A DNA stretch of 64,000 nt. Source: Sphingopyxis sp. YF1. Lineage in GTDB: Bacteria; Pseudomonadota; Alphaproteobacteria; Sphingomonadales; Sphingomonadaceae. The notes under the pieces are model-generated. The model did not search any database and was not told the origin of the DNA. It saw nothing but the letters and a program-made list of their open reading frames with translations. Position 1 is the first letter of the stretch; each line of letters begins with the position of its first letter. Positions 1-64,000 of the stretch are shown piece by piece. The stretch lies in the NCBI RefSeq assembly GCF_022701295.1, contig NZ_CP033204.1, forward strand, positions 62,001 through 126,000. Direction: 5' to 3'. A program made the position numbers and the translations under genes.

Positions 1-553
1 CCCCGATGCCGAAGCCGCCGATCGCGCCTTCGCCCCGCAGCCGCTCGAGCGCGCGAAGTCCGCCGCCGCTGGTCAGCTGCTCCCAATAGGCCGCCGCGGC
101 GTCGCCATGCGTCAGCGTGCCGATGTCGTGGACATAGAGGATGTCGATCCGCGCCGCGCCCAGCCGGTGCAGGCTGTGCTCATGGCTGCGCAATATGCCG
201 TCGTGCGAATAATCATATCGCATGCGGAACGGCATGGGCGACCGGAAGCCGTCGCGCATGCGGTCGTCGACCACCGATGCGTCGGGATCGAGCAACCGGC
301 CGACCTTGGTCGAAAGCACGACCTCGGGGTGCAGGCGGATGGCATCGCCGACCCGGCGCTCGCTGAGGCCGCGGCCATAGTGCGGTGCGGTATCGATATA
401 GGTCAATCCGCCGGCAAGCGCGGCGTCGAGCGCGGCGCGCGCTTCGTCGTCGCTCACGGGGTGGTAGAGGTTGCCCAGCGTGGCGGCGCCAAAGCCCAGT
501 TCGGCGACCGACAGGCCGCTGCGGCCCAGCGGCCGGGTCGGAATGCCCTTCAT
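1..553 (-). CDS. Aldo/keto reductase, probable L-fucose (aldose) 1-dehydrogenase, 3' end outside window
   Basis: Probably oxidises the C1 of a 6-deoxyaldose such as L-fucose to its lactone with NAD(P)+, the first step of the pathway encoded downstream. The 184 visible residues are the N-terminal part of an aldo/keto reductase: a PTRPLG-type start, and the catalytic tetrad visible as D54 and Y59 (DTAPHYGRG), K83 (STKVGR) and H142 (YVHD). The ATG at 553 overlaps the stop of the lactonase gene by 3 bases (ATGA), so it is the distal known gene of a leftward operon. The gene continues beyond base 1. The substrate is inferred from context; other aldo/keto reductases of this group accept D-threo-aldoses generally. 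Confidence 0.85.
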   Translation of the reverse strand, partial: MKGIPTRPLGRSGLSVAELGFGAATLGNLYHPVSDDEARAALDAALAGGLTYIDTAPHYGRGLSERRVGDAIRLHPEVVLSTKVGRLLDPDASVVDDRMRDGFRSPMPFRMRYDYSHDGILRSHEHSLHRLGAARIDILYVHDIGTLTHGDAAAAYWEQLTSGGGLRALERLRGEGAIGGFGIG

Positions 554-1428
554 AGTTCAAGCCCCAGTCGGTAGATGCGGTTGGCGTTCCGGCCCCACAG
601 GTCGCGCTTCTCCTCCCCCGAAAAGCCGGCGAGGATCGCCTCATAGGCGGAGAGCGTGCGGTCCATCGACGCGAACAGCCGATCGGTCGGAAAATTGGTC
701 GCGACCATGACGCGCGCCGGGCCGAACAGATCGATGACCTCGAGGATGAGGTCGCGAAAGCGCGCCGGATCGAACGGGCTCGCGATGAAACCCGCGCCCG
801 ACAGCTTGACCGCGGCGTGGGGCAGCGCCGCCGCCATCGCCATGCCCGCGCGCCATTCGTCAAGGCCGTCGGCCGGGGACGGCAGGGCGAGGTGGTTCAG
901 GATCAGCGGCGTGTCGGGGTGCCGCCGCGCCACCGCGGCGAGACTGGCGAGTTGCGGCGGATGGCCGTGAAAATCGAAGTTGAGGCCGAGCGGGCCGAGC
1001 ATCGCATAGCCGCGCTGCCACACCGGATTGGCGGTCAGATCGCGCGGATAGGCCTGACGCGCGGGATCGGGGTGCCAGTTCACCAGATGGCGGATGCCGC
1101 GCACGGCTGCGCGCGAAGCCTGCCATTCGAGCTGGCGGTCGGCATCGGGATCGTCGAGCGCGACCCGCGCCACGAGCGCGCTCGGCCAGCCGTCGTCCGC
1201 CGCCACCGTTTCGAGCCATTCGGTCTCGGCGGCGCTGTCCTCCGGATCGGCCCCGGCTTCGACATGGACACAGCCCGCCAGGTTCCACGCGGCCGCCTCG
1301 CGCCGGTAGTCGTCGATGCGGTATGTGGCCGCGATCGACGCCATGCCCGGGTCATCGAGCCAGGGATAGCGCAGCTGGTCGCGATCCCAGAGGTGGAGAT
1401 GGGCATCGACGAAAGGCGGCCGCGCCAT
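550..1428 (-). CDS. Amidohydrolase (COG3618), probable L-fuconolactone hydrolase
   Basis: Expected to open the sugar lactone made by the aldo/keto reductase, giving L-fuconate (or L-rhamnonate). The 292-residue protein begins with the HxH metal motif of the amidohydrolase superfamily (DAHLHLW, H10/H12) and has HLVNWHPDP and LILNHLALP segments typical of the COG3618 sugar-lactonase branch, whose usual length is about 280-300. It is translationally coupled to its neighbour by an ATGA overlap at its 3' end. 2-pyrone-4,6-dicarboxylate hydrolases are related, but no aromatic genes lie nearby, so the lactonase role is preferred. Confidence 0.82.
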   Translation of the reverse strand: MARPPFVDAHLHLWDRDQLRYPWLDDPGMASIAATYRIDDYRREAAAWNLAGCVHVEAGADPEDSAAETEWLETVAADDGWPSALVARVALDDPDADRQLEWQASRAAVRGIRHLVNWHPDPARQAYPRDLTANPVWQRGYAMLGPLGLNFDFHGHPPQLASLAAVARRHPDTPLILNHLALPSPADGLDEWRAGMAMAAALPHAAVKLSGAGFIASPFDPARFRDLILEVIDLFGPARVMVATNFPTDRLFASMDRTLSAYEAILAGFSGEEKRDLWGRNANRIYRLGLEL

Positions 1429-1431
1429 GTC

Positions 1432-2289
1432 TCAGCCCTCCGGCGTCCATGCGACGAAGGTCTGGCGCTGTTCCCCCAGTTTCTCGATACCCAGTTCGAC
1501 GACGTCGCCATGCTTCAGATACCAGGGCTCGGGCTTCTGCCCCAGGCCGACGCCCGGCGGCGTCCCGGTCGTGATGATGTCGCCGGGCAGCAGCGTCATG
1601 AACTGCGAGACATAGGCAATGATCGCGGCGACCGGAAAGATCATCGTCCGGCTGTTGCCGTCCTGCATCTGCTTGCCGTTGACCGAAAGCCACATCGACA
1701 GATTCTGCGGGTCGCCGACCTCGTCGGGGGTGACCAGCCAGGGCCCGACCGGCCCGAAGGTCGGGAAACCCTTGCCCTTGTCCCACGTCATGCCGCGTTC
1801 CTGCTGCCAGTGGCGTTCGGACACGTCGTTGACGACGCAATAGCCCGCCACATGCGCGAGCGCATCGGCCTCCGAAACACAGGACGCCCGCGTGCCGATC
1901 ACGACGCCGAGTTCGACTTCCCAGTCGGTCTTCTGCGAATCCCTGGGGATGGTGACGGGATCGTTCGGTCCCTGGATGCAGCTCACCCACTTGTTGAACA
2001 CCACCGGTTCTTCAGGGATAGGCAGGTTCGATTCGGCGGCATGGTCGGCGTAGTTGAGGCCGATGGCGATGAAGTGGCGGGTGCCGCTGACGCAGGCGCC
2101 GTATCGGGCGCCGGCATCGACCAGCGGCAGCGAGGCCGGGTCGATCGCGGCGAGCCTTGCCAGGCCGTCCTTTCCGATCGTGTCGGGGCCGATGTCGGCG
2201 ACATGCGCCGAAAGATCGCGAAGGCGACCGTCCGCGTCGATCAGGCCGGGCTTTTCGGCGCCGGGAGCACCATGGCGGCAGAGTTTCAT
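1432..2289 (-). CDS. Fumarylacetoacetate hydrolase family, probable 2,4-diketo-3-deoxy-L-fuconate (or -rhamnonate) hydrolase
   Basis: Last carbon-cleaving step of the non-phosphorylative deoxysugar route: hydrolysis of the 2,4-diketo acid to pyruvate and L-lactate. The 285-residue protein has a lid-like N-terminus (MKLCRHGAPG) and a C-terminal FAH core with the metal-binding carboxylates expected around DWEVELGVVIG, then VNDVSERHWQ and the GTPPGVG loop. It lies 3 bases from the lactonase start. Known homologues occur in the Xanthomonas L-fucose operon and the Sphingomonas L-rhamnose pathway (LRA6); sequence reading alone does not separate the two substrates. Confidence 0.85.
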   Translation of the reverse strand: MKLCRHGAPGAEKPGLIDADGRLRDLSAHVADIGPDTIGKDGLARLAAIDPASLPLVDAGARYGACVSGTRHFIAIGLNYADHAAESNLPIPEEPVVFNKWVSCIQGPNDPVTIPRDSQKTDWEVELGVVIGTRASCVSEADALAHVAGYCVVNDVSERHWQQERGMTWDKGKGFPTFGPVGPWLVTPDEVGDPQNLSMWLSVNGKQMQDGNSRTMIFPVAAIIAYVSQFMTLLPGDIITTGTPPGVGLGQKPEPWYLKHGDVVELGIEKLGEQRQTFVAWTPEG

Positions 2290-2298
2290 GCGTCGTTC

Positions 2299-2637
2299 CT
2301 ATTGTTCGTCGAGAGAGAAGATGCGCGTCATCGCGGTCCATTTTTCGTCGGGTTCGCCGTGCGGGAGCCGCTTCTGGAACCGGTCCATCCTGTCCTGCCA
2401 GTGGGCGTCGATGGCCGCGATCTCGGGCGCGACGTCGCGCGGCCAGTCGTCGGCGACCTCGGCGATCATGAACAACCGGTCGCCGGTCCGCCAGATTTCC
2501 ATCGATTCATAACCGGCCTGCCGGATGCCGGCGATCACCTGCGGCCAGACCGCGCCCGCCGCGTGCGCGGCCTCATATTCGGCGATCAGCGCGGCGTCGT
2601 CGACGAGGTCGAGGGCATGGCAAATTCGGCGGCTCAT
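2299..2637 (-). CDS. L-rhamnose/L-fucose mutarotase (RhaM family)
   Basis: Interconverts alpha and beta anomers of the deoxysugar so that the dehydrogenase receives its preferred anomer. The 112 residues match the RhaM fold in length and pattern: an early [15 protein letters not shown] segment carrying the conserved His of this family, then GYESMEIWR and RLFMIAEV strands and a DRFQK segment. This is the RhaM (COG3254) type, not the FucU type. The start at 2637 overlaps the stop of the FMN dehydrogenase gene by 4 bases. An assignment to fucose rather than rhamnose rests only on the neighbours. Confidence 0.85.
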
Positions 2638-3776
2638 CTGGCTCCACTCTCCGCAAGGATGTCGGCGTCGATCGCGCCGATCCGGTTGACCCCGGTCAAG
2701 GTCATCGCGACCGTCATTTCTTTTGCGATGAGGTCGAGCAGCTTTGCAACGCCCGCTTCGCCCGCGGCCGCCAGCGCATAGACCCACGCGCGGCCGAGCA
2801 GGACGCCCCTCGCGCCGAGCGCGAGCATCCGCACCACGTCCAGCCCGCTCCTGACGCCGCCGTCCGCGAGGATCGTCAGTGCGTCACCGACCGCGTCGGC
2901 GATGGCCGGCAGCGCGTGCGCGGTCGACGGCACCCCGTCGAGCTGGCGCCCGCCATGGTTCGACACGATGATGCCGTCGGCGCCGATCGCGGCGGCTTCG
3001 CGCGCGTCTTCGGGATCGAGGATGCCCTTGATGATCAGCGGGCCGTTCCACTCGGCGCGGATCCAGTCGAGATCCTTCCACTGGATCGACGGATCGAAAT
3101 TGGCCCCGAGCCAGCCCATATAGTCGTTGAGCCCGCTCCGGTTGCCGAGAACAGGTTTCAGATTGCCCAACGCGTGCGGCCGTCCGCGCACTCCGACATC
3201 CCACGCCCAGCGCGGCTTGCCCATCGCCTGCAACAGCCGCCGCAGCGGGGCGTTCGGCCCCGACATTCCCGAATGCGCATCGCGGTAGCGCGGGCCGGGA
3301 ACGGGCATGTCGACGGTGAAGACCAGCGCTTCGGCGCCCGCGGTTTTCGCGGTCGCGATCAGATCCTTCATGAACGCGCGATCGCGGATGACATAGAGCT
3401 GGAACCAGAACGGATCGGCGGCTGCCGCGACCTCTTCGATCGGGCAGATCGACACGGTCGAAAGGCAGGTCGGGATACCGGCGGCCCGCGCCGCGCGCGC
3501 CGCCTGCAATTCGCCGCGCCGCGCGTACATGCCGCTGATGCCGACCGGGCCGAGCGCGACGGGCAGGGCGATGGTCCGGCCGAACAGCGTGGTCGTCAAA
3601 TCGATCGCGGCGACGTCCCGAAGCACGCGTTGGCGCAGCGCGATACCGGAAAGATCGCTGACGTTGCGGCGCAGCGTCTCTTCGGCACCGGCGCCGCCGT
3701 CGGCATAGTCGAACAGGAAACGCGGGATGCGCCGCCGGGCCGCGTCGCGGAAATCACCCGCCGACGCGATCGTCAC
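2634..3776 (-). CDS. FMN-dependent alpha-hydroxy-acid dehydrogenase, probable L-lactate dehydrogenase (LldD type)
   Basis: Likely oxidises the L-lactate released by the diketo-acid hydrolase to pyruvate, passing electrons through FMN to quinone or oxygen. The 380-residue protein shows the family barrel: [12 protein letters not shown] near the N-terminus, [19 protein letters not shown], the KGILDPEDA strand, and the active-site His/Arg segment [10 protein letters not shown], followed by [11 protein letters not shown] and LGRAWVYA for phosphate binding. Translation starts at GTG, overlapping the SDR stop (GTGA). Its position inside the operon, straight after a lactate-producing step, supports lactate over mandelate or glycolate. 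Confidence 0.86.
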
Positions 3777-4516
3777 GCCATGCTCCAGCCGCCGTCGATG
3801 ATGTGCAGCGCGCCGGTCGTATAGGCGCTTTCGTCCGACGCGAGATGCAGCGCCAGGGCTGCAATCTCGTCAGCACTCCCGATCCGCCCCATCGGCTGCC
3901 GCGCAACGAAGGCCTTGCGCGCGGCTGCTTCGTCGCCGGTCGCCGCAAGGCGCGCGTCGAGCGACGGGGACTGCACCGTGCCGGGGCAGATGACGTTGCA
4001 GCGGATGCCGTCGGCGACATAGTCGACCGCGATCGACCGCGAGAGCCCCGCGACGGCGGCCTTCGACGCGCAATAGGCGAAGCGGTTCGCGACGCCGATC
4101 GCGGGACCGGCGACCGACGCCATGTTGATGATCGACCCGCCGCCACCGGCGATCATCGCGGGCAGGAAGGCGCGGATCATGCGCGTCATCGACTTGACGT
4201 TGAGGTCGAAGGAGAGGTCGTAACCGCTGTCGGTCGTATCGAGCAAGGTGCCGGCATCGACATAGCCCGCGCAGTTAAACAGGATGTCGATCTGGCCGAT
4301 GTCGGCGGCGAGCGCCGCGATCGCACCACCGTCGAGCAGGTCGATCACGCGCGCCTCGCAGCCCGCGACCCCCGCCAGCGCTAGGGCATCGATGTCGAGC
4401 GCAAAGACCTTGGCGCCTTCGCGGGCAAAAAGCTCGGCCGACGCGCGGCCTATACCCTGCGCTGCGGCCGAAACCACAGCGCGCTTGCCCGACAGTCGCC
4501 CCATCATTCTTCCCAT
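3773..4516 (-). CDS. SDR dehydrogenase, probable 2-keto-3-deoxy-L-fuconate dehydrogenase
   Basis: Expected to oxidise C4 of 2-keto-3-deoxy-L-fuconate to the 2,4-diketo acid using NAD+. A classical short-chain dehydrogenase of 247 residues: nucleotide motif AAAQGIGRA (about 18-25), NCAG (81-84), catalytic S134, Y148 and K152 (YCASK), and an [11 protein letters not shown] loop that is typical of the fuconate-pathway enzymes and of BDH2-like proteins. It is the first gene of the leftward operon. The start is ambiguous: ATGs at 4516, 4507 and 4504 are in frame and none has a convincing Shine-Dalgarno; 4516 is the longest. Confidence 0.86.
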
Positions 4517-4574
4517 CGTCGTGCGTTGAATCGCGCCTCATGCGCTCGCCGGTTCTCGGGTGGCCGGCAAGGTA

Positions 4575-4607
4575 TGTCAAATATAAAATATGAAATCATA
4601 TTTGACA
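4575..4607. promoter_or_regulatory. AT-rich double palindrome between divergent sugar operons
   Basis: Two nested perfect inverted repeats lie in the divergent gap. The outer one is GTCAAATAT (4576-4584) with ATATTTGAC (4598-4606); the inner one is AAATATGA-AA-TCATATTT (4586-4603). Each outer arm also spells TTGACA reading outward (4575-4580 on minus, 4602-4607 on plus), so an operator overlapping two divergent -35 boxes is plausible. No good -10 was found on either side. The stretch is strikingly AT-rich against its surroundings. The binding regulator is not in the window. Confidence 0.65.
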
Positions 4608-4736
4608 ATTATATCGCAATGCGGGAGCATGGGGCATGCGGGTGTCGGGGCCGTGCTCCCCGATGCAGCAGGGGGCGGGGCGTGCGGGGGCAAGCCCTGC
4701 CCCCATTTTCGGGGGAAGCGGGCGAGGGAGGCGGTG

Positions 4737-5075
4737 ATGGAGGATGTGTCCACGAATCCTGCCTCCGGCCGGTCCGGCGGCTTCCTGCTGCTCGCGCCCG
4801 AAGACAATATCCTGATATGCGTGAAATCGGTGCCGCAGGGGGCGGTGGTGGACATCGAAGGCGCGGCCGTCGCGCTCCGCGCGGCGATCGAGGTCGGGCA
4901 CAAGGTGGCGCGCATCGCGCTCGCCGCCGGCGACAAGGTCTTTCGCTATGGTTTTCCGATCGGCACGATGACCGCATCCGCCGCGCCGGGCGATCATGTC
5001 CACCATCACAATCTTGCCAGCGACTATCTGCCCGCGCACGGGCGCGATGCCGTACGGAAGGAAACGGGCGAATGA
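4737..5075 (+). CDS. UxaA-family sugar-acid dehydratase, small (SAF-domain) subunit
   Basis: A 112-residue SAF-domain protein, the separate N-terminal half of altronate/galactarate dehydratase-type enzymes. Visible segments are FLLLAPEDNILICVKSV, GHKVARIALAAGDKV and YGFPIGTMTASAAPGDHVHHHNL; the PGDHVHxHN ending is the usual end of this domain. A GAGGGAG ribosome site stands 8-10 bases before the ATG (an in-frame GTG directly precedes it). It overlaps the large subunit by 4 bases. With its partner it probably removes water from a sugar acid; L-fuconate is inferred from the divergent operon, but altronate, galactarate or sulfolactate relatives share this architecture. Confidence 0.83.
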   Translation: MEDVSTNPASGRSGGFLLLAPEDNILICVKSVPQGAVVDIEGAAVALRAAIEVGHKVARIALAAGDKVFRYGFPIGTMTASAAPGDHVHHHNLASDYLPAHGRDAVRKETGE

Positions 5076-6295
5076 CCGGCCAGGACCAGGTGTTCGAGGG
5101 GTTTCTGCGCTCCGACGGCCGCAAGGGCATCCGCAATGTCATCCTCGTCGTCTATCTCGTCGAATGCGCCCACCATGTGGCGCGCGCAATCGTCAGCAGG
5201 GCGGGCGACCTGTCGGTGCAGCTCGCCGGTTTTCCCGGCTGCTACCCCAATAGCTATGCCTATCGCATGATGAGCCGGCTCGCGACGCACCCGAATGTCG
5301 GCGGCGTCCTGCTGGTGTCGCTCGGGTGCGAGGGCTTCGACCGCGAGGGCCTGCTCGCGGATATCGCCGCAAGCGGCCGGCCGGTCGAAAGGCTGGTCAT
5401 CCAGGAGGCGGGCGGCACGCGTTCGACGATCGCGGCGGGCCTTGCGGCGCTCGAACGGATCGGCGAGCAGGCGCGTGCGGCGCCGCGTGTGGCGATGCGC
5501 GTGGACGAACTGGTCGTCGGGACGATCTGCGGCGGCTCGGACGGCACCAGCGGGATTACCGCCAATCCGGCGGTGGGGCGTTGCTTCGACCGCCTGATCG
5601 GCGCCGGCGCGACGTGCATGTTCGAGGAAACCGGCGAACTGATCGGATGCGAGCGGATCATGGCCGACCGCGCGATCACGCCTGAACTGGGGCGGGAGAT
5701 CGAGGCGGCGGTCGCCAAGGCCGCACGCTATTATACGACCCTCGGTTACGGCAGCTTTGCCCCCGGCAACGCCGACGGCGGGCTCAGCACGCAGGAAGAA
5801 AAATCGCTCGGCGCCTATTCGAAATCGGGGCGTTCGCCGATCGCGGGGTTGATCAAGCCCGGCGACATCCCGCCCGCGCCGGGGCTCTATCTGATGGACG
5901 TGGTCCCCGACGGCGAGGTGCGCTTCGGTTTCCCCAATATCTCGGACAATGCCGAGATCGTCGAGATGATCGCCTCGGGATGCCACCTGATCCTGTTCAC
6001 GACGGGCCGGGGATCGGTCGTCGGTTCGGCGATCGCCCCGGTCGTCAAGATTTGCGCCAATCCCGAAACCTATGCCCGCCTTGCGGAGGACATGGACGTC
6101 AATGCCGGCCGGATCCTGCTTCAGCAGGCCGGGCTCGACGAGGTCGGCGGCGAAATCTTCGCGCTCGTGCTGGCGGTCGCGGCGGGATCGCCGAGCGCCT
6201 CCGAAGCACTCGGGCACCAGGAATTCATCCTGACCTACAAGAGCTTCGAGGCGGTCGGACCGGCCTGCCTGCCACTCGCCGCGCGCGCACCTTGA
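5072..6295 (+). CDS. UxaA-family sugar-acid dehydratase, large subunit
   Basis: Catalytic half of the dehydratase, 407 residues. It carries the family signatures: GFLRSDGRKGIRN at the start, GFPGCYPN (about 47-54), CGGSDGTSGITANPAVG, EETGELIGCE, and the C-terminal FTTGRGSVVGSAI and PVVKICANPETY segments that hold the iron-binding residues in this family. It starts by ATG overlap with the small subunit. The reaction is removal of water from an aldonate to a 2-keto-3-deoxy acid. No enolase-superfamily fuconate dehydratase is visible in this window, so this pair may fill that step; this is inference. Confidence 0.83.
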   Translation: MTGQDQVFEGFLRSDGRKGIRNVILVVYLVECAHHVARAIVSRAGDLSVQLAGFPGCYPNSYAYRMMSRLATHPNVGGVLLVSLGCEGFDREGLLADIAASGRPVERLVIQEAGGTRSTIAAGLAALERIGEQARAAPRVAMRVDELVVGTICGGSDGTSGITANPAVGRCFDRLIGAGATCMFEETGELIGCERIMADRAITPELGREIEAAVAKAARYYTTLGYGSFAPGNADGGLSTQEEKSLGAYSKSGRSPIAGLIKPGDIPPAPGLYLMDVVPDGEVRFGFPNISDNAEIVEMIASGCHLILFTTGRGSVVGSAIAPVVKICANPETYARLAEDMDVNAGRILLQQAGLDEVGGEIFALVLAVAAGSPSASEALGHQEFILTYKSFEAVGPACLPLAARAP

Positions 6296-6307
6296 CGCCG
6301 GGCGCAG

Positions 6308-6329
6308 TGGTGCATGGCGCCAAATTTTT
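6308..6329 (+). terminator. Possible rho-independent terminator after the dehydratase pair
   Basis: A short hairpin TGGTGC-ATG-GCGCCA (6308-6322) is followed by AATTTTT, ending at 6329, 12 bases after the stop of the large subunit. The stem is only 6 pairs with one G-T pair, so its strength is uncertain. Confidence 0.4.
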
Positions 6330-6822
6330 GTTTCTCCTCATCGCCTTTGGAGCGCTATCGGCGTCTTGAGACGGATCGCACTCGCTCGCCGCGGACCGGC
6401 GCGGGCAATAATCGGTCAAGGACCGGCCGGACCTTTTCATCAATCTTGCTCGAAACGACCAGTACAGGGCGCGAAGATATTTCGGCGCTCAAAGCTTGTC
6501 GTCGGCGGCCGACTGCGGCGGGGCCCGGCTTGACTTTCCCGGCGCCGCACGGGACAATGGACGCACCATGTCGACGTGCGCATTCCTGAGGCTTTCCGCC
6601 CACCACGCAGGCCGCCGGCTCGAAGGCTAGCGGCCCCGGCTCCGCGATCGGCGGGCCCGGGGCTGTTCGGCTTTCCCTTTTGTATCGGCCGTGAGCCGAT
6701 CGAGAGTTCAGCATGGATTTCCAGATGTTTTTCGCGCCCGACGGGCGCCCGGGCGCGCGTGCGTCCGCCGTGACGTACCGCCCTTCGAAACCCTGCCGCC
6801 TCGCCCCGGGGGAGACGGCGCG
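6330..6822. other. Stretch without a recognisable gene
   Basis: About 490 bases between the dehydratase operon and the next convincing start. Open frames exist on both strands but none has a plausible ribosome site or recognisable protein. I see no repeat or RNA gene here. Confidence 0.5.
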
Positions 6823-7383
6823 ATGACCGACCGACATTCCCGCGAGGCGATCTTCGCCGATCTGCTGCGCGCGGCGGGGCTGCGCGCCGAAAAGATGCTG
6901 CGCGCGCCATCGGACGGCGTCCGTATCCGTGCGATCGGCGACGACGGCTTCACCGAAATCGAACGGCTCGAGCTCTCGCCACTTGCCGAGGACCAGTTTG
7001 TGGCGGTGGCGCTGCGCCTTGCCGGGCACACCGCCGCGCGCCCGCTTTCGGTCGCGCTGTCGCAGCATTTCCATATGCCGGCACCCGCGATCGCGATCGA
7101 GGCGCAGCGCCGGAACGTCTGGTCCGACGTCGAGCGCGCGGGGTTGCCGTTCGAAAAGGCGGGCGAGATCGTCGGAGCCTTTGTCCGCGATTGCCCGCCC
7201 GGGCACGAGGATCCCGGCGCGCTGATGCGCGCGCACGCCGCACTCTACGCCGACCTCTGGGGCGATCCGCGTATCGGTGCCACCGCCGCGGCGCGGCGGA
7301 TCATGCTCGCGATGGTGACAATTCTCCACGAACGCTCGCTCGAGCTCAAGAGCCGGGTGGTGGCGGTGCAGGCAGGGCCGTGA
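6823..7383 (+). CDS. Conserved-looking protein of unknown function, 186 aa
   Basis: Not recognised. The ATG at 6823 is preceded by a GGGGGAG ribosome site. The protein is soluble, mostly helical by composition, rich in Ala/Arg/Glu, with no signal peptide or membrane segment. The central part reads SQHFHMPAPAIAIEAQ and the C-terminal part contains a helix ending TILHERSLELKSR. It lies 72 bases before a small membrane protein gene in the same direction. Codon use (GC-rich third positions) is like that of the neighbours, supporting a real gene. Confidence 0.6.
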   Translation: MTDRHSREAIFADLLRAAGLRAEKMLRAPSDGVRIRAIGDDGFTEIERLELSPLAEDQFVAVALRLAGHTAARPLSVALSQHFHMPAPAIAIEAQRRNVWSDVERAGLPFEKAGEIVGAFVRDCPPGHEDPGALMRAHAALYADLWGDPRIGATAAARRIMLAMVTILHERSLELKSRVVAVQAGP

Positions 7384-7455
7384 CCATGGCGTGCGGGACC
7401 GCGCGGCCTTGCCGGCCGCGCGGCGCCGGCGTCATGGGGTCCGGGCGAGGCCGGC

Positions 7456-7770
7456 ATGGTTGAAATCCTGTCGGGGTTCGCCGCCCACAGCCGGACAATC
7501 GGCGAAATTTCGGGAATGATCTTCGTGCTCGGGATCGTGGCGCTCTACGGGCTCGTCTTCGCGCTCGTGCGCCGGCCGTGGCACGGGTGGTTCGTGCTGT
7601 TCGTCGCGGCGACGACCACGGCGCTGCTCGTGATTGCCGGCTCCTGCGATGCCCGTCGCAAGTGCGCCCCGCCCGTCGCGGCCTCGCCGTCGGCGGTGGG
7701 CGGCGCAGACGCGTCGCCGCGCGCCTTGCCCGTCGCCGCACCGGCCGGGAACGAAGGGCGGCGGTCATGA
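7456..7770 (+). CDS. Small membrane protein of unknown function, 104 aa
   Basis: Not recognised. Two hydrophobic segments are visible, roughly residues 19-38 (GMIFVLGIVALYGLVFALV) and 43-62 (WHGWFVLFVAATTTALLVIA), followed by a Cys-containing SCDARRKCAPP stretch and a low-complexity Ala/Pro tail. The stop codon overlaps the ATG of the next gene (ATGA), so the two are probably made together at the inner membrane. Confidence 0.5.
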   Translation: MVEILSGFAAHSRTIGEISGMIFVLGIVALYGLVFALVRRPWHGWFVLFVAATTTALLVIAGSCDARRKCAPPVAASPSAVGGADASPRALPVAAPAGNEGRRS

Positions 7771-8057
7771 CCTCGCGCTGGCGGGCCCCTTCCGACCATG
7801 TGATCGAGTTCGAGGCGCTCCTGCTGCGCTATCCGCACCTCGATGGACACGAGGTCGCGCGGCTGGTGGACCTCTTTCACCGGCTGTCGATGATCGATCA
7901 GGCGATTATCGCCTCCGATCCGCGTCTCGCGCCCCGGGCCGACGCCTTTTTCGCCGATCATCGGGCGGCGCTCGCCCTCCCTTGGAGCTGGCGCGCGCTC
8001 GCGGTGGCCGCGCTGGCCGTCGTCGGCGCGGCGCTGTTCGTCGTCCTCGCCGACTGA
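7767..8057 (+). CDS. Small protein with C-terminal membrane segment, 96 aa
   Basis: Not recognised. The start ATG at 7767 overlaps the preceding stop. A soluble N-terminal helical part (HVIEFEALLLRYPHLDGHEV, about 10-29) is followed by a single C-terminal transmembrane helix (WRALAVAALAVVGAALFVVL, about 75-94), giving a tail-anchored topology. Function unknown; coupling to the two-helix protein suggests a small membrane complex. Confidence 0.5.
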   Translation: MTSRWRAPSDHVIEFEALLLRYPHLDGHEVARLVDLFHRLSMIDQAIIASDPRLAPRADAFFADHRAALALPWSWRALAVAALAVVGAALFVVLAD

Positions 8058-8334
8058 TCGGGCCGCGATGCGACTATTCCCTCCCGTGACGGACGTCGAC
8101 CCGGTTGCCCGATGGACCGGCGCGGCGTGCCGTGCGGTGCCGCCGCTCGTCGCGGTCGCATCGCCGGTGGCGCCCTTTGCGCGTCACAGCGCCCCGCCGC
8201 GGCGGCGCTGCTTCGTGATGCTCAACTGAGAGGGCCGTCCGGGTGTGCACCTGGTCGTCCGGCGCCGATGCCGGGCCTCCACCGCACCCGGACCTCGCAC
8301 GCCATCTGCTTCCGATCATCCGCCCCCATCGCCA

Positions 8335-9945
8335 ATGGAGCTTCCCTTGTTGTCCCGACGCTATCTTCCCTTTGCCGCCAGCCTCGCTGGCATGGCCGCA
8401 GGTTTCCTCCTGCTTCCCGTGCCCTGGTCGATCGCGGCGCTCGCCGTCTTTGCCACGCTGACGGGCGTGGGCCTTCTCGACCTGGCGCAGGCGCGCCATT
8501 CGGTCCGGCGCAACTATCCGATCGTCGGCCGGTTGCGCTGGTTCTTCGAGAGCATCAGGCCCGGAATTCGCCAATATCTGATCGAGGATGATCAGGAACA
8601 GACGCCCTTTTCGCGCAGCCAGCGTTCGCTCGTCTATGCGCGCGCCAAGAATGAAGTCAGCGATCGCCCGTTCGGGACGATGGTCGACCTCTATCGCAAC
8701 GGCTATGAATTCATCGCGCATTCGACGCGCCCGGTTCCGGTCAGCGATCCCGCAACCTTCCGCGTTCCGATCGGCGGGGCCGATTGCCGCCAACCGTACC
8801 GCGCCTCGATCTTCAACATTTCGGCGATGAGCTTCGGCGCGCTCAGCGCCAACGCCATTCTCGCCCTCAACAAGGGGGCAAAGCTCGGCGGGTTTGCGCA
8901 CGACACGGGCGAGGGCTCGATCAGCCCCTATCACCGCGAACATGGCGGCGACCTCATCTGGGAAATCGGAAGCGGCTATTTCGGTTGCCGCAACGCGGAC
9001 GGCCTGTTCGACGAGGGCCGCTTTGCCGAGCAGGCGGCCGACCCGCAGGTGCGGATGATCGAGATCAAGCTCAGCCAGGGCGCCAAGCCGGGGATGGGGG
9101 GCATTCTGCCCGCGGCCAAGATCACCGCCGAAATCGCCGCGACGCGGGGTATCCCGCGCGGGCGCGACTGCATCTCGCCGTCGCGCCACGCGGCCTTTTC
9201 GACGCCGCTTGAATTTGTCGAATTCATCGCGCGGCTGCGCCACCTGTCCGGCGGCAAGCCGATCGGATTCAAGCTGTGCATCGGTCAGCCGTGGGAATTC
9301 ATGGGCATCGTCAAGGCGATGCTCGAAACGCGTATCATGCCCGACTATATCGTGGTCGACGGCGGCGAGGGCGGCACCGGCGCCGCGCCGCTCGAATTCA
9401 CCGATCACCTCGGCATGCCGATGCGCGAAAGCCTGCTCTTCGTCCACAACACGCTCGTCGGCGCGGGGCTTCGCGACGCGATCAAGGTCGGTGCGGCGGG
9501 CAAGATCGTCAGCGCGTTCGACATTGCGACCGCGATGGCGCTCGGCGCCGACTGGACCAATGCCGGGCGCGGTTTCATGTTCGCGATCGGCTGCATCCAG
9601 TCGCTGGCGTGCCACACCAACCGCTGCCCGGCGGGGGTGGCGACGCAGGACCCCGTGCGCCAGCGCGCGCTGGTGGTGCCCGACAAGGCCGAACGCGTGC
9701 ACAATTACCACCGCAACACCTTGCTCGCGCTGTCGGAGATGATCGCCGCGGCCGGGCTCAGCCATCCCGGCGAACTCAGCCCGCATCATCTGGTCCGCCG
9801 GGTCAGCCTGACCGAGATCCGGCTTTTTTCGCAGCTCCACATTTTCCTCGAAAATGGCGAACTGCTCGACGGTGCGTCGGATCGCGACTTCTATGGTGCG
9901 GCGTGGCGCCTCGCCTCGGCGAAGAGCTTCGACCTGCCGCAATGA
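8335..9945 (+). CDS. FMN-binding glutamate synthase family protein
   Basis: Resembles the stand-alone glutamate-synthase FMN domain (GltB C-terminal region) found with an N-terminal membrane anchor; the real donor and acceptor are unknown. The 536-residue protein opens with two hydrophobic helices (about 8-50), then has the FMN/barrel motifs FNISAMSFGALS, KPGMGGILPAAKIT and VVDGGEGGTGAAPLEF, and the Cys cluster CIQSLACHTNRCPAGVATQ that binds a 3Fe-4S centre in glutamate synthases. It lacks the N-terminal glutaminase domain, so it cannot be a complete glutamate synthase by itself. No strong ribosome site is visible before 8335; a TTG at 8347 is possible. The 277 bases upstream hold no recognised gene. 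Confidence 0.82.
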   Translation: MELPLLSRRYLPFAASLAGMAAGFLLLPVPWSIAALAVFATLTGVGLLDLAQARHSVRRNYPIVGRLRWFFESIRPGIRQYLIEDDQEQTPFSRSQRSLVYARAKNEVSDRPFGTMVDLYRNGYEFIAHSTRPVPVSDPATFRVPIGGADCRQPYRASIFNISAMSFGALSANAILALNKGAKLGGFAHDTGEGSISPYHREHGGDLIWEIGSGYFGCRNADGLFDEGRFAEQAADPQVRMIEIKLSQGAKPGMGGILPAAKITAEIAATRGIPRGRDCISPSRHAAFSTPLEFVEFIARLRHLSGGKPIGFKLCIGQPWEFMGIVKAMLETRIMPDYIVVDGGEGGTGAAPLEFTDHLGMPMRESLLFVHNTLVGAGLRDAIKVGAAGKIVSAFDIATAMALGADWTNAGRGFMFAIGCIQSLACHTNRCPAGVATQDPVRQRALVVPDKAERVHNYHRNTLLALSEMIAAAGLSHPGELSPHHLVRRVSLTEIRLFSQLHIFLENGELLDGASDRDFYGAAWRLASAKSFDLPQ

Positions 9946-10027
9946 CGATGCGTCGGCCGGCTGCTCCGCTCCGGCGCCGGACCCGCCATCGCCCGGGCGG
10001 CCGGCACCGGGGCGACGGCCCCGATGG

Positions 10028-11026
10028 TCAGCGCCGAACCGTGCGCGCGCGCCATGCGGACGGGGAGGCGCCCGTCCAGCCGTGGAAGGCGCGCGTGAAG
10101 GAACGCGCCTCGGCATAGCCCAGCGCTTCGGCGATTGCCTCGACGGTCGCGTTGCTCGTCGCCAGCAACCGCATTGCGCGGTCGCGCCGCACCTGTTCGC
10201 GCAGCATTGCCGCGCTCGTCCCTTCGGCGCGGAGCAGGCGGCGCAGCTTGTGGGTCGATAGTCGCGTGGCGGCGGCGAGCTCGGCCAGCGTCAGGTCGGG
10301 GCTCCGCGTGAGCAGCTGGCGCACCGGCCGCGCGATGCTGGCGTCGCTCGCGGGGATGGTCATGATGTCGAGCGGCGCCGCGGCGATCATCGCCTCCAGT
10401 TCCTGCCGCGTGCGGCGGATCGGCGCGTGCAGCGCGTGCGCGTCCATGACGATCCGCCGGCCCGCGCCGTCGAAGCGATGGCGGCAGGGGAAGAGATATT
10501 TGAATTCCTCGAAATAGGTGTCGGGGCGCGGATAGTCGAACTCGGCCGACAGCAGCGAAATCGTCTCGCCCGCCAGCCAGCAGGCGAGACGGTGCCAGAT
10601 GATCATCCAGAATTCGCTGAAATAATGATCGGGGTCGAGGTCGGGGCGGGCGAAGCGCACCTCGACTTCCAGCCCCGCCGTCCCGGTCCGGATCCCGGTC
10701 GCGATCCCCGCATCGAGCAGGTTGTAGAAGCGCGCCGCGCGCGCCAGCCCATCGGCGACGTCGCCGCCTTCCAGCGCCAGTTCGCAGGCAAAGGCAAAAC
10801 TTCCGGGCGCGGTGCGGCGCGGCGTATAGCCCATGAATTCGTCGTCGAGGCCTGCCCAGATATGGCGGACGAGCCGCGCCATCGCCTCGACCGACCCGCG
10901 CCATCCCGGCACCGCGAAATCTTCGGGATCCAGCCCGGTCCCGGCGACCAGATCGCGCACGGCCATTCCTGCGCGCTCGGCGCCGCGGGTGCACACCGCG
11001 AAATAATAGCCGTCGATCGTCGCCAT
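10028..11026 (-). CDS. AraC-family transcriptional regulator with arabinose-binding-like N-terminal domain
   Basis: A 332-residue DNA-binding regulator of the type with an N-terminal effector domain (about 1-190, including RFYNLLDAG and the repeated Trp/Tyr core WMIIWHRLACWLAGE) and a C-terminal double helix-turn-helix: LTLAELAAATRLSTHKLRRLL and VEAIAEALGYAEARSFTRAFHGWTG, with the usual SPSAWR ending. It is divergent from the AbfD-like gene, 101 bases apart, and most likely controls that unit. Effector unknown; regulators of this group often sense amino-acid or carboxylic-acid catabolites. Confidence 0.85.
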   Translation of the reverse strand: MATIDGYYFAVCTRGAERAGMAVRDLVAGTGLDPEDFAVPGWRGSVEAMARLVRHIWAGLDDEFMGYTPRRTAPGSFAFACELALEGGDVADGLARAARFYNLLDAGIATGIRTGTAGLEVEVRFARPDLDPDHYFSEFWMIIWHRLACWLAGETISLLSAEFDYPRPDTYFEEFKYLFPCRHRFDGAGRRIVMDAHALHAPIRRTRQELEAMIAAAPLDIMTIPASDASIARPVRQLLTRSPDLTLAELAAATRLSTHKLRRLLRAEGTSAAMLREQVRRDRAMRLLATSNATVEAIAEALGYAEARSFTRAFHGWTGASPSAWRARTVRR

Positions 11027-11127
11027 GATGTCTGTGCATTATGGTGAGTTTTCCTCGCCTGTCATGCCCTGTTTTGCCACCCCCGATGCACGCTAGGCGG
11101 CACTTTCACCAACTTCGGGAGACTGTC

Positions 11128-12624
11128 ATGACCATCCATCCGCGCGAGGAATCCGCCGCCGACCGCTGGGCGCGCTTCGCCCCGATCGTCACCGGCGACG
11201 ATTATGTCGCCTCGCTCCGGGACCGCGGCGTCGAGGTCTGGCTGTTCGGCGAACGCGTCGAGGAACCCGTCGACCATCCGATCATCCGCCCGTCGATCAA
11301 CGCGCTCAAGATGACCTACGACCTCGCGCTCGCCGACCCGGACCTTGCGACCGCGCACAGCGACCTGATCGACGCGCCGGTGAACCGCTTCCTCCACATC
11401 GTCGGATCGCCGCACGATCTGGTGATGAAGAACCACATGCAGCGCAGGATGGGCCAGCTCACCGGCACCTGTTTCCAGCGCTGCGCGGGGCTCGACACGA
11501 TCAGCGTGCTCCATTCGATCACCTGGGACATCGATGCGAAGCACGGCACGGCGTACCACCCGCGCTACCTGGAGTTCATGCGCCACGCGCAGCGCAACAA
11601 CATCATCATCGGCGCCGGCATGACCGATCCCAAGGGCGACCGCTCGAAGCGCCCACACGAACAGGCCGACCCCGACATGTTCCTCCACGTGACCAGGCGC
11701 ACCGACGCGGGCGTCTATGTCACCGGCGCCAAGGCGCACATGACCGGCGGGCTCAACTCGCACTGGATCTGCGTGATGCCGACGATGAACATGGGCGAAG
11801 CCGACCGCGACTTCGCGATCGTCGGGCTGGTCCCCGGCGACACGGCGGGCATCACCTATATCTACGGCCGCCAGTCGTGCGACACGCGCGCGATGGAGGC
11901 GGGCGACATCGACCAGGGCAATGCGCGCTTCGGCGGGCAGGAGGTGCTCGTCGTCTTCGACGATGTCTTCATCCCGCACGAACATGTGCTGATGGACGGC
12001 GAATATGAATTCGCGCAGGACATGGTCGCGCGCTTCACCGCTTACCATCGCGCCTCATACGTCTGCAAAACCGGGCTCGGCGACGTGATGGTCGGCGCGG
12101 CGGCGCAGGTCGCCGACTATAATGGCGCCGAAGCCGCGAGCCATATCAAGGACAAGCTGGTCGAGATGACCCATCTCAACGAGACCATCTATTCTTCGGC
12201 CATCGCGTCGAGCCACGAGGCGAAGCCGCTGCCCTCGGGCATCTATATGAACGACGCGATGCTCGCAAACGTCTGCAAGCATAATGTGACGCGTTTCCCC
12301 TATGAAATCTCGCGCCTCGCGCAGGATCTCGCCGGCGGGATCATGGTGACGATGCCCTCCGACGCCGATTTCAAGAACGAGGCGATCGGCCCGATCCTCG
12401 AGAAATATATGAAGGGTAAGCACAATGTCCCGGTCGAGTTTCGCCAGCGCATCCTGCGGCTGATCGAGAATATGACGCTCGGCCGCAACGCCGTCGGCTA
12501 TCTTACCGAGTCGATGCACGGCGCGGGCTCGCCGCAGGCGCAGCGAATCCAGATCTTGCGCGGTATGGAGGTCGAAACGAAGAAGGGGTTCGCGCGCAAT
12601 CTTGCCGGAATCGCGGAAGAATAG
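11128..12624 (+). CDS. 4-hydroxybutyryl-CoA dehydratase (AbfD)-like / HpaB-superfamily protein
   Basis: Automatic annotation would call this 4-hydroxyphenylacetate 3-monooxygenase, but the sequence reads as the AbfD branch, which dehydrates 4-hydroxybutyryl-CoA to crotonyl-CoA using FAD and a 4Fe-4S cluster. Seen: Cys pair C115-x3-C119 (TCFQRC), H307 and C313-K314 (YHRASYVCK), KDKLVEMTHLNET, NVTRFPYEISRLAQDLAGG and TESMHGAGSPQAQRI, as I recall them from AbfD. From memory AbfD binds its cluster through Cys99, Cys103, His292 and Cys299; here the His-Cys gap is one residue shorter. Length 498 fits. ATG 11128 follows a CGGGAGA ribosome site. The true substrate is unknown. Confidence 0.75.
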   Translation: MTIHPREESAADRWARFAPIVTGDDYVASLRDRGVEVWLFGERVEEPVDHPIIRPSINALKMTYDLALADPDLATAHSDLIDAPVNRFLHIVGSPHDLVMKNHMQRRMGQLTGTCFQRCAGLDTISVLHSITWDIDAKHGTAYHPRYLEFMRHAQRNNIIIGAGMTDPKGDRSKRPHEQADPDMFLHVTRRTDAGVYVTGAKAHMTGGLNSHWICVMPTMNMGEADRDFAIVGLVPGDTAGITYIYGRQSCDTRAMEAGDIDQGNARFGGQEVLVVFDDVFIPHEHVLMDGEYEFAQDMVARFTAYHRASYVCKTGLGDVMVGAAAQVADYNGAEAASHIKDKLVEMTHLNETIYSSAIASSHEAKPLPSGIYMNDAMLANVCKHNVTRFPYEISRLAQDLAGGIMVTMPSDADFKNEAIGPILEKYMKGKHNVPVEFRQRILRLIENMTLGRNAVGYLTESMHGAGSPQAQRIQILRGMEVETKKGFARNLAGIAEE

Positions 12625-12657
12625 CAGCTGCGCGAGCAGATGGACGGGAGAGGATCG

Positions 12658-13350
12658 ATGACCATTCCGGTGATCGCGATCTGCGGCATCGCGACCGACG
12701 AAGCGAGCTGGCGGGATATGCCGGTCACGCGCGTCTTTGTACCGCGCGGGGGCAGCATCGCGGCGATGGCAGATGCGATCCTCGCCCAGTTGCCCGATCG
12801 CTTCGCGCTCTGCGGACATTCGATGGGCGGCTATGTCGCGCTCGAAATCGCACGGCAAAGCGGCGGGCGCCTTGCCGGTCTTGCGCTGCTCGGCAGTTCG
12901 GCGGCGGCCGATACGCCCGAACAGCGCGCGGCGCGCGACGCGGTGATCGCGCAGGCCGGGCAGGATTTCGACGGGGTCGCCGAAAGACTGGCCCCTGCAA
13001 TGCTGTCGCGCGCGAGCCGTGCGATGCCGGGACTGCTCGCAGAGATCCGCGCGATGCTGATGCGCTGTGGTGGCAGTATCTTCGCCGAACAGCAGGCCGC
13101 CGCCGCGGCGCGGCCCGATTATCGCGCGTCGCTCGCTTCGATCGCGGTGCCGACATTGGTGCTGGCAGGCGACGCCGATCGCATCGTTGCGCCCGACCGG
13201 TCGCGGGAGATTGCCGATGCGATCCGCGGTGCGCGGTTCGAATGCGTTCCCGATTGCGGCCATGTTCCGCAACGCGAAGCGCCGGGGCCCGTTGCATTCT
13301 TTCTGCGGCAGTGGGCGGATGGGGTCACCAGGCCGCGATCCGGCCGGTGA
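12658..13350 (+). CDS. Alpha/beta hydrolase
   Basis: A 230-residue alpha/beta-hydrolase fold enzyme: nucleophile elbow CGHSMGGYVA with S55, cap region, a strand ending VLAGDADRIVAP (acid Asp) and the late His in CGHVPQREAP. Start chosen at 12658 because GGGAGAGG stands just upstream; an ATG at 12640 lacks one. It lies 33 bases after the AbfD-like gene, probably one transcript. It may be an esterase, thioesterase or C-C hydrolase; no substrate can be read. Its last 26 bases overlap the end of the convergent M28 peptidase gene. Confidence 0.8.
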   Translation: MTIPVIAICGIATDEASWRDMPVTRVFVPRGGSIAAMADAILAQLPDRFALCGHSMGGYVALEIARQSGGRLAGLALLGSSAAADTPEQRAARDAVIAQAGQDFDGVAERLAPAMLSRASRAMPGLLAEIRAMLMRCGGSIFAEQQAAAAARPDYRASLASIAVPTLVLAGDADRIVAPDRSREIADAIRGARFECVPDCGHVPQREAPGPVAFFLRQWADGVTRPRSGR

Positions 13351-15784
13351 CGATCACACTGTCGTTGCCCCGGCGATAGGGGATGACATGCGGCGGCAGC
13401 GGCACGGGCCGGCTGCCTTCGGGCCAGCCGTCGCGAACCTCGGCCAGCCTGACCTCGACCTGCCCGGGACGGACGGCGGTCAGCGACAGGCGCACCGCCT
13501 CTTCGCCGCTGGCATGAAAGATCATCTGCGACCAGATGCCGGCCTTGAGCGTGCCCGGAACGGGACGGTCCATCAGCCGGATGCCGGTCAGTTCGACCGA
13601 TGGTTTCAGGAAGATCCGCATCGAACGCCCGCGATTGGCGTTGCGCGCCGCGATATCGATCCGGTGCGCCCCACCCTGTGCGGTAGCGCCGACCGTGAGC
13701 GACGGCGGGGCGAAGGCCGCGGGCCGCGCATCGGCGATCCAATGATCGTCCCGGGAGAGCGGTGCAATCGAGCGCAGTCGGGGCGTGTCGCCGTCGCGCG
13801 CCAGCGCCGCCCGCGCCCAGCCGCGGCTGTCGGGGAGGGGGGTGGTCCATTGGGCGGTGCCGGTGACGACGTTGCTGACATGGAAGACCTCGACGAGTTC
13901 GGGGCTGGCCGCCGAGGGGGTGCGGCCGGCGAGCCCGGCGGCGCCCGAAACCGCCAGTCCCGCAGCGATCGCGACGAGCCCGGCGGGGCGGAGGCGGCGC
14001 GCCGCCCAGAGCAGCGGCGCGAGCGCCAGAATCGCGAGCAGCACGAAAGGCGCGATCGCGGCGGGAAAAATCGTCCCGACCATGACGAAAAAATCATAGC
14101 CCGAACGCGCCATCAGCCCGGCGAGCAGCGCCGCGGACAGCGCCATCGCGGCGAGCCCCGCGGGACGCGCGGCGCGCGCGGGCGCGAAGAGCAGCAGCGC
14201 GGTCGCGGGCACGAGCAGCAGCAGCGGCCAGACCAGCGCGTGCGCGCCGCTGGGCAGCAGGATCTGGAGCAGCAGCGCGAGCAGCGCGACGAGCGCCACC
14301 GCGCCCGCGAACCAGCCGGCGAGCGCCGCGCGGCGCCCGAACCCGGCGAAGGCGAACAGCGCCGCCGCGCCCCCCGCGACGAGCGGCGCGGGGCTGAATT
14401 CGCCGAGCAGCGCGCCGAGCAGGCCGACCGCCGCGAGTGCGAGCGCCACCGGCCAGCGCCGCCCGCCGCGCGCCGCGCGATCGAGCAGCAGCGCGCCGCC
14501 GCCGAACCCGGCGAGCAGCATCGCGGGCAGCAGCCAGCCGGCCTGCCCGACGAGCGCATAGGGGGACGCGATGCCACGCATCAGCAGCGCCGCGAGGCGC
14601 AGCGCGAGCATCAGCAGCGCGGCGATGCCGAACAGCATCGCGAGCAGCCCGCCCGCGCCCGCCAGCGCATCGCGCCAGGCGACCCTGCGCCGCGCGAGGG
14701 CGACCGCGAGCATCGCGAAGGTCGCGCCGACCGCGGCGATCGCGAGCAACCAGCCGGCCCACGACGGGTAGACGAGGAGATATTGGCCGAACAGGTCGGC
14801 GAAGACCATGTCGCCGCCCGCGTCGCCGAGGCGTTCCGCCCCGGCGAGGTCGCGCACCAGCGGCAGCACCTGGTCGCCCATATGCTGGACGCTGGCGGGG
14901 TTGAGCCCCGCCGCGGTCGACAGCGGCGTGTGATAGGCCATCTGGTGCCCGACGAAGGCGAAGTTCATGCCCGCATGGCCGCGATCGAGCGCGCTGGTGA
15001 GGTCGGTGTCGTTGGGCATCCGCTTGTAGATCGTCACCATCAGCGAATCCGCCGCGGGCGAGGGGGCGGTGCGCGCATAGGCCTCGATCAGCGCGCGGTT
15101 GCCGGCGCTGGTCTGGAACATCAGCGCGCGGCCGCTGTCGCCGCGCGCTTCGAGGTTGACGACCAGCCCGGTCCGGCCGCGCCAGGGGTCGCTTTCGAAA
15201 AAGGCGGTGGCGCCCAGCAGTCCGGCTTCTTCGCCGTCGGTGAACAGGAAGAGGACCGATCGCCGCAGCGGCCCCGCGGCCCTGAGCGCGCGCGCGGTTT
15301 CGAGCGCGACGGCGAGGCCCGCGGTGTCGTCGCCGGCCCCCGGCGACAGCGGCGCCGTGTCGTAGTGCGCCATCACGACGATCGCGGGGAGCGTCGGGTC
15401 GCTCCCCTTCAGTTCGCCGACGATGTTCCGTACCCGGCCGCCGATCGCGAAATCGGCCGAATTGCGGCGCGTCAGCGTCACCGTCTGGGAGCGCACCCGC
15501 GGTTCGAGCCCGAGCGCGGTCATGCGTTCGACCAGATAGGCGCGCGTTTCCTCGATCGCCTGCGAACCGATCGGATGCGGTTTCGCGGCGATGACGCGGA
15601 CGTCGTGCATCGCGCGCGCCGCCGAGAATGCGGTGCCGGGCGCGGTTTCGGGCGCGGGGGCGGGGAGCCGGTTGGCGAGGCAGGCGAGCGCGACCGCGGC
15701 GAGGACGGCGAGCAGCGCGAGGAGCCAGCGGAACCCGTCTCGGGTGGGGCGCGGGGTTTCGGCGCCGCGATTTCGGGTCTGCAT
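13325..15784 (-). CDS. M28-family membrane metallopeptidase
   Basis: An 819-residue aminopeptidase-type enzyme with its catalytic domain outside the inner membrane. An N-terminal membrane helix (about 19-38) is followed by an M28 zinc domain: H140 and D142 (MAHYDTAP), D152/D153 (GAGDDTAG), E185/E186 (DGEEAGLLGA) and NLEARGDSGRALMFQT; then a long multi-helix membrane region (about 390-640) and a beta-rich tail. Family members are eukaryotic Fxna/ERMP1-like or bacterial membrane M28 enzymes. The start at 15784 has a GGAGGAAAG site; upstream in-frame ATGs do not. Divergent from the XRE-cupin regulator and probably part of the D-peptide catabolic block. Confidence 0.85.
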   Translation of the reverse strand: MQTRNRGAETPRPTRDGFRWLLALLAVLAAVALACLANRLPAPAPETAPGTAFSAARAMHDVRVIAAKPHPIGSQAIEETRAYLVERMTALGLEPRVRSQTVTLTRRNSADFAIGGRVRNIVGELKGSDPTLPAIVVMAHYDTAPLSPGAGDDTAGLAVALETARALRAAGPLRRSVLFLFTDGEEAGLLGATAFFESDPWRGRTGLVVNLEARGDSGRALMFQTSAGNRALIEAYARTAPSPAADSLMVTIYKRMPNDTDLTSALDRGHAGMNFAFVGHQMAYHTPLSTAAGLNPASVQHMGDQVLPLVRDLAGAERLGDAGGDMVFADLFGQYLLVYPSWAGWLLAIAAVGATFAMLAVALARRRVAWRDALAGAGGLLAMLFGIAALLMLALRLAALLMRGIASPYALVGQAGWLLPAMLLAGFGGGALLLDRAARGGRRWPVALALAAVGLLGALLGEFSPAPLVAGGAAALFAFAGFGRRAALAGWFAGAVALVALLALLLQILLPSGAHALVWPLLLLVPATALLLFAPARAARPAGLAAMALSAALLAGLMARSGYDFFVMVGTIFPAAIAPFVLLAILALAPLLWAARRLRPAGLVAIAAGLAVSGAAGLAGRTPSAASPELVEVFHVSNVVTGTAQWTTPLPDSRGWARAALARDGDTPRLRSIAPLSRDDHWIADARPAAFAPPSLTVGATAQGGAHRIDIAARNANRGRSMRIFLKPSVELTGIRLMDRPVPGTLKAGIWSQMIFHASGEEAVRLSLTAVRPGQVEVRLAEVRDGWPEGSRPVPLPPHVIPYRRGNDSVIVTGRIAAW

Positions 15785-15831
15785 GATGTCGTCTTTCCTC
15801 CCCCGGCGCGTGTCGACCGGCGGCGAACCTT

Positions 15832-15857
15832 TTTCAAAATTTTCCGATTTGTCAAAT
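15832..15857. promoter_or_regulatory. AT-rich candidate operator between the M28 and XRE genes
   Basis: Within the 225-base divergent gap lies an AT-rich patch with AAAATTTT (15836-15843) and the perfect palindrome ATTTG-T-CAAAT (15847-15857). A minus-strand TTGACA (15850-15855) could serve as a -35 for the peptidase gene, but no clear -10 is spaced correctly. The half-sites only partly resemble those at 16838 and 18922. Confidence 0.4.
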
Positions 15858-16009
15858 TCTGACCTGTCCGGGTCGCTCGGGCGTGCAAATCGCGGCCGGG
15901 CCGGCGCGCCGCCGGACGCGGCACGGCCGGGTCCGCGCGGGCTTTTGCTTGATCGGCGTGCAATCATGCAAATATATGCTAAATGAGAAAATCGATCGAA
16001 AGGACAGGA

Positions 16010-16669
16010 ATGGCGTCGACGCGGGAAAAGCGGGCAGCAGGTGCCGAGCGGCGCGGCCCGGTGGACAGTAATCCGGGCGCGTTCCTGAGAGAATTTCGCA
16101 CCGAAAAGGGCTGGACGCTGGTCGAGGTGAGCGAAAAGACCGGTATTCCGGTTTCGACATTGTCAAAAGTCGAAACGGGCAAGATGTCGCTCAGTTACGA
16201 AAAGCTGGTGCGGCTCAGCCGCGGGCTGGAAATCGACATCACCCGCCTGTTCGCGGCACCCGCCGCGCCGCCGGTGTCGACGCTGGCGGCGACCGGACGG
16301 CGGAGCATCACCCCCGCCAACGAGGGGCCGACCATCCGCACGGGCACCTATAATTACACCTATCCGTCGGCCGACCTGCTGAACAAGGCGCTCAACCCGA
16401 TGATCATCGAGGTCGAGGTGCGGTCGATCGACGATTTCGGCGAACTGATGCGCCACCCGGGCGAGGAATATGTGCTGGTGCTGGAGGGGCAGTGCGAGTT
16501 CCACACCGACATCTATGCGCCGTCGCTGCTCAAGACGGGCGATTCGGCCTATTTCGACGCCTCGATGGGGCATGGTTATGTCGCGGTGGGCGAGGGGCCG
16601 TGCCGCATCCTGTCGGTGTGTTCGGCGCCCGACGCCGACCTGAAATCCTCGCTGCATCCGATCGATTGA
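16010..16669 (+). CDS. XRE-family transcriptional regulator with C-terminal cupin domain
   Basis: A 219-residue PuuR-like regulator. The N-terminal helix-turn-helix is clear at about 30-75 (GAFLREFRTEKGWTLVEVSE, then KTGIPVSTLSKVETGKMSLS). The C-terminal half is a cupin: HPGEEYVLVLEGQCEFHTD, LLKTGDSAYFDASMGHGYVA. Such proteins sense amino-acid-derived or polyamine ligands. Start 16010 is preceded by AGGACAGGA. The gene sits between the M28 peptidase (divergent) and the first beta-lactamase-fold gene, at the head of the D-amino-acid block, and is the obvious candidate for its control. Confidence 0.87.
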   Translation: MASTREKRAAGAERRGPVDSNPGAFLREFRTEKGWTLVEVSEKTGIPVSTLSKVETGKMSLSYEKLVRLSRGLEIDITRLFAAPAAPPVSTLAATGRRSITPANEGPTIRTGTYNYTYPSADLLNKALNPMIIEVEVRSIDDFGELMRHPGEEYVLVLEGQCEFHTDIYAPSLLKTGDSAYFDASMGHGYVAVGEGPCRILSVCSAPDADLKSSLHPID

Positions 16670-16837
16670 CGCCGGTCCGGGCCCGCCGCAGCCACGGCGA
16701 GGCTTTGCGAAACCCGGTTTTCCGTCCTTCTGGCCGCGCGTGTCGCGGTGCACGCTGCGCCGGTGCTGCCATCGCCGCGGCGCGTTGCCGCGCGCGATCG
16801 CCATTGACAAATTTCCGTTCTGGCTGTTTCTGTCTCT

Positions 16838-16859
16838 AAATTGAAAAAAATTTCAATTT
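16838..16859. promoter_or_regulatory. Perfect palindrome upstream of the first beta-lactamase-fold gene
   Basis: AAATTGAAA (16838-16846) and TTTCAATTT (16851-16859) form a perfect 9-base inverted repeat around AAAA. It lies 60 bases before the start at 16919. The inner TTGAAA/TTTCAA half-sites recur at 18922-18935, suggesting one regulator, most simply the XRE-cupin protein encoded just upstream. Confidence 0.6.
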
Positions 16860-16918
16860 GAGAAATTGACGATGAGCGGCCTCCGCGATGCGGCGCCGCC
16901 GGACGGGACGAGGGGCGC

Positions 16919-18886
16919 ATGCGGTTTTTCCAATCCTTCAAGCTGATCGGTGCATTGGCGCTGGCGATGGTCGCGGCACCTGCGGTTTCGCGTCCGGCGG
17001 CGCCCGCGGCGCCCGCCGCGACGGCGCCGGCAGCGGCAGCGGCGGCGCGGCCGCTGACCAGGGCCGATGTCGATGCCTGGCTCGACGGGTTCATGCCCTA
17101 TGCGCTCGAGCGCGGGCGCGCGGCGGGTGCGGTGGTGGTCGTAGTCAAGGACGGGCAGGTGCTGACGCAGCGCGGCTTCGGTTTCGCCGACGTCGCGAAA
17201 CGGCGCCCGGTCGATCCGGAAACGACGCTGTTCAAGCAGGCGTCGGTGTCGAAGACGATCACCTGGACCGCGGTGATGCAGATGGTCGAGGCGGGCAGGA
17301 TCGACCTCGACAGGGATATCAACGCCTATCTCGATTTCAGGATTCCGCCCCGGCAGGGCAAGCCGGTGACGATGCGCCAGCTGATGACGCACACCGCGGG
17401 GTTCGACGAGGTGCAGCGCGGGCTCAACAGTTACGACCTCAAGGATATTCCGACGCTGGGCGCGGCGATGAAGCGGCAGGTGCCGCCGCGCATCTATGCC
17501 CCCGGCACCACCCCCGCCTATTCCAACTATGGCACCGCGCTGGCGGGCTATATCGTCGAGCGGGTGTCGGGCCTGCCCTTTGACGACTATGTCGAGCAGC
17601 GCATCTTTGCGCCGGCGGGCATGACGCACTCGACCTTTCGCGCGCGCCTGCCCGCCGCGCTCGAGCCGCTGCTCGCGAACGGTTACCTGCTCGGGTCGGG
17701 CAAGCCGGGCAAGCCCGAGCTCAACAGCTTTGCGCCGGCGGGCGGGCTCGCCGCGACCGGCGCCGACCTGGGGCGGTTCATGATCGCGCACCTCGACGAC
17801 GGCGGCGCGTTGCTGCAACCCGCGACGGCGCGGCTGATGCACGACAGCATCACGCGGGCGATCCCGCCGCTCAACGGCATGGCGCTCGGTTTTTACGAAC
17901 AGAATATCAACGGACGGAAAGTCCTGTCGCACGCGGGCGATTCGATCGTCTTTCACAGCCAGCTGTGGATGTTCCCCGGCGAGAAGGTCGGGCTGTACAT
18001 GTCGATGAACGCCGCCGGGTCCGACAAGGTGTCGGCGGCGATCCGCAATCATCTGTTCACCGCCTTTGCCGATCGCTATTTCCCCGGCGCGCCGCATGAC
18101 GGGCGGGTCGACGCCGCGACCGCGCGCGCGCACGCGCGGATGATGGTCGGCACGTACAACAAGACGCGGCGGCTGGAGACGAGTTTCCTGAAGGTCGCCG
18201 AACTGGGCGGGCAGATGAAAGTCGGGCTCGACGCCGACGGCGGCATCCTGTTCAAGGCGGCGCCCGGGATCGGCGGTGCCGATCGCAAATGGGTCGAGAT
18301 CGAACCCTTTGTCTGGCGCGAGGTCGGCGGCCCGATGCGGCTGGCGGCCGAGGTGAAGGACGGCCGCGTCGTGCGTTTCGGCATCGATTCCTCGTCGCCC
18401 TTCATGCTGTTCGAACCCGTGCCCTGGTACAGTTCGAGCGCGTGGCTGACCCCGGCGCTGCTCGTCGGCCTTGCCGCGCTGTCGCTGACCGCGCTGTCGT
18501 GGCCCGTCGCGGCGCTGGTCCGCCGCCATTATGGTGTCCGGCCCGCGCGCAGCCCGGCCGAATGGCGCGCCTATCGGCTGACGCGCGCGCTGTCGGGACT
18601 GGCGATCGCGGTGCTCGTCGGCTGGCTGCTGTTCGGGACCGCGCTGTTGTCCGACTTTTCGTCGATGAACGGCGAGCTCGACTGGGCGCTGATCGCGCTC
18701 CGGGTCGCCTCGCCGCTCGTCTTTGGCGGGCTGTTCGCCGCGGCGGGGTGGAACCTGTGGCTGGTGTGGCGCGGTGCACCGGGGAAATTCGTGCGCGCGT
18801 GGAGCGTCGTAGTCTTCGCGAGCGCGGCGGTGCTGCTGTGGATCGCGGTGGTTTTCCACCTGATCGGATATGGAACCGCCTTTTGA
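16919..18886 (+). CDS. Serine hydrolase of beta-lactamase/DD-peptidase fold with C-terminal membrane domain
   Basis: A 655-residue exported protein: signal peptide (about 1-25), Ala/Pro linker, a class C beta-lactamase-like domain with S109-x-x-K112 (SVSK) and Y201-x-N203 (YSNYG), then HTAGF and a His-containing KVLSHAGD segment, a C-terminal beta region, and four membrane helices in the last about 150 residues. This fold covers DD-carboxypeptidases, D-aminopeptidases and esterases. The setting with D-amino-acid genes favours a D-amino-peptidase or D-stereospecific hydrolase acting in the periplasm; antibiotic hydrolysis is unlikely. Ribosome site GAGGGG precedes ATG 16919. A paralogue lies at 26308. 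Confidence 0.84.
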   Translation: MRFFQSFKLIGALALAMVAAPAVSRPAAPAAPAATAPAAAAAARPLTRADVDAWLDGFMPYALERGRAAGAVVVVVKDGQVLTQRGFGFADVAKRRPVDPETTLFKQASVSKTITWTAVMQMVEAGRIDLDRDINAYLDFRIPPRQGKPVTMRQLMTHTAGFDEVQRGLNSYDLKDIPTLGAAMKRQVPPRIYAPGTTPAYSNYGTALAGYIVERVSGLPFDDYVEQRIFAPAGMTHSTFRARLPAALEPLLANGYLLGSGKPGKPELNSFAPAGGLAATGADLGRFMIAHLDDGGALLQPATARLMHDSITRAIPPLNGMALGFYEQNINGRKVLSHAGDSIVFHSQLWMFPGEKVGLYMSMNAAGSDKVSAAIRNHLFTAFADRYFPGAPHDGRVDAATARAHARMMVGTYNKTRRLETSFLKVAELGGQMKVGLDADGGILFKAAPGIGGADRKWVEIEPFVWREVGGPMRLAAEVKDGRVVRFGIDSSSPFMLFEPVPWYSSSAWLTPALLVGLAALSLTALSWPVAALVRRHYGVRPARSPAEWRAYRLTRALSGLAIAVLVGWLLFGTALLSDFSSMNGELDWALIALRVASPLVFGGLFAAAGWNLWLVWRGAPGKFVRAWSVVVFASAAVLLWIAVVFHLIGYGTAF

Positions 18887-18921
18887 GTGCGGTGCCCGTC
18901 GCACGCGGCGTGTCGATTTCG

Positions 18922-18951
18922 TTTGAAATTTCAAAAATAGAAAATTATGAC
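18922..18951 (+). promoter_or_regulatory. Promoter with overlapping palindromic operator for the dgc operon
   Basis: TTTGAAATTTCAAA (18922-18935) is a perfect 14-base palindrome. Its TTGAAA (18923-18928) is followed after exactly 17 bases by TATGAC (18946-18951), a sigma-70-like -35/-10 pair. A bound repressor would cover the -35. Transcription would start near 18958, about 70 bases before the GTG of dgcN. The sigma-70 spacing is seen; the regulator is inferred. Confidence 0.65.
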
Positions 18952-19027
18952 CTGATCAGGCATGATCGAGCGTGACGGGGACAGTTGCGACGAGCATGTG
19001 TCTTTTGGTTCTTGCAGGGCGAAATCC

Positions 19028-20074
19028 GTGAACATCCAAACCTCCCTCGACGCGACCGCCGAATCGCTCCTTCTTCCCCAGCCCTATCTGCTGTTCCTCG
19101 GCGACACGACCGAGCGCGGCTATGCCAAGACCGCCTTCGGGCTGCGCGACTGGGCGCCCGAAAAATGCGTCGGCGAATATGCGCTGCCGGGGGCGACGGT
19201 CAGCGCCGGGCTGGTGTCGCTCACCCCCGCCGAGGCGCGGGCGCGCGGCGCGCGGTCGCTGCTGATCGGCGTCGCGAACAGCGGCGGCGTGATCCCCGAA
19301 AGCTGGATCCCCGCGCTGGTCGAGGCGCTCGACGCCGGGCTGGATATCGTCAGCGGCATGCACATGCGGCTGGCCGACCGGCCCGAACTCGCGGGGCGCG
19401 CGCAGCGCCTCGGCCGCCGGCTGATCGACGTGCGCCATCCGCCGGCGGGGCTGACCGTCGGCACCGGGCGCAAGCGGTCGGGGCAGCGCCTGCTGACCGT
19501 CGGCACCGATTGCGCGTTGGGCAAGAAATATACCGCGCTGGCGATCGCGCGCGCGTTCGCCGCGCGCGGGGTCGACGCCGATTTCCGCGCGACGGGCCAG
19601 ACCGGCATCATGATCGCGGGCGGCGGCATGCCGATGGACGCGGTGGTGTCCGATTTCGAGGCGGGGGCGGCCGAACTGGTGAGCCCCGACGCCGCGCCCG
19701 GGCACTGGGACGTGATCGAGGGGCAGGGGTCGCTCTTTCACCCCGCCTATGCCGCGGTCTCGCTCGGGCTGCTCCACGGCAGCCAGCCCGACGTCATCAT
19801 CGTCTGCCACGAACCCGGCCGGACGCAGGTGCTGGGCAGTCCCGGCTATGCGCTGCCGAGCATCGAGGACACGATCGACCTCAACCTGCGGCTGGGCGCG
19901 CGCACCAACCCGGCGATCCGCTGTGCCGGGGTGTCGTTCAACACCGCGCACATGGATGCCGGGGCGGCGACGGCGCTGATGGCCGCCGAAAGCGCGCGGC
20001 TGGGGCTGCCCGTCGCCGACCCCATCCGCGGCGGCGACGCGTTCGAGCGCCTGCTGGACAGCTGCCTCGCATGA
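19028..20074 (+). CDS. dgcN: DUF1611 protein, probable D-glutamate N-acetyltransferase DgcN
   Basis: Expected to acetylate D-glutamate with acetyl-CoA, the first step of the DgcN-DgcA route. The 348-residue DUF1611 protein has the N-terminal domain (YLLFLGDTTERGYAKTAFGL) and a P-loop-like C-terminal domain with GTDCALGKKYT (159-169), RATGQTGIMIAGGG, EGQGSLFHP and CHEPGRTQVLG. The GTG start gives the family-like N-terminus and follows a CAGGG site; an ATG at 18962 would add 22 unlike residues and fall at the predicted transcription start. The transporter gene overlaps by ATGA. Function is known for close family members; here it is inferred from family plus the dgcA homologue in the same operon. 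Confidence 0.83.
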   Translation: MNIQTSLDATAESLLLPQPYLLFLGDTTERGYAKTAFGLRDWAPEKCVGEYALPGATVSAGLVSLTPAEARARGARSLLIGVANSGGVIPESWIPALVEALDAGLDIVSGMHMRLADRPELAGRAQRLGRRLIDVRHPPAGLTVGTGRKRSGQRLLTVGTDCALGKKYTALAIARAFAARGVDADFRATGQTGIMIAGGGMPMDAVVSDFEAGAAELVSPDAAPGHWDVIEGQGSLFHPAYAAVSLGLLHGSQPDVIIVCHEPGRTQVLGSPGYALPSIEDTIDLNLRLGARTNPAIRCAGVSFNTAHMDAGAATALMAAESARLGLPVADPIRGGDAFERLLDSCLA

Positions 20075-21216
20075 GCGCGGGCGCGGCCATGGCGACGGGA
20101 GCCGGACCGAGCTGGTTCCAGCGCTTCCTGCTGCCGGGCTTCGCCTTCAAGGCCGTCGTGATCGGCGGCGGTTATGCGACGGGGCGCGAGCTCGCCGAAT
20201 TCTTCCTGCCCAGCGGGCCGTGGGGCGGGCTGGCGGCGATGCTGCTCGCGATGGTGCTGTGGAGCATCATCTGCGCGGCGACCTTTGCGCTCGCGCGCCG
20301 GCTCGGCACCTTCGACTATCGCAGCTTCTTCGAACGGCTGCTCGGGCCGGCGTGGGTGCTGTTCGAGGTCGCCTATGTGCTGCTCGTGACGCTGGTGCTC
20401 GCGGTGTTCGGCGCCGCGGCGGGCGAGATCGGCGCCGCGGTGCTCGGCTGGCCGCCGCTCGCCGGGACCGCGCTGCTCGCGGCGGCGATCGCGACCTTCG
20501 TGACCTTCGGCAATGCGTCGGTCGAGGGATTGTTCAAATATGTCTCCTTCCTCCTATACGGCGTCTATGCGCTGTTCATGCTGCTCGCGCTCGGCAGCTT
20601 CGGCGACGCGATCGCGGCGCGCTTCGCGGTGCCCGCGCCCGCCGACGGCTGGGTCCTCGGCGGGCTGACCTATACCGGCTACAACGTCATCGGCGCGGTG
20701 GTGATCCTGCCGGTGATCCGCCACCTGACCAGCCAGCGCGACGCGGTGGTGTCGGGGCTGATCGCGGGGCCGCTGGCGATGGCGCCGGCGATCCTCTTCT
20801 TCGTCGCGATGATTGCCTTCCACCCCGCGATCATGGACGAAACGCTGCCGTCGGACTTCATGCTGCGGCAGCTCGACATGCCGCTCTTCCACCTGCTGTT
20901 CCAGCTGATGATCTTTGCCGCGCTGCTCGAAAGCGGCGCGGGGTCGGTGCACGCGATCAACGAGCGCGTCGACGCGGCGCGGCGCGCGCGCGGACGGACG
21001 CCGCTGGACCGGCGCGGGCGCGCCGCGATCGCCGCGGCGCTGCTCGTCGGCTGCATGTTCCTCGCCGACCGCTTCGGGCTCGTGGCGCTGATCGCGGGCG
21101 GCTATCGCGCGCTGTCGTGGGTGTTCCTCGGCGTCTATGTCGTGCCGCTGCTCAGCGTCGGCATCTTCCGCCTTCTCCGCCGCCCGGCGGATCCTGCCGA
21201 AAGGAGTGCGACATGA
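20071..21216 (+). CDS. YkvI-like membrane protein, putative amino-acid transporter
   Basis: A 381-residue inner-membrane protein with about ten hydrophobic helices. The first contains FKAVVIGGGYATGRELAEFF, a glycine-rich unwound-helix pattern typical of LeuT/APC-fold transporters, and it matches the YkvI family. A charged loop ERVDAARRARGRTPLDRRGR precedes the last helices. The start overlaps the dgcN stop (ATGA) and the stop lies at the start of the alpha/beta hydrolase gene. Context suggests uptake (or export) of D-glutamate, N-acetyl-glutamate or a related small amino acid. Confidence 0.78.
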   Translation: MSAGAAMATGAGPSWFQRFLLPGFAFKAVVIGGGYATGRELAEFFLPSGPWGGLAAMLLAMVLWSIICAATFALARRLGTFDYRSFFERLLGPAWVLFEVAYVLLVTLVLAVFGAAAGEIGAAVLGWPPLAGTALLAAAIATFVTFGNASVEGLFKYVSFLLYGVYALFMLLALGSFGDAIAARFAVPAPADGWVLGGLTYTGYNVIGAVVILPVIRHLTSQRDAVVSGLIAGPLAMAPAILFFVAMIAFHPAIMDETLPSDFMLRQLDMPLFHLLFQLMIFAALLESGAGSVHAINERVDAARRARGRTPLDRRGRAAIAAALLVGCMFLADRFGLVALIAGGYRALSWVFLGVYVVPLLSVGIFRLLRRPADPAERSAT

Positions 21217-22295
21217 CGACCCCCGGGGCCGCGGCCCGAAAAACCGGCGGATGGCGGCGCGCCGGGCGCTGGCTGAAGCGTATCCTGCTCGGCCTGCTCG
21301 CGCTGCTGCTGCTCGCGCTGGTCGTCGGCGCGATCTACGAGGCGCTGGGGCGCCGCAGCGCCGCGGCGGCCTATCCGCCGCCGGGCAAGCTGGTCGACGT
21401 CGGCGGGCGGATGATGCACATCGACTGCCGCGGCGCGGGATCGCCGACGGTCGTCTTCGAATCCGGGCTGGGCACCGGCGGGACGATCGACTGGACGCTG
21501 GTGCACGACAGGATCGCGCAGACGACGCGCGCGTGCGCCTATGACCGCGCGGGGATCATGTGGAGCGATCCCAAGGAGACGCCGCAGCACGCCGCCGCCG
21601 TCGCCGACGACCTTCATGCGCTGCTGAAGGGCGCGGGGATCACCGGCCCGCTGGTGCTGGTCGGCCATTCGATCGGCGGGCCCTATGTGCGGACCTACAC
21701 CGGGCGGTACGGCGACGCGGTCGCGGGGCTGGTGATGGTCGACGCGTCGCACCCCGACCAGGTCGCGCGGCTGGGCAGGGTCGCGAACACCGACGCCCAT
21801 CCGGGGCAGGTCGCGTGGATCATGCACGCCGCATCGGCGCTGTCGTGGACGGGCGCGGTGCGGCTGGCGATGGCGAATGCCGGGCAGGGCAAGCTGCCGC
21901 AGGACGCCGCGGCGCGCATGGCCGCCTATACGAGCACGTCGGTGCGCGGCGCGACCGCCGAGCTCGACGGTTTCGACGCGACGATGGACGATGCGCGCAA
22001 GGTGCGCAGCTTTGGCGACCGGCCGCTGGTCGTGCTCACCGCGATGGCGCCGTTCAAGCCCGCGGAGCTGAAAGGGCTGGGAATCAAGGCCTCGGACGGT
22101 GCGCGTTTCAAGCAGGAGTGGAAGGCGCTCCACGCCGAGCAGGCGGCGATGTCGACGCGCGGGCGGCAGCAGATCGTGCCCGACGCGGGCCATTATATCC
22201 AGATCGACCGCCCCGACGTCGTGATCGCGGCGGTGAATCAGGTCGTCGAAGCGGTGCGCGCCGAGGGCGCGGCCGCCAAGGGAGAAAAGCGATGA
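21213..22295 (+). CDS. Membrane-anchored alpha/beta hydrolase
   Basis: A 360-residue protein with an N-terminal signal-anchor (about 22-45, Leu/Ala-rich after RRAGRWLKR) and an alpha/beta-hydrolase domain: CRGAGSPTVVFESGLGTGG oxyanion region, nucleophile elbow VGHSIGGPYVRTY, DASHPDQ and a late DAGHYIQIDRPD with the catalytic His. The start at 21213 has an AAAGGAGT site and overlaps the transporter stop. It probably acts outside the cytoplasm as an esterase or peptidase (proline iminopeptidase-like). Substrate unknown; the operon suggests a peptide or acyl-amino acid. Confidence 0.82.
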   Translation: MTTPGAAARKTGGWRRAGRWLKRILLGLLALLLLALVVGAIYEALGRRSAAAAYPPPGKLVDVGGRMMHIDCRGAGSPTVVFESGLGTGGTIDWTLVHDRIAQTTRACAYDRAGIMWSDPKETPQHAAAVADDLHALLKGAGITGPLVLVGHSIGGPYVRTYTGRYGDAVAGLVMVDASHPDQVARLGRVANTDAHPGQVAWIMHAASALSWTGAVRLAMANAGQGKLPQDAAARMAAYTSTSVRGATAELDGFDATMDDARKVRSFGDRPLVVLTAMAPFKPAELKGLGIKASDGARFKQEWKALHAEQAAMSTRGRQQIVPDAGHYIQIDRPDVVIAAVNQVVEAVRAEGAAAKGEKR

Positions 22296-23923
22296 AGACG
22301 AAGATCCTCCTCGGCAGCGCGCTGGCGGCGCTGCTCGCCGCGAACAGCCCGGCGCCCGATTACGACATCGTGATCCGGAACGGCCGCGTGCTCGACGGCG
22401 CGGGCAACCCGTGGGTCGGCGCCGATGTCGCGGTCAAGGACGGGCGCGTCGTGCGCGTCGGCCAGATCGCGGGCCGCGGTGCGAAGGAGATCGACGCGAC
22501 GGGCCGCTATGTCTCGCCCGGCTTCATCGACATGATGGACCAGTCGGGGCGCGTGTTGCTCAAGAGCGGCGCGGCCGAGAACAAGCTGCGCATGGGCGTC
22601 ACCACGGTGATCGCGGGCGAGGGCGGGACGCCGGTGCCCGCCGCCGACATCCCCAACTATTTCCGCCAGCTGGAGCAGCAGGGCATCGCGATCAATTTCG
22701 GCACCTATTATTCGGCGACGCAGGCGCGGGTGAAGGTGATGGGCGACGGCGCCGGATCGCCGACCGCGGCGCAGCTCGAGGCGATGGGGCGCGAGGTCCG
22801 CATCGCGATGGACAATGGCGCGTTCGGCATCACGAGCGCGCTGATCTATCCGCCGAGCAGTTTCCAGACGACGTCGGACCTCGTGACGCTGGCGAAGGTC
22901 GCGGCGCAGTGCGACGGTTTTTACGCGACGCACATGCGCGACGAGAGCGAAGGCCTTGTCCAGGCGGTCGAGGAAGCGATCGAGATCGGCGAGAAGGGCG
23001 GGGTGAAGGTCGAGATCTTTCACCTCAAGGGCGCCTATGCCCCCGGCTGGGGCAAGCTGATGCCCGAGGCGCTGGCGGCGATCAACGCGGCGCGCGCGCG
23101 CGGGGTCGACGTCGCGGCCGACCTTTATCCCTATACCGCCGGCGGCACGGGCCTCGAGATCATCGCGCCGAGCTGGGTGTGGGCCGACGGCATCGAGAAG
23201 GGGATCGAACGGCTGCGCGATCCCAAGGTGCGCGAGCGGATGAAGAAGGAGGTCGCCGCGGGATCGATGCCCGGCTGGTCGAACCTCGTCCACGCGTCGG
23301 GCGGTTTCCAGAACGTCCGGCTCGCCAACGGCTTCAGCGACAAATACCGGCCGTATCACGGCAAGAGCCTCGCCGAGATCGGCAAGGCGCTGAACCGCGA
23401 CCCGGCCGACGTCGCGTGGGACATATTGCTCGAAGGCCTGCCCAACCGCTCGGTCGCGCTCTATTTCATGATGAGCGAGCAGGATATCGAGACCGGGCTC
23501 AAGCAGCCGTGGGTCAGCATCGGCAGCGACGCCGCGGCGTCGGAAACCTTCGGCGAGATGGACGCGCTCGGGCTGCCGCATCCGCGCGCCTATGGCACCT
23601 TTCCGCGCATCATCGCCGAATATGTGAAGCGCCGCCCGGTGCTGTCGCTCGAGGAGGCGGTGCGCAAGATGACCGGCTGGCCGGCGCAGCGCATGGGGCT
23701 GTCCGACCGCGGACTGATCCGCGAAGGGATGCGCGCCGATATCGTCGTTTTCGATCTGGGCAAGCTCGACGACGGCGCGAGCTGGGACAAGCCGATGGCG
23801 CCGCCGACCGGGATCGAGACGGTGATCGTCAACGGCGTCGTCACGCTGGCCGACGGCAAGCACAGCGGCGCGCGCGCGGGCGCGGTGCTGCGCCACGCGT
23901 GCGAAGGAGCAAGCAAGCCATGA
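22292..23923 (+). CDS. N-acyl-D-amino-acid deacylase family protein with altered metal site
   Basis: A 543-residue exported amidohydrolase (short signal-like N-terminus) aligned by eye with D-aminoacylase. Retained: H214 (YATHMRDES), H244 (EIFHLKG) and the Asp of SIGSDAAASE, corresponding to the metal His pair and catalytic Asp. Altered: the usual FIDxHxH reads PGFIDMMDQSG (76-86), so both His are replaced (M82, Q84), and the usual NCG after GVTTV reads E110-G-G, losing the metal-binding Cys. It should hydrolyse N-acyl-D-amino acids or D-peptides if active. It overlaps dgcA by ATGA. Confidence 0.8.
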   Translation: MKTKILLGSALAALLAANSPAPDYDIVIRNGRVLDGAGNPWVGADVAVKDGRVVRVGQIAGRGAKEIDATGRYVSPGFIDMMDQSGRVLLKSGAAENKLRMGVTTVIAGEGGTPVPAADIPNYFRQLEQQGIAINFGTYYSATQARVKVMGDGAGSPTAAQLEAMGREVRIAMDNGAFGITSALIYPPSSFQTTSDLVTLAKVAAQCDGFYATHMRDESEGLVQAVEEAIEIGEKGGVKVEIFHLKGAYAPGWGKLMPEALAAINAARARGVDVAADLYPYTAGGTGLEIIAPSWVWADGIEKGIERLRDPKVRERMKKEVAAGSMPGWSNLVHASGGFQNVRLANGFSDKYRPYHGKSLAEIGKALNRDPADVAWDILLEGLPNRSVALYFMMSEQDIETGLKQPWVSIGSDAAASETFGEMDALGLPHPRAYGTFPRIIAEYVKRRPVLSLEEAVRKMTGWPAQRMGLSDRGLIREGMRADIVVFDLGKLDDGASWDKPMAPPTGIETVIVNGVVTLADGKHSGARAGAVLRHACEGASKP

Positions 23924-24918
23924 CGAGCGGCCTGACGCTGGATTTTGCGGTCGAACGCCTGCCGCTCGCCAAGCCCTTCCGCATCTCGGGCCATGTCTTC
24001 ACCGAGTCCGAGGTGGTCGTCGTCACCCTGTCCGACGGCACGCACAGCGGGCGCGGCGAGGCCGCGGGGGTCTATTATCTGGGCGATGATGTCGCCGCGA
24101 TGACCGCAGCGATCGCGCGCGTTCGCGATGCGGTCGCGGGCGGGATCACGCGCGAGGCATTGCAGGCGCTGCTGCCCGCGGGCGGTGCGCGCAACGCGAT
24201 CGACTGCGCGCTGTGGGAGCTTGAGGCGCGGCGGAGCGGCATCGCGGTGCACGAACTGGCGGGACTGCCCGCGCCGCGTCCGCTGCGCACGACTTTCACG
24301 CTCGGCGCCGACGATCCCGACGTGATGGCGGCGGGCGCGGTCGGCTATGCGCAGGCGCGCGCGCTCAAGCTCAAGCTCACCGGCGACCTCGCCCTCGATA
24401 TCGCGCGCGTCGACGCGGTGCGCGCGGCGCGGCCCGAGTGCTGGATCGGGGTCGACGCCAACCAGGGCTTTGCGATCGGCGAGCTCGACGCACTGGTCGC
24501 GGCGCTGGTCGCGGCCGACGTGAAGCTGCTCGAACAGCCGCTCGCGCGCGGGCGCGAGGCCGATCTCGACGGCTATCGCTGTCCGATCCCGATCGCCGCC
24601 GACGAAAGCGTGCTGACGCTCGCCGATGTCGACGGGCTGGCCGGCCGGTTCGACGTCGTCAACATCAAGCTCGACAAGTGCGGCGGGCTGACCGAGGGGC
24701 TGGCGATGGCGCACCGCGCGCGCGCGCTCGGGCTGGGCGTGATGGTCGGCAATATGGTGAGCAGCAGCCTGGCGATGGCGCCCGCCTTCATCGTCGGCCA
24801 GCTCTGCGACATCGTCGACCTCGACGGTCCGATCTTCCTTGCCGCCGACCGGACGCCGTCGATCGAATATCGCGACGGCGACGCGTGGTGCGGCGAGGCG
24901 ATCTGGGGACGCGGATAA
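23920..24918 (+). CDS. dgcA: Enolase-superfamily epimerase, probable N-acetyl-D-glutamate racemase DgcA
   Basis: Expected to convert N-acetyl-D-glutamate to N-acetyl-L-glutamate. The 332-residue protein belongs to the dipeptide-epimerase/muconate-lactonizing group: catalytic KxK at K150/K152 (LKLKL), metal ligands D179 (VDANQ), E205 (EQPLA) and D228 (ADES), and the opposing catalytic Lys at K250/K253 (IKLDKCGG). The start overlaps the deacylase stop. L-Ala-D/L-Glu (muropeptide) epimerase activity is the main alternative; the dgcN homologue in the same operon favours DgcA. Confidence 0.82.
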   Translation: MTSGLTLDFAVERLPLAKPFRISGHVFTESEVVVVTLSDGTHSGRGEAAGVYYLGDDVAAMTAAIARVRDAVAGGITREALQALLPAGGARNAIDCALWELEARRSGIAVHELAGLPAPRPLRTTFTLGADDPDVMAAGAVGYAQARALKLKLTGDLALDIARVDAVRAARPECWIGVDANQGFAIGELDALVAALVAADVKLLEQPLARGREADLDGYRCPIPIAADESVLTLADVDGLAGRFDVVNIKLDKCGGLTEGLAMAHRARALGLGVMVGNMVSSSLAMAPAFIVGQLCDIVDLDGPIFLAADRTPSIEYRDGDAWCGEAIWGRG

Positions 24919-24947
24919 CCGCGCCCAAGCAAAGGGAAGGGAAGAGG

Positions 24948-26246
24948 ATGAGGAAAATGACGTTCGCGGCGCTGGCAGCGGTTCTGCTGGTCCCGCCCGC
25001 CGCCGCGCAGGATGCGCCCGCCGCGGCGGGGGCGACCTATATCCACGCCGGCCGACTGCTCGCCGACCCCGCGAGCGGACGGGTCGAGACGGGCAAGACG
25101 CTGGTCGTCGAGGGCGGCAGGGTCGCCGCGATCCGCGACGGCTTCGTCGGCGAGGGGCGGGTGATCGACCTGCGCGACGCGTTCGTCATGCCGGGTTTCA
25201 TCGACAGCCACGTCCACCTGACCTTTGAATCGGGCCCGACGAGCCGGATCGACGCGGTCACCAAATCGACCACCGACCAGGCGTTCGACGGCGTCGTCTT
25301 TGCCGGGCGCACGGTGCGCGCGGGATTCACCACGGTGGTCGATCTGGGGTCCGACCCCGAGGCGATCAACGCGCTGCGCGACGCGATCGCGGCGGGCAAG
25401 GTGACGGGGCCGCGCGTAATCGCGGCGGGCGGGGTCGCCGCGCACGGCGGGCATGGCGACGTGCACGGATACCGGCAGGAGATCATCGACCTGTTCCGCT
25501 CGCCGACGCTCTGTTCGGGCGCCGACGATTGCGCGCGCGCGGTGCGGGTGGCGGTGCAGCAGGGCGCCGACATCATCAAGACCGCGTCGACCGGCGGGGT
25601 GATGTCGAACACCGCGGCGGGGCTGGGCCAGCAGATGAGCGACGCCGAACTGGTCGCGATCGTCGAGACCGCGCACCGGCTCGGCCGCAAGGTCGCGGCG
25701 CACGCGCACGGCACCGACGGGGTCAATGCGGCGCTGCGCGCGGGCGTCGATTCGGTCGAGCACGGCACCTATATCGACCCCGAATCGATCCGCCTGTTCA
25801 AGGCGAAGGGCAGCTATCTGGTCCCGACCCTGCTGGCGGGCGACACGGTGTCGCAGCAGGCCGAAACCGCCGACTGGATGCCCGCGCCGGTGCGCGCCAA
25901 GGCGCGGACGGTCGGTCCGCTGATGGTCGACGCGCTGCGCCGCGCGCATCAGGGCGGGGTACGCATCGCCTTCGGCACCGATTCGGCGGTGTCGAAGCAC
26001 GGCGAAAACGCCCGCGAATTCGCGCTGATGGTCAAGGCGGGACTGACCCCGCTCGACGCGATCCGCGCCGCCACCGTCTGGGGCGCGGCGCATATCGGGC
26101 TGGAGGGCGAGATCGGGTCGCTCGCTGCGGGCAAGGCGGCCGACATCGTCGCGGTGCGCGGCGATCCGCTGGCCGATGTGACCGCGCTGGAGACGGTGGA
26201 TTTCGTGATGAAGGGCGGCGCGGTCGTGCGGCCGTCCGCCGACTGA
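24948..26246 (+). CDS. Exported metal-dependent amidohydrolase (prolidase/Xaa-Pro-like)
   Basis: A 432-residue secreted enzyme with a signal peptide ending PPAAAQD. The amidohydrolase barrel is complete: HxH in FIDSHVHL, a Lys metal ligand in DIIKTASTGG, His in KVAAHAHGTDG and DSVEHGTYID, and catalytic Asp in FGTDSAVSKHG, ending with the GEIGSLAAGKAADIV segment. It matches the imidazolonepropionase-like/Xaa-Pro dipeptidase group, which includes L- and D-specific peptidases for proline or basic residues. The start at 24948 follows AAGGGAAGGGAAGAGG. It is the sixth gene of the dgc operon. Confidence 0.83.
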   Translation: MRKMTFAALAAVLLVPPAAAQDAPAAAGATYIHAGRLLADPASGRVETGKTLVVEGGRVAAIRDGFVGEGRVIDLRDAFVMPGFIDSHVHLTFESGPTSRIDAVTKSTTDQAFDGVVFAGRTVRAGFTTVVDLGSDPEAINALRDAIAAGKVTGPRVIAAGGVAAHGGHGDVHGYRQEIIDLFRSPTLCSGADDCARAVRVAVQQGADIIKTASTGGVMSNTAAGLGQQMSDAELVAIVETAHRLGRKVAAHAHGTDGVNAALRAGVDSVEHGTYIDPESIRLFKAKGSYLVPTLLAGDTVSQQAETADWMPAPVRAKARTVGPLMVDALRRAHQGGVRIAFGTDSAVSKHGENAREFALMVKAGLTPLDAIRAATVWGAAHIGLEGEIGSLAAGKAADIVAVRGDPLADVTALETVDFVMKGGAVVRPSAD

Positions 26247-26307
26247 ACCCGACCCTTTCAACCGATGGTGGCCGCCGCGCTTTGCGCGCCGCGCCGGGAG
26301 AGTATTG

Positions 26308-28287
26308 ATGCGATCGATCAAACTGCTGGCCTTGCTGCCGTTCGTCCTCCTGTTCGGGATCGGGGCGGCGGGACAGGGGGTGGCGACCGGACCCGCGGTG
26401 CCCAAAGAGGCGCAGGCGGACGCCGGCGCCGCCGCGGCCGCGCCGACTCTCCCCGGCGCGGCCGCGGCGCTCACCAAGGCCGATGTCGACGGCTGGCTTG
26501 ACGGCTTCCTGCCCTTCGCGCTCGAGCGCGGCGACCTTGCGGGCGCGGTCGTGGTGGTGGTCAAGGACGGGCAGGTGCTGACCCAGCGCGGTTTCGGCTA
26601 TGCCGATGCCGCGCGGCGCACCCCCGTCGACCCGGCGCGCACGCTGTTCCGCCCCGGGTCGGTGTCGAAGCTGTTCACCTGGACCGCGGTGATGCAGGAG
26701 GTCGAGGCGGGCCGGATCGACCTCGACAAGGACGTCAACGCCTATCTCGACTTCCGGATTCCGCCCTATCGCGGCAAGCCGGTGACGATGCGCCAGCTGA
26801 TGACGCACACCGCGGGGTTCGAGGAGCATGGCAAGCGCACGATCTTCGAGGATCCGAAATTCGCGATCTCGCTCGGCGATTATGTGAAGGTGCAGCCGAG
26901 GCGCATCTATGCGCCGGGGACGACGCCCTCCTACTCCAACTATGGCACCGCGCTCGCGGGCTATATCGTCGAGCGGACCGCGAAAATGCCCTTCGACGAC
27001 TATGTCGAACAGCGCATCTTCCGCCCGCTCGGCATGGCGCAGTCGACCTTTCGCCAGCCGCTGCCCGCGGCGCTCGCGCCGGCGATGGCGACGGGCTATC
27101 GCCAGCTTTCGGCGGGGCCGTCGAAATTCGAGATCGTCGGCCCGGGGCCCGCGGGCGCGCTGTCGGCGACCGGTGCCGACATGGCCAAATTCATGATCGC
27201 GCACCTGAATGAAGGCGCGGGGCTGATGCAGCCCGCAACCGCGCGGATGATGCACGACACGCCGCTCACCCTGTTGCCGTCGCTCAACCGGATGGAACTC
27301 GGCTTTTTCGAAACCAACATCAACGGGCGGCAGGTGATCGCGCATCTGGGCGATACCCAGCTGTTCCACACCGCGCTGCACCTGTTCACGACCGAGAAAA
27401 TCGGCCTCTACATGTCGTTCAACGCGACGGGCGAGCAGGCCTCGGTCGGCGCGGTGCGGCGCGCGCTGTTTGAGAAATTCGCCGACCGCTACCTTCCCGG
27501 CACCGAAATGCCCGCGACGCGCGTCGAGGCGAAGACGGCCGCGGCGCACGCGCGGATGATGGCGGGTAGCTGGCTCAACAGCCGGCGGTCGGAATCGAAC
27601 TTCTATGCGCTCGCCTCGCTGATCGGGCAGGTGACGGTCAGCGTCGATGCCAAGGGCAATCTGGTCGTTCCCGCGGCGCGCGATCTCAACGGAAAACCCG
27701 CGAAATGGGTCGAGACCGCGCCCTTCGTCTGGCACAATGCCAACGGCCACGGACGGCTTGCCGCGCAAGTCGTCGACGGCAGGGTCGTGCGCTGGAGCGT
27801 CGACGGCCTGTCGCCCTTCATGGTGTTCGACCGCGCGCCCGCGTCGAAATCGGCGGCGTGGCTGAAACCCGCGCTCTGTGTCGCGCTCGGCGTGCTGCTG
27901 ATCACGCTGCTGCAATGGCCGGTGTCGGCGCTGGTCCGCCGTCACTACAAGGCGCCGCTGACGCTGGGGAGGACCGCGCTGCGTGCCTATCGCGGCGTCC
28001 GCGTCGCGGCGGGGCTGGTGCTCGCGCTGGTCACCGCATGGGTGGTCAGCCTGCTGACGCTGAAGGCGCTGCCGTCCTTCGATCCGTGGCTGTGGTCGCT
28101 CCAGATCGCGGGGGCCGTGATCTTTGTCGGCGGGGTGCTGGTCGCGGCGTGGAACCTGCGTCTCGTCCGCCGCGAGCGGCGCGGCTGGTTCCGCACGCTG
28201 TGGGCGGCGTTGCTGCTGCTCGCGATGCTGCTCCTGCTCTACACCGCGTGGAGCTTCGGCCTGATCGCGATGACGGTGAACTACTGA
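26308..28287 (+). CDS. Second serine hydrolase of beta-lactamase/DD-peptidase fold with membrane tail
   Basis: Paralogue of the protein at 16919 with the same plan in 659 residues: signal peptide, Ala-rich linker, catalytic domain with S118-x-x-K121 (SVSK) and Y209-x-N211 (YSNYG), HTAGF, a QVIAHLGD segment, a beta-rich stretch and four C-terminal membrane helices. Long blocks are identical to the first copy (for example KPVTMRQLMTHTAGF). GGGAGAG precedes ATG 26308; a TTG directly before is in frame. It is the last gene of the rightward block. Divergence from the first copy around the active-site loops suggests a different substrate. Confidence 0.84.
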   Translation: MRSIKLLALLPFVLLFGIGAAGQGVATGPAVPKEAQADAGAAAAAPTLPGAAAALTKADVDGWLDGFLPFALERGDLAGAVVVVVKDGQVLTQRGFGYADAARRTPVDPARTLFRPGSVSKLFTWTAVMQEVEAGRIDLDKDVNAYLDFRIPPYRGKPVTMRQLMTHTAGFEEHGKRTIFEDPKFAISLGDYVKVQPRRIYAPGTTPSYSNYGTALAGYIVERTAKMPFDDYVEQRIFRPLGMAQSTFRQPLPAALAPAMATGYRQLSAGPSKFEIVGPGPAGALSATGADMAKFMIAHLNEGAGLMQPATARMMHDTPLTLLPSLNRMELGFFETNINGRQVIAHLGDTQLFHTALHLFTTEKIGLYMSFNATGEQASVGAVRRALFEKFADRYLPGTEMPATRVEAKTAAAHARMMAGSWLNSRRSESNFYALASLIGQVTVSVDAKGNLVVPAARDLNGKPAKWVETAPFVWHNANGHGRLAAQVVDGRVVRWSVDGLSPFMVFDRAPASKSAAWLKPALCVALGVLLITLLQWPVSALVRRHYKAPLTLGRTALRAYRGVRVAAGLVLALVTAWVVSLLTLKALPSFDPWLWSLQIAGAVIFVGGVLVAAWNLRLVRRERRGWFRTLWAALLLLAMLLLLYTAWSFGLIAMTVNY

Positions 28288-28311
28288 TCGGCGCGCCGGG
28301 CGCGCCGATCA
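28285..28311. terminator. Hairpin between convergent genes, possible bidirectional terminator
   Basis: A near-perfect stem (TGATCGGCGCGC with GCGCGCCGATCA, loop CGG) starts on the stop codon of the upstream gene and lies 11 bases from the stop of the convergent acyl-CoA dehydrogenase. There is no T-run, so intrinsic termination is not proven. Confidence 0.4.
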
Positions 28312-28321
28312 GGCAGAGGCG

Positions 28322-30055
28322 TCAGCCCAGCGCGGGCAGCGCGGCGTCGCCGGCGAGTGCCGAGGGGGCGAGGCCGGTGGCGGCAGGGACGATCTGTTGC
28401 AGGTAGAAGCGCGTCGAGGCGATCTTGGCGGCGAGGAAGGCGGCGTCGCCTTCGCCCGCGTCGAGCATCGCCTTCGCGCCCTTGTGCTGGAGCGCCATCA
28501 GCCAGCCGCAGGTCGCGGTGGCGAGCATGGTGAGATAGGGGTAGCTGCCCGCGAGCCGGTCGCCGGTGGGGGCGTTCACCATCCAGTCGGTGACCGCGCG
28601 GCACGCGTCGACGAGCTGCTGCAATTCGGGGAAATCGCCGGCACCATTGGCGATGTCGTCGATCAGGCCGCGGACGAGGTCGCCGCCCGCCATGCCGAGC
28701 TTGCGCCCGACGAGGTCGGCGGCCTGGATGCCGTTGGTGCCTTCGTAGATCGGCGCGATGCGCGCGTCGCGATAATGCTGCGCGGCGCCGGTTTCCTCGA
28801 TGAAGCCCATGCCGCCATGGACCTGGATGCCGAGGCTGGCGACCTCGCAGCCGATGTCGGTCGCGTGCGCCTTGACCAGCGGGATGAGGATTTCGGCGCG
28901 CATCGCGGCGTTCTCGTCGCCCAGCTTGCCGAGGTCGGTCTGCGCCGCGGCATAATAGACGAGCGCGCGCGCCGCCTCGGTCTGGGCGCGCATCCGCCAC
29001 AGCATGCGGCGGACGTCGGGGTGCTGGTCGATCGTCACCGGGGTGCGATCGGGCGAGCCCGCGAGCGACGACTGGACGCGCTCGGCGGCGAAGCTCTGCG
29101 CCTGCTGCGTTGCACGCTCGGCGACCTGGACGCCCTGGCAGCCGACCATCAGGCGCGCGTTGTTCATCATCACGAACATCGCGCGCATGCCGCCCATCTC
29201 GTCGCCGACGATCTCGCCGAGGCAGTCCTCCGCCTCGCCATAGACCATCACCGCGGTCGGCGAACCGTGGATGCCGAGCTTGTGCTCGATCGAGGCGCAG
29301 TGGACGCCGTTCGACAGCGTCGGTTTGCCCTCGGCATCTAGGCGGTATTTGGGGACGAGGAAGAGCGAGATGCCGCGCGTCCCCTCGGGCGCGCCGGGGG
29401 TGCGCGCGAGGACGAGGTGGACGATATTGTCGGTGAGATCGTGCTCGCCGAAGGTGATGAATATCTTCTGGCCCTTGATCCGGTAGAGGCCGGCGTGTTC
29501 GCCCTCGGTCACTTTTTCGGCGGTCGAGCGCAGCGCGCCGACGTCGCTGCCCGCGGCGGGCTCGGTGAGGTTCATCGTGCCGTTCCATTCGCCCGACACC
29601 AGCTTGGGGAGCCAGGTCCGGCGCTGCTCCTCGGTGCCATAGGCCATCAGCGCGTGGATCGCGCCGGGGGTGAGGATGTTGCAGAGGGTGAAGCCCATGT
29701 CGGCGCTGCCCAGCGCCTCGATCACCACCGTCGCGAGGGTGAAGGGCAGGCCCTGGCCGCCATAGTCGACCGGGCCGTCGATGCTGCCCCAGCCCGCCTC
29801 GACGAACGCCTTGTAGGCGTCCTTGAACCCCGGGGGCATCGTGACCTTGCCGTCCTGCCATTTGGGGTTGTTGACGTCGCCGACGCGGTTGAGCGGGGCG
29901 TAGACCTCGGCGGCGAATTCGCCGATTCCGGTGACGATCGCCTCGACCATGTCGGGGGTCGCATCGGCGAAACGCTCGTGTTCGGCCAGCACGCCGATGT
30001 GCGCGATATGGTCGAGGACGAAAAGCTGTTCGGTGGTCGGCGGCGTATAGGTCAT
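28322..30055 (-). CDS. Acyl-CoA dehydrogenase (DmdC-like, with C-terminal extension)
   Basis: A 577-residue FAD-dependent acyl-CoA dehydrogenase of the long type that includes 3-methylmercaptopropionyl-CoA dehydrogenases. Domains: helical N-terminal domain, middle strand domain (NLTEPAAGSDVG, GQKIFITFGEHD, HKLGIHGSPT), C-terminal domain with the base-bearing segment DARIAPIYEGTNGIQAADLV, and an extra about 120-residue tail (GLIDDI onwards). The real acyl substrate cannot be read; close relatives are often annotated for DMSP breakdown but are broadly found. Monocistronic, divergent from the Sua5 gene with 52 bases between. Confidence 0.87.
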   Translation of the reverse strand: MTYTPPTTEQLFVLDHIAHIGVLAEHERFADATPDMVEAIVTGIGEFAAEVYAPLNRVGDVNNPKWQDGKVTMPPGFKDAYKAFVEAGWGSIDGPVDYGGQGLPFTLATVVIEALGSADMGFTLCNILTPGAIHALMAYGTEEQRRTWLPKLVSGEWNGTMNLTEPAAGSDVGALRSTAEKVTEGEHAGLYRIKGQKIFITFGEHDLTDNIVHLVLARTPGAPEGTRGISLFLVPKYRLDAEGKPTLSNGVHCASIEHKLGIHGSPTAVMVYGEAEDCLGEIVGDEMGGMRAMFVMMNNARLMVGCQGVQVAERATQQAQSFAAERVQSSLAGSPDRTPVTIDQHPDVRRMLWRMRAQTEAARALVYYAAAQTDLGKLGDENAAMRAEILIPLVKAHATDIGCEVASLGIQVHGGMGFIEETGAAQHYRDARIAPIYEGTNGIQAADLVGRKLGMAGGDLVRGLIDDIANGAGDFPELQQLVDACRAVTDWMVNAPTGDRLAGSYPYLTMLATATCGWLMALQHKGAKAMLDAGEGDAAFLAAKIASTRFYLQQIVPAATGLAPSALAGDAALPALG

Positions 30056-30107
30056 GCTGGCCCCGCTTTTTGGGATGATTCCACAGGTGGCGGCGCTATA
30101 GCGCGGC

Positions 30108-31067
30108 ATGGCCGAGGGTCAAAGGAACGAGAGCATCGCGACCGCGACCCTGCCGTTTGACGCGGATACGATCGCGCGCGCCGCCGCGCTGGTCGCGGCG
30201 GGGCAGCCCGTCGCGGTGCCGACCGAGACGGTCTATGGCCTCGCCGCCGACGCGCGCAACGCCGCGGCGGTCGCACGCATCTATGCCGCGAAAGGCCGGC
30301 CCGATTTCAACCCGCTGATCGTGCATGTGCCCGACCTCGCCGCGGCAGAGCGGCTGGGGATTTTTGGCCCGGTCGAGCGGGCGCTGGCGGCGCATTTCTG
30401 GCCCGGTCCGCTGACCCTCGTGGTGCCGCGGACGGCAGACTGCCCCGTCGCGAGCATCGCGACCGCGGGGCTCGACACGATCGCGATCCGGGTGCCGGCG
30501 CACCGCGCGATGCAGGCGCTGCTCGCGGCGTCGGGCGCGCCGCTCGCCGCGCCGAGCGCCAATGCGAGCGGCGGGGTCAGCCCAACGCGCGCCGGGCATG
30601 TGCGCACGACGCTCGACGGTCGGATCGCGCTGGTGATCGACGACGGGCCGACGACTGCGGGGGTCGAATCGACGATCGCGCGGGCGACGGGCGGCGCGGT
30701 CGAGATATTGCGCCCCGGACCGGTGACCGCCGCGATGCTGGGCGAGGCGGCGCGATTGCCCGTCGCCGGGGTGCAGGGATCGGAGGTCGTCGCGCCGGGG
30801 ATGCTCGCGAGCCACTACGCCCCGGGCAAGCCGGTGCGGCTGGACGCGGCGGATTTCGCCGCGGACGAGTTCGCGATCGGCTTCGGCGCCATCGCGGGCG
30901 ACTATCAGCTTTCCGCGGCGGGCGACCTGACCGAGGCGGCGGCGCGCCTGTTCGACGCGCTGCACGCGGGCGCGGCGAGCGCAAAGAGCAGGATCGCGGT
31001 CGCGGCGATCCCGCACGACGGGCTGGGCGCGGCGATCAACGACCGGCTTGCGCGCGCGGCGGTGTGA
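30108..31067 (+). CDS. L-threonylcarbamoyladenylate synthase (Sua5/YrdC/YwlC family)
   Basis: Makes threonylcarbamoyl-AMP from threonine, bicarbonate and ATP for the t6A37 tRNA modification. The 319-residue protein has a YrdC domain (PVAVPTETVYGLAADARN, IYAAKGRPDFNPLIVHV, FWPGPLTLV, APSANASGGVSPTRAGHV, STIARATGG) and a C-terminal Sua5 domain (SHYAPGKPVRL). It is the longer Sua5 form rather than the single-domain TsaC. No clear ribosome site is seen; the mRNA leader is short because the divergent gene is only 52 bases away. Confidence 0.92.
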   Translation: MAEGQRNESIATATLPFDADTIARAAALVAAGQPVAVPTETVYGLAADARNAAAVARIYAAKGRPDFNPLIVHVPDLAAAERLGIFGPVERALAAHFWPGPLTLVVPRTADCPVASIATAGLDTIAIRVPAHRAMQALLAASGAPLAAPSANASGGVSPTRAGHVRTTLDGRIALVIDDGPTTAGVESTIARATGGAVEILRPGPVTAAMLGEAARLPVAGVQGSEVVAPGMLASHYAPGKPVRLDAADFAADEFAIGFGAIAGDYQLSAAGDLTEAAARLFDALHAGAASAKSRIAVAAIPHDGLGAAINDRLARAAV

Positions 31068-31112
31068 TTTTTCGGGTTCGCACGACGGCGCGCAGAAGAT
31101 TCATTGCCAACT

Positions 31113-31200
31113 CCGTTTGCCCTGAGCGTGTCGAAGGGCCGCTCTTGCTTTCAGCGCCGCAAGAAGAAGGACGATGCTTCGACACGCTCAGCACGAACGG
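31113..31200. repeat. Sphingomonad-type palindromic intergenic repeat (GTGTCGAAG type)
   Basis: Inverted arms at 31113-31136 and 31177-31200 match at 21 of 24 positions, both carrying TGAGCGTGTCGAAG or its complement, around a 40-base spacer. The gap between Sua5 and the convergent transporter holds no gene. A diverged relative lies at 52848. Confidence 0.75.
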
Positions 31201-31252
31201 ATTCCCGGATAGGTTCTTCGCTTCTTCGTGTCTTCGTGCGAAATAGCGATTA

Positions 31253-32155
31253 TTACGCCGCCGCCGGATCGATCGGGTCCTGGTGCGGGACCTTGCGCGC
31301 GACGATCAGGCACGCGGCGACGATCAGCACCGCGCCGGCGAGCGTCGGCAGCGTCACCGCCTCGGCAAAGAAGATCCAGCCGAACAGCATCGCCCACAGG
31401 AATCCGGTATATTCGGTGGTCGCGAGGATCTGGGTCTCGGCGCGGGCATAGGCCCAGCTGAGGCAGAGCAGCGACAGCGTCGCGAGGATCGCGGCGCCGA
31501 GGATGTGCGGCGCATGGCCTTCGCCCGGCAGCACCGCGAACCAGGGCGCGCCCAGCGCGAGGATCGCGGCGACGAAGAAATTCTGGAAAAAGGCGATTTC
31601 GAGCGGTTCGGCCATCTTCGCCTGCCGCCGCGCGAGGATGAGATTATAGGCATAGAAGACCGCCGACAGGAACACCGCACCGACCGCCCACAGCGCCTCG
31701 GGGTCATAGTCGCTGCCGCCGAGCTTGCCCGCGACGATGACGAGCACCCCGCCGAGCCCGAGCAGCGACGCCGCGACCGAACGCGGGCCGATCTTTTCGC
31801 CGAGGAAGATCGCCGCCATGTAGAGCGCCATCAGCGGCGCGACGAAGGCGAGCGCGATCGCCTCGGCGATCGGCAGCCGCGCGAGCGCCCAGAAGAAACA
31901 GAGCGCCATCGCCGCGACGAAGACGGAGCGCACCGCGTGGATGCGCATCGTCGCGGCGTCGGGCATCGCGGGGCGCAGCGACAGATAGATGGCGCCGCTG
32001 ACCAATGTGCCCGCGCTGGTGCGCCACAGCACTGCATTATAGGCGCCGAGGTCGATCGACAGCCCCTTCATCAGCACGTCCATCGCCGAATAGGTCGCGA
32101 TCCCCGCGCAGGCGACGAGGAAGGGGATGAGCGGCGAGGGCGAATCGGGGCGCAT
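31253..32155 (-). CDS. DMT-superfamily (EamA) transporter
   Basis: A 300-residue inner-membrane protein with ten predicted helices arranged as two EamA repeats (first about 8-140, second about 150-285). The family moves small metabolites or S-adenosylmethionine-like compounds, often outward. Seen motifs: LWRTSAGTLVSG, LARLPIAEAIALAFVAPL and the parallel WAYARAETQILATTEYTGFLWAMLFGW segment in repeat two, in line with RhtA/RarD-like exporters. The start at 32155 was chosen because upstream residues are charged and unlike the family. Substrate unknown. Confidence 0.82.
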   Translation of the reverse strand: MRPDSPSPLIPFLVACAGIATYSAMDVLMKGLSIDLGAYNAVLWRTSAGTLVSGAIYLSLRPAMPDAATMRIHAVRSVFVAAMALCFFWALARLPIAEAIALAFVAPLMALYMAAIFLGEKIGPRSVAASLLGLGGVLVIVAGKLGGSDYDPEALWAVGAVFLSAVFYAYNLILARRQAKMAEPLEIAFFQNFFVAAILALGAPWFAVLPGEGHAPHILGAAILATLSLLCLSWAYARAETQILATTEYTGFLWAMLFGWIFFAEAVTLPTLAGAVLIVAACLIVARKVPHQDPIDPAAA

Positions 32156-32516
32156 GGGCGGGCTGTAGCGGAGATCGGCGCAGCGTTCGCGCCTTCCTTT
32201 TGCGGCGCGCGGCCTGCCGATGGAGAGGGCGTTTCGGGGCGGGGGCCACCCGATCATACCTGGCATGCTGGCCGTGGCGACGGCCTCGCTGTGCCGGCAC
32301 CCGTGGCCGGGTCACCTGCCCGGCGCCGCGCCAGGGGAAAGGGCCGGGCATGGGCCCTGAAACAGGTTCGGGGAGCGATGAAGGCGATGATCGACCTTCG
32401 GCCGCTTCGACCCGCGAGAGATATGCTTGAAGCGCAGCCCGCAGCGGTTCAGTGCCGCTGGGGAAACGTCCTTCGGCCGGGCTCGGTCGAAGGCGCCAGC
32501 AAATCGGGGGCGGCGG

Positions 32517-32942
32517 TTGGTATCCATAGCAATATATGATCACGCGCATTTTGCCGGGGTGGAAACGCTATGGAGCGAAGCGTTCCCCGAGGACAGTCCG
32601 TGGAACGCGGCTGCGACGGCCATTCCCGAGAAGCTCCGATTCCAGCCCGATCTCCTGCTGGTTGCACTGGACGGGACGCAGGTCGTCGGGTCGGCGATGG
32701 CCGGATACGAAGGACACCGGGGCTGGATATCGCGAATTGCGGTGCTGCAATCGCATCGCGGTCGGGGCATCGGCCAGGACCTGCTTGCCGAAGCCGAGCG
32801 TCGCCTCGCCGAACTCGGCTGCATCAAGGTGAATCTGCAGGTCGTCGAGTCCAATTTCGCTACCGTGCGATTTTACGAAAAGTCGGGCTATCGCGTTGAA
32901 CCGCGGATCAGCATGGCCAAACATCTGTTGCCGTCGACATGA
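32517..32942 (+). CDS. GNAT acetyltransferase, YpeA-like
   Basis: A 141-residue N-acetyltransferase. It begins VSIAIYDHAHFAGVETLWSE, has AMAGYEGHRGWISRIAVLQS and the acetyl-CoA loop HRGRGIGQDLL, and ends with FYEKSGYRVEPRISMAKHL, closely following the E. coli YpeA pattern and length. The TTG at 32517 is preferred (GGGGGCGG upstream); longer in-frame starts from 32427 add 30 residues unlike the family. Acceptor unknown. Confidence 0.75.
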   Translation: MVSIAIYDHAHFAGVETLWSEAFPEDSPWNAAATAIPEKLRFQPDLLLVALDGTQVVGSAMAGYEGHRGWISRIAVLQSHRGRGIGQDLLAEAERRLAELGCIKVNLQVVESNFATVRFYEKSGYRVEPRISMAKHLLPST

Positions 32943-32969
32943 TCCGCGGGTCTGTTGCCGGCGGTCGGG

Positions 32970-33390
32970 TCCCCCTCCCCATCGCTGCGCGACAGGGAGG
33001 ATTTCCGATGCCTGCTCCCGGTCGTTGGCGGTCATTCTATCCAGCGACAGCGGCTAGCGACAGAAATGGGGTGGGAAGCTGCCGATTGAGCGACGAACCG
33101 GTTTCCCCTCCCGCGTGCGGGAGGGGCAGTGAGGCTTGCCAGCTTGCTGGTTAGCCGCAGCGGGGTGGGCCATCGCGACGCCGCTGCCCACCCCCGACCC
33201 CTCCCGCAAGCGGGAGGGGAGAAGAATGGCCGCCTACGGTCGCTTTCTGCCAATCCTCCCTGTCGCGTAGCAATGGGGAGGGGGACCGCCGCCGCAGGCG
33301 GTGGGTGGAGGGGCCGGCAACGCTGCGCTCTAGCCCCTTCGTCAGCGCTGCGCGCTGCCACCTCCCCATGGCTTCGCCACAGGGAGGGTC
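32970..33390. repeat. Cluster of short palindromic repeats in a gene-free island
   Basis: Three related stem-loops carry CCTCCCCAT and GACAGGGAGG-type arms (32970-33001; inverted at 33258-33288; 33359-33388). Two GC hairpins with CCCTCCCGC/GCGGGAGGG arms lie at about 33109-33127 and 33198-33221. Open frames across the cluster are low-complexity and unsupported. Confidence 0.65.
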
Positions 33391-33757
33391 TTATGGCCGC
33401 AACCGGTCGCTTTGCCGTGTCCGATCCGGTCCCGATCGCTCGGGTTCCCGATCGATCCGCCATTTCGCGATACCGTTGCCGATCAGCTCATGCTGGCCGC
33501 GGGCGACGGGGAATATCCGTTGTCAGGAAACCGTGTAGAACGGATTCTCCGTGAACCGGCCTTGAAAAATGCCGCCCTGCGTGCGCCGGGCGGGAATGAC
33601 GGACCTGACTTCCGGCGTTTTCCATTCGCGGCGTTCGGTCGTCTTCGGCTTGTTCATCATTGCTCCCCTGTTGCACGCGCCCTTTGGCGCGGCGCGGAGC
33701 AATCGTCAATATGGCGCAAGAAACCGAATCTGGGCGATTTTTTCAGCGGCGCGGGGC
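33391..33757. other. Gene-free stretch next to the repeat cluster
   Basis: No frame here has a ribosome site or a recognisable product. It looks like decayed intergenic sequence between the repeats and the SDR relic. Confidence 0.45.
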
Positions 33758-33812
33758 TCAGCGAAAGGTCGCCATGTCCGCGCCGTCGATGTCGAGTTGC
33801 TGTCCCGAGCAA
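33758..33812 (-). pseudogene. 3' relic of a short-chain dehydrogenase gene
   Basis: Read on the minus strand, 55 bases match 50 of the last 55 bases of the SDR gene at 47088-47867, including the stop. The decoded end (CSGQQLDIDGADMATFR) is in the same frame as the SDR end (CSGQKLNIDGAGMATFR). Nothing upstream of it on the minus strand resembles the rest of an SDR; on that side lies the porin terminator. It is a truncated remnant of a related gene, not a direct recent copy given five mismatches. Confidence 0.7.
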
Positions 33813-33825
33813 GGCCCCCCGTCAC

Positions 33826-33863
33826 GCGAAAAGGGAGGCGGCCCACCCCCATGGGCCGCCTCC
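33826..33863 (-). terminator. Rho-independent terminator of the first TorF-family porin
   Basis: On the minus strand a 12-base perfect stem (GGAGGCGGCCCA with TGGGCCGCCTCC, 33834-33845 and 33852-33863, 6-base loop) is followed by CTTTTCG. It starts 10 bases past the stop of the porin gene. Confidence 0.65.
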
Positions 33864-33872
33864 GGCCCGGCG

Positions 33873-34607
33873 TCAGAAAGCCGCGCCGAGCGAAAAGACC
33901 ACCGCGCCGTCGGCGCCCACGGCTTCCTTGTAGCCGAGCGTCCTGGGGGCATCGGTGTTCACATAGGCGACGCCGAGCGTCAGCACCTTCCACGTGAAAT
34001 CGACCCCGACCGAATAGTCGAGCACTTCGCCGTCGAGCCCGCCGAGGAAGCTGTCGCTCTTGGCATAGCCGAGGTGCGCCTTGAGCTTCACCGGGGTGTC
34101 GGGGATCTGCACCCCCAAATCGCTGTAGAGATAGACCGCGCTCGCATCGCCGAGCGAATCCTGCCCGCCGGGCGCCCACGCGATGCCGCCCTTGAGCGTC
34201 GCCGGACCGATCGCGCCGGTCAGCGAGGCATAGGGTTCGATCACCGTCGTGTTGCTCGCGCCAGGGTAGAGATAGAGCGTCGCGCCGACGTCGGCGGTCA
34301 GCCCCGACGACACTTCCTTCGCAAAGCCCGCGAAGACATCGATCTCGGTGCCGTTGTTGAAGCCGATGCTCGACCCCCAGGTGCCCGCATAAAGCCCGCT
34401 GTCGTGCGCGATGGTGAAGCCGCCCTGGATCGCGGCCTCCTCGTTCGACTGGCTGAAGCCGCGGAAACGATAGTCGCTGACGACGGTCGCGCTGCCGGTG
34501 ATGGTGATGCCGTCGCTGTCCTCCTCCGCCTCCTGGGCGAAAGCGGCCTGCGGGACGAGAGCGGCGGCGAGAAGCATGCCGAAGCATGCGCGGGAGAATT
34601 TTTTCAT
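33873..34607 (-). CDS. TorF-family putative porin
   Basis: A 244-residue outer-membrane barrel precursor with a signal peptide cleaved near AAFAQE. It has the family opening ITGSATVVSDYRFRGFSQS, a repeated pattern of alternating strand residues with GLYAGTWGSSIG, and a terminal aromatic ending (VVFSLGAAF) as needed for barrel assembly. Start 34607 follows AGGGGA. TorF proteins are thought to be outer-membrane channels; substrate unknown. A second member lies directly upstream in the same orientation, 222 bases away, so they probably have separate promoters. Confidence 0.84.
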   Translation of the reverse strand: MKKFSRACFGMLLAAALVPQAAFAQEAEEDSDGITITGSATVVSDYRFRGFSQSNEEAAIQGGFTIAHDSGLYAGTWGSSIGFNNGTEIDVFAGFAKEVSSGLTADVGATLYLYPGASNTTVIEPYASLTGAIGPATLKGGIAWAPGGQDSLGDASAVYLYSDLGVQIPDTPVKLKAHLGYAKSDSFLGGLDGEVLDYSVGVDFTWKVLTLGVAYVNTDAPRTLGYKEAVGADGAVVFSLGAAF

Positions 34608-34829
34608 GGACAGATCCCCTAAACGGAAAAACGGATCGTCCCTGCCTGCTGCACGACGGCCGGCCTCGGTCGCGGACCAGTCCTTTCGTGCGACGCCTGT
34701 TTTGGCGAATTTGGTGCGGCGCACAACGGAAAAACGGCCGCGACTGCCTAAAAAATGGGCTGCGTGACAATTATGCAACAATTACCTTACGTCGAACGGG
34801 TTTCGTTCGAAACAAAATTACCGCGCCGG

Positions 34830-35561
34830 TCAAAAGGCGAGGCCCACCGACGCGACCACGGTCGCGTCATAGCGCCGGTCGATCGCCTTCACCCCGGTCT
34901 TGCGAATGTCGGTGTCGACATATTTGAGCCCCAGCGTCAGGCGGTCGAAATTCGCCTTCGCGCCGATCGACCAGTCGAGATAATCACCCCCCGGCGCGAG
35001 CGCGCCGTCGCTGCGCCCGATCGACGCGGCCAGCGTCACCGGGGTGTTGGGAATCCCCGCCGACAGGCCGAGGTTCAGGTAGAGATTGTCGGCCGATCCC
35101 AGCGCCGCCTGGTCCCAGGCATAGGCGACGCGGCCGCTCGCCTCGACCGGCCCCAGCATGTACGACAGCCGTGCCGTCGCCTCGCCATGGTCGCTCGGCC
35201 CGAACGCCTTGTCGCCGCCCGGATGCCAATAATAGGTCAGCCCGACGTCGAGCCGCGTCCCCGACGCGATCTCGGTCTCGTAGCCGCCGTAGAGATCGAC
35301 CTCGACATCGCCATAGGCCGCCCCGCGATCGATGTTCGACCCCCACGCGCCGGCATAGAAGCCGCTGTCGTGGCTGACCGTGATCGTCGGCTGCACCGCG
35401 ACGTCGCGGTCTGACAGCGACAGGCCGCGATAGCGATAGTCGGACACCAGATCGACCCCGCCCGACAGGTCGATGCCGCCGCCCGGCACCTCCTGCGCCG
35501 CGGCGGGCGCGGCGGCGAGCATCGGCGACAGGAACAGCGCGGCGGCAAACAGGCGGGTCAT
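34830..35561 (-). CDS. TorF-family putative porin, second copy
   Basis: A 243-residue paralogue of the neighbouring porin: signal peptide ending [25 protein letters not shown] opening, [24 protein letters not shown] and a C-terminal SVGLAF. Start 35561 has AAGGATA upstream. The two copies differ throughout, so this is an old duplication. It is divergent from ispG with 179 bases between. Confidence 0.84.
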
Positions 35562-35740
35562 GCAATATCCTTGGTTCGGGGCAGCCGACCTTGGCCTCAC
35601 CCTCGCCCCGACGCAACCGCGCATCCCGCCCCGCCGCCGCCAGACGACGCGGGCGTGCGACGGCGCGGTTGGCCTTATTGGCTTCAAACTGGCGCGCAAA
35701 GCCTCTAAGGGTCGCCCAGCCCCTCCCGAGGATCCGAAGA

Positions 35741-36892
35741 ATGAGCGACCACAACCCCGGCCTGCGCCCCTGGCGCGACATCGCGCGGCGCACCAGCCGC
35801 CAGATCATGGTCGGCGCCGTCCCCGTCGGCGGCGGCGCGCCGATCAGCGTGCAGACGATGACCAACACGCTGACCAGCGATGCGGTCGCGACGATCGACC
35901 AGATCCGTCGCTGCGAGGAGGCCGGCGCCGACCTGATCCGCGTCTCGTGCCCCGACACCGATTCGACCGCGGCGCTCGGCAAGATCGTGCGCGCGGCGCG
36001 CGTGCCGATCATCGCCGACATCCATTTCCACTACAAGCGCGCATTGGAAGCCGCCGACGCCGGCGCCGCGTGCCTGCGCATCAACCCCGGCAACATCGGC
36101 TCGTCGGAGCGCGTCGGCGAGGTCGTGCGCGCCGCCAAGGCGAATGGCTGCGCGATCCGCATCGGGGTCAATGCGGGCAGCCTCGAAAAGGATCTGCTCG
36201 AAAAATATGGCGAGCCCTGCCCCGAGGCGCTGACCGAAAGCGCGCTCGACCATATCAAGCTGCTCCAGGATCACGACTTCCACGAATATAAGGTCGCGGT
36301 GAAGGCGAGCGACGTCTTCCTCGCGGTCGCCTCCTATATGCAGCTCGCCGAAGCGGTCGACTGCCCGCTGCACCTCGGCATCACCGAGGCGGGCGGCCTG
36401 ATCGGCGGCACGGTCAAATCGGCGCTCGGCATCGGCAACCTCCTCTGGGCGGGGATCGGCGACACGATCCGCGTCAGCCTGTCGGCCGAACCCGAGGAAG
36501 AAATCCGCGTCGGCTACGAGATCCTCAAATCGCTGGGCCTCCGCACCCGCGGCGTCCGCGTCGTCTCGTGCCCGAGCTGCGCGCGGCAGGGCTTCGACGT
36601 CATCCGCACCGTGCAGGCGCTCGAGGATGCGCTCGGCCACATCAAGACCCCGATGTCGCTCTCGGTCCTGGGCTGCGTCGTCAACGGCCCCGGCGAGGCG
36701 CGCGAGACCGACATCGGCATCACCGGCGGCGGCAACGGCAAGCATATGGTCTATCTCTCGGGCATCACCGACCACCATGTCCAGGACGCCGACATGATCG
36801 CGCATGTCGTCAAGCTCGTCGAAGCCAAGGCCGCCGAGATCGAGGCGGGCAGCGCGGTGAGCATGGACACGCTCCACGGCAAGGCGGCGTAA
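35741..36892 (+). CDS. ispG: 4-hydroxy-3-methylbut-2-en-1-yl diphosphate synthase IspG
   Basis: Makes HMBPP from methylerythritol cyclodiphosphate in the MEP isoprenoid pathway, in the cytoplasm, with a 4Fe-4S cluster. The 383-residue protein is the short bacterial form: [40 protein letters not shown], and the C-terminal cluster domain with [11 protein letters not shown] and [22 protein letters not shown] containing the Cys ligands. ATG 35741 gives the expected N-terminus. Another MEP gene, dxs, lies at the right end of this window, too far for one transcript. Confidence 0.96.
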
Positions 36893-36977
36893 GGCCTTTC
36901 CTCCCCCTTTTTTCGGGCTGGCGGCCGCCCCCGGCTTCGCATAGTCAGCGATGCAAAGGGGCCGCTTGGGGGACGAT

Positions 36978-37871
36978 ATGGGATCTGGGGTCGAGGGCCG
37001 GCGGGCGCTGCGTGCCATGCTGGCTTTGCCTTTGGTGGTGCTGCTCACCGCCGCGCGCACGTCGGTCGCGCCGCTTCCCGAAACGCTCGCGCCCGCGCCG
37101 GGCGAGCACAAGCCGGGCGAGACCTTCACCGCCAAAGCCGGCGACGTCATCCTGAAGGGGAAGATACTCGATACCGAAGTCGTCACGCTCGACGCGCCGA
37201 TCTCGGTCTCGATCGCCAAATTCTCGCAGGACATCCCGGCGGGCACCAGGCTCGACCCCGTCCTCGCGCCGCCGAAGACCGAACGGCTGACCGGTACCAG
37301 CGGCCGCTATTATTGCGGCGAGGACCAGCAGGCGCGATCGAAGTTCATGGCCGCGATGATCGGCGATTTCGGGTCGAAGTTCGAAACCGTGGTCCGCTTC
37401 TGCTTCGTCGACAGCGACGACGACAGCAAGCTGGACCAGGTGTTCCTGGCGGGCGCGAAGGATGCGGAGTTCCAGAAAAGCCTGCCGATCGCGCCCACCG
37501 CCTTTCGCCGCGAATATCTCCAGCCCGACGACGAGCAGGGCGAGGTGACGCTGGTGCTGCACAAGTTCAAGCCGCAGTCGAACCGCGTGCAGCTCATGCT
37601 CAAGGTGCACCGCAACGGCACCGAGCAATATTTCACCTACATCGCGACGGTCAACGACGACAAGATGGCCCAGACCTATCCGCGGATCGAGAGCAACCCC
37701 AAGAAATATCCCTATCCCTCGACCTTTACCGACATCCTCGGCGCCAGCGTGTCGATGCTGCGCGTCGACGCGGAAAAGGGGGAGGCCGACCTTCGCATCA
37801 ACCGCCCCTTCCGCATGCAGCTCTTCAAGCCCGTCTCGGTGACCGTCACCTATGTCTATGTCTATTATTGA
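36978..37871 (+). CDS. Exported protein of unknown function, 297 aa
   Basis: Not recognised. A signal peptide is visible (RRALRAMLALPLVVLLTAA, about 9-27), followed by a mature region with no known motif: GETFTAKAGDVILKGKILDT, a Cys pair in GRYYCGEDQQ and RFCFVDSDDDSKLDQVF (possible disulfide; the Asp-rich run resembles a calcium loop) and a strand-rich C-terminus. Start 36978 is chosen for its GGGGGAC site over ATG 36951. It is followed by three more genes of unknown role in the same direction with short or negative gaps, probably an operon. Confidence 0.65.
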   Translation: MGSGVEGRRALRAMLALPLVVLLTAARTSVAPLPETLAPAPGEHKPGETFTAKAGDVILKGKILDTEVVTLDAPISVSIAKFSQDIPAGTRLDPVLAPPKTERLTGTSGRYYCGEDQQARSKFMAAMIGDFGSKFETVVRFCFVDSDDDSKLDQVFLAGAKDAEFQKSLPIAPTAFRREYLQPDDEQGEVTLVLHKFKPQSNRVQLMLKVHRNGTEQYFTYIATVNDDKMAQTYPRIESNPKKYPYPSTFTDILGASVSMLRVDAEKGEADLRINRPFRMQLFKPVSVTVTYVYVYY

Positions 37872-37886
37872 CCCGCGGCGCCCGGC

Positions 37887-38657
37887 ATGACCGCCCTGGC
37901 CGCCTTCTTTCGCGCGCTGCTGTCGGCCATCGGCGACTATCTGACGCGCACCGTCACCCTGTTCCGGCTCGGCCCCGCGGTCGCCGCGCTCGTCGTCATC
38001 CCCGAGTTCGCGCAGCATGCCGCCGAAATCCACCTCGGCATGTTCGACAGCGTCGCGATCGGGCGCAGCCTCGCCAACGATCCGCTGCGCTGGGCCTTCG
38101 GCTATGCCAAGCTCGCGGGGCTGGTGCTCGCCTTCCTCGCCTCGGCGCGCTTCTGGTGGTGCCGCGCCCATGGCGGGCGCTGGTACGATATCCGGCGGAT
38201 CGGCTGGGGCCGGCTGCTGCTCGGCTTCGTCCTGTTCATGGCGATCGGTTCGGCGGGCGAGCTTTTCCCGCTGCTCGCGCATCGCGCTCCGCCGCTCGCC
38301 TTCACCATCGTCGCCAGCCTGCTCTCGCTGCCCTATCTCTTCGTGATGCTCGCGGGGCTGTTCGGCGACCGGACGACCCCGATGAAGGCGCTGATCGCGC
38401 GAAGCTGGCCCTGGCTGCTGCTGCTCGCGCTGCTGTTGCCGCTCGTCTTCGCGCCGCTGTCGTGGCTGCACGGCATGAACCATCGCTGGGCAATGGGCGC
38501 GCCCGCCGCCGCGGTCTGGGCGCTGATGGTCTTCGACAGCCTCGTCGTCGGGCTGATGGCCTCGTCGGTCGGCGCCGCGCTGTTCACCGCCTATGACCGC
38601 TTCTTCAGGGCGAATGAAACGAAACGGGAGACGGGAGATGACAAGACCGGGATTTGA
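37887..38657 (+). CDS. Multi-helix membrane protein of unknown function, 256 aa
   Basis: Not recognised. About six hydrophobic segments are seen, including LGPAVAALVVIPEFAQHAAE, LLLGFVLFMAIGSAGELFPLL and WLLLLALLLPLVFAPLSWL; the ends are charged. It follows the exported protein by 15 bases and overlaps the next membrane-protein gene by 20 bases. A shared pathway with its neighbours is likely but unidentified. Confidence 0.65.
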   Translation: MTALAAFFRALLSAIGDYLTRTVTLFRLGPAVAALVVIPEFAQHAAEIHLGMFDSVAIGRSLANDPLRWAFGYAKLAGLVLAFLASARFWWCRAHGGRWYDIRRIGWGRLLLGFVLFMAIGSAGELFPLLAHRAPPLAFTIVASLLSLPYLFVMLAGLFGDRTTPMKALIARSWPWLLLLALLLPLVFAPLSWLHGMNHRWAMGAPAAAVWALMVFDSLVVGLMASSVGAALFTAYDRFFRANETKRETGDDKTGI

Positions 38658-39072
38658 CGCGCCCGACCGGCTCGTCCAGCTGCTTCTGCTGGTCGCGGCG
38701 ATCAGCTGTATCGCCAACGGCGCCTTCATGCTGACGAAGCCGCTCGACTGGTATGTCTTCGTCCCCACCGTCGTCACCACCGGCCCGCCGAACCCGCATT
38801 TCATCCGCGACATCGGGCTCGCCTATCTCGGCAGCGGCGCGATCCTGCTCTACGCCGCGCGCGACCCCGTCCGCCGCTGGCGCGCCGCGCTCGTCGGCGG
38901 GCTGTGGCTGACGCTCCACGGCGCGCTCCACATCTATGAGGTCGCGGCCGGCATCTGCGGTCCCGCGACCTTCCGGGCCGATGCCCCCGCGGTGATCGGC
39001 CAGCCCGCGCTCGTCCTTGTCGCGCTCGCGATCCTCGCCGCGCGCGGGCGCCTTGCGAGCGGCGGCGCATGA
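38638..39072 (+). CDS. Small four-helix membrane protein of unknown function, 144 aa
   Basis: Not recognised with certainty. Four hydrophobic helices (about 11-31, 36-52, 62-78 and 88-140 in part), with PNPHFIRDIGLAYLGSGAILLY and TLHGALHIYEVAAG. The conserved-looking His/Asp in the membrane helices recall DoxX- or DUF4345-like small membrane proteins. ATG 38638 has GGGAG upstream; it overlaps genes on both sides. Confidence 0.6.
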   Translation: MTRPGFDAPDRLVQLLLLVAAISCIANGAFMLTKPLDWYVFVPTVVTTGPPNPHFIRDIGLAYLGSGAILLYAARDPVRRWRAALVGGLWLTLHGALHIYEVAAGICGPATFRADAPAVIGQPALVLVALAILAARGRLASGGA

Positions 39073-40886
39073 TCCGTGCGCTCCGCGTCGCCGCGCTGCT
39101 GCTGTTCTTCGCGACGACCGCCCCGCTGGCGGCGCGAGACGGCGAAGCGGCCGCCGACCGGCGCAGCTTCACCTGCCCGCTCGGCGGCGAGCGCTTCACG
39201 CAGGAGGTCGGCTACCCCGCCTTCCCGCTGATTACGCTGCCCGACGGCAGCTGGCTCGGCGATCCGGCGATGGACGTGCAGATTCCCGTCTGCCCGGGCA
39301 ACGGCCTCGTCATCCTGCCCGACTATGCCGCGATGGGGGAACAGGATGCGATGGCCTATGGCGCCTATGACGCCGCCGAACTCGCGCGGCTGCCGGCGCT
39401 GATCGCCGACCCCGCCTATCGCGCGCTCGCCGCCGACAACCGCCACGCACAGGCCTGGTGGCTCGCGACGCAGCTCGGCCGCCCGGCGAGCCTTCGCTTT
39501 CACCTGCTCCAGCGCTCGACCTGGGCGACGGTCGACCCCGATCTGCGCCGGCGCCGCGTCGCCGCCTTTGCCGCCGACGCCCCCGCGCTGATCGCGGCGA
39601 TGGACGAACCCGCCGCCGCGAAGCAGGCCGCGCTTTTCCATGTCGTCAACGCGCTGCGCGAACTCGGCCGCTTCGACGAAGCGCTCGCATGGCTCGACAC
39701 GATCGAGGCCGACGGCCCGGTCGCCGGCCTGACCGTTCCCGACGACATGCTCGACGCCGCCGCCAGGGGCGAGCCGATGCGCGCGGTGATCGCGGCTCGC
39801 GACGACGACCGCTACCCGGTCGAACTGCTCGACCGGCGGCTCGCGAACGACAAATGCTCGGGTGCTTTGCAATATCCGCCCTACGACCAGCGCACGCCGA
39901 AGACCGAAGCCGCCTGCGCGCGCCGTCAGGCGGCACAGGCCGCCGCCGAAGCGACCGAGGCCGAAACGCTTGCCCTGCTTGACGACCCCGCGCGGCTCGA
40001 CCCGCTTTGCACCGCCACGCCGGACGGCAAGCGCGGCGCGGCGCTCGCCGGCGCCTGCGACGCGCGGCAATCGGAGCGCGATCGTATCGCGGGCGCAGCG
40101 CTGGCGATGAAGGGCGCGGCGCTCGCGCCGCAATGCGAGGCGACGCCCGAGAACCAGCGCAGGGGCGCGCTGTTCCACGCGTGCCTGAGCTATGACATCG
40201 CGGTCGAGAGCGCGCTGGGCGACATGCTCGCCGCCGACGACGCGGCCTATCAAATCCTCTGCGACGGCGATGGCGGACGCGAGATCATGGAGCGCGACCG
40301 CCATGTTTCGGCCGCCTGCTACACCGCGCACGACGCGCGGCAGGACGCTGCGGTCGCGGCGCTGGAAGCCGATCCGCACGCGCTCGCTGCCCGGTGCACC
40401 GGCACTCCTGAAGACACACGCGGCGCCGCGCTCGAAATCGCCTGCAACCGCCGCGACCATGACGCGATGACGGCACGGATCGCGCTGCTCGCCCGCGACG
40501 ACGGCGAATATCGCCGCCAATGCGCGCGCTTCGGCGGCAAGCCGCGCGACCTGTTCGCCGACGATGCCGGCGACGACGAAATCGCCTGCGACCAAGCGCG
40601 TTACCGCCGCGCCGGACCCGACGAGACGCCGCCGGACGGCGAGGTCATCGATGTCGCCGATGGCGAAGCGGTGACCGCGGGCGCGCTCGAAGCAGCCCGG
40701 ACGGCGGCCGCCGTCGCGGGCCTCGAACAGCCCGGGCAGGCCGCCATCGCGGAGATGGACAGCATGGCCTATTTCGACGAAGGGTCCGAACTGCGCGTCG
40801 CTGCAACGGCCGCCGCCGCCACGATCGTCGCGCGCGCCAAAAGCGAAGGCACCTACCCCAGACGCCAGCCCGGAGACCTGTATTGA
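39069..40886 (+). CDS. Exported protein with six tandem Cys-pair repeats, unknown function
   Basis: Not recognised. 605 residues with a signal peptide (about 1-22). The N-terminal third has Cys36 and Cys75 around FTCPLGGERFTQE. From about 260 to 510 six units follow, each with a Cys pair: 263/283, 314/330, 356/372, 398/417, 443/459 and 485/507. The first Cys of successive units are 42-51 residues apart, and several units share TP.D.RGAAL..AC. Disulfides in the periplasm are likely. The start overlaps the membrane-protein gene (ATGA) and the end overlaps an acetyltransferase gene. Confidence 0.65.
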   Translation: MIRALRVAALLLFFATTAPLAARDGEAAADRRSFTCPLGGERFTQEVGYPAFPLITLPDGSWLGDPAMDVQIPVCPGNGLVILPDYAAMGEQDAMAYGAYDAAELARLPALIADPAYRALAADNRHAQAWWLATQLGRPASLRFHLLQRSTWATVDPDLRRRRVAAFAADAPALIAAMDEPAAAKQAALFHVVNALRELGRFDEALAWLDTIEADGPVAGLTVPDDMLDAAARGEPMRAVIAARDDDRYPVELLDRRLANDKCSGALQYPPYDQRTPKTEAACARRQAAQAAAEATEAETLALLDDPARLDPLCTATPDGKRGAALAGACDARQSERDRIAGAALAMKGAALAPQCEATPENQRRGALFHACLSYDIAVESALGDMLAADDAAYQILCDGDGGREIMERDRHVSAACYTAHDARQDAAVAALEADPHALAARCTGTPEDTRGAALEIACNRRDHDAMTARIALLARDDGEYRRQCARFGGKPRDLFADDAGDDEIACDQARYRRAGPDETPPDGEVIDVADGEAVTAGALEAARTAAAVAGLEQPGQAAIAEMDSMAYFDEGSELRVAATAAAATIVARAKSEGTYPRRQPGDLY

Positions 40887-41362
40887 CCCTTTCGATCCGC
40901 CCCGCCACGCGGGCCGACCTGCCGCTGATCGCGCAATTCATCCGCGACCTTGCCGACTATGAAAAGCTCGCGCACGAAGTCCGCTTCGACGAGGCGACGC
41001 TCGGCGAAAAACTGTTCGGCGCGCGTCCCTATGCCGAGGTGGTGATCGGCGAGATCGGCGGCGCGGCGCAGGGCTTTGCGCTCTTCTTCCACAATTTCTC
41101 GACCTTCGAGGGCCGGCCCGGCATCCATCTCGAAGACCTGTTCGTCCGCCCCGAAGCACGCGGGTCGGGGCTGGGCAAGGCCCTGCTCGCGCATCTCGCC
41201 AAGCTCTGCGTCGAGCGCGGCTGCGCGCGGCTCGAATGGAGCGTACTCGACTGGAACGCCCCGGCGATCGGCTTCTACGAGGGCCTCGGCGCGCGCATGA
41301 TGGACGAATGGACCGTGATGCGCGTCGACGGCGACGCGCTCACCGAACTGGCGCGGCCCTAG
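40883..41362 (+). CDS. GNAT-family N-acetyltransferase
   Basis: A 159-residue acetyltransferase similar to diamine (spermidine/thialysine) acetyltransferases: LSIRPATRADLPLIAQFIRD start, ALFFHNFSTFEGRPGIHLED central strand, LFVRPEARGSGLGKALLAHL acetyl-CoA loop and a NAPAIGFYEGLGARMMDEW ending. Translation starts at TTG, overlapping the preceding stop (TTGA), with CGGAG ten bases upstream. The acceptor amine is not known. Confidence 0.82.
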   Translation: MTLSIRPATRADLPLIAQFIRDLADYEKLAHEVRFDEATLGEKLFGARPYAEVVIGEIGGAAQGFALFFHNFSTFEGRPGIHLEDLFVRPEARGSGLGKALLAHLAKLCVERGCARLEWSVLDWNAPAIGFYEGLGARMMDEWTVMRVDGDALTELARP

Positions 41363-41393
41363 CTCCTTCGCCCCGACGCAGGGGCCGGACCGT

Positions 41394-42143
41394 TCACCCG
41401 GGCTTTTTGAAGCGCAGTATGAACTGGTCGGTCCGGCCCTTGATCGAAGGGTCGAACACCGCCGCCGTGCGCGCATCGTCGGGGTTCGCGAGCAGCGGGC
41501 TCTCGTCGTCGAGCACGAAGCCCGCCGCGATCACTTCGGCCTTCACCGTCTCGGCGTCGATCCGGTGGAGTGTGTCGACGTCGCGCGTGCCCGATCCCGG
41601 CGCCGCGCTGTGATCGAGCACCACATAATAGCCGCCCGGCTTCAGCGCCGCGAACGCCGCCTTGTTGACCCGCGCCGCGGTATCGGCGGGGACGCTCGGC
41701 CCCTTCAGGTCGTGATAGTTGCGTGAGGTCCAGACGATATCGGCGGTACCGTCAGCGGCGAACCGATCGAACGCCCCTGACGACAGAAAAATATTCCCGC
41801 GGCGCGGGTCGCGGGACAACGCCCTGATCAGATCCTTCTTGCCGGGTTCGACAGCGATTATTCTGCCCCTCGCGCCGACGGCGTTCGAAAAGACGCGCGT
41901 GAAATAGCCGTCACCGGGGAGCAGTTCGACCACGGTCTGCTTCGGCTTGATCTGCGCGAACCGGATCATCATCGCGGGCATGCGCGCGGCATCCTGCGCC
42001 TTGTCGCTGTCGGGGCGGCTGGTGTCGATCACTACCCGCGCCAGTGCCGGGCGCGCGGGTGCGACCGCGGCGATGCCCGCCACCGCGAGTCCGCAGGTAG
42101 CAAACAGGAAGCTGGTGTTTCGAAGCAGGGCCTGACGCGGCAT
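41394..42143 (-). CDS. Exported class I SAM-dependent methyltransferase-like protein
   Basis: A 249-residue protein with an N-terminal hydrophobic signal (about 9-35) followed by a Rossmann methyltransferase fold: QTVVELLPGDGYFTRVFSNA (motif I), RIIAVEPGKKDL, IVWTSRNYHDLKG and KPGGYYVVLDHSAAPG. Homologues with this signal peptide are common in sphingomonads and their substrate is unknown; S-adenosylmethionine outside the cytoplasm is unexpected, so the role may not be methylation. Start 42143 follows AGGGAGGA. The 224 bases upstream, before the S41 gene end, hold nothing recognised. Confidence 0.78.
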   Translation of the reverse strand: MPRQALLRNTSFLFATCGLAVAGIAAVAPARPALARVVIDTSRPDSDKAQDAARMPAMMIRFAQIKPKQTVVELLPGDGYFTRVFSNAVGARGRIIAVEPGKKDLIRALSRDPRRGNIFLSSGAFDRFAADGTADIVWTSRNYHDLKGPSVPADTAARVNKAAFAALKPGGYYVVLDHSAAPGSGTRDVDTLHRIDAETVKAEVIAAGFVLDDESPLLANPDDARTAAVFDPSIKGRTDQFILRFKKPG

Positions 42144-42367
42144 GATATTCCTCCCTTTGTCGACGGCGGCGAATATCGGCTGGACGCCGGGAGTCGCGCG
42201 ATCGGATGCACATCGGAATAAAATCTTCGCTGCCCGCCTTTCTGTATTATTCTACCAACACACTTTGGCAATCGATCAACGGCGCTCCGAACCTGCCACA
42301 TCTCAGCCATGACGCGGAAAGGCGGCCGCAACGGAGCGCGTCCGTCGGGAACGGAACGAAAACCGCG

Positions 42368-43477
42368 TTACCGCGCCGGCGCGCGGACCCGGCCCTTGCG
42401 CCGTTCCATCGGCGCCGACGGCATATGCGCGTCGGACAATCGCTTCGCCTCGGCGGCATCGACGCCCAGTTCGGTCAGCGCGCGGACCAGCGCGTCGGCG
42501 GGCGGGACCGCGATGTCGGGCAGCACGCCGACGCCTTCCCAGTCCTGCCCGGTCGCGGGGTCATAGGTGCGACCGACGGGGATGAAGCCGGTGAAGCCGC
42601 CGCCCAGTTCCTCGCCGCGCCCGAAATGATTGGCGCCCGCGGTCGGGTCGCCGATCAGCACCCCGCGCCCCGTATGCTTCATCGCCAGCGAGAAATGCTC
42701 GGCCGCCGACGCGGTCGCCCCCGAGGTCAGCACATAGATTCGGGCATCGCGCAGCCGCGCGTCGCCGTTCGGCATCGCCCAATGCTCGCGCGTCACCATG
42801 CCCGCGGCGCCCGCGACCTTGCGCATCGAGGGAATGCCGTCGATCGGCGATCCGCCCTGCGCATCGACCGACGCGCGCGTCGCCATCGTCACCAGCCGCG
42901 TTTCCTTTGCGAACAGCCAGGGAAAGATGACGTCCATCTGGTCCATGCCGCCGCCGCCGTGTGTCCGGATGTCGAAGATGATCGCCCGGGCATCGGCATG
43001 GTCGGCCATGAATTTCGCCGCCGTCGCGGTCACCGCGGGATCGTTCGGAAAGACGTTGAAGCGCACGAAGGCGATTCCCGGCGCGATCCATCCCGCCTGC
43101 TCGACGGGCACGCGCGGCGGGCGTTTCACCGGCGCGGCACCGCCCGGCGCGGGGGCGGCATTGTCGGGTGCGCGGACGCGCAGATGTCCGTCGGGCGACA
43201 CCGCGCTCACATCGGCATCGATCGCGGTGCCCAGCGCCGCGCCGGTCAGCGGCGCGTAGCGCCCCGCGGCAATCGCGGCGCGGATCGCCGCGGCGTAGCG
43301 CCGCCCCGTGTCGGGGTAGACATAGTCGCGTTCGAGCAGCGCGGCGTAGGTTTCGGCAACGGCGTTGGCATCGACTGCGGGGGCGGGCGCGGCCTCTTCG
43401 GCGGCGACCACCGGCAGCACGGCAAGCGGCGCCGTGGCCATCAGCAGGGCGGGAAGGAGGCGCGAAAAACCTGTCAT
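42368..43477 (-). CDS. S41-family C-terminal-processing-like peptidase
   Basis: A 369-residue exported serine protease. Signal peptide ends near VVAAEE; a helical N-terminal part (AVAETYAALLERDYVYPDTG) is followed by the S41 core: AIIFDIRTHGGGGMDQMDVI, IYVLTSGATASAAEHFSLAM (nucleophile Ser in the SGATAS segment) and GEELGGGFTGFIPVGRTYDP. It lacks an obvious PDZ domain, as in the retinol-binding/tricorn-like subgroup. Start 43477 has a GGAGA site. A BlaI/MecI-type palindrome sits 57 bases upstream, suggesting control by a BlaI-like repressor encoded elsewhere. Confidence 0.83.
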   Translation of the reverse strand: MTGFSRLLPALLMATAPLAVLPVVAAEEAAPAPAVDANAVAETYAALLERDYVYPDTGRRYAAAIRAAIAAGRYAPLTGAALGTAIDADVSAVSPDGHLRVRAPDNAAPAPGGAAPVKRPPRVPVEQAGWIAPGIAFVRFNVFPNDPAVTATAAKFMADHADARAIIFDIRTHGGGGMDQMDVIFPWLFAKETRLVTMATRASVDAQGGSPIDGIPSMRKVAGAAGMVTREHWAMPNGDARLRDARIYVLTSGATASAAEHFSLAMKHTGRGVLIGDPTAGANHFGRGEELGGGFTGFIPVGRTYDPATGQDWEGVGVLPDIAVPPADALVRALTELGVDAAEAKRLSDAHMPSAPMERRKGRVRAPAR

Positions 43478-43533
43478 GACAAATCTCCACTGGCCCCGGC
43501 AAGCGGGGTGTATCACGTCCTCAATACAGATCA

Positions 43534-43547
43534 ACTACATTTGTAGT
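43534..43547. promoter_or_regulatory. BlaI/MecI-type operator upstream of the S41 peptidase
   Basis: ACTACATTTGTAGT is a perfect palindrome around TT and fits the TACAnnTGTA consensus recognised by BlaI/MecI/CopY-type repressors. It lies between the stop of a small membrane-protein gene and the S41 start, the right place for a promoter of the protease. No blaI or blaR1 gene is in the window. Confidence 0.7.
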
Positions 43548-43554
43548 CGAATGA

Positions 43555-43761
43555 TCAGGACTGCGCTCTTTTGCGCGCGAGCCAGATCAGCACGACACCG
43601 AGAAGCGACAAAAGCGCGCCATTGCGCGTCCAGACCCGGTCGCCGAGCATGAAGCTGTCGGCGGGCCAGCGCACGATGTCGAGCCCCTGCAGGATCCACA
43701 GCCCGCCCATCATGATCGCCGCGATGCCGACGATCGCCATCAGGCCCTTCAGAGCCGCCAT
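43555..43761 (-). CDS. Small two-helix membrane protein, 68 aa
   Basis: Not recognised by name. Two hydrophobic helices (about 5-28 and 47-63) separated by the short loop WPADSFMLGDRVWTRNG, ending in ARKRAQS. This GL.ILQG..I..W..SFM.GD..W pattern is seen in small conserved proteobacterial membrane proteins. It follows the acyltransferase gene by 12 bases in the same direction and is probably cotranscribed with it. GGGAGAG precedes the ATG. Confidence 0.6.
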   Translation of the reverse strand: MAALKGLMAIVGIAAIMMGGLWILQGLDIVRWPADSFMLGDRVWTRNGALLSLLGVVLIWLARKRAQS

Positions 43762-43773
43762 GCCCGCTCTCCC

Positions 43774-44907
43774 CTATTTCCGCTGCAGTCCGATCAGCGG
43801 CCGCAGCCAGCCGATGCTGCGCCCGATCGCGTAGAAAAGCCAGCATCCGGTGACGGTCGCGACAAGCAGGATCAGGAAGGAGGGCAGCGCCGCGACCTGT
43901 CCCTTGAGCAGCCACCAGCCGACGACGACGATGATCGTCTGGTGGACGATGTAGAAGGGGAAGACCGCCTCGGCGAGCATCGCGCGGCTCGGACGATCGC
44001 GGTTCCACCAGCGATCGGCGATCCCGACCAGCGCGACGATCAGCAGCCAGCCGTTGATATGGCGTGCGACATGATAGGGCAGGAACACCCAGTCGGGCGC
44101 GACCGTGTCGCCCGGCCATGTTCCTTCGATCCACGCGACGGGGATGAAGGCGAGCAGCCCGACGACCAGCGCGACCTTCCACCAGCGCGCCACCGCCTCG
44201 AACAGGATCGGCCGCACCCGCAGCAGCCAGCCGATGCCGAAGGCGGCGAGATAATGGAGATGCGACGGCCCGTCGTCGAACAGCGCATGCGTCTCGTCAT
44301 GGTCGGGAAAGGCGAGATAGAGCGCGATCCACCACAGGGCGGGCACGACCAGCAGCCGCCATCCGCCGAGCAGCTGCGCCGCGCCATCGGCGATCCGCGC
44401 CCGCGCCGCCCGGGGGATCAGCGCGAGCAGCAGTGCCGCGAGCATCGTATAGACCCACAGGTAAACGACGAACCACAGATGCTGCCACGTCGGCAGCGCG
44501 ATGCCGTCGATGAACTGGAAGCCGAAATAATCGTGCAGCCAGAAATGCAGGAAGCCGTGCGGGTAGCCGTGCTGGCCCTTGAGGTCGATCCACGGCTGCG
44601 GCGGGATGATCACGATCATGCCGAACAGCAAGGGGATCAGCAGCCGCGCGCTGCGCGACCTCGCAAAACGGCCCGGCCCGCCGAGCTTGGCGAACAAGGC
44701 CGCGCTCGCATAACCCGATACGAGGAACAGCAACGCCAGCCGCCAGCTGTTCGTCGCCAGCATCGGGATCGCCACCCAGTCAAGCGGCTCGGCGATCTTC
44801 ACATGCCAGTCCCACGGCACGAAATACATGCCGATATGATAGAGGATGAGCAGCGCAAACGCCCCGATGCGGAGCCAGTCCATGCCGTAATGGCGTTGCG
44901 CTGTCAC
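43774..44907 (-). CDS. Acyltransferase-3 family membrane protein (OpgC/MdoC-like)
   Basis: A 377-residue inner-membrane protein with about ten helices that would transfer an acyl group (for example succinyl or acetyl) to a surface glycan. It opens RHYGMDWLRIGAFALLILYH, with the conserved His of helix 1, and has RSRSARLLIPLLFGMIVIIP, TWQHLWFVVYLWVYT and FPFYIVHQTIIVVVGWW, all typical. Length equals that of MdoC-type proteins. No glycan-synthesis genes are nearby, so the acceptor is unknown. Confidence 0.83.
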   Translation of the reverse strand: MTAQRHYGMDWLRIGAFALLILYHIGMYFVPWDWHVKIAEPLDWVAIPMLATNSWRLALLFLVSGYASAALFAKLGGPGRFARSRSARLLIPLLFGMIVIIPPQPWIDLKGQHGYPHGFLHFWLHDYFGFQFIDGIALPTWQHLWFVVYLWVYTMLAALLLALIPRAARARIADGAAQLLGGWRLLVVPALWWIALYLAFPDHDETHALFDDGPSHLHYLAAFGIGWLLRVRPILFEAVARWWKVALVVGLLAFIPVAWIEGTWPGDTVAPDWVFLPYHVARHINGWLLIVALVGIADRWWNRDRPSRAMLAEAVFPFYIVHQTIIVVVGWWLLKGQVAALPSFLILLVATVTGCWLFYAIGRSIGWLRPLIGLQRK

Positions 44908-44924
44908 AGGCCCCCCTTCACCCC

Positions 44925-44998
44925 GTCATTGCGAGCGCAGCGAAGCAATCCAGAGCGGTTTACGCAACCCTGGATTGCTTCGCTGCGCTCGCAATGAC
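44925..44998. repeat. Perfect 29-base inverted repeat (GCGAAGCAATCCAG type)
   Basis: Arms 44925-44953 and 44970-44998 are exact reverse complements over 29 bases with a 16-base loop. The same element with 23-base perfect arms lies at 49520-49585. It ends 4 bases before the stop of the carboxyltransferase gene. It could form a strong hairpin in RNA from either strand, but no T-run follows. Confidence 0.85.
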
Positions 44999-45002
44999 GA
45001 AA

Positions 45003-46520
45003 TTACCGGAGCACCCGCCACGCCAGCTCGGCGAACTCGCACAGGAGCGGCCGTGTGTCGCGCGGGTCGATGATATCCTCGACGCCATATTTCTCCGCCG
45101 TGCGGAACGGACTTCGCACGCGGTTGAGCCGCTCGCGGATCGCCTCGAGATGCGCCGCGGGGTCCTCGGCCGCCTCGAGCTCGCTCTTGTACGCGACCTC
45201 GACCCCGCCCTCGATCGGCAGGCTGCCCCAGTCGCCCGAGGGCCAGGCGAATCGGTACTGGAAGCGCTCGGCGTTCGACATCGCGCTCCCCGCGATCCCG
45301 TAAGCGCGCCGCACCACCACCGACGCCAGCGGCACCGACGCGCGATAGATGGCGTTCATCGCCTGCACGCCGTAGCGGATCGTCCCGGTCCTTTCGGCCT
45401 CGCCGCCGATCATGAAGCCCGGATTGTCGACGAGATGCACGATCGGCAGCCGGAACTGGTCGGCCATCTTGACGAAGCGCTCGGCCTTTTCGCTCGTCTT
45501 CGCGTCCCACGATCCGCCGAGGTACGAGGGATCGCTCGCGAGCACCGCGACCGGCCAGCCGTCGAGCCGCGCAAAGGCGGTGATCGCCGCGCGCCCCCAG
45601 CGCGCGCCCATTTCGAAGACGCTGCCCCGGTCGAACACGGCCTCGACGATGCGCCGCATCGAATAGACCTGTTTCGCCTCGCGCGGCACGACCGAGAGCA
45701 GGCTCTCGTCGCGGCGCCCGACCGGGTCGCGGCATTCGGTCCGCGCGGCGCGCTCGTGGATCGACGAGGGCAGGTACGACAGGAAGCGCCGCGCCGCGGC
45801 GAACGCCTCGGCCTCCGACGCCACCTCGTCGTCGACGACGCCGTTGCGCGTATGGACGTCGACCCCGCCCAGCTCCTCGCGGTCCAGCGTATCGCCGATC
45901 GCCGCCGCGACCGCGGGCCCCGCCGCGAAAAGCTGCGACAGCCCGCGTACCATGATGCTGTAATGGCTCGCCACCACCCGCGCCGCGCCCAGCCCCGCGG
46001 TCGGGCCCAGCGCGAGCGCGACCACCGGCACGGTGTCGAGATTGGCGATGATCTGGTCCCAGCCGGGAACCGCGGGGATATAGGTATAGCCCATGTCCTC
46101 CAATGTCTTGACCGACCCGCCGCCGCCGGTGCCGTCGATCATGCGGATCAGGGGCAGGCGATATTCGTGCGCCATCGCCTCGCACTGGATGAACTTGCGG
46201 TGCAGCGCCGCATCGGCGGCGCCGCCGCGCACGGTGAAATCATCGGCGCTCGCGACCACCGGCCGCCCATCCACATTGGCGCGCCCGAAGATGAAGTTCG
46301 ACGCCGCCAGATCCTCGAGCTCGCCGTCGGGGCCATAGCTGCCGCGCCCCGCGATCTTGCCGATCTCGCGAAAGCTGCCGGGGTCGACGATCGCCGCGAG
46401 CCGCGCCCGCGCGTCCATCTTGCCGCGCCCGTGCTGGCGCGCGACCTTTTCCTCGCCGCCCATCTTTTCGGCCATCGCGCGTCGCGCGCCCAGCTCTTCG
46501 ACTTCTTTTTTCCAGCTCAT
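45003..46520 (-). CDS. Acyl-CoA carboxylase carboxyltransferase subunit
   Basis: A 505-residue protein of the PccB/AccD5/MccB class that moves the carboxyl group from carboxybiotin to an acyl-CoA. Both crotonase-like halves are visible: RLPLIRMIDGTGGGGSVKTL with oxyanion glycines in the first, and FRLPIVHLVDNPGFMIGGEAERTGTIRYG in the second; the N-terminal GRGKMDARARLAAIVDPGSF is typical. No biotin carboxylase or biotin carrier gene lies next to it, so the partner is encoded elsewhere. Propionyl-, acetyl- or branched acyl-CoA are all possible. Confidence 0.85.
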   Translation of the reverse strand: MSWKKEVEELGARRAMAEKMGGEEKVARQHGRGKMDARARLAAIVDPGSFREIGKIAGRGSYGPDGELEDLAASNFIFGRANVDGRPVVASADDFTVRGGAADAALHRKFIQCEAMAHEYRLPLIRMIDGTGGGGSVKTLEDMGYTYIPAVPGWDQIIANLDTVPVVALALGPTAGLGAARVVASHYSIMVRGLSQLFAAGPAVAAAIGDTLDREELGGVDVHTRNGVVDDEVASEAEAFAAARRFLSYLPSSIHERAARTECRDPVGRRDESLLSVVPREAKQVYSMRRIVEAVFDRGSVFEMGARWGRAAITAFARLDGWPVAVLASDPSYLGGSWDAKTSEKAERFVKMADQFRLPIVHLVDNPGFMIGGEAERTGTIRYGVQAMNAIYRASVPLASVVVRRAYGIAGSAMSNAERFQYRFAWPSGDWGSLPIEGGVEVAYKSELEAAEDPAAHLEAIRERLNRVRSPFRTAEKYGVEDIIDPRDTRPLLCEFAELAWRVLR

Positions 46521-46576
46521 GGGCGGAAGGCTATCTTACGTTGACGGAAACGTCATGCAAAACCTATCGTGCCCCG

Positions 46577-47077
46577 ATGACCCCCCGAACCCTCGCCGTC
46601 CTCGGCGCCCTGCTCCTGCCGCTCACCGCCGTCCACGCCGCCGCCGACAAGGCGCCGCGCACCATCGCGGGCGTCGAGGATCCCTATCGGACCGACGCTT
46701 TCGCCGAGGGCAGCGACCCGATGCCGGCGGTCGATGCCGCGCTCGCCGCGGCGCAGGCTTCGGGCAAGCGCGTGCTGCTGGTGATGGGAATGAACGGCTG
46801 CCACGACAGCGCCTGGCTCGCCAATCTGGTCGCGAGCGAGCGCTTCGCGCCAGTGCGCGACCGCTATCACATCGTCTTTGCCGACATCGGCATGCCGCAC
46901 CGCGGCATCGTGCGCAACGCCGCGGTGCCGAAACGCTTCGGCTTCAGGATCAAGGGCACCCCGACGGTCGCGGTGCTCGATGCCGACGGCAAGGTCCTCA
47001 ACCGCAAGGCCGCGCCCAAATGGCGCAACGCGGCGAGCCGCAGCGACGACGCCATCTATGACGAACTGATGCAATAG
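46577..47077 (+). CDS. Exported thioredoxin-fold protein without a CxxC motif
   Basis: A 166-residue secreted protein with signal peptide (about 1-21, ending AVHAAADK) and a thioredoxin-like fold: KRVLLVMGMNGCHDSAWLA where WCxxC would stand, then a strand ending HIVFADIGMPHRG and the cis-Pro segment FRIKGTPTVAVLDADGKVL. Only one Cys of the active-site pair remains (C-H-D-S), so it cannot form the usual disulfide and may act as a single-Cys isomerase, glutathione-type enzyme or binding protein. It is 10 bases upstream of the SDR gene. Confidence 0.75.
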   Translation: MTPRTLAVLGALLLPLTAVHAAADKAPRTIAGVEDPYRTDAFAEGSDPMPAVDAALAAAQASGKRVLLVMGMNGCHDSAWLANLVASERFAPVRDRYHIVFADIGMPHRGIVRNAAVPKRFGFRIKGTPTVAVLDADGKVLNRKAAPKWRNAASRSDDAIYDELMQ

Positions 47078-47087
47078 GGAGAGAGAG

Positions 47088-47867
47088 ATGACCGAGATGA
47101 ACCTTGCGGGGCGCACCGCGCTCGTCACCGGCGCCTCGCGCGGCATCGGCCGCGGCATCGCCATCGGCCTCGCCGAAGCCGGCGCCGACGTTGCGGTCAA
47201 CTACACGCGCGGCGAGGAGGCCGCCGCCGAAACCGTCGCCGCGATCCGGGCGCTGGGCCGCAAGGCCAGGGCCTATCAGGCGTCGGTCGCCGACGAGGGT
47301 GCCTGCGCCGGGATGGTCGCCGCGGTCGAGGCCGATTTCGGCCCACTGTCGATCCTCGTCAACAATGCCGGTATCGCGAGCCGTGGGCTGTCGGTCGCCG
47401 ACACCAGCCCCGAAGAGGTCGATAAATTGTTCGCGGTCCACGCCGCGGGCCCGCACCGGCTGTCGCGCCTCGCGCTGCCGCAACTGCGCACCCACGCCCG
47501 CAGCGACATCATCGTCATCTCGAGCATCGCGACGCTCAGCAATTCGCCCAACGGCGCGCCCTACACGATGGCAAAGGCGGCGGGCGAAGCGCTCGCGATC
47601 ACGCTGGCCAAGGAAGAGCTGGCGAACGGCGTCCGCGTCAACATCGTCGCCCCCGCGCTCACCGTCAGCGACATGGGCGAACGTCTGTCGCGCGCGATCA
47701 CCGGACAGGACGACATCCAGCATCTCGCCGCCAAAATGCCCTTCGGCCGCGTCGCCGTCCCCGCCGACGTCGCGGCGGCGGTGGTCTGGTTCGTCAGCGA
47801 CGCCAACCCCTATTGCTCGGGGCAGAAGCTCAACATCGACGGCGCGGGCATGGCGACCTTTCGCTGA
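47088..47867 (+). CDS. Short-chain dehydrogenase/reductase
   Basis: A 259-residue classical SDR: TGASRGIGRGIAIGL cofactor loop, NNAGIAS, SSIATLSNSPNG with the active-site Ser, Y-x-x-x-K in YTMAKAAGEAL and the C-terminal SGQKLNIDGAG of the FabG-like group. A GGGAGAGAG ribosome site precedes ATG 47088. Substrate unknown; FabG-like ketoreductase or alcohol dehydrogenase are possible. A truncated relative of its 3' end occurs at 33758. Confidence 0.86.
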   Translation: MTEMNLAGRTALVTGASRGIGRGIAIGLAEAGADVAVNYTRGEEAAAETVAAIRALGRKARAYQASVADEGACAGMVAAVEADFGPLSILVNNAGIASRGLSVADTSPEEVDKLFAVHAAGPHRLSRLALPQLRTHARSDIIVISSIATLSNSPNGAPYTMAKAAGEALAITLAKEELANGVRVNIVAPALTVSDMGERLSRAITGQDDIQHLAAKMPFGRVAVPADVAAAVVWFVSDANPYCSGQKLNIDGAGMATFR

Positions 47868-48059
47868 GCCGCGCATCTCCCCCGCCGGGTGGCGGGAGAC
47901 GACCGGTGCGGATGTCGGACGATCCTTCCTGTGGCCGATGGCGCTGCGGCGGCCGTTCAAGCCAATCCGTTTCCCGTTCCCAGGTCCGCCCGGGCCGGCG
48001 ATTGCCTGCCGCCGACGATCGCCCTTTGCGCGACGGACCCGCGCGCCTATATCGGCGCG

Positions 48060-49502
48060 ATGACCAGTCTCACCGATCCCCGCCGCTTCCTCTATCGCGC
48101 CGACGCGCTCGACCCCGATCTGGCGCAGAAGCTCGCGCGCGAGGCGCTGGCCAAGGCCGACGACGGCGAACTCTATCTGCAATATCGCGCGACCGAGAGC
48201 TTCGGGTTCGACGACAGGCGGCTCAAGACCGCCGACTATTCGACCGACGCGGGTTTCGGCCTGCGCGCCGTGTCGGGCGAGATGACGGGCTTTGCCCATG
48301 CCAGCGACATCAGCGCCGGCGCGATCCGCCGCGCCGCGGAGACGCTCGCGCTGCTCGACCCGGCGAACCAGCCGCACGCCGCGCCGCCGCCGCGCACCAA
48401 CCGCCACCTCTATGACGAGGCGAACCCGCTCGACCTGATCCCCTTCGCGAAGAAGGTCGCGCTGTGCCAGGAGGTCGACGCCGCCGCGCGCGCGCGCGAT
48501 CCGCGCGTCGTGCAGGTCTCGGTCGCGCTCGCGGGCAGCTGGTCGGTGGTCGAGATCGTCCGCGCCGACGGTTTCCTCGCCACCGACATCCGCCCGCTCG
48601 TCCGGCTCAACGTCAGCATCGTGGTCGAGGAGAATGGCCGCCGCGAATCGGGCTATTTCGGCCTCGGCGGGCGCTACATGTACGACCATCTGTTCGAACC
48701 CGCGCAGTGGAACCGCGCGATCGACGAGGCGCTGGCACAGGCGCTCGTCAACCTGCGCGCGGTCGACGCGCCCGCGGGCGAGTTCACCGTGCTGCTCGGC
48801 CCCGGCTGGCCGGGCGTGCTGCTCCACGAAGCCGTCGGCCACGGGCTCGAGGGCGATTTCAACCGCAAGGGCACGAGCGCCTTTTCGGGCCGCATCGGCG
48901 AGCGCGTGGCGGTGCCCGGCGTCACCGTGGTCGACGACGGCAGCCTCGAAAGCCCCGAAGGCGGCGGTCGCCGCGGCTCGCTGTCGATCGATGACGAGGG
49001 CACCCCGACGCAGGAGACGGTGCTGATCGAGGACGGCATCCTCAAGGGCTATATGCAGGACCGGCTCAACGCGCGGCTGATGGGGGTCGCGCCGACCGGC
49101 AACGGGCGCCGCGAAAGCTTTGCCCACGCGCCGATGCCGCGAATGACCAACACCTTCATGAAGAGCGGCAAGGACGACCCCGCCGAGCTGTTGAGCCGCG
49201 TCAGGAACGGCATCTTCGCCAAGAGCTTCGGCGGCGGACAGGTCGACATCGTGTCGGGCAAGTTCGTCTTCAGCTGCACCGAGGCGTACAAGGTCGAGAA
49301 TGGCAAATTGGGCGACTCGATCAAGGGCGCGACGCTGATCGGCGACGGACCGAGCGTGCTCACCAAATTGCTCGGCATCGGCAACGACATGGCGATCGAC
49401 GAAGGGATCGGCGTGTGCGGCAAGGGCGGCCAGAGCGTCCCGGCAGGGGTCGGGCAGCCGACGCTGCTGGTCGGCGGGCTGACGGTGGGCGGGACGGCCT
49501 GA
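48060..49502 (+). CDS. tldD: Metalloprotease TldD
   Basis: A 480-residue TldD/PmbA-family zinc protease that with TldE/PmbA degrades unfolded peptides and processes peptide natural products in other bacteria. The zinc motif HEAVGHGLEGD (HExxxH) is clear, followed by NRKGTSAFSGRIGERVA and the C-terminal GQVDIVSGKFVFSCTEAY and GGLTVGG segments of TldD. No tldE is in the window, which is usual because the two are often unlinked. The start at 48060 is the first ATG consistent with the family N-terminus; no good ribosome site was found. Confidence 0.93.
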   Translation: MTSLTDPRRFLYRADALDPDLAQKLAREALAKADDGELYLQYRATESFGFDDRRLKTADYSTDAGFGLRAVSGEMTGFAHASDISAGAIRRAAETLALLDPANQPHAAPPPRTNRHLYDEANPLDLIPFAKKVALCQEVDAAARARDPRVVQVSVALAGSWSVVEIVRADGFLATDIRPLVRLNVSIVVEENGRRESGYFGLGGRYMYDHLFEPAQWNRAIDEALAQALVNLRAVDAPAGEFTVLLGPGWPGVLLHEAVGHGLEGDFNRKGTSAFSGRIGERVAVPGVTVVDDGSLESPEGGGRRGSLSIDDEGTPTQETVLIEDGILKGYMQDRLNARLMGVAPTGNGRRESFAHAPMPRMTNTFMKSGKDDPAELLSRVRNGIFAKSFGGGQVDIVSGKFVFSCTEAYKVENGKLGDSIKGATLIGDGPSVLTKLLGIGNDMAIDEGIGVCGKGGQSVPAGVGQPTLLVGGLTVGGTA

Positions 49503-49519
49503 CCCCCTCTCCATCGTCC

Positions 49520-49585
49520 TTGCGAGCGAAGCGAAGCAATCCGGAGCGGCCTGTCACACTCTGGATTGCTTCGCTTCGCTCGCAA
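49520..49585. repeat. Perfect 23-base inverted repeat (GCGAAGCAATCC type)
   Basis: Arms 49520-49542 and 49563-49585 are exact reverse complements over 23 bases around a 20-base loop. It is the same element family as at 44925. It lies 17 bases after the tldD stop. The rest of the gap to 49717 holds no gene. Confidence 0.85.
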
Positions 49586-49717
49586 TGACGCGACCCTGTG
49601 ACGCGCATCACTTGGCGTCGGCCGTTCTCGCGCCTATAGCGCTCTCAAACATAGAGAAGAATTGGGTCGCATGAACTTTTCCGCCGGGGGCGCCGCCGCC
49701 GGTTGCAGGGAGGATTT

Positions 49718-50929
49718 ATGCGCAAGACTTTCCAGTTCGCCTCGCTTGCGGCGATCGCCGCGATGCTGACCGCGCCGGCCGCGGCGCAGAAGACCACGGG
49801 TCCCAAGGAACGCTACGAAATGGACGCCGCGACGATGTCGGGCTTTGCCGCGATGGGGGGCGGAAAGGGCGGCATGGGCGGCGCGATGAGCATGATGTTC
49901 GGCGGCGGCCCCGACAAGGCGCTGGCGCGCCAGCTCTATCTGCGGCTCGGTTCGAACACGGTGCCGACCGCGCCGCCGCCCAAGGGCGACCATTTCTTCC
50001 TGCCGCAGGCGAAGCTCGGCAAATCGGTGCCGCTGATCAGCCCCGAGCGCAAGACCGGCGACTATACCCCCGAATTCGAACGGCCGAAGGGACGGCTGCT
50101 GCTCTACTGGGGCTGCGGCGCCAAGGCGGGGCCGGGGCAGCCGGTGATCATCGATTTCGCCAAGGTCGCGGCGGGGCAGGTGCCGCCGAACCTCTTCTCG
50201 ACCGCGGTGCCCGTGATCCGCGAAGTGTCGGCGTCGAACAGCAAATCCTATATGGAATGGCCGAACGGCAAGTCGGACAAATTTCCCGCGCGCGACAGCT
50301 CGCTGCTCGGCGCGCACCGCGTCGCGAGCAATGTCGGCAGCGACATCAATTTCACGCTGGCGCAGGATTATATGCCCGCGCTCCAGGCCTCGACCGCCGA
50401 CCAGCCCGACGGATCGGTGATGATCCGCTGGAACCCGGTCACCAACGCCACGGGCTATGCGGCGTGGACGATCGGCGGCATGGACCGCGGCGCGGGCGGC
50501 GGCGACATGGTGTGGTGGACGAGCAGCGCGACGAAGGAGTTCGGCGGCGGGCTGTGGGACTGGCTGCCCCCCTCGGTGGTCGCCAATCTGATCACCAAGA
50601 AGATCGTGATGCCGCCGTCGCAGACGACGTGCCAGATCCCCGCCGAGGTCAAGAAGGCATCGGGCGAGATGATGATCGGCAACCTCAATGCCTTCGGTCC
50701 CGAGGCGAATTTCTCCTATCCGCCCAAGCCCGCGGGCAATGCGGTATGGAACATCGACTGGACCGCGAAGGTGCGCTTCCGTTCGTACACGATGCTGATG
50801 GTCGGCGCCGACTTCGGGGGCATGGGCGGGATGAGCGGCGGCGGCGAAAGCAGCACCCCGGCCGACAAGCCCAAGAAGAAGAAATGCAAGGGGCCGCTCG
50901 GCATTCCGCTGCCCGATTCGGCCTGCTGA
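49718..50929 (+). CDS. Exported protein with Gly/Met-rich segments, unknown function
   Basis: Not recognised. 403 residues with a signal peptide (about 1-22, ending APAAAQK). Glycine/methionine-rich stretches (GGGKGGMGGAMSMMFGGG near 50; GGMGGMSGGG near the C-terminus) flank a body with WGCGAKAGPGQPVIIDFAKV and WNPVTNATGYAAWTIGGM, the latter resembling a fibronectin-type strand pattern. The Lys-rich, Cys-containing tail KPKKKKCKGPLGIPLPDSAC follows. Start 49718 has AGGGAGGA. Sphingomonad-type protein of unknown role, acting outside the cytoplasm. Confidence 0.7.
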   Translation: MRKTFQFASLAAIAAMLTAPAAAQKTTGPKERYEMDAATMSGFAAMGGGKGGMGGAMSMMFGGGPDKALARQLYLRLGSNTVPTAPPPKGDHFFLPQAKLGKSVPLISPERKTGDYTPEFERPKGRLLLYWGCGAKAGPGQPVIIDFAKVAAGQVPPNLFSTAVPVIREVSASNSKSYMEWPNGKSDKFPARDSSLLGAHRVASNVGSDINFTLAQDYMPALQASTADQPDGSVMIRWNPVTNATGYAAWTIGGMDRGAGGGDMVWWTSSATKEFGGGLWDWLPPSVVANLITKKIVMPPSQTTCQIPAEVKKASGEMMIGNLNAFGPEANFSYPPKPAGNAVWNIDWTAKVRFRSYTMLMVGADFGGMGGMSGGGESSTPADKPKKKKCKGPLGIPLPDSAC

Positions 50930-51023
50930 CCGGCGGAAAAGTGCGGGCGAGTCAGTTGTCGTTCACGCGTTCCTTCCTATATCTGCGGCAGAGGGTGTGT
51001 GTTGAATGACAGGAGTCTTACCC

Positions 51024-51431
51024 ATGCGTCCGTTGATTTTTTCCATCATCGCCGCCGCCGCGGTTGCGGTGTCGCCTGCCGCGACGGCAAAGGAGAAACT
51101 GTCGCCCGAAGCGCAGCTTGAGAAGATGCTCGAGGGCCGCGTCGCGGGTGAACCCCAGAAGTGCATCCCGCTCGCGTCGGCGCGCAGCTCGACCGTCATC
51201 GACGGCACGGCGATCGTCTACCGCTCGGGCAGTACCTTGTGGGTCAACCGGCCGCGCAGCGGCGCTGAATCGCTCGACGACGACGATATCCTCGTCCTCA
51301 AGACGAGCAGCAGCCAGCTGTGCAGCATCGATACGCTCGAACTGCGCGATCGCAGCAGCCACATGTACAGCGGCTTCGTCGCGCTCGGCGACTTCGTGCC
51401 GTACCGCAAACCCGAAGGCGCGAAGAAATAA
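51024..51431 (+). CDS. Small exported protein of unknown function, 135 aa
   Basis: Not recognised. Signal peptide (about 1-22, ending SPAATAKE); mature part with CIPLASARSSTVIDGTAIVY, a strand-rich core and two Cys that could pair. AGGAG at 51011-51015 is ideally placed for ATG 51024, so the earlier ATG at 51006 is rejected. Proteins with a Q.C.....S..VID pattern are common in sphingomonads. It is followed 7 bases later by the DUF924 gene. Confidence 0.72.
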   Translation: MRPLIFSIIAAAAVAVSPAATAKEKLSPEAQLEKMLEGRVAGEPQKCIPLASARSSTVIDGTAIVYRSGSTLWVNRPRSGAESLDDDDILVLKTSSSQLCSIDTLELRDRSSHMYSGFVALGDFVPYRKPEGAKK

Positions 51432-51438
51432 GCGCCGC

Positions 51439-52014
51439 GTGACCGACGACGACCGCACCCTCGCCGCGCCGCCCGCCGACTGGGCGGCGCGGCTGCTTGC
51501 CTTCTGGTTCGACACGCACGGCCAGGACGACTGGTATCGCGGCGGCGATGCCTTCGACGCCGCGGTGCGCGATCTGGCGGGCGATTGGCGCGAAGCGTTG
51601 CGGTCGCAGCCCGCCGACGCCTTTCTGGGCGATCCCGACACCGCGCTGGCGGCGGCGATCCTGTTCGACCAGGTCCCGCGCAACATCTTTCGCGGCGACG
51701 CCGAGGCGTTCGCGACCGACAGCCTCGCGCGCGCGATCGCCCGCGGCATCGTCGCGCGCGGCTGGGACCAGGGCTGGCCCGACGACCGGCGCCAGTTCGC
51801 CTATCTGCCCTTCGAACATAGCGAGGAGATCGCCGACCAGCGCGAATCGCTGCGCCTGATGGGCCAGCTCGCCGATCCGATGTTCGCCGACTATGCGCAG
51901 AAGCATTTCGCGATCATCGATCGCTTCGGCCGTTTCCCGCATCGCAACGAAGCACTCGGCCGCGCGACGCGCCCCGACGAAGCCGCGGCGATAGAAGAGG
52001 GCCGGAATTGGTGA
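51439..52014 (+). CDS. DUF924 family protein
   Basis: A 191-residue soluble helical protein of the DUF924 family: LLAFWFDTHGQDDWYRGGDAF at the N-terminus, ILFDQVPRNIFRGDAEAFATD, FAYLPFEHSEEIADQ and FGRFPHRNEALGRAT, all family hallmarks. The fold is tetratricopeptide-like and the function is unknown. It starts at GTG 51439, seven bases after the previous stop. Confidence 0.85.
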   Translation: MTDDDRTLAAPPADWAARLLAFWFDTHGQDDWYRGGDAFDAAVRDLAGDWREALRSQPADAFLGDPDTALAAAILFDQVPRNIFRGDAEAFATDSLARAIARGIVARGWDQGWPDDRRQFAYLPFEHSEEIADQRESLRLMGQLADPMFADYAQKHFAIIDRFGRFPHRNEALGRATRPDEAAAIEEGRNW

Positions 52015-52049
52015 TAGGCCTGCCCGTCCCCCTTGCGGAGCGCTGATCC

Positions 52050-52616
52050 ATGGCCGAATTCACCGAGACGCTCACCGACAAGCATATCGCCTTCATCGCG
52101 AAACAGCCGGTCTTCTTTACCGCCACCGCGGCGGCCGGGGGGCGGATCAACCTGTCGCCCAAGGGCTATGCCGACACCTTCCGCGTCCTGTCCGAACGCC
52201 GCGTCGCGTGGCTCGATTTCGGCGGATCGGGGAACGAGACGCACGCGCATCTGGCGGCCGACGGGCGGATCACGATCATGTTCTGCGCCTTCGACCGCAG
52301 CGCGCTGATCCTGCGGCTCTATGGCCGCGGGCGGGCGGTGCTGCCGCAGGATGCCGAGTGGGAGGCGGTTGCCGCGCCCTTCACCCTGCTCCCCGGCACG
52401 CGCCAGATCTTCGTGATCGAGATCGAAAGCGTGCAGACGAGCTGCGGCTGGGGCGTGCCGATGATGGAATTGCAGCACGAGCGCGACACGTTGCAGAAAT
52501 ATCACCGCCAGGCCGATCCCGCCGCGTGGGTCGAGAAATTCCAGGGCCGCACAAAAAGCATCGACGGCCTGCCGACGCGCCCCACCGACCGGTTCATCGC
52601 GGGCGAGGCGGGCTGA
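52050..52616 (+). CDS. Pyridoxamine-5'-phosphate-oxidase-like flavin-fold protein
   Basis: A 188-residue split-barrel flavoprotein relative. Seen: FFTATAAAGGRINLSPKGY, RVAWLDFGGSGNETHAHL, ITIMFCAFDRSALILRLYGRGR and a C-terminal SCGWGVPMMELQHERDTLQKY. This subgroup is annotated as pyridoxamine-phosphate-oxidase family but usually binds FMN or F420-like cofactors with unknown substrate. Its stop overlaps the next ATG, so it is coupled to the DUF2007 gene. Confidence 0.8.
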   Translation: MAEFTETLTDKHIAFIAKQPVFFTATAAAGGRINLSPKGYADTFRVLSERRVAWLDFGGSGNETHAHLAADGRITIMFCAFDRSALILRLYGRGRAVLPQDAEWEAVAAPFTLLPGTRQIFVIEIESVQTSCGWGVPMMELQHERDTLQKYHRQADPAAWVEKFQGRTKSIDGLPTRPTDRFIAGEAG

Positions 52617-52891
52617 TGGCGCTGGCCGAACTCGTCCGCCTGCCCAACGGCGCCGAGGCCGAGCTGCTGCGCGGCCGGCTCGACAGCGCGGGGGTGCACG
52701 CGGTCTGCTTCGACGCGGGCATGAACATCGCCGAAAGCGTCGGGCTGCTGATCCCGGTGCGCGTGATGGTGCTGGACGAGGATCTGGTCGAGGCGCAGGC
52801 CTTGATCGAAGCCTTTGAAGCGCCCCAGGCGCAACCCGGCCGCGCCTCCGTTCGTCCTGAGCTTGTCGAAGGACCGTTTTTCCTTTCTTGA
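52616..52891 (+). CDS. DUF2007 (putative signal-transducing) protein with repeat-encoded C-terminus
   Basis: A 91-residue protein: the first about 70 residues form a DUF2007 domain (ELVRLPNGAEAELLRGRLDS, VMVLDEDLVEAQALIEAFEA), a PII-like small fold of unknown ligand. The last about 15 residues (SVRPELVEGPFFLS) are encoded by the left arm of a palindromic intergenic repeat that begins at 52848, so the gene runs into the repeat and uses its stop codon. The start overlaps the preceding stop (TGATG). Confidence 0.78.
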   Translation: MALAELVRLPNGAEAELLRGRLDSAGVHAVCFDAGMNIAESVGLLIPVRVMVLDEDLVEAQALIEAFEAPQAQPGRASVRPELVEGPFFLS

Positions 52892-52929
52892 AGGACAAAC
52901 AAGGACGGTGCGTCGACACGCTAGGCACC
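52848..52929. repeat. Diverged palindromic repeat (CTTGTCGAAGG type)
   Basis: CCGTTCGTCCTGAGCTTGTC (52848-52867, continuing GAAGG) pairs imperfectly with the segment 52911-52929 (CGTCGACACGCTAGGCACC). It is related to the element at 31113 but more decayed. Its left arm lies inside the end of the DUF2007 gene. Confidence 0.65.
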
Positions 52930-52960
52930 AACGCCAACAAGGGCCGTTCAAGACTCTCCC

Positions 52961-53656
52961 ATGATCAAGGTCGCCAGTTACAATATGCGCAAGGGCATCG
53001 GGCTCGACCGCCGCCGCGACCCCGGCCGCGTGCTGTCGGTGCTCGGCGAGCTCGACGCCGATATCGTCGCGCTGCAGGAGGCCGACCGCCGCTTCGGCAC
53101 CCGCGCCAGCGCGATCCCGCCCCGCATGTTCGAGGAGCATAGCGACTACGTTCCGGTCGACCTGCTCGACGGGCGCCCCTATGCGATCGGCTGGCACGGC
53201 AATGCGCTGTTGGTGCGCAAGGGCGCCGTGGTCGAGGAAAGCCACGCGCTTCACCTGCCGACGCTCGAACCGCGCGGCGCGGTGGCGGCGACGGTGCGGA
53301 TCGGCGACACGCGGCTGCGCGTCGTCGGCATGCATCTCGACATTTCGGGGCTGCGCCGCCGCCAGCAGGCGCGCGCGATCCTGGGCCATCTCGCCGAGGG
53401 CGAGCAATTGCCGACGATCCTGATGGGCGACTGCAACGAATGGCGCAACCGCGGCGGCTGCCTCGCCGATTTCGGCGAGCATCACCGGCTCGTCGACACC
53501 GGGCACAGCTTCCACAGCCGCCGCCCGGTCGCCAAGCTCGACCGCATCTTCGCGTCGCCGCACCTCGAAGCGGTCGAAGCCGGCGTGCACCGCAGCGCGC
53601 TCGCGTCGCGCGCGTCGGACCATCTGCCGATCTGGGCGCGGTTCAAGGAGGCATAG
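52961..53656 (+). CDS. Endonuclease/exonuclease/phosphatase-family protein
   Basis: A 231-residue metal-dependent phosphodiesterase-fold protein: VASYNMRKGIG (Asn), IVALQEADRRFG (catalytic Glu), VVGMHLDISG, LMGDCNEWRN (Asp/Asn) and RASDHLPIWARF (Asp-His) are the four conserved motifs in order. Length suits the short EEP branch acting on nucleic acid or phospholipid head groups; which is unknown. It is intracellular (no signal peptide). Preceded by the repeat at 52848, so it likely has its own promoter. Confidence 0.84.
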   Translation: MIKVASYNMRKGIGLDRRRDPGRVLSVLGELDADIVALQEADRRFGTRASAIPPRMFEEHSDYVPVDLLDGRPYAIGWHGNALLVRKGAVVEESHALHLPTLEPRGAVAATVRIGDTRLRVVGMHLDISGLRRRQQARAILGHLAEGEQLPTILMGDCNEWRNRGGCLADFGEHHRLVDTGHSFHSRRPVAKLDRIFASPHLEAVEAGVHRSALASRASDHLPIWARFKEA

Positions 53657-53676
53657 GGTCTCGCGGGAAGGCCGGT

Positions 53677-53719
53677 CCCCGCCCGCGGACGCCGGCTTCG
53701 CCGCTCCCCGCGGGCGGGG
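53677..53719. terminator. Hairpin between convergent genes
   Basis: A perfect 12-base stem (CCCCGCCCGCGG 53677-53688 with CCGCGGGCGGGG 53708-53719) spans the gap between the convergent phosphodiesterase and monooxygenase genes. No T-run follows on either side, so a role in stopping transcription is plausible but unproven. Confidence 0.4.
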
Positions 53720-53774
53720 AAGCGTCGCCGGCGCGGGGCTTCGTGGCGGCGCAAACCGGCAGCGGCTATTCTCG

Positions 53775-55331
53775 CTATTCGGCGGCGACGCTTTCGGCGG
53801 AGCTTCCCGTTGCCGACTGGCCGTCATAGACGAAGGCGGCGTCCATCAGGTCGATGTCGGGGAAGGCGTCCTTTTCGGCCCAATAATCCTGATTGTGGCG
53901 CCATTCGGGCTTGTCGCCGCGGCGCGGCATCGCGGCGATCCCGCGCATCAGATAGCCGGGATTGAAATTGTCGGCCTCGATCCACGGCAGGATGGCCATG
54001 CCGGTGTCCTCGGGACGCAGCGCGACCTCGACCTTCCGCGCGCCGATATCGTCCATGTGGTTGAGCAGATTGCAGACGAAATCGCCCATCATGTCGACGC
54101 GCAGCGTCCAGCTCGCGCGGAAATAGCCCATCACCCACGCCAGATTGGGGACGCCCGTCATCATCATGCCGCGATAGGTCACGGTATCGGACCAGTCGAC
54201 GGGCTTGCCGTCGACCTCGAACGCGATCCCGCCCATGACGAGCAGGTTGAAGCCCGTCGCCGCGACGATCAGGTCGGCCTCGATCTCGGTGCCGCCTTCG
54301 GTGCGCACCCCGGTCTCGGTGAAGCGGTCGATCGCGTCGGTGACGACGGTCAGCTTGCCCGCGGTCGCGGCCTTGAAGATGTCGCCTTCGGGGCAGAAGG
54401 CGAGGCGCTGCTGCCAGGGGCGGTATTTCGGCGTGAAATGCGGTTCGAAGGCGAAATCGGGGTCGCCCGAAAAGGCGCGGATCAGCGCCTTCAGCTCCTC
54501 GAACACGGCATCGGGTTCGCTCTGGCAGCGGCGCGTGAGCTGGTCCTGGTCGTGCATGATCTGCTGGCGCACGACGCGGTGGATCGTCGGTTCGTCGACC
54601 CCGACCTCGCGCAGCCGGTCGGCGAGCTCGTTCTTGTTCTCCGAGCAGAAGAAATAGGTCGGCGAGCGCTGGAGCATCGTCACATGCGCCGCCTTTTCGG
54701 CGAAGGCGGGGACGACGGTCGCGGCGGTCGCGCCCGATCCGATGACGAGGATGCGCTTGCCGGCATAGTCGGTCGCGGGGTCCCAGAGCTGCGCGTGGAC
54801 GAACGCGCCCTTGTAATCTGACAGGCCCGGCCAGTCGGGAACATAGGGCGTTTCATGGTCGTAATAGCCCTGGCACATCCATAGGAAGTTCGCGGTGAAG
54901 ACGACGGGGCTGCCGTTCGCCACCGCCTCGACCGTCCAGCGATTGTCGGCGCTCGACCAGCGGCAGGCGGTGATGCGGTGGCCGTAGCGGATGTGCGGCG
55001 CGATCCCGCTCTCGTCGATTACCTCGCCCATATATTTGAGGATTTCGGCGCCGCTCGCGATCGGCGCGCCGACCCATGGCTTGAAGCGGTAGCCGAAGGT
55101 GTAGAGATCGGAGTCCGAACGCACGCCGGGATATTTGTGCGTTTCCCACGTGCCGCCGAAACTCTCCTTCATCTCGAGGATCGCGTAGCTTTTGCCGGGG
55201 CATTGCTGTTGCAGGTGAAAGGCCGAGCCGATGCCCGAAATGCCCGCGCCGACGATCAGCACGTCGACATGGGTGCCGGCGGGGGCAGGGGTGGGTGTCG
55301 CGGCGTCGGCCGCCCGGATCGCTGTTGCCAT
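53775..55331 (-). CDS. Flavin-containing (Baeyer-Villiger-type) monooxygenase
   Basis: A 518-residue FAD/NADPH monooxygenase. FAD-binding GAGISGIG (about 28-35), the NADPH-binding GSGATAATV, and a fingerprint-like segment FVHAQLWDPATDY are seen, with ATGFNLL near the C-terminal third. The FVHAQLWDP segment lacks the standard FxGxxxHxxxW(P/D) form of classical Baeyer-Villiger enzymes, having A-Q-L in place of the usual His-rich order, so it belongs to the related SidA/FMO-like or PAMO-like neighbours. It may oxidise cyclic ketones or hydrocarbons; the gene is monocistronic. Start 55331 follows GGAGCGG. Confidence 0.8.
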   Translation of the reverse strand: MATAIRAADAATPTPAPAGTHVDVLIVGAGISGIGSAFHLQQQCPGKSYAILEMKESFGGTWETHKYPGVRSDSDLYTFGYRFKPWVGAPIASGAEILKYMGEVIDESGIAPHIRYGHRITACRWSSADNRWTVEAVANGSPVVFTANFLWMCQGYYDHETPYVPDWPGLSDYKGAFVHAQLWDPATDYAGKRILVIGSGATAATVVPAFAEKAAHVTMLQRSPTYFFCSENKNELADRLREVGVDEPTIHRVVRQQIMHDQDQLTRRCQSEPDAVFEELKALIRAFSGDPDFAFEPHFTPKYRPWQQRLAFCPEGDIFKAATAGKLTVVTDAIDRFTETGVRTEGGTEIEADLIVAATGFNLLVMGGIAFEVDGKPVDWSDTVTYRGMMMTGVPNLAWVMGYFRASWTLRVDMMGDFVCNLLNHMDDIGARKVEVALRPEDTGMAILPWIEADNFNPGYLMRGIAAMPRRGDKPEWRHNQDYWAEKDAFPDIDLMDAAFVYDGQSATGSSAESVAAE

Positions 55332-55457
55332 TTGGGTCCGCTCCTCTCGCTTCTTTTTGTGCGATGCTAGGCGACAAAGCATGAGTCGCGCCAGCCCGCT
55401 TTGATCGACGTCAAATTGACCGCTTGCGGCGACGCCGCCGACGCGCCAGATGGCGCC

Positions 55458-55736
55458 ATGACCCGACCGCATATCGACGACGCCGATGCGCGCGCCGCCT
55501 ATCGCCGCGAACTGCGCGCGGTCGCGCGCGGCCCGCGCCTGACCGGGCTTTTCTTCGTCTTCGCCTCGCTCGGCCTGTGGGCGTGGCCGCAGAGCGGCGG
55601 GCCGGTCCGGATCGGGCCGCTCGCGACCGAAAGCTGGGGCTGGATCAGCCTCGGCATCGGCTGGGCGATATTGCTCTGGGTGATCGTCGCGCGCACGCGC
55701 CACCACAAGGCGCGCATGGCCGAACTCGACGACTAG
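55458..55736 (+). CDS. Small two-helix membrane protein, 92 aa
   Basis: Not recognised. Two hydrophobic helices (about 29-45 LTGLFFVFASLGLWAWP and 62-78 WISLGIGWAILLWVIVA), with a charged N-terminus (HIDDADARAAYRREL) and a basic C-terminus, giving both ends in the cytoplasm. The ATG at 55458 is taken; an in-frame TTG at 55401 would be longer. Codon use matches neighbours. Confidence 0.55.
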   Translation: MTRPHIDDADARAAYRRELRAVARGPRLTGLFFVFASLGLWAWPQSGGPVRIGPLATESWGWISLGIGWAILLWVIVARTRHHKARMAELDD

Positions 55737-55754
55737 GGCGAAAGCCCCGGATCC

Positions 55755-56441
55755 CTATCGCAGAAAGGGGCCCGTCGCGCGCGTCCGCGCCTCGCCCGCG
55801 GGCACCCCGGCGAGGGTGCGGAAGGTGCGCGCCATATGCGCCTGATCGGCGTAACCGCGATCGGCGGCGTGACCCGCCAGGCTGGCCTCGCCGGGCAGCG
55901 TCTCGAACGCCTTCTGGAACCGCGCGAGGCGCAGCCAGGCGCGCGGCGGCAGCCCGACGTGGCGCGCGAACCAGCGCTGGAGCGCGCGCGGCGCCAGGCC
56001 GGTCGCGTCGCCCATCGCGGCGACGCTCGGCGCGGTCAGGATCGCGGTGCCGGTGGCGGCGAGCGCGGTCTCGGCGGCGAGGCGCGCTTCGATCCGGTCG
56101 AACGGCGGCGCGTCGCACGCGAGCCAGCGGCCGCGCAGCGCGGCGAGCGGGTGCGCGCCGACGAGCGGCCACGCCCACGGCCACAGCCGCAGGCCTTCGA
56201 ACCTCGCATCGCCGCTGATCGCGAAGCCGGTCGGGCGTTCGATCAGCCACACCGCGAAACAGGCCGGCTGGTCGCCGTCCCAGCGCGAGCGCCCGCGCGT
56301 GCGGCGGATCAGTTCGACGCAGCCGTCGGGGGTCGCCTGCTGGTCGCACCAGACGGCGGGGTCGCCGTCGCCCGCCAGCGTCCAGCGCGCCTTGACGAGG
56401 CCGGCAAGCGCGGGGGGCGGGGCGAACTCGGCATAGTCCAT
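55755..56441 (-). CDS. AraC-family transcriptional regulator with DUF6597-like N-terminal domain
   Basis: A 228-residue regulator with an N-terminal domain beginning MDYAEFAPPPALAGLVKARW and CVELIRRTRGRSRW, then an AraC double helix-turn-helix in the C-terminal half: ATGLAPRALQRWFARHVGLP and ASLAGHAADRGYADQAHMAR followed by TFRTLAGVPAG. It is divergent from the small exported-protein gene at 56523, 81 bases away. Its target and effector are unknown. Confidence 0.83.
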   Translation of the reverse strand: MDYAEFAPPPALAGLVKARWTLAGDGDPAVWCDQQATPDGCVELIRRTRGRSRWDGDQPACFAVWLIERPTGFAISGDARFEGLRLWPWAWPLVGAHPLAALRGRWLACDAPPFDRIEARLAAETALAATGTAILTAPSVAAMGDATGLAPRALQRWFARHVGLPPRAWLRLARFQKAFETLPGEASLAGHAADRGYADQAHMARTFRTLAGVPAGEARTRATGPFLR

Positions 56442-56522
56442 GTGCGGGTTAGACGCCGATTGTCGCGTCGGTTCAAGACGGCGCGTCGCGCCGCTGCGAA
56501 AAGGCGGAAAAGGGAGGCGCAT

Positions 56523-56966
56523 ATGAAAAAGACGATGATCGCGGCGCTGTCGATGCTGCTGCTCGCCGCGAGCGAACCGGCGCGGGTCGACGACCTCGGC
56601 TGGATGGCGGGCGACTGGGTGCGCGAGGCGGACGGGCGCTGGACCGAAGAAAGCTGGACGCGCCCGCGCGGCGGGTTGATGCTCGGCCACAGCCGGTCGG
56701 GCAGGGGCGAGACGGTGCGCGAGTTCGAATATCTGCGGCTGCAAACCGCCGCCGACGGCACGATCGCCTATATCGCGCAGCCCGGCGGGCGGGCGCCGGT
56801 GGCGTTCGCGCTGGTCCGCCACGACGCCGCCAGCGCGACCTTCGAAAATGCCGCGCATGATTATCCGCAGCGCATCCATTATGCGCGCGAAGGCGACGGG
56901 CTGACCGCGACGATCTCGCGGCTCGACGGGACGCAGGCGATGCGCTGGGACTATCGCCGCCGCTAG
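56523..56966 (+). CDS. DUF6265 family exported protein, 147 aa
   Basis: A secreted small protein of the DUF6265 type: signal peptide (about 1-18), LGWMAGDWVREADGRWTEES, RGGLMLGHSRSGRGETVREFE and FENAAHDYPQRIHYAREGDGL, all typical. It has a lipocalin-like barrel fold by pattern, with unknown function. GGGAGGCGC stands before ATG 56523. Confidence 0.8.
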   Translation: MKKTMIAALSMLLLAASEPARVDDLGWMAGDWVREADGRWTEESWTRPRGGLMLGHSRSGRGETVREFEYLRLQTAADGTIAYIAQPGGRAPVAFALVRHDAASATFENAAHDYPQRIHYAREGDGLTATISRLDGTQAMRWDYRRR

Positions 56967-56970
56967 GCCG

Positions 56971-57429
56971 TCACCCCGTTCGCCGTGCGAGCCAGACCCC
57001 CGCGACCATCAGCGCGATTCCCGCGATGCGTTTGGCGTCGATCGGGAAACGCATCGATCCGAACAGCCCGAAATGGTCGATCACCGCGGCGCTGGCGAGC
57101 TGGCCGACGAGGACGAAGAAGATCGCGTTGCCGACCCCGAATCGGGGCGCGATGAAGGTCACCGCGATGACGTAGAAAGCGACGAACAGCCCGCCGAAAT
57201 AGAAATGAAAGGGGATGTCCCCCGAAAAGCGGATCTGGCCGACCGATCCGGTCATCAGCGCGCCCGCGGTGGCGATGAGGAAGGCGAGCCCGAACAGGAT
57301 CATCGAGGCCGCCATCGGGCTGCCGAGCCGCGCGCCGAGGCCGCCGTTGAGCGCCGCGAGGATCGGAATGCCGACCCCGGTCAGGAACATGATCGCGGCG
57401 AAGGCGGGGGCGCTGCCGTTCGCGGTCAT
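56971..57429 (-). CDS. DMT-superfamily YdcZ/DUF606-type transporter
   Basis: A 152-residue half-size membrane protein with four to five helices of the DUF606 family: IPILAALNGGLGARLGSPMAAS, FYFGGLFVAFYVIAVTFIAPRFG and GQLASAAVIDHFGLFG are conserved signatures. It probably dimerises to form a small-molecule carrier. It is the last gene of a four-gene leftward operon with GST, tautomerase and a flavin-fold protein, coupled by ATGA overlap. Confidence 0.85.
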   Translation of the reverse strand: MTANGSAPAFAAIMFLTGVGIPILAALNGGLGARLGSPMAASMILFGLAFLIATAGALMTGSVGQIRFSGDIPFHFYFGGLFVAFYVIAVTFIAPRFGVGNAIFFVLVGQLASAAVIDHFGLFGSMRFPIDAKRIAGIALMVAGVWLARRTG

Positions 57430-57647
57430 CGCGCGGGGACCTTTGCGGCCTGCGCGGCGCGATAGTCGAGCACGGGCAGCCCGCCGATGCCCCAGTTTTC
57501 GAGGTCGACCTCGTCGATCGTGACGACGGTGGTCGCGGGATTCTTGTCGAGGACGCGCCGGAGCAGGTCGGTGACCCCGGCGATCAGTTCGGCCTTCTGG
57601 GCGGGCGTCGCTCCCTCGCGGGTGATGCGGATATGGACGGTGGGCAT
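57426..57647 (-). CDS. 4-oxalocrotonate tautomerase-like protein
   Basis: A 73-residue tautomerase-superfamily protein, starting MPTVHIRITREGATPAQKAEL. Pro1, the catalytic base after Met removal, is present, and the DLLRRVL helix and TTVVTIDEVDLENWGIGG segment follow the family. The usual Arg11 equivalent is R7 or R9 (ITREG). It could act on a reactive enol or aldehyde; coupled to the GST gene by a 1-base overlap. Confidence 0.85.
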   Translation of the reverse strand: MPTVHIRITREGATPAQKAELIAGVTDLLRRVLDKNPATTVVTIDEVDLENWGIGGLPVLDYRAAQAAKVPAR

Positions 57648-58264
57648 CAGGCGGTCCTTTCGTCTGCGACGCCGGGCCAGCCGGGCATCGGCGGAAAGCC
57701 GGGCAGCGCGGCGATGCGGCGCGTCCAGGCGGCGATGTGCGGCCAGTCGCCAAGGTCGATTCCCGCCTCGCCGGCCAGCGCGAGATAGGGGCTGGCGGCG
57801 AGATCGGCGATCGTCAAGCGATCCCCGACCAGCCAGTCGCGGTCCGCGAGATGCGCGTCGACGACGGGCAGGATGCGCGCGCTGACCGCGGCGGCGTGCT
57901 CCTCGGCGATCGTCGCCCCGAACTGCCGCGCGAGCCGCAGCGTCGCGGGGCCGTTGGCGATCTCGTTGGCGGCATGCGACAACCAGACGGCGATCTCGCC
58001 GCGTTCGCGGGGGGTGCGGCCGTCCCATTCGCCCGGGCGGTGCGTCGCGGCGATCCAGACGAGAATCGCCTGACTGTCGCGCAGGCTGAAGTCGCCGTCG
58101 ATCAGCAGCGGGATCTGCGCCATCGGGGTGAGCGCGCGATAGGCGTCGGACTGGCGCACCGCGGCATCGGCGAGCCGTTCGTCCCACGCGAGGCCGAGGA
58201 AGGCGAGCGCCATGCGCACCTTGTGCGTATTGCCCGACAGCGGGCTGCCGTGGAGGATGATCAT
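57647..58264 (-). CDS. Glutathione S-transferase family protein
   Basis: A 205-residue GST: thioredoxin-like N-domain with ILHGSPLSGNTHKVRMALAF and the cis-Pro QIPLLIDGDF and SQAILVWIA glutathione-binding segments; helical C-domain with DRDWLVGDRLTIADLAASPY. It probably conjugates or isomerises an electrophile with glutathione. In the middle of the operon; it overlaps both neighbouring genes. Confidence 0.87.
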   Translation of the reverse strand: MIILHGSPLSGNTHKVRMALAFLGLAWDERLADAAVRQSDAYRALTPMAQIPLLIDGDFSLRDSQAILVWIAATHRPGEWDGRTPRERGEIAVWLSHAANEIANGPATLRLARQFGATIAEEHAAAVSARILPVVDAHLADRDWLVGDRLTIADLAASPYLALAGEAGIDLGDWPHIAAWTRRIAALPGFPPMPGWPGVADERTA

Positions 58265-58902
58265 CGGGCGTCTCCCTGCTGGGTGGATGCGGCGGCGCGC
58301 AGGGCTTCGAGCTCGGCGCGCAGGCGGCCCAGTTCGGCGGCCATCGGGCGCACCGCGGCGGAAATCTGATCTTCGGTGAAGCGCGGCACGATGTGCTGCG
58401 AGCAATTCCATTCCCAGCCGACGACATCGATCAGCACCGCGCGCTCGGGGATGGCGCGATAGCCCGCGGGCATCAGCGAGGCGACGAGTTCGGGATCGTC
58501 GGCCAGCTCGACCGCATGCGCGCGGCCGAGCAGCTTGAGCCGCTCGCGCGCCGGATAGTCGATCAGGAACAGCGCGACGCGCGGGTCTTCGGCAAGGTTG
58601 CTCGCGCTGATATACTGGCGGTTGCCGCGATAGTCGGCAAAGCCGATGCGGTTGCCGCCGAGCGGGCGGAGGAAACCCGGCGGGCCGCCGCGGTGCTGCA
58701 TATAGGGCCACCCCGCGGGCGTGACGCTCGCCATGTAGAAGCTGTCGCGCGCCGCGATGAACGCCGCTTCGCGCTCGCCGACGGGGTCGGGAGTGCCGTC
58801 GGCGCCGGCTTCGGCGCGGGCATAGGCGGCGCGCGACCCGTGCCGTTCCTGCATCGTCCGAGCCGCGTCGGTGAAGATCGTGTGGAGATAGTTGCGCGCC
58901 AT
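58261..58902 (-). CDS. Pyridoxamine-5'-phosphate-oxidase-like flavin-fold protein
   Basis: A 213-residue split-barrel protein of the group fused or linked to GST genes: AAFIAARDSFYMASVTPAGW, PYMQHRGGPPGFLRPLGGNR, YISASNLAEDPRVALFLIDY and RLKLLGRAHAVEL are the barrel strands. The C-terminal helical tail carries heptad-like Leu/Ala (AELGRLRAELEALRA), a possible coiled coil. Start 58902 is preferred; an upstream ATG at 59016 gives an arginine-rich, unlike extension. First gene of the operon. Confidence 0.8.
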   Translation of the reverse strand: MARNYLHTIFTDAARTMQERHGSRAAYARAEAGADGTPDPVGEREAAFIAARDSFYMASVTPAGWPYMQHRGGPPGFLRPLGGNRIGFADYRGNRQYISASNLAEDPRVALFLIDYPARERLKLLGRAHAVELADDPELVASLMPAGYRAIPERAVLIDVVGWEWNCSQHIVPRFTEDQISAAVRPMAAELGRLRAELEALRAAASTQQGDAR

Positions 58903-59009
58903 CGGATGGGCCTTTCGAACGGGGGCGGACGAAGCATGGGGAGGGGGCCGCGCTTCGTCCGCCTGCGATGCAATACGGCGTTGCTCATGCGGTGATAATC
59001 GGTGAAACA

Positions 59010-59025
59010 GGAACAAGTTTGTTCC
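59010..59025. promoter_or_regulatory. Palindrome between LysR gene and the divergent operon
   Basis: GGAACAA-GT-TTGTTCC is a perfect inverted repeat of 7-base arms, 17 bases before the LysR start and 108 bases from the operon start. Its position in a divergent LysR gap fits an autoregulatory site; the T-n11-A style LysR motif is not obvious in it. Confidence 0.6.
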
Positions 59026-59042
59026 GAAAACTGGAATAGTCG

Positions 59043-59930
59043 ATGGACCGGCTGGTCACGCTCGAAATGTTCGTCGCGGTCGCGGGCGAAGGTGGCTTCG
59101 CCGCGGCCGCGCGCAAGCTGGGCAGTTCGCCGCCCGCGGTGACGCGCGGCATCGCGGCGCTCGAGGCGCGGCTCGGCACGCGGCTGTTCCACCGCTCGAC
59201 GCGCGCGGTCGCGCTCACCGATGCGGGCGCGGCTTTCCTCGGCGAGGCGCGGCGCATCCTCGCCGACCTTGCCGAGGCCGAGCGCGCGGCGCGCGGCGCC
59301 GAGGCCGAACCGCGCGGCCAGCTCTATCTGACCGCGCCGGTGATGTTCGGGCGGCTGCACCTGCTGCCGGTGGTCGCCGCGCTGCTCGACCAGCATCGCG
59401 ACCTCGCGGTGCGGCTGATGCTGGTCGACCGCAACGTCCGCATCGTCGAGGAGGGGATCGACGCCGCGCTGCGGATCGGGTCGCTCGCCGATTCGGCGCT
59501 CAAGGCGGTGCGCGTCGGCAGCGTGCGCCAGATGCTCGTCGCGAGTCCCGCCTATCTCGCGCGGCACGGCGCGCCGCGGACGGTCGCCGACCTTGCGGAG
59601 CATGCGCTGATCGCGACGACGGGACCGCGCGCGGCGGGCGAGTGGCGGCTGAAGGCGGCGCGCTGGCGGCTGGCCCGGCCGCGGCTGACGATCAACACCG
59701 TCGACGGCGCGCTCGCTGCGGCCGAGGCGGGGCTGGGGATCGCGAACCTGCTGAGCTACCAGCTGCTCGACGCGCTCGACGCCGGGCGGCTGATCGCGCT
59801 GCTGCCGGACGAACAGCCCGACCCGCTGCCGGTCCACCTGCTGTTCGAACCGTCGCGCGCGCGGTTGCCCGCCTTGCGGCTGCTGATCGACGCGATGAAG
59901 CTCCGGCTGCGGCTGGCGGGGCTGGGCTGA
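59043..59930 (+). CDS. LysR-family transcriptional regulator
   Basis: A 295-residue LysR regulator: winged helix-turn-helix in the first 60 residues (MDRLVTLEMFVAVAGEGGFA, AARKLGSSPPAVTRGIAALE), a linker helix and a two-lobed co-inducer domain (GQLYLTAPVMFGRLHLLPVV; GLGIANLLSYQLLDAL). Of the CrgA/DsdC-like kind. It probably controls the divergent GST-tautomerase-flavin-transporter operon; the co-inducer is unknown. Confidence 0.9.
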   Translation: MDRLVTLEMFVAVAGEGGFAAAARKLGSSPPAVTRGIAALEARLGTRLFHRSTRAVALTDAGAAFLGEARRILADLAEAERAARGAEAEPRGQLYLTAPVMFGRLHLLPVVAALLDQHRDLAVRLMLVDRNVRIVEEGIDAALRIGSLADSALKAVRVGSVRQMLVASPAYLARHGAPRTVADLAEHALIATTGPRAAGEWRLKAARWRLARPRLTINTVDGALAAAEAGLGIANLLSYQLLDALDAGRLIALLPDEQPDPLPVHLLFEPSRARLPALRLLIDAMKLRLRLAGLG

Positions 59931-59934
59931 CGGG

Positions 59935-60357
59935 TCAGCGCAGCGCGATCCAGACGCCGCCGATGATGGCGAAAAGCGATCCGAGTCCTGCGAACAGGCC
60001 GATAAAAAGGCCGTTGCGCAGCGGCGCCCACACCATGACGTCGTCGGGATCGTCGGGATTGTAGCGGACGCGCATCACGCTGCCGACGGGCCTCGGATGG
60101 TTGGTCGACAGGCTGTCGGGGATCTGTTTCGTCACGCCCGCGAACCGGTATTCGATCGTCGCGGTGTGCATCAAGGTGCGGTCGCCGTCGCTGTCGGTGG
60201 TCCAGTGGCTGTCGTGGCCGACGATGCGCCCTTCCACCTCGTGCCAGCGGCGGCCGCGCATTTCGCTTTTCGCCATGCCCAGCCCGATCGCGGCGAAGAG
60301 CAGCCCGATGCCCGTGAAAAACCACGGCACGAAGTGCAATATCCGGTCTTCCTCCAC
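59935..60357 (-). CDS. DUF3592-like membrane protein, 140 aa
   Basis: A small membrane protein with an N-terminal helix (about 8-28, FVPWFFTGIGLLFAAIGLGM) and a C-terminal helix (about 115-137), with a soluble domain between them that reads GRIVGHDSHWTTDSDGDRT, IEYRFAGVTKQI and GSVMRVRYNPDDPDDVMV. That arrangement is the DUF3592 pattern. Function unknown. It is 42 bases from the MipA gene, both leftward, and its stop nearly meets the LysR stop. Confidence 0.75.
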   Translation of the reverse strand: MEEDRILHFVPWFFTGIGLLFAAIGLGMAKSEMRGRRWHEVEGRIVGHDSHWTTDSDGDRTLMHTATIEYRFAGVTKQIPDSLSTNHPRPVGSVMRVRYNPDDPDDVMVWAPLRNGLFIGLFAGLGSLFAIIGGVWIALR

Positions 60358-60399
60358 GTTTTGTCCCCCCGAATCGACGACCGGACCCGCGGGGTCCCG

Positions 60400-61401
60400 T
60401 CAGAACTGGTAGGCAATCCCGACCCCGCCGAGCCACTGGTCGGCGTCGCCCGCCTCCGCCACGATCGGCGAATCGGCATAGCGGCCGAGCATGCGGCCGT
60501 ACTGGGCGCCGGCGATCAGCACGAACCCCTTGCGGAGGTCGCCCGACAGGCCATAGGCCCCCGCGACCCCGATCGTATATTTGCCCGCGGTGATCTTGCG
60601 CCCGGCGTCCGAATAGACGGGGAGGCCGCTCGCGGCGGCGCCGACCGGGTCGATGTCGAAATAATAGCGGCCGAACCCCTTGCCATAGATGTTCATCGAT
60701 GCCGACAGGCCGACATAGGCGCGCTTCGACAGCGGGGTGCCATATTCGACCGTCGGCGAGAGCGCCCAGCTGCGGTGGCGGCCCGAGATGTCGTAGAGGC
60801 CGACGAGGCGGAAACCGACCTGGTCGTAGCCGCTGGTGACGACGCCGGTGTGGGTGATGCCGGTGGCGATGCCGACCTCGACCGCCATCTTGCGCTCGCC
60901 GAGCGCTTCGACCTGCGGGTCCTTGATCCGGCCGGTGCGGTTGTTGCGCAGGCTGATGACCGGGCCGAACTTGAAGTCGGTCTTTTGTCCGCGCCGCTGG
61001 CGGATCAGGTCGACCTGGAAATTGGTGCCGCGCGTCGAGAATGAGAAACCCGACACGCGGCCGCGCAGGTAGAAGGCGGGCAGCACGACGCGCTCGTCCG
61101 ACCCGCTGTAGCTCGGCGCGGTGAGCACCCCGCCCGCGATCGCGACATAGTCGCGCGCCCATTTATGATCCTCGTCGCCCTCGGGTCCCGCGGCGGGGAG
61201 CAGGATATTCTCGTCGATCTGGCTGTCCTGCGCGTGCGCGGTCGCAGGGCGCGGGGCCGGGCCGCGGACGCCGGGGGCGAGCTCGGCGCCGAGCGCGGCC
61301 AGGTCATAGTCGAGCGGCGCGTCCTCCGCCTGCGCGGGTGCCGCGGCGAACAGCAGCAGCGCCGGCGCGGCGCGGCGCGTGAAACGGGCGGGAATCGGCA
61401 T
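60400..61401 (-). CDS. MipA/OmpV family outer-membrane protein
   Basis: A 333-residue beta-barrel protein with signal peptide ending APAQAED and a long Pro/Ala-rich N-terminal extension before the barrel. Family segments: YVAIAGGVLTAPSYSGSDER, GRVSGFSFSTRGTNFQVDLI and an RKITAGKYTIGVAGAYGLSG strand, ending in a terminal Phe (IAYQF). MipA is linked to murein-synthesis scaffolding and OmpV to outer-membrane transport; which applies is unknown. Confidence 0.87.
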   Translation of the reverse strand: MPIPARFTRRAAPALLLFAAAPAQAEDAPLDYDLAALGAELAPGVRGPAPRPATAHAQDSQIDENILLPAAGPEGDEDHKWARDYVAIAGGVLTAPSYSGSDERVVLPAFYLRGRVSGFSFSTRGTNFQVDLIRQRRGQKTDFKFGPVISLRNNRTGRIKDPQVEALGERKMAVEVGIATGITHTGVVTSGYDQVGFRLVGLYDISGRHRSWALSPTVEYGTPLSKRAYVGLSASMNIYGKGFGRYYFDIDPVGAAASGLPVYSDAGRKITAGKYTIGVAGAYGLSGDLRKGFVLIAGAQYGRMLGRYADSPIVAEAGDADQWLGGVGIAYQF

Positions 61402-61596
61402 ATCCGTCGGTTCCTGTGGTCTTGCCCCTCTTGCACGGGGTGTAAGGGATTGCCGGGCCGATGCAAAGCTTTGGTCCTGTCATCGGCGCGGCGCGTCCTC
61501 ATGGATATTCGCGAGCGGCCATTCGGTTGCGGTGCGGCTTAACCGCTTTTTCGTTTCCCGGCCCTAATCCGGCCGCGACCGGACAGGGAGCGCGAG

Positions 61597-62661
61597 ATGC
61601 GGCGGAACAGGGATGCAGGGCCGTTTGTCGGCGCCGGGACGGCGCTGCTCCTCGCGCTGGTCGCGGGCTGTTCGTCGGGGCCGCCGCCGCTGTCGGGCAA
61701 GACGGTGACCTCGCGCTGCCTCGACACATCGCTGCCGGTCGAAACGGTGGTGAGCCTGTTCGGGGTCTATGAAGGCGCACCCGGACCCGGCGAGCGCGAG
61801 CGTCGCGCGGACGAGCATCGCCCGATGCGCGTACAGGTGGAAACGCGCGACGATTCCGGCCCCGAAGTGCTGATACTGTCGTCGTACGAGCCGGTGATCT
61901 GGGACGTGTCGGCGGTCGCGGCGAACGACCTGCGCGGGGTGATCGTCTATGGCTATTATCGGTCGGAGCTCGCGGGGGCGCCCGCAGCGCTGCCGGTGCG
62001 CCATGTCGCGCTCCGCCGCGCCGACGACCGCGAGGCGGCGCCGGACGGTGCACCGGCCGCCTGCGGCGAGCCGCTTTCGGTGCACGAGGGCGGGCTCGAA
62101 CTCGAAGCGCTCGACGCGCAGGTGACCGACGCCGTGGGCCTGCCGATCGCGCATTTCGCGGGCGCGTACAGCACGGCGCGGCTGGCGCTCGACGATCCGC
62201 GCCCGGTCGATCCCGACGAGGCGCGGCGGACCGCGGACCGGCCCGATCGCCGCCCGGGGATCGAGGCGGTGAACGCGCTGGTGGCGGGCGGCGCGATCCG
62301 CCTCGCGACCGGCGCCGATATCGCCGCGTGGAACGCAAAGGCGAGCGCGCAGCTGCGCTCGTCGCGGCTCGCCCCCTTCGTCTCCGACTATCTGCGCACC
62401 GGCGACACCTATGTGGTGCTGCGCGGCTTTACCGTTCCAGAGGGCATGAACGGCGCGCGTGCGCGCAATTTCATCATCCCCGAAGGGGTCGCGATGCCGG
62501 TCGATGGCGGCAGCCACAATGGTTATTACCCGATGGCCGGCGGCCAGTGCGTCGGGCCGAGCCCCGATTGCCGTCGTCGGGACAGGGCCGGGTTGCTGCC
62601 GCAGGACGGCAGTTTCCGCCCGAAATGGCGCGACAATCCCTGGGGTGTCGATGGCGGCTGA
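61597..62661 (+). CDS. Lipoprotein of unknown function, 354 aa
   Basis: A lipobox LVAGC at about residues 21-25 marks a lipid-anchored protein. The mature part holds no motif I recognise; it contains a Cys-bearing SRCLDTSLPVETVVSLFG segment, an LSVHEGGLELEALDAQVTDA segment and a C-terminal NFIIPEGVAMPVDGGSHNGY with two more Cys. Likely attached to the outer membrane. GGGAGCGCGAG precedes ATG 61597. Its role is unknown. Confidence 0.7.
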   Translation: MRRNRDAGPFVGAGTALLLALVAGCSSGPPPLSGKTVTSRCLDTSLPVETVVSLFGVYEGAPGPGERERRADEHRPMRVQVETRDDSGPEVLILSSYEPVIWDVSAVAANDLRGVIVYGYYRSELAGAPAALPVRHVALRRADDREAAPDGAPAACGEPLSVHEGGLELEALDAQVTDAVGLPIAHFAGAYSTARLALDDPRPVDPDEARRTADRPDRRPGIEAVNALVAGGAIRLATGADIAAWNAKASAQLRSSRLAPFVSDYLRTGDTYVVLRGFTVPEGMNGARARNFIIPEGVAMPVDGGSHNGYYPMAGGQCVGPSPDCRRRDRAGLLPQDGSFRPKWRDNPWGVDGG

Positions 62662-62745
62662 CTCGGCGCGCGCGGCGCGCTATGCGCGGCGCCGAGAAGG
62701 AGGACGCATGCAGCGGCACCGGCGCAGACAAGAAGAGGGCGGCGA

Positions 62746-63003
62746 ATGACCCGCGCGGGACGATGGGTCGGCTATGCGCTGATGGCGGCCGCGCTGCTGC
62801 TCGCGGTGGCGATGCGGCGCGGGCTGGTCGCGAGCATCGGCCCCTTTCCGGTCGCGGCGGTCGCGCTGCTCGTCGGGATGATCGGGGTGATGCTGGTGTT
62901 CACCGACCTGATGGTGCGCGGCCTCTATGCGCAGGTCGAAACCGCGGCGCGTGCGGCGCCGGGTGATACGGAGAAGAACGGGGATGACGATGCGGATCGA
63001 TAA
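62746..63003 (+). CDS. Small two-helix membrane protein, 85 aa
   Basis: Not recognised. Two hydrophobic helices (about 8-24 and 35-57, FPVAAVALLVGMIGVMLVFT) and a charged Asp-rich C-terminal tail ([13 protein letters not shown]). The gene overlaps the next by 20 bases in a different frame, so they may be translated together. AGAGGGCGG lies before the ATG. Confidence 0.6.
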   Translation: MTRAGRWVGYALMAAALLLAVAMRRGLVASIGPFPVAAVALLVGMIGVMLVFTDLMVRGLYAQVETAARAAPGDTEKNGDDDADR

Positions 63004-63553
63004 ACGGCTGGTTCTGATCGTGGCGGCGGCGCTCGGCGCGGCGGTGCCCGGCGTCGCGGCGGCCGACGATGCCGTGAGCGAGAGCGACCGTTTCTTCCTG
63101 ACCGAGGCCGAAAACGCATGCGCGAGCGGCGACTTTCCCGCCTTTCTGTGGCCCTATGCCAATAGTGCGGCGGTGCGCGCGCGCTATACCGCGCTGATGG
63201 TCGTCACGGGCGCCGCGGACAGCGCGCGCGAGGAAGCCGCCGATCTCTATCTGGCGCGCGACGATTTTCCGATCGTGATGATCGACTACAGCTATGTCAC
63301 CGGCGCCTCGGCGCGCCGCTTCGACGTCGAGGGCGACCCGGCGCGGCTCGACTATGTCGCGGTCGATTTCGGCACGCTCGCCGACGACGGCGCGCGCGTC
63401 GACTGGGTGCCGGGGCGTTTCGAGCCCGGCGAGGGCGACGGGCCGGGGACGCTGATCGAAAAGACCGGGCCCGGCGGGCGGCTGGAATTCGAGCGCACCA
63501 TCGATTGCTGGCGGCTGACCGGCGATATCCGCGAGGCCGCGGGCGCGCGCTGA
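62984..63553 (+). CDS. Exported protein of unknown function, 189 aa
   Basis: Not recognised. A signal peptide is seen (about 6-26, ending GVAAADD) and then [20 protein letters not shown], with Cys residues near the start and end of the mature part that may pair. A second in-frame ATG at 62990 is an alternative start. The body is rich in Asp/Ala with [16 protein letters not shown]. It sits directly upstream of dxs, 62 bases away, but there is no sign of shared function. Confidence 0.65.
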
Positions 63554-63615
63554 CCGGGAGGGCGCTTGCCCCTTTTCGTTCGACAGTTTCGGCGCTTATC
63601 TTTATGACCGGGGGC

Positions 63616-64000
63616 ATGACCGACCGCCCGTCAACACCGCTGCTCGACACGGTGGATGTCCCCGCCGACCTCCGCAAGCTGAAGCCCGAAGACCTCCGTC
63701 CGTTCGCCGACGAACTGCGCGCCGAGATGATCAGCGCCGTCGGCACCACCGGCGGGCACCTCGGGTCGGGGCTGGGCGTGGTCGAACTGACCGTGGCGCT
63801 CCACTATGTGTTCGACACCCCGCGCGACAAGATCGTGTGGGACGTCGGGCACCAATGCTATCCGCACAAGATCATCACCGGGCGCCGCGACCGCATCCGC
63901 ACCCTGCGCACCGGCGGCGGGCTGTCGGGCTTCACCAAGCGCAGCGAGAGCGAATATGATCCGTTCGGCGCCGCGCACAGCTCGACCTCGATCAGCGCCG
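63616..64000 (+). CDS. dxs: 1-deoxy-D-xylulose-5-phosphate synthase Dxs, 5' part
   Basis: First enzyme of the MEP pathway: thiamine-diphosphate-dependent condensation of pyruvate and glyceraldehyde 3-phosphate. The visible 128 residues show [80 protein letters not shown] and [12 protein letters not shown], the exact Dxs order. The gene continues beyond base 64000. ATG 63616 is used; ATG 63604 is in frame and would add four residues. Confidence 0.96.

Follow-up and report, generated by a model that had tools for sequence, protein, structure and literature searches.

The window (the whole stretch of 64 kb that was analysed) carries, between positions 13325 and 28287, ten genes that the original prediction had put together as a catabolic island for D-amino-acid peptides, and open reading frames, domains and profile matches confirm the presence of each of them (Table 1). 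Alternative starts exist for some: an internal Met at 15784 is a possible true start of the M28 gene and ATG 16010 a possible alternative start of the XRE-cupin gene, while for dgcN the GTG at 19028 is the likely start, the ATG at 18962 being likewise open. Four overlaps of 4 bases link the genes from dgcN through dgcA. The corresponding ATGA/GTGA stop-codon overlap is found in relatives at the junctions of dgcN with the transporter gene (14/14) and of the latter with the alpha/beta hydrolase gene (14/14), at the third junction, after the alpha/beta hydrolase (12/15), and at the last (2/14).

Table 1. Genes and candidate regulatory elements of the block (positions in the window)
Feature	Position	Strand	Evidence
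M28-family metallopeptidase, multi-pass membrane tail	13325..15967	-	PF04389 145.6 bits; 10 hydrophobic segments
XRE HTH + cupin regulator	15983..16669	+	PF01381, PF07883
TTGACA, -35-like	16804..16809	+	TTGACAAA invariant in 16 aligned XRE-S12a intergenic regions, the window's own among them
Candidate operator 1, TGAAAAAAATTTCA	16842..16855	.	upstream of S12a
S12a serine hydrolase	16919..18886	+	PF00144 207 bits; motifs SVSK, YSN, HAG
Candidate operator 2, TGAAATTTCA	18924..18933	.	upstream of dgcN; region aligned in 16 sequences
DgcN homologue, DUF1611 N + C domains	19028..20074	+	PF07755 236.4 bits, PF17396 85 bits, both above gathering cut-offs
Multi-pass membrane protein, presumed amino-acid/peptide transporter	20071..21216	+	8 above-threshold hydrophobic segments
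Alpha/beta hydrolase, N-terminal hydrophobic anchor	21213..22295	+	PF00561, PF12697; segment 24-42
D-aminoacylase-related amidohydrolase, altered metal site	22292..23923	+	PF07969 87.4 bits; 3gip 217.6 bits
DgcA homologue, enolase superfamily	23920..24918	+	NCBIfam DgcA 368.6, cut-off 400
COG1228-type amidohydrolase, Xaa-Pro dipeptidase/carboxypeptidase relative	24948..26246	+	PF01979 176.2 bits
S12b serine hydrolase	26305..28287	+	PF00144; motifs SVSK, YSN, HLG

Both S12 hydrolases pass the PF00144 gathering cut-off and keep the SxxK, YxN and HxG motifs of alkaline D-peptidase (4y7p), DD-carboxypeptidase (1cef), D-aminopeptidase (1ei5) and ClbP, only some of these relatives being D-stereospecific. 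S12a consists of an N-terminal hydrophobic segment, the serine hydrolase domain and four C-terminal hydrophobic segments; S12b, 55% identical to it, also has one N-terminal and four C-terminal segments, and the tails of both are in this respect like the membrane tail of ClbP. Similarity to solved structures is nevertheless low, the best match with S12a as the query being 2qmi, a PBP-related beta-lactamase (104.5 bits), followed by 4y7p (86.1) and 1ei5 (55.5). The D-aminoacylase-like enzyme resembles N-acyl-D-glutamate deacylase and D-aminoacylase (3gip, 1rjp) in its amidohydrolase regions and in the two His and the Asp kept at the metal site, but MMD replaces HxH (FIDMMDQSG) and the Cys is absent (GEGG). 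We take HxH and Cys to be metal ligands in D-aminoacylase, and with both missing we do not accept D-aminoacylase activity by homology. The COG1228 enzyme matches the Xaa-Pro dipeptidase model NF051886 at 361.1, below the cut-off of 500. Apparent signal peptides, read from the translations, stand at the start of both amidohydrolases and point to a probable periplasmic location; a simple hydropathy scan flagged no segment in either.

The order of nine genes (XRE-cupin, S12a, DgcN, transporter, alpha/beta hydrolase, D-aminoacylase-like, DgcA, COG1228 amidohydrolase, S12b) is kept in 14 of the 15 loci fetched around the closest DgcN relatives. The COG1228 enzyme occurs in 18 of 80 genomes of the genus. 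In the 72 genomes common to both searches it is found, at E up to 1e-120, in 16, and DgcN of the closest type (600 bits or more) in exactly those 16. When loci were selected by the transporter alone (n=80), DgcN was found in 73, DgcA in 66, both in 65, S12 in 75, an XRE-cupin match scoring 60 bits or more in 71, an M19 dipeptidase in 54 and a TonB-type receptor (TBDT1) in 53; by our estimate (3 copies per 4.37 Mb), DgcN would be expected in 1-2% of random 20-kb stretches. These loci span Alpha- and Gammaproteobacteria, including Lysobacter, Arenimonas, Pseudoxanthomonas, Rudaea, Caulobacter and one Rhodospirillales bacterium. As the loci are related and some strains occur in both sets, the counts overstate the number of independent events. 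The gene set is thus conserved together in other genomes, with one exception: the M28 peptidase, predicted as a member, is present, but it is encoded on the opposite strand and accompanies the block in just 3 of the 15 closest loci and 3 of the 80 transporter loci, and we rejected it as a core member; it is an accessory gene outside the conserved core. The transporter had been called YkvI-like; it is indeed a multi-pass membrane protein, with a stretch (IGGGYATGREL) invariant in 14 aligned sequences, but it matches no Pfam or NCBIfam model and this label is therefore unconfirmed. Its substrate is presumed to be an amino acid or a peptide.

The XRE-cupin protein matches PuuR weakly (38.1 bits, cut-off 211). 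A palindrome, TGAAA-N0-4-TTTCA, occurs twice in the window, upstream of S12a and upstream of dgcN. Across loci L004-L163 its density is 0.33/kb upstream of S12, DgcN and XRE genes versus 0.003/kb elsewhere; it lies upstream of S12a in 25 loci, every one of the type found in the window, upstream of none of 104 XRE genes and none of 61 S12b types, and just 4 of 156 DgcN genes are preceded by its strict form. The genome itself has nine sites of the TGAAA form in 4.37 Mb, two of them in the block. Three of the other seven fall within called frames, another three have no called gene start beside them, and the seventh is located between the divergent genes of an ETF-ubiquinone oxidoreductase and a uracil-DNA-glycosylase-family protein; none of the seven resembles the block, and we rejected a genome-wide regulon based on this palindrome.

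In the D-glutamate pathway described in two reports (EC 2.3.1.312 and 5.1.1.25; PMC10845958, PMC11747546), a homologous acetyltransferase and racemase are also encoded together, and superfamilies and catalytic residues are shared with the pair in the block. The latter differs in that its dgcN and dgcA have three genes between them and are accompanied by a large hydrolase set, a transporter and an XRE-cupin regulator. The DgcN and DgcA models are its best NCBIfam matches, yet both proteins fall below the equivalog cut-offs (DgcN, NF041892, 449.4 versus 480; DgcA, NF042940, 368.6-371.9 versus 400). The same genome carries a separate pair above the cut-offs (DgcN 528.4 at C1:175k, DgcA 420.9-421.3 at C1:176k), which is followed by a LysR gene. 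The block's DgcN aligns at 346 bits with PDB 7xrj, which we take to be the structure from the original DgcN-DgcA work. Its DgcA keeps the enolase-superfamily residues (LKLKL, VDANQ, LEQPL, ADES, NIKLDK), among which the KxK, D/E/D and NIKLDK residues are presumably catalytic. It shares these superfamily residues, KxK and the second Lys, as well as DLDG, with the E. coli L-Ala-D/L-Glu epimerase (1jpd, 204.6 bits), but a Gly stands where that enzyme has R24 and the PYxRYGE motif (PYPRYGE in the epimerase) is not retained, and the epimerase NCBIfam model gives 236 (cut-off 343). By analogy with the epimerase, we assume that an Arg equivalent to R24 contacts the glutamyl carboxylate.

This position splits the family, in part along the score. 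At 400 bits or more we find 6 of the 8 scored DgcA proteins with the Arg and 1 of 9 without it (400.8), the Arg-type proteins below 400 being those of L067 (373.2) and L170 (382.8). In the DgcA tree the Arg-type sequences lie on one side of a branch (99/88); eight sequences without the Arg join six with it (100/100), and the block's DgcA falls in the other group (n=51). DgcA proteins without the Arg are therefore not one class, and in the relative 3iji the Arg is located elsewhere; as evidence the Arg is only suggestive. We also considered that Arg-type loci might lack an S12 gene, as seen with the window's S12 at a score of at least 60 (0/7 versus 44/49 without the Arg). This failed under a broader HMM, which finds S12 in 3 of 7 Arg-type loci (57-68 bits) versus 114 of 119 others, so that the contrast is one of degree only. 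One of these three is the genome's own 175k locus, where S12 forms its own gene, in a frame of 758 residues that lies upstream of the local dgcN and on the other strand.

The reading of the block as a catabolic island for D-amino-acid peptides is supported by the kept gene order, by matching presence and absence across genomes and by the linkage seen from the transporter. The predicted conversion of D-Glu into L-Glu did not find such support, given the scores below cut-off, the Gly at the R24 position and the separate above-cut-off pair; that the block's DgcN and DgcA are inactive on D-glutamate is a live possibility. Since the class of the pair differs from that of the above-cut-off pair, the main substrate is likelier a D-amino acid other than Glu, and we think it probable that the block serves to scavenge D-peptides by means of a second DgcN-DgcA class with such a substrate. 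Membrane-held and secreted hydrolases (the two S12 enzymes, the carboxypeptidase-like COG1228 enzyme, the D-aminoacylase-like enzyme and the anchored alpha/beta hydrolase, with M28 in some strains) would cleave peptides or N-acyl peptides with D-residues in the periplasm, and the multi-pass protein would take up the released D-amino acid or small peptide. We infer that in the cytoplasm DgcN would N-acetylate the imported D-amino acid and DgcA racemise the N-acetyl form, a deacetylase then yielding the L-amino acid; no deacetylase gene was seen in the block, and it would be encoded elsewhere. Regulation probably lies with the XRE-cupin protein, which would use the palindrome as its operator at two transcription units, S12a and the dgcN operon.

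That the block instead serves D-glutamate from peptidoglycan or secreted peptides, DgcN acting on D-Glu and DgcA on N-acetyl-D-Glu, agrees with the best family matches, the similarity to 7xrj and the retained DLDG motif and catalytic lysines; with both proteins under the cut-offs, the Arg and the PYxRYGE motif missing and another pair available in the genome, we consider it unlikely. Quite unlikely, too, is a dipeptide route in which DgcA would epimerise L-Xaa-D-Yaa as the Ala-Glu epimerase does, dipeptidases would cleave the L-L products and DgcN would act otherwise. Such a route would suit the proximity of DgcA to 1jpd with DLDG kept, and the M19 dipeptidases alongside the commoner form of the block and the COG1228 enzyme alongside the window's form, but the DgcA model is favoured over that of the epimerase, and the COG1228 enzyme looks periplasmic whereas DgcA has no signal peptide.

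The hydrolases could also inactivate natural products that are peptides with D-residues, amino-acid use being secondary: S12a, with its membrane tail, is distantly related to ClbP and to D-peptidases, and the anchored alpha/beta hydrolase and the relative of N-acyl-amidohydrolases might suit depsipeptides or lipopeptides. We hold defence or detoxification to be very unlikely, as the linked transporter and the two cytoplasmic conversion enzymes better fit nutrition, and TonB-type receptors in related blocks also speak against it. Neither S12 nor XRE nor amidohydrolase genes are rare, and the genome alone has 22 PF00144 matches in 4.37 Mb (20 above cut-off), two of them within the 15 kb of the block and two more in a second DgcN block. 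Even so, a chance neighbourhood with no joint function is extremely improbable, being ruled out by the conserved order, the shared presence and absence and the transporter-first linkage and further contradicted by the co-occurrence counts, the palindrome and the gene overlaps.

Cell walls and nonribosomal peptides are sources of D-amino acids that last in soil and water, and to our knowledge the pathways by which bacteria use many of these have been mapped only poorly. With hydrolases, a transporter, an acetyltransferase and a racemase that recur as a set, D-amino-acid use could be tested one gene at a time. It may also be an error to annotate every relative of DgcN or DgcA as an enzyme of D-glutamate. 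More tentatively, and with somewhat less than an even chance in our view, a second DgcN-DgcA class (with an Arg-free racemase, a linked transporter, an XRE-cupin regulator and membrane S12 hydrolases) may represent a system of D-peptide utilisation that is widespread in Alpha- and Gammaproteobacteria and of which we found no description. Its substrates for N-acetylation and racemisation would be D-amino acids but not Glu, perhaps hydrophobic or aromatic ones in view of loops rich in Tyr, Phe and His, the nine-gene form being an expansion for N-acylated or ester-containing peptides. Our literature searches, mostly at the level of result listings, showed no publication describing this gene set. 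The microcystin mlr cluster of sphingomonads is known from the same genus, and the peptide that its hydrolases attack contains D-residues. The block is also present in a microcystin degrader, Sphingopyxis sp. USTB-05 (L015), whose genome paper, in its accessible text, assigns the use of D-Glu to murI, murC and murD (PMC9144602).

The block at 13325-28287 is a real and conserved island, and very likely constitutes one functional system for D-residue peptides. Gene calls together with Pfam and NCBIfam models confirmed the gene set originally read from the sequence, and its stated positions, with matches for an M28 peptidase, an XRE-cupin regulator, two S12 hydrolases (S12a and S12b), DUF1611/DgcN, an alpha/beta hydrolase, a D-aminoacylase-like amidohydrolase, the enolase-superfamily DgcA and a COG1228 amidohydrolase. 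The transporter matched no family model in NCBIfam or Pfam; a hydropathy scan gave eight hydrophobic segments over threshold. In the window, consecutive genes of the run dgcN, transporter, alpha/beta hydrolase, amidohydrolase, dgcA share four bases, and in relatives an ATGA or GTGA spans the stop codon at the same junctions in 14/14, 14/14, 12/15 and 2/14 cases, respectively. The whole genome holds three DUF1611 genes, five DgcA matches (four of them clear relatives and one weak), and 22 S12 matches (20 over the cut-off).

Coordinates of features in the window and of related loci on contig C1 of the same genome (G000)
Feature	Position	Description
Upstream genes	8245-12624	directly upstream of the block: glutamate-synthase-domain protein, AraC regulator, HpaB-type 4-hydroxyphenylacetate hydroxylase
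D-aminoacylase-like gene	22292-23923	conserved non-standard metal site (MDQSG, GEGG)
Gcw_chp genes	33873-35699	tandem pair of adjoining PF09694 genes
L005	G000:C1:175681-177269	over-cut-off dgcN-dgcA pair, then amidohydrolase, then LysR gene
L170	G000:C1:354329-355294	fourth DgcA relative of the genome, 382.8 bits, ARGAR loop
L004	G000:C1:684057-693542	clade-B locus: S12, DgcA, M19, TonB, DgcN, transporter, S12, M19

Among the DgcN matches listed, we hand-picked 80 regions across similarity bands (two being the other copies of this genome), of which 15 carry the closest DgcN type (L006-L020). The nine core genes, i.e., the block without its M28 peptidase, occur in identical order in 14 of these 15, with one extra weak S12 match in L019; the exception, L016 on a draft contig, has no detectable transporter or dgcA. 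The M28 peptidase is found in 3/15. Across the 72 genomes of the genus covered by both the DgcN and COG1228 searches, the closest DgcN type (≥600 bits) and the COG1228 enzyme (E ≤1e-120) are present in the same 16, this genome included; the latter is found in 18/80 genus genomes overall, the two extra ones falling outside the DgcN search. DgcN is present in 90/119 relatives, and Sphingopyxis, followed by Sphingomonas, is the most frequent organism named among the listed DgcA relatives.

The linkage was also recovered with the transporter alignment alone as query against the named genomes. Within 10 kb of the best 80 of at least 392 confirmed transporter relatives (neighbours at ≥60 bits), we found S12 in 75, DgcN in 73, XRE-cupin in 71, DgcA in 66 (65 with both DgcN and DgcA), an M19 dipeptidase in 54, a TonB-type receptor (TBDT1) in 53, the D-aminoacylase-like enzyme in 46, COG1228 in 17, the alpha/beta hydrolase in 14, M28 in 3, and all nine window-type core genes in 11. 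This set overlaps the hand-picked one, several strains being in both, and its hosts include Lysobacter, Arenimonas, Pseudoxanthomonas, Rudaea, Caulobacter and a Rhodospirillales bacterium. The co-occurrence put forward for these families is, M28 aside, borne out by the 14 loci, the 16 genomes and this transporter-first linkage.

A commoner form of the locus (clade B) carries XRE-cupin, S12, dgcA, an M19-family dipeptidase, a TonB-dependent receptor, dgcN, the transporter, and then another S12 and another M19. M19 enzymes take dipeptides with a C-terminal D-residue, and their presence fits a D-peptide role. Window-type genes adjoin the commoner block in two Sphingobium and one Novosphingobium (L141, L143, L157), each locus having a single detected transporter match.

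Both S12 proteins have the motifs SVSK, YSN and HAG (S12a) or HLG (S12b), and each has four hydrophobic segments toward its C-terminus. With S12a as query, the top solved match was a PBP-related beta-lactamase (104.5 bits), with further matches to alkaline D-peptidase (86.1), D-aminopeptidase (55.5), ClbP and DD-carboxypeptidases. The COG1228 enzyme scores under the NCBIfam dipeptidase cut-off; among solved structures it is closest to entries named trum-mut, amidohydrolase and imidazolonepropionase, with Xaa-Pro dipeptidase 2qs8 and L-Arg carboxypeptidase 3mtw next in rank. For the D-aminoacylase-like enzyme, N-acyl-D-glutamate deacylase 3gip gave a match of 217.6 bits, but the enzyme's subfamily, unlike D-aminoacylase, has lost HxH and the Cys ligand and retains two His and the Asp, so that its reaction is not assignable from homology. 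L061, L071 and L074 are examples of more distantly related loci that share the MDQSG/GEGG subfamily.

In a search that also covered a related TTCAA form, the palindrome TGAAA-N0-4-TTTCA occurred twice in the window, one copy preceding S12a and the other preceding dgcN. In 160 compared loci (L004-L163), 32/41 palindromes lie ≤250 bp upstream of S12, DgcN or XRE genes, a density of 0.33 per kb versus 0.003 elsewhere. They precede 25/102 S12a-type and 4/156 DgcN genes, and none of 61 S12b-type or 104 XRE genes. All 25 such S12a genes are of the window type (L006-L020, L084-L092, L094); three other window-type S12a genes (≥960 bits; L095, L141, L157) have no palindrome upstream. The sequence TTGACAAA is unchanged across all 16 aligned XRE-S12a intergenic regions, and of the nine TGAAA-form sites in the whole genome, two fall inside the block. 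We infer that the XRE-cupin protein binds this candidate operator.

DgcN-DgcA has been described for D-Glu, in the available text of these reports without a hydrolase set like that of the block (PMC10845958; PMC11747546). We found no description of this gene set in the literature searched. Strain USTB-05, in which D-Glu use was assigned to murI/C/D in the part of that report available (PMC9144602), carries a window-type block (L015).

The original prediction took conversion of D-Glu to L-Glu as the step performed by the window pair. Against the NCBI equivalog cut-offs (DgcN 480, DgcA 400), the window pair (449.4 and 368.6) and the L004 pair (446.5 and 356.9) fall short, and the L005 pair passes both (528.4 and 421.3). 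Window DgcN is 72% identical to that of L004 and 47% to that of L005, and window DgcA 64% and 45%. At the R24 position of E. coli Ala-Glu epimerase, L005 DgcA has Arg and window DgcA Gly. Scores of at least 400 bits were reached by 6/8 Arg-type versus 1/9 non-Arg DgcA scored, the exceptions being L067 (373.2) and L170 on the Arg side and L083 (400.8) on the other. Of six DgcN scored, L005, L058 and L060 pass and those of the window, L004 and L078 fail; L060 barely passes (481.5) and its DgcA is non-Arg. A DgcA tree of 65 dereplicated rows, with L170 left out, places the six Arg rows on one side of a branch (support 99/88), joined by eight non-Arg rows (100/100), and the remaining 51 non-Arg rows, including that of the window, in a second group (100/100). 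Window DgcA thus belongs to a well-separated group, and "non-Arg" is not one clade. R24 of the epimerase binds the glutamyl carboxylate. The sub-cut-off scores, the Gly and the better-scoring L005 pair lead us to drop D-Glu as the default substrate; since the relative 3iji has its Arg at another position, we hold a non-Glu substrate for the window pair with moderate confidence.

Window-like S12 (≥60 bits) accompanies 44/49 non-Arg versus 0/7 Arg rows in the first locus set, and a broader model finds S12 in 114/119 versus 3/7, these rows being related rather than independent. The contrast is one of degree, and a complete absence of S12 from Arg-type loci is rejected. One of the three Arg-type cases is L005, where S12 is encoded separately, on the opposite strand (PF00144, 115.5 bits).

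L005 is the likely D-Glu locus of this genome. Its pair has an S12 gene, a gene for an S13 carboxypeptidase and one of the penicillin-amidase family nearby. L170, next to a 358-residue frame without a Pfam match, is perhaps of the Ala-Glu epimerase type.
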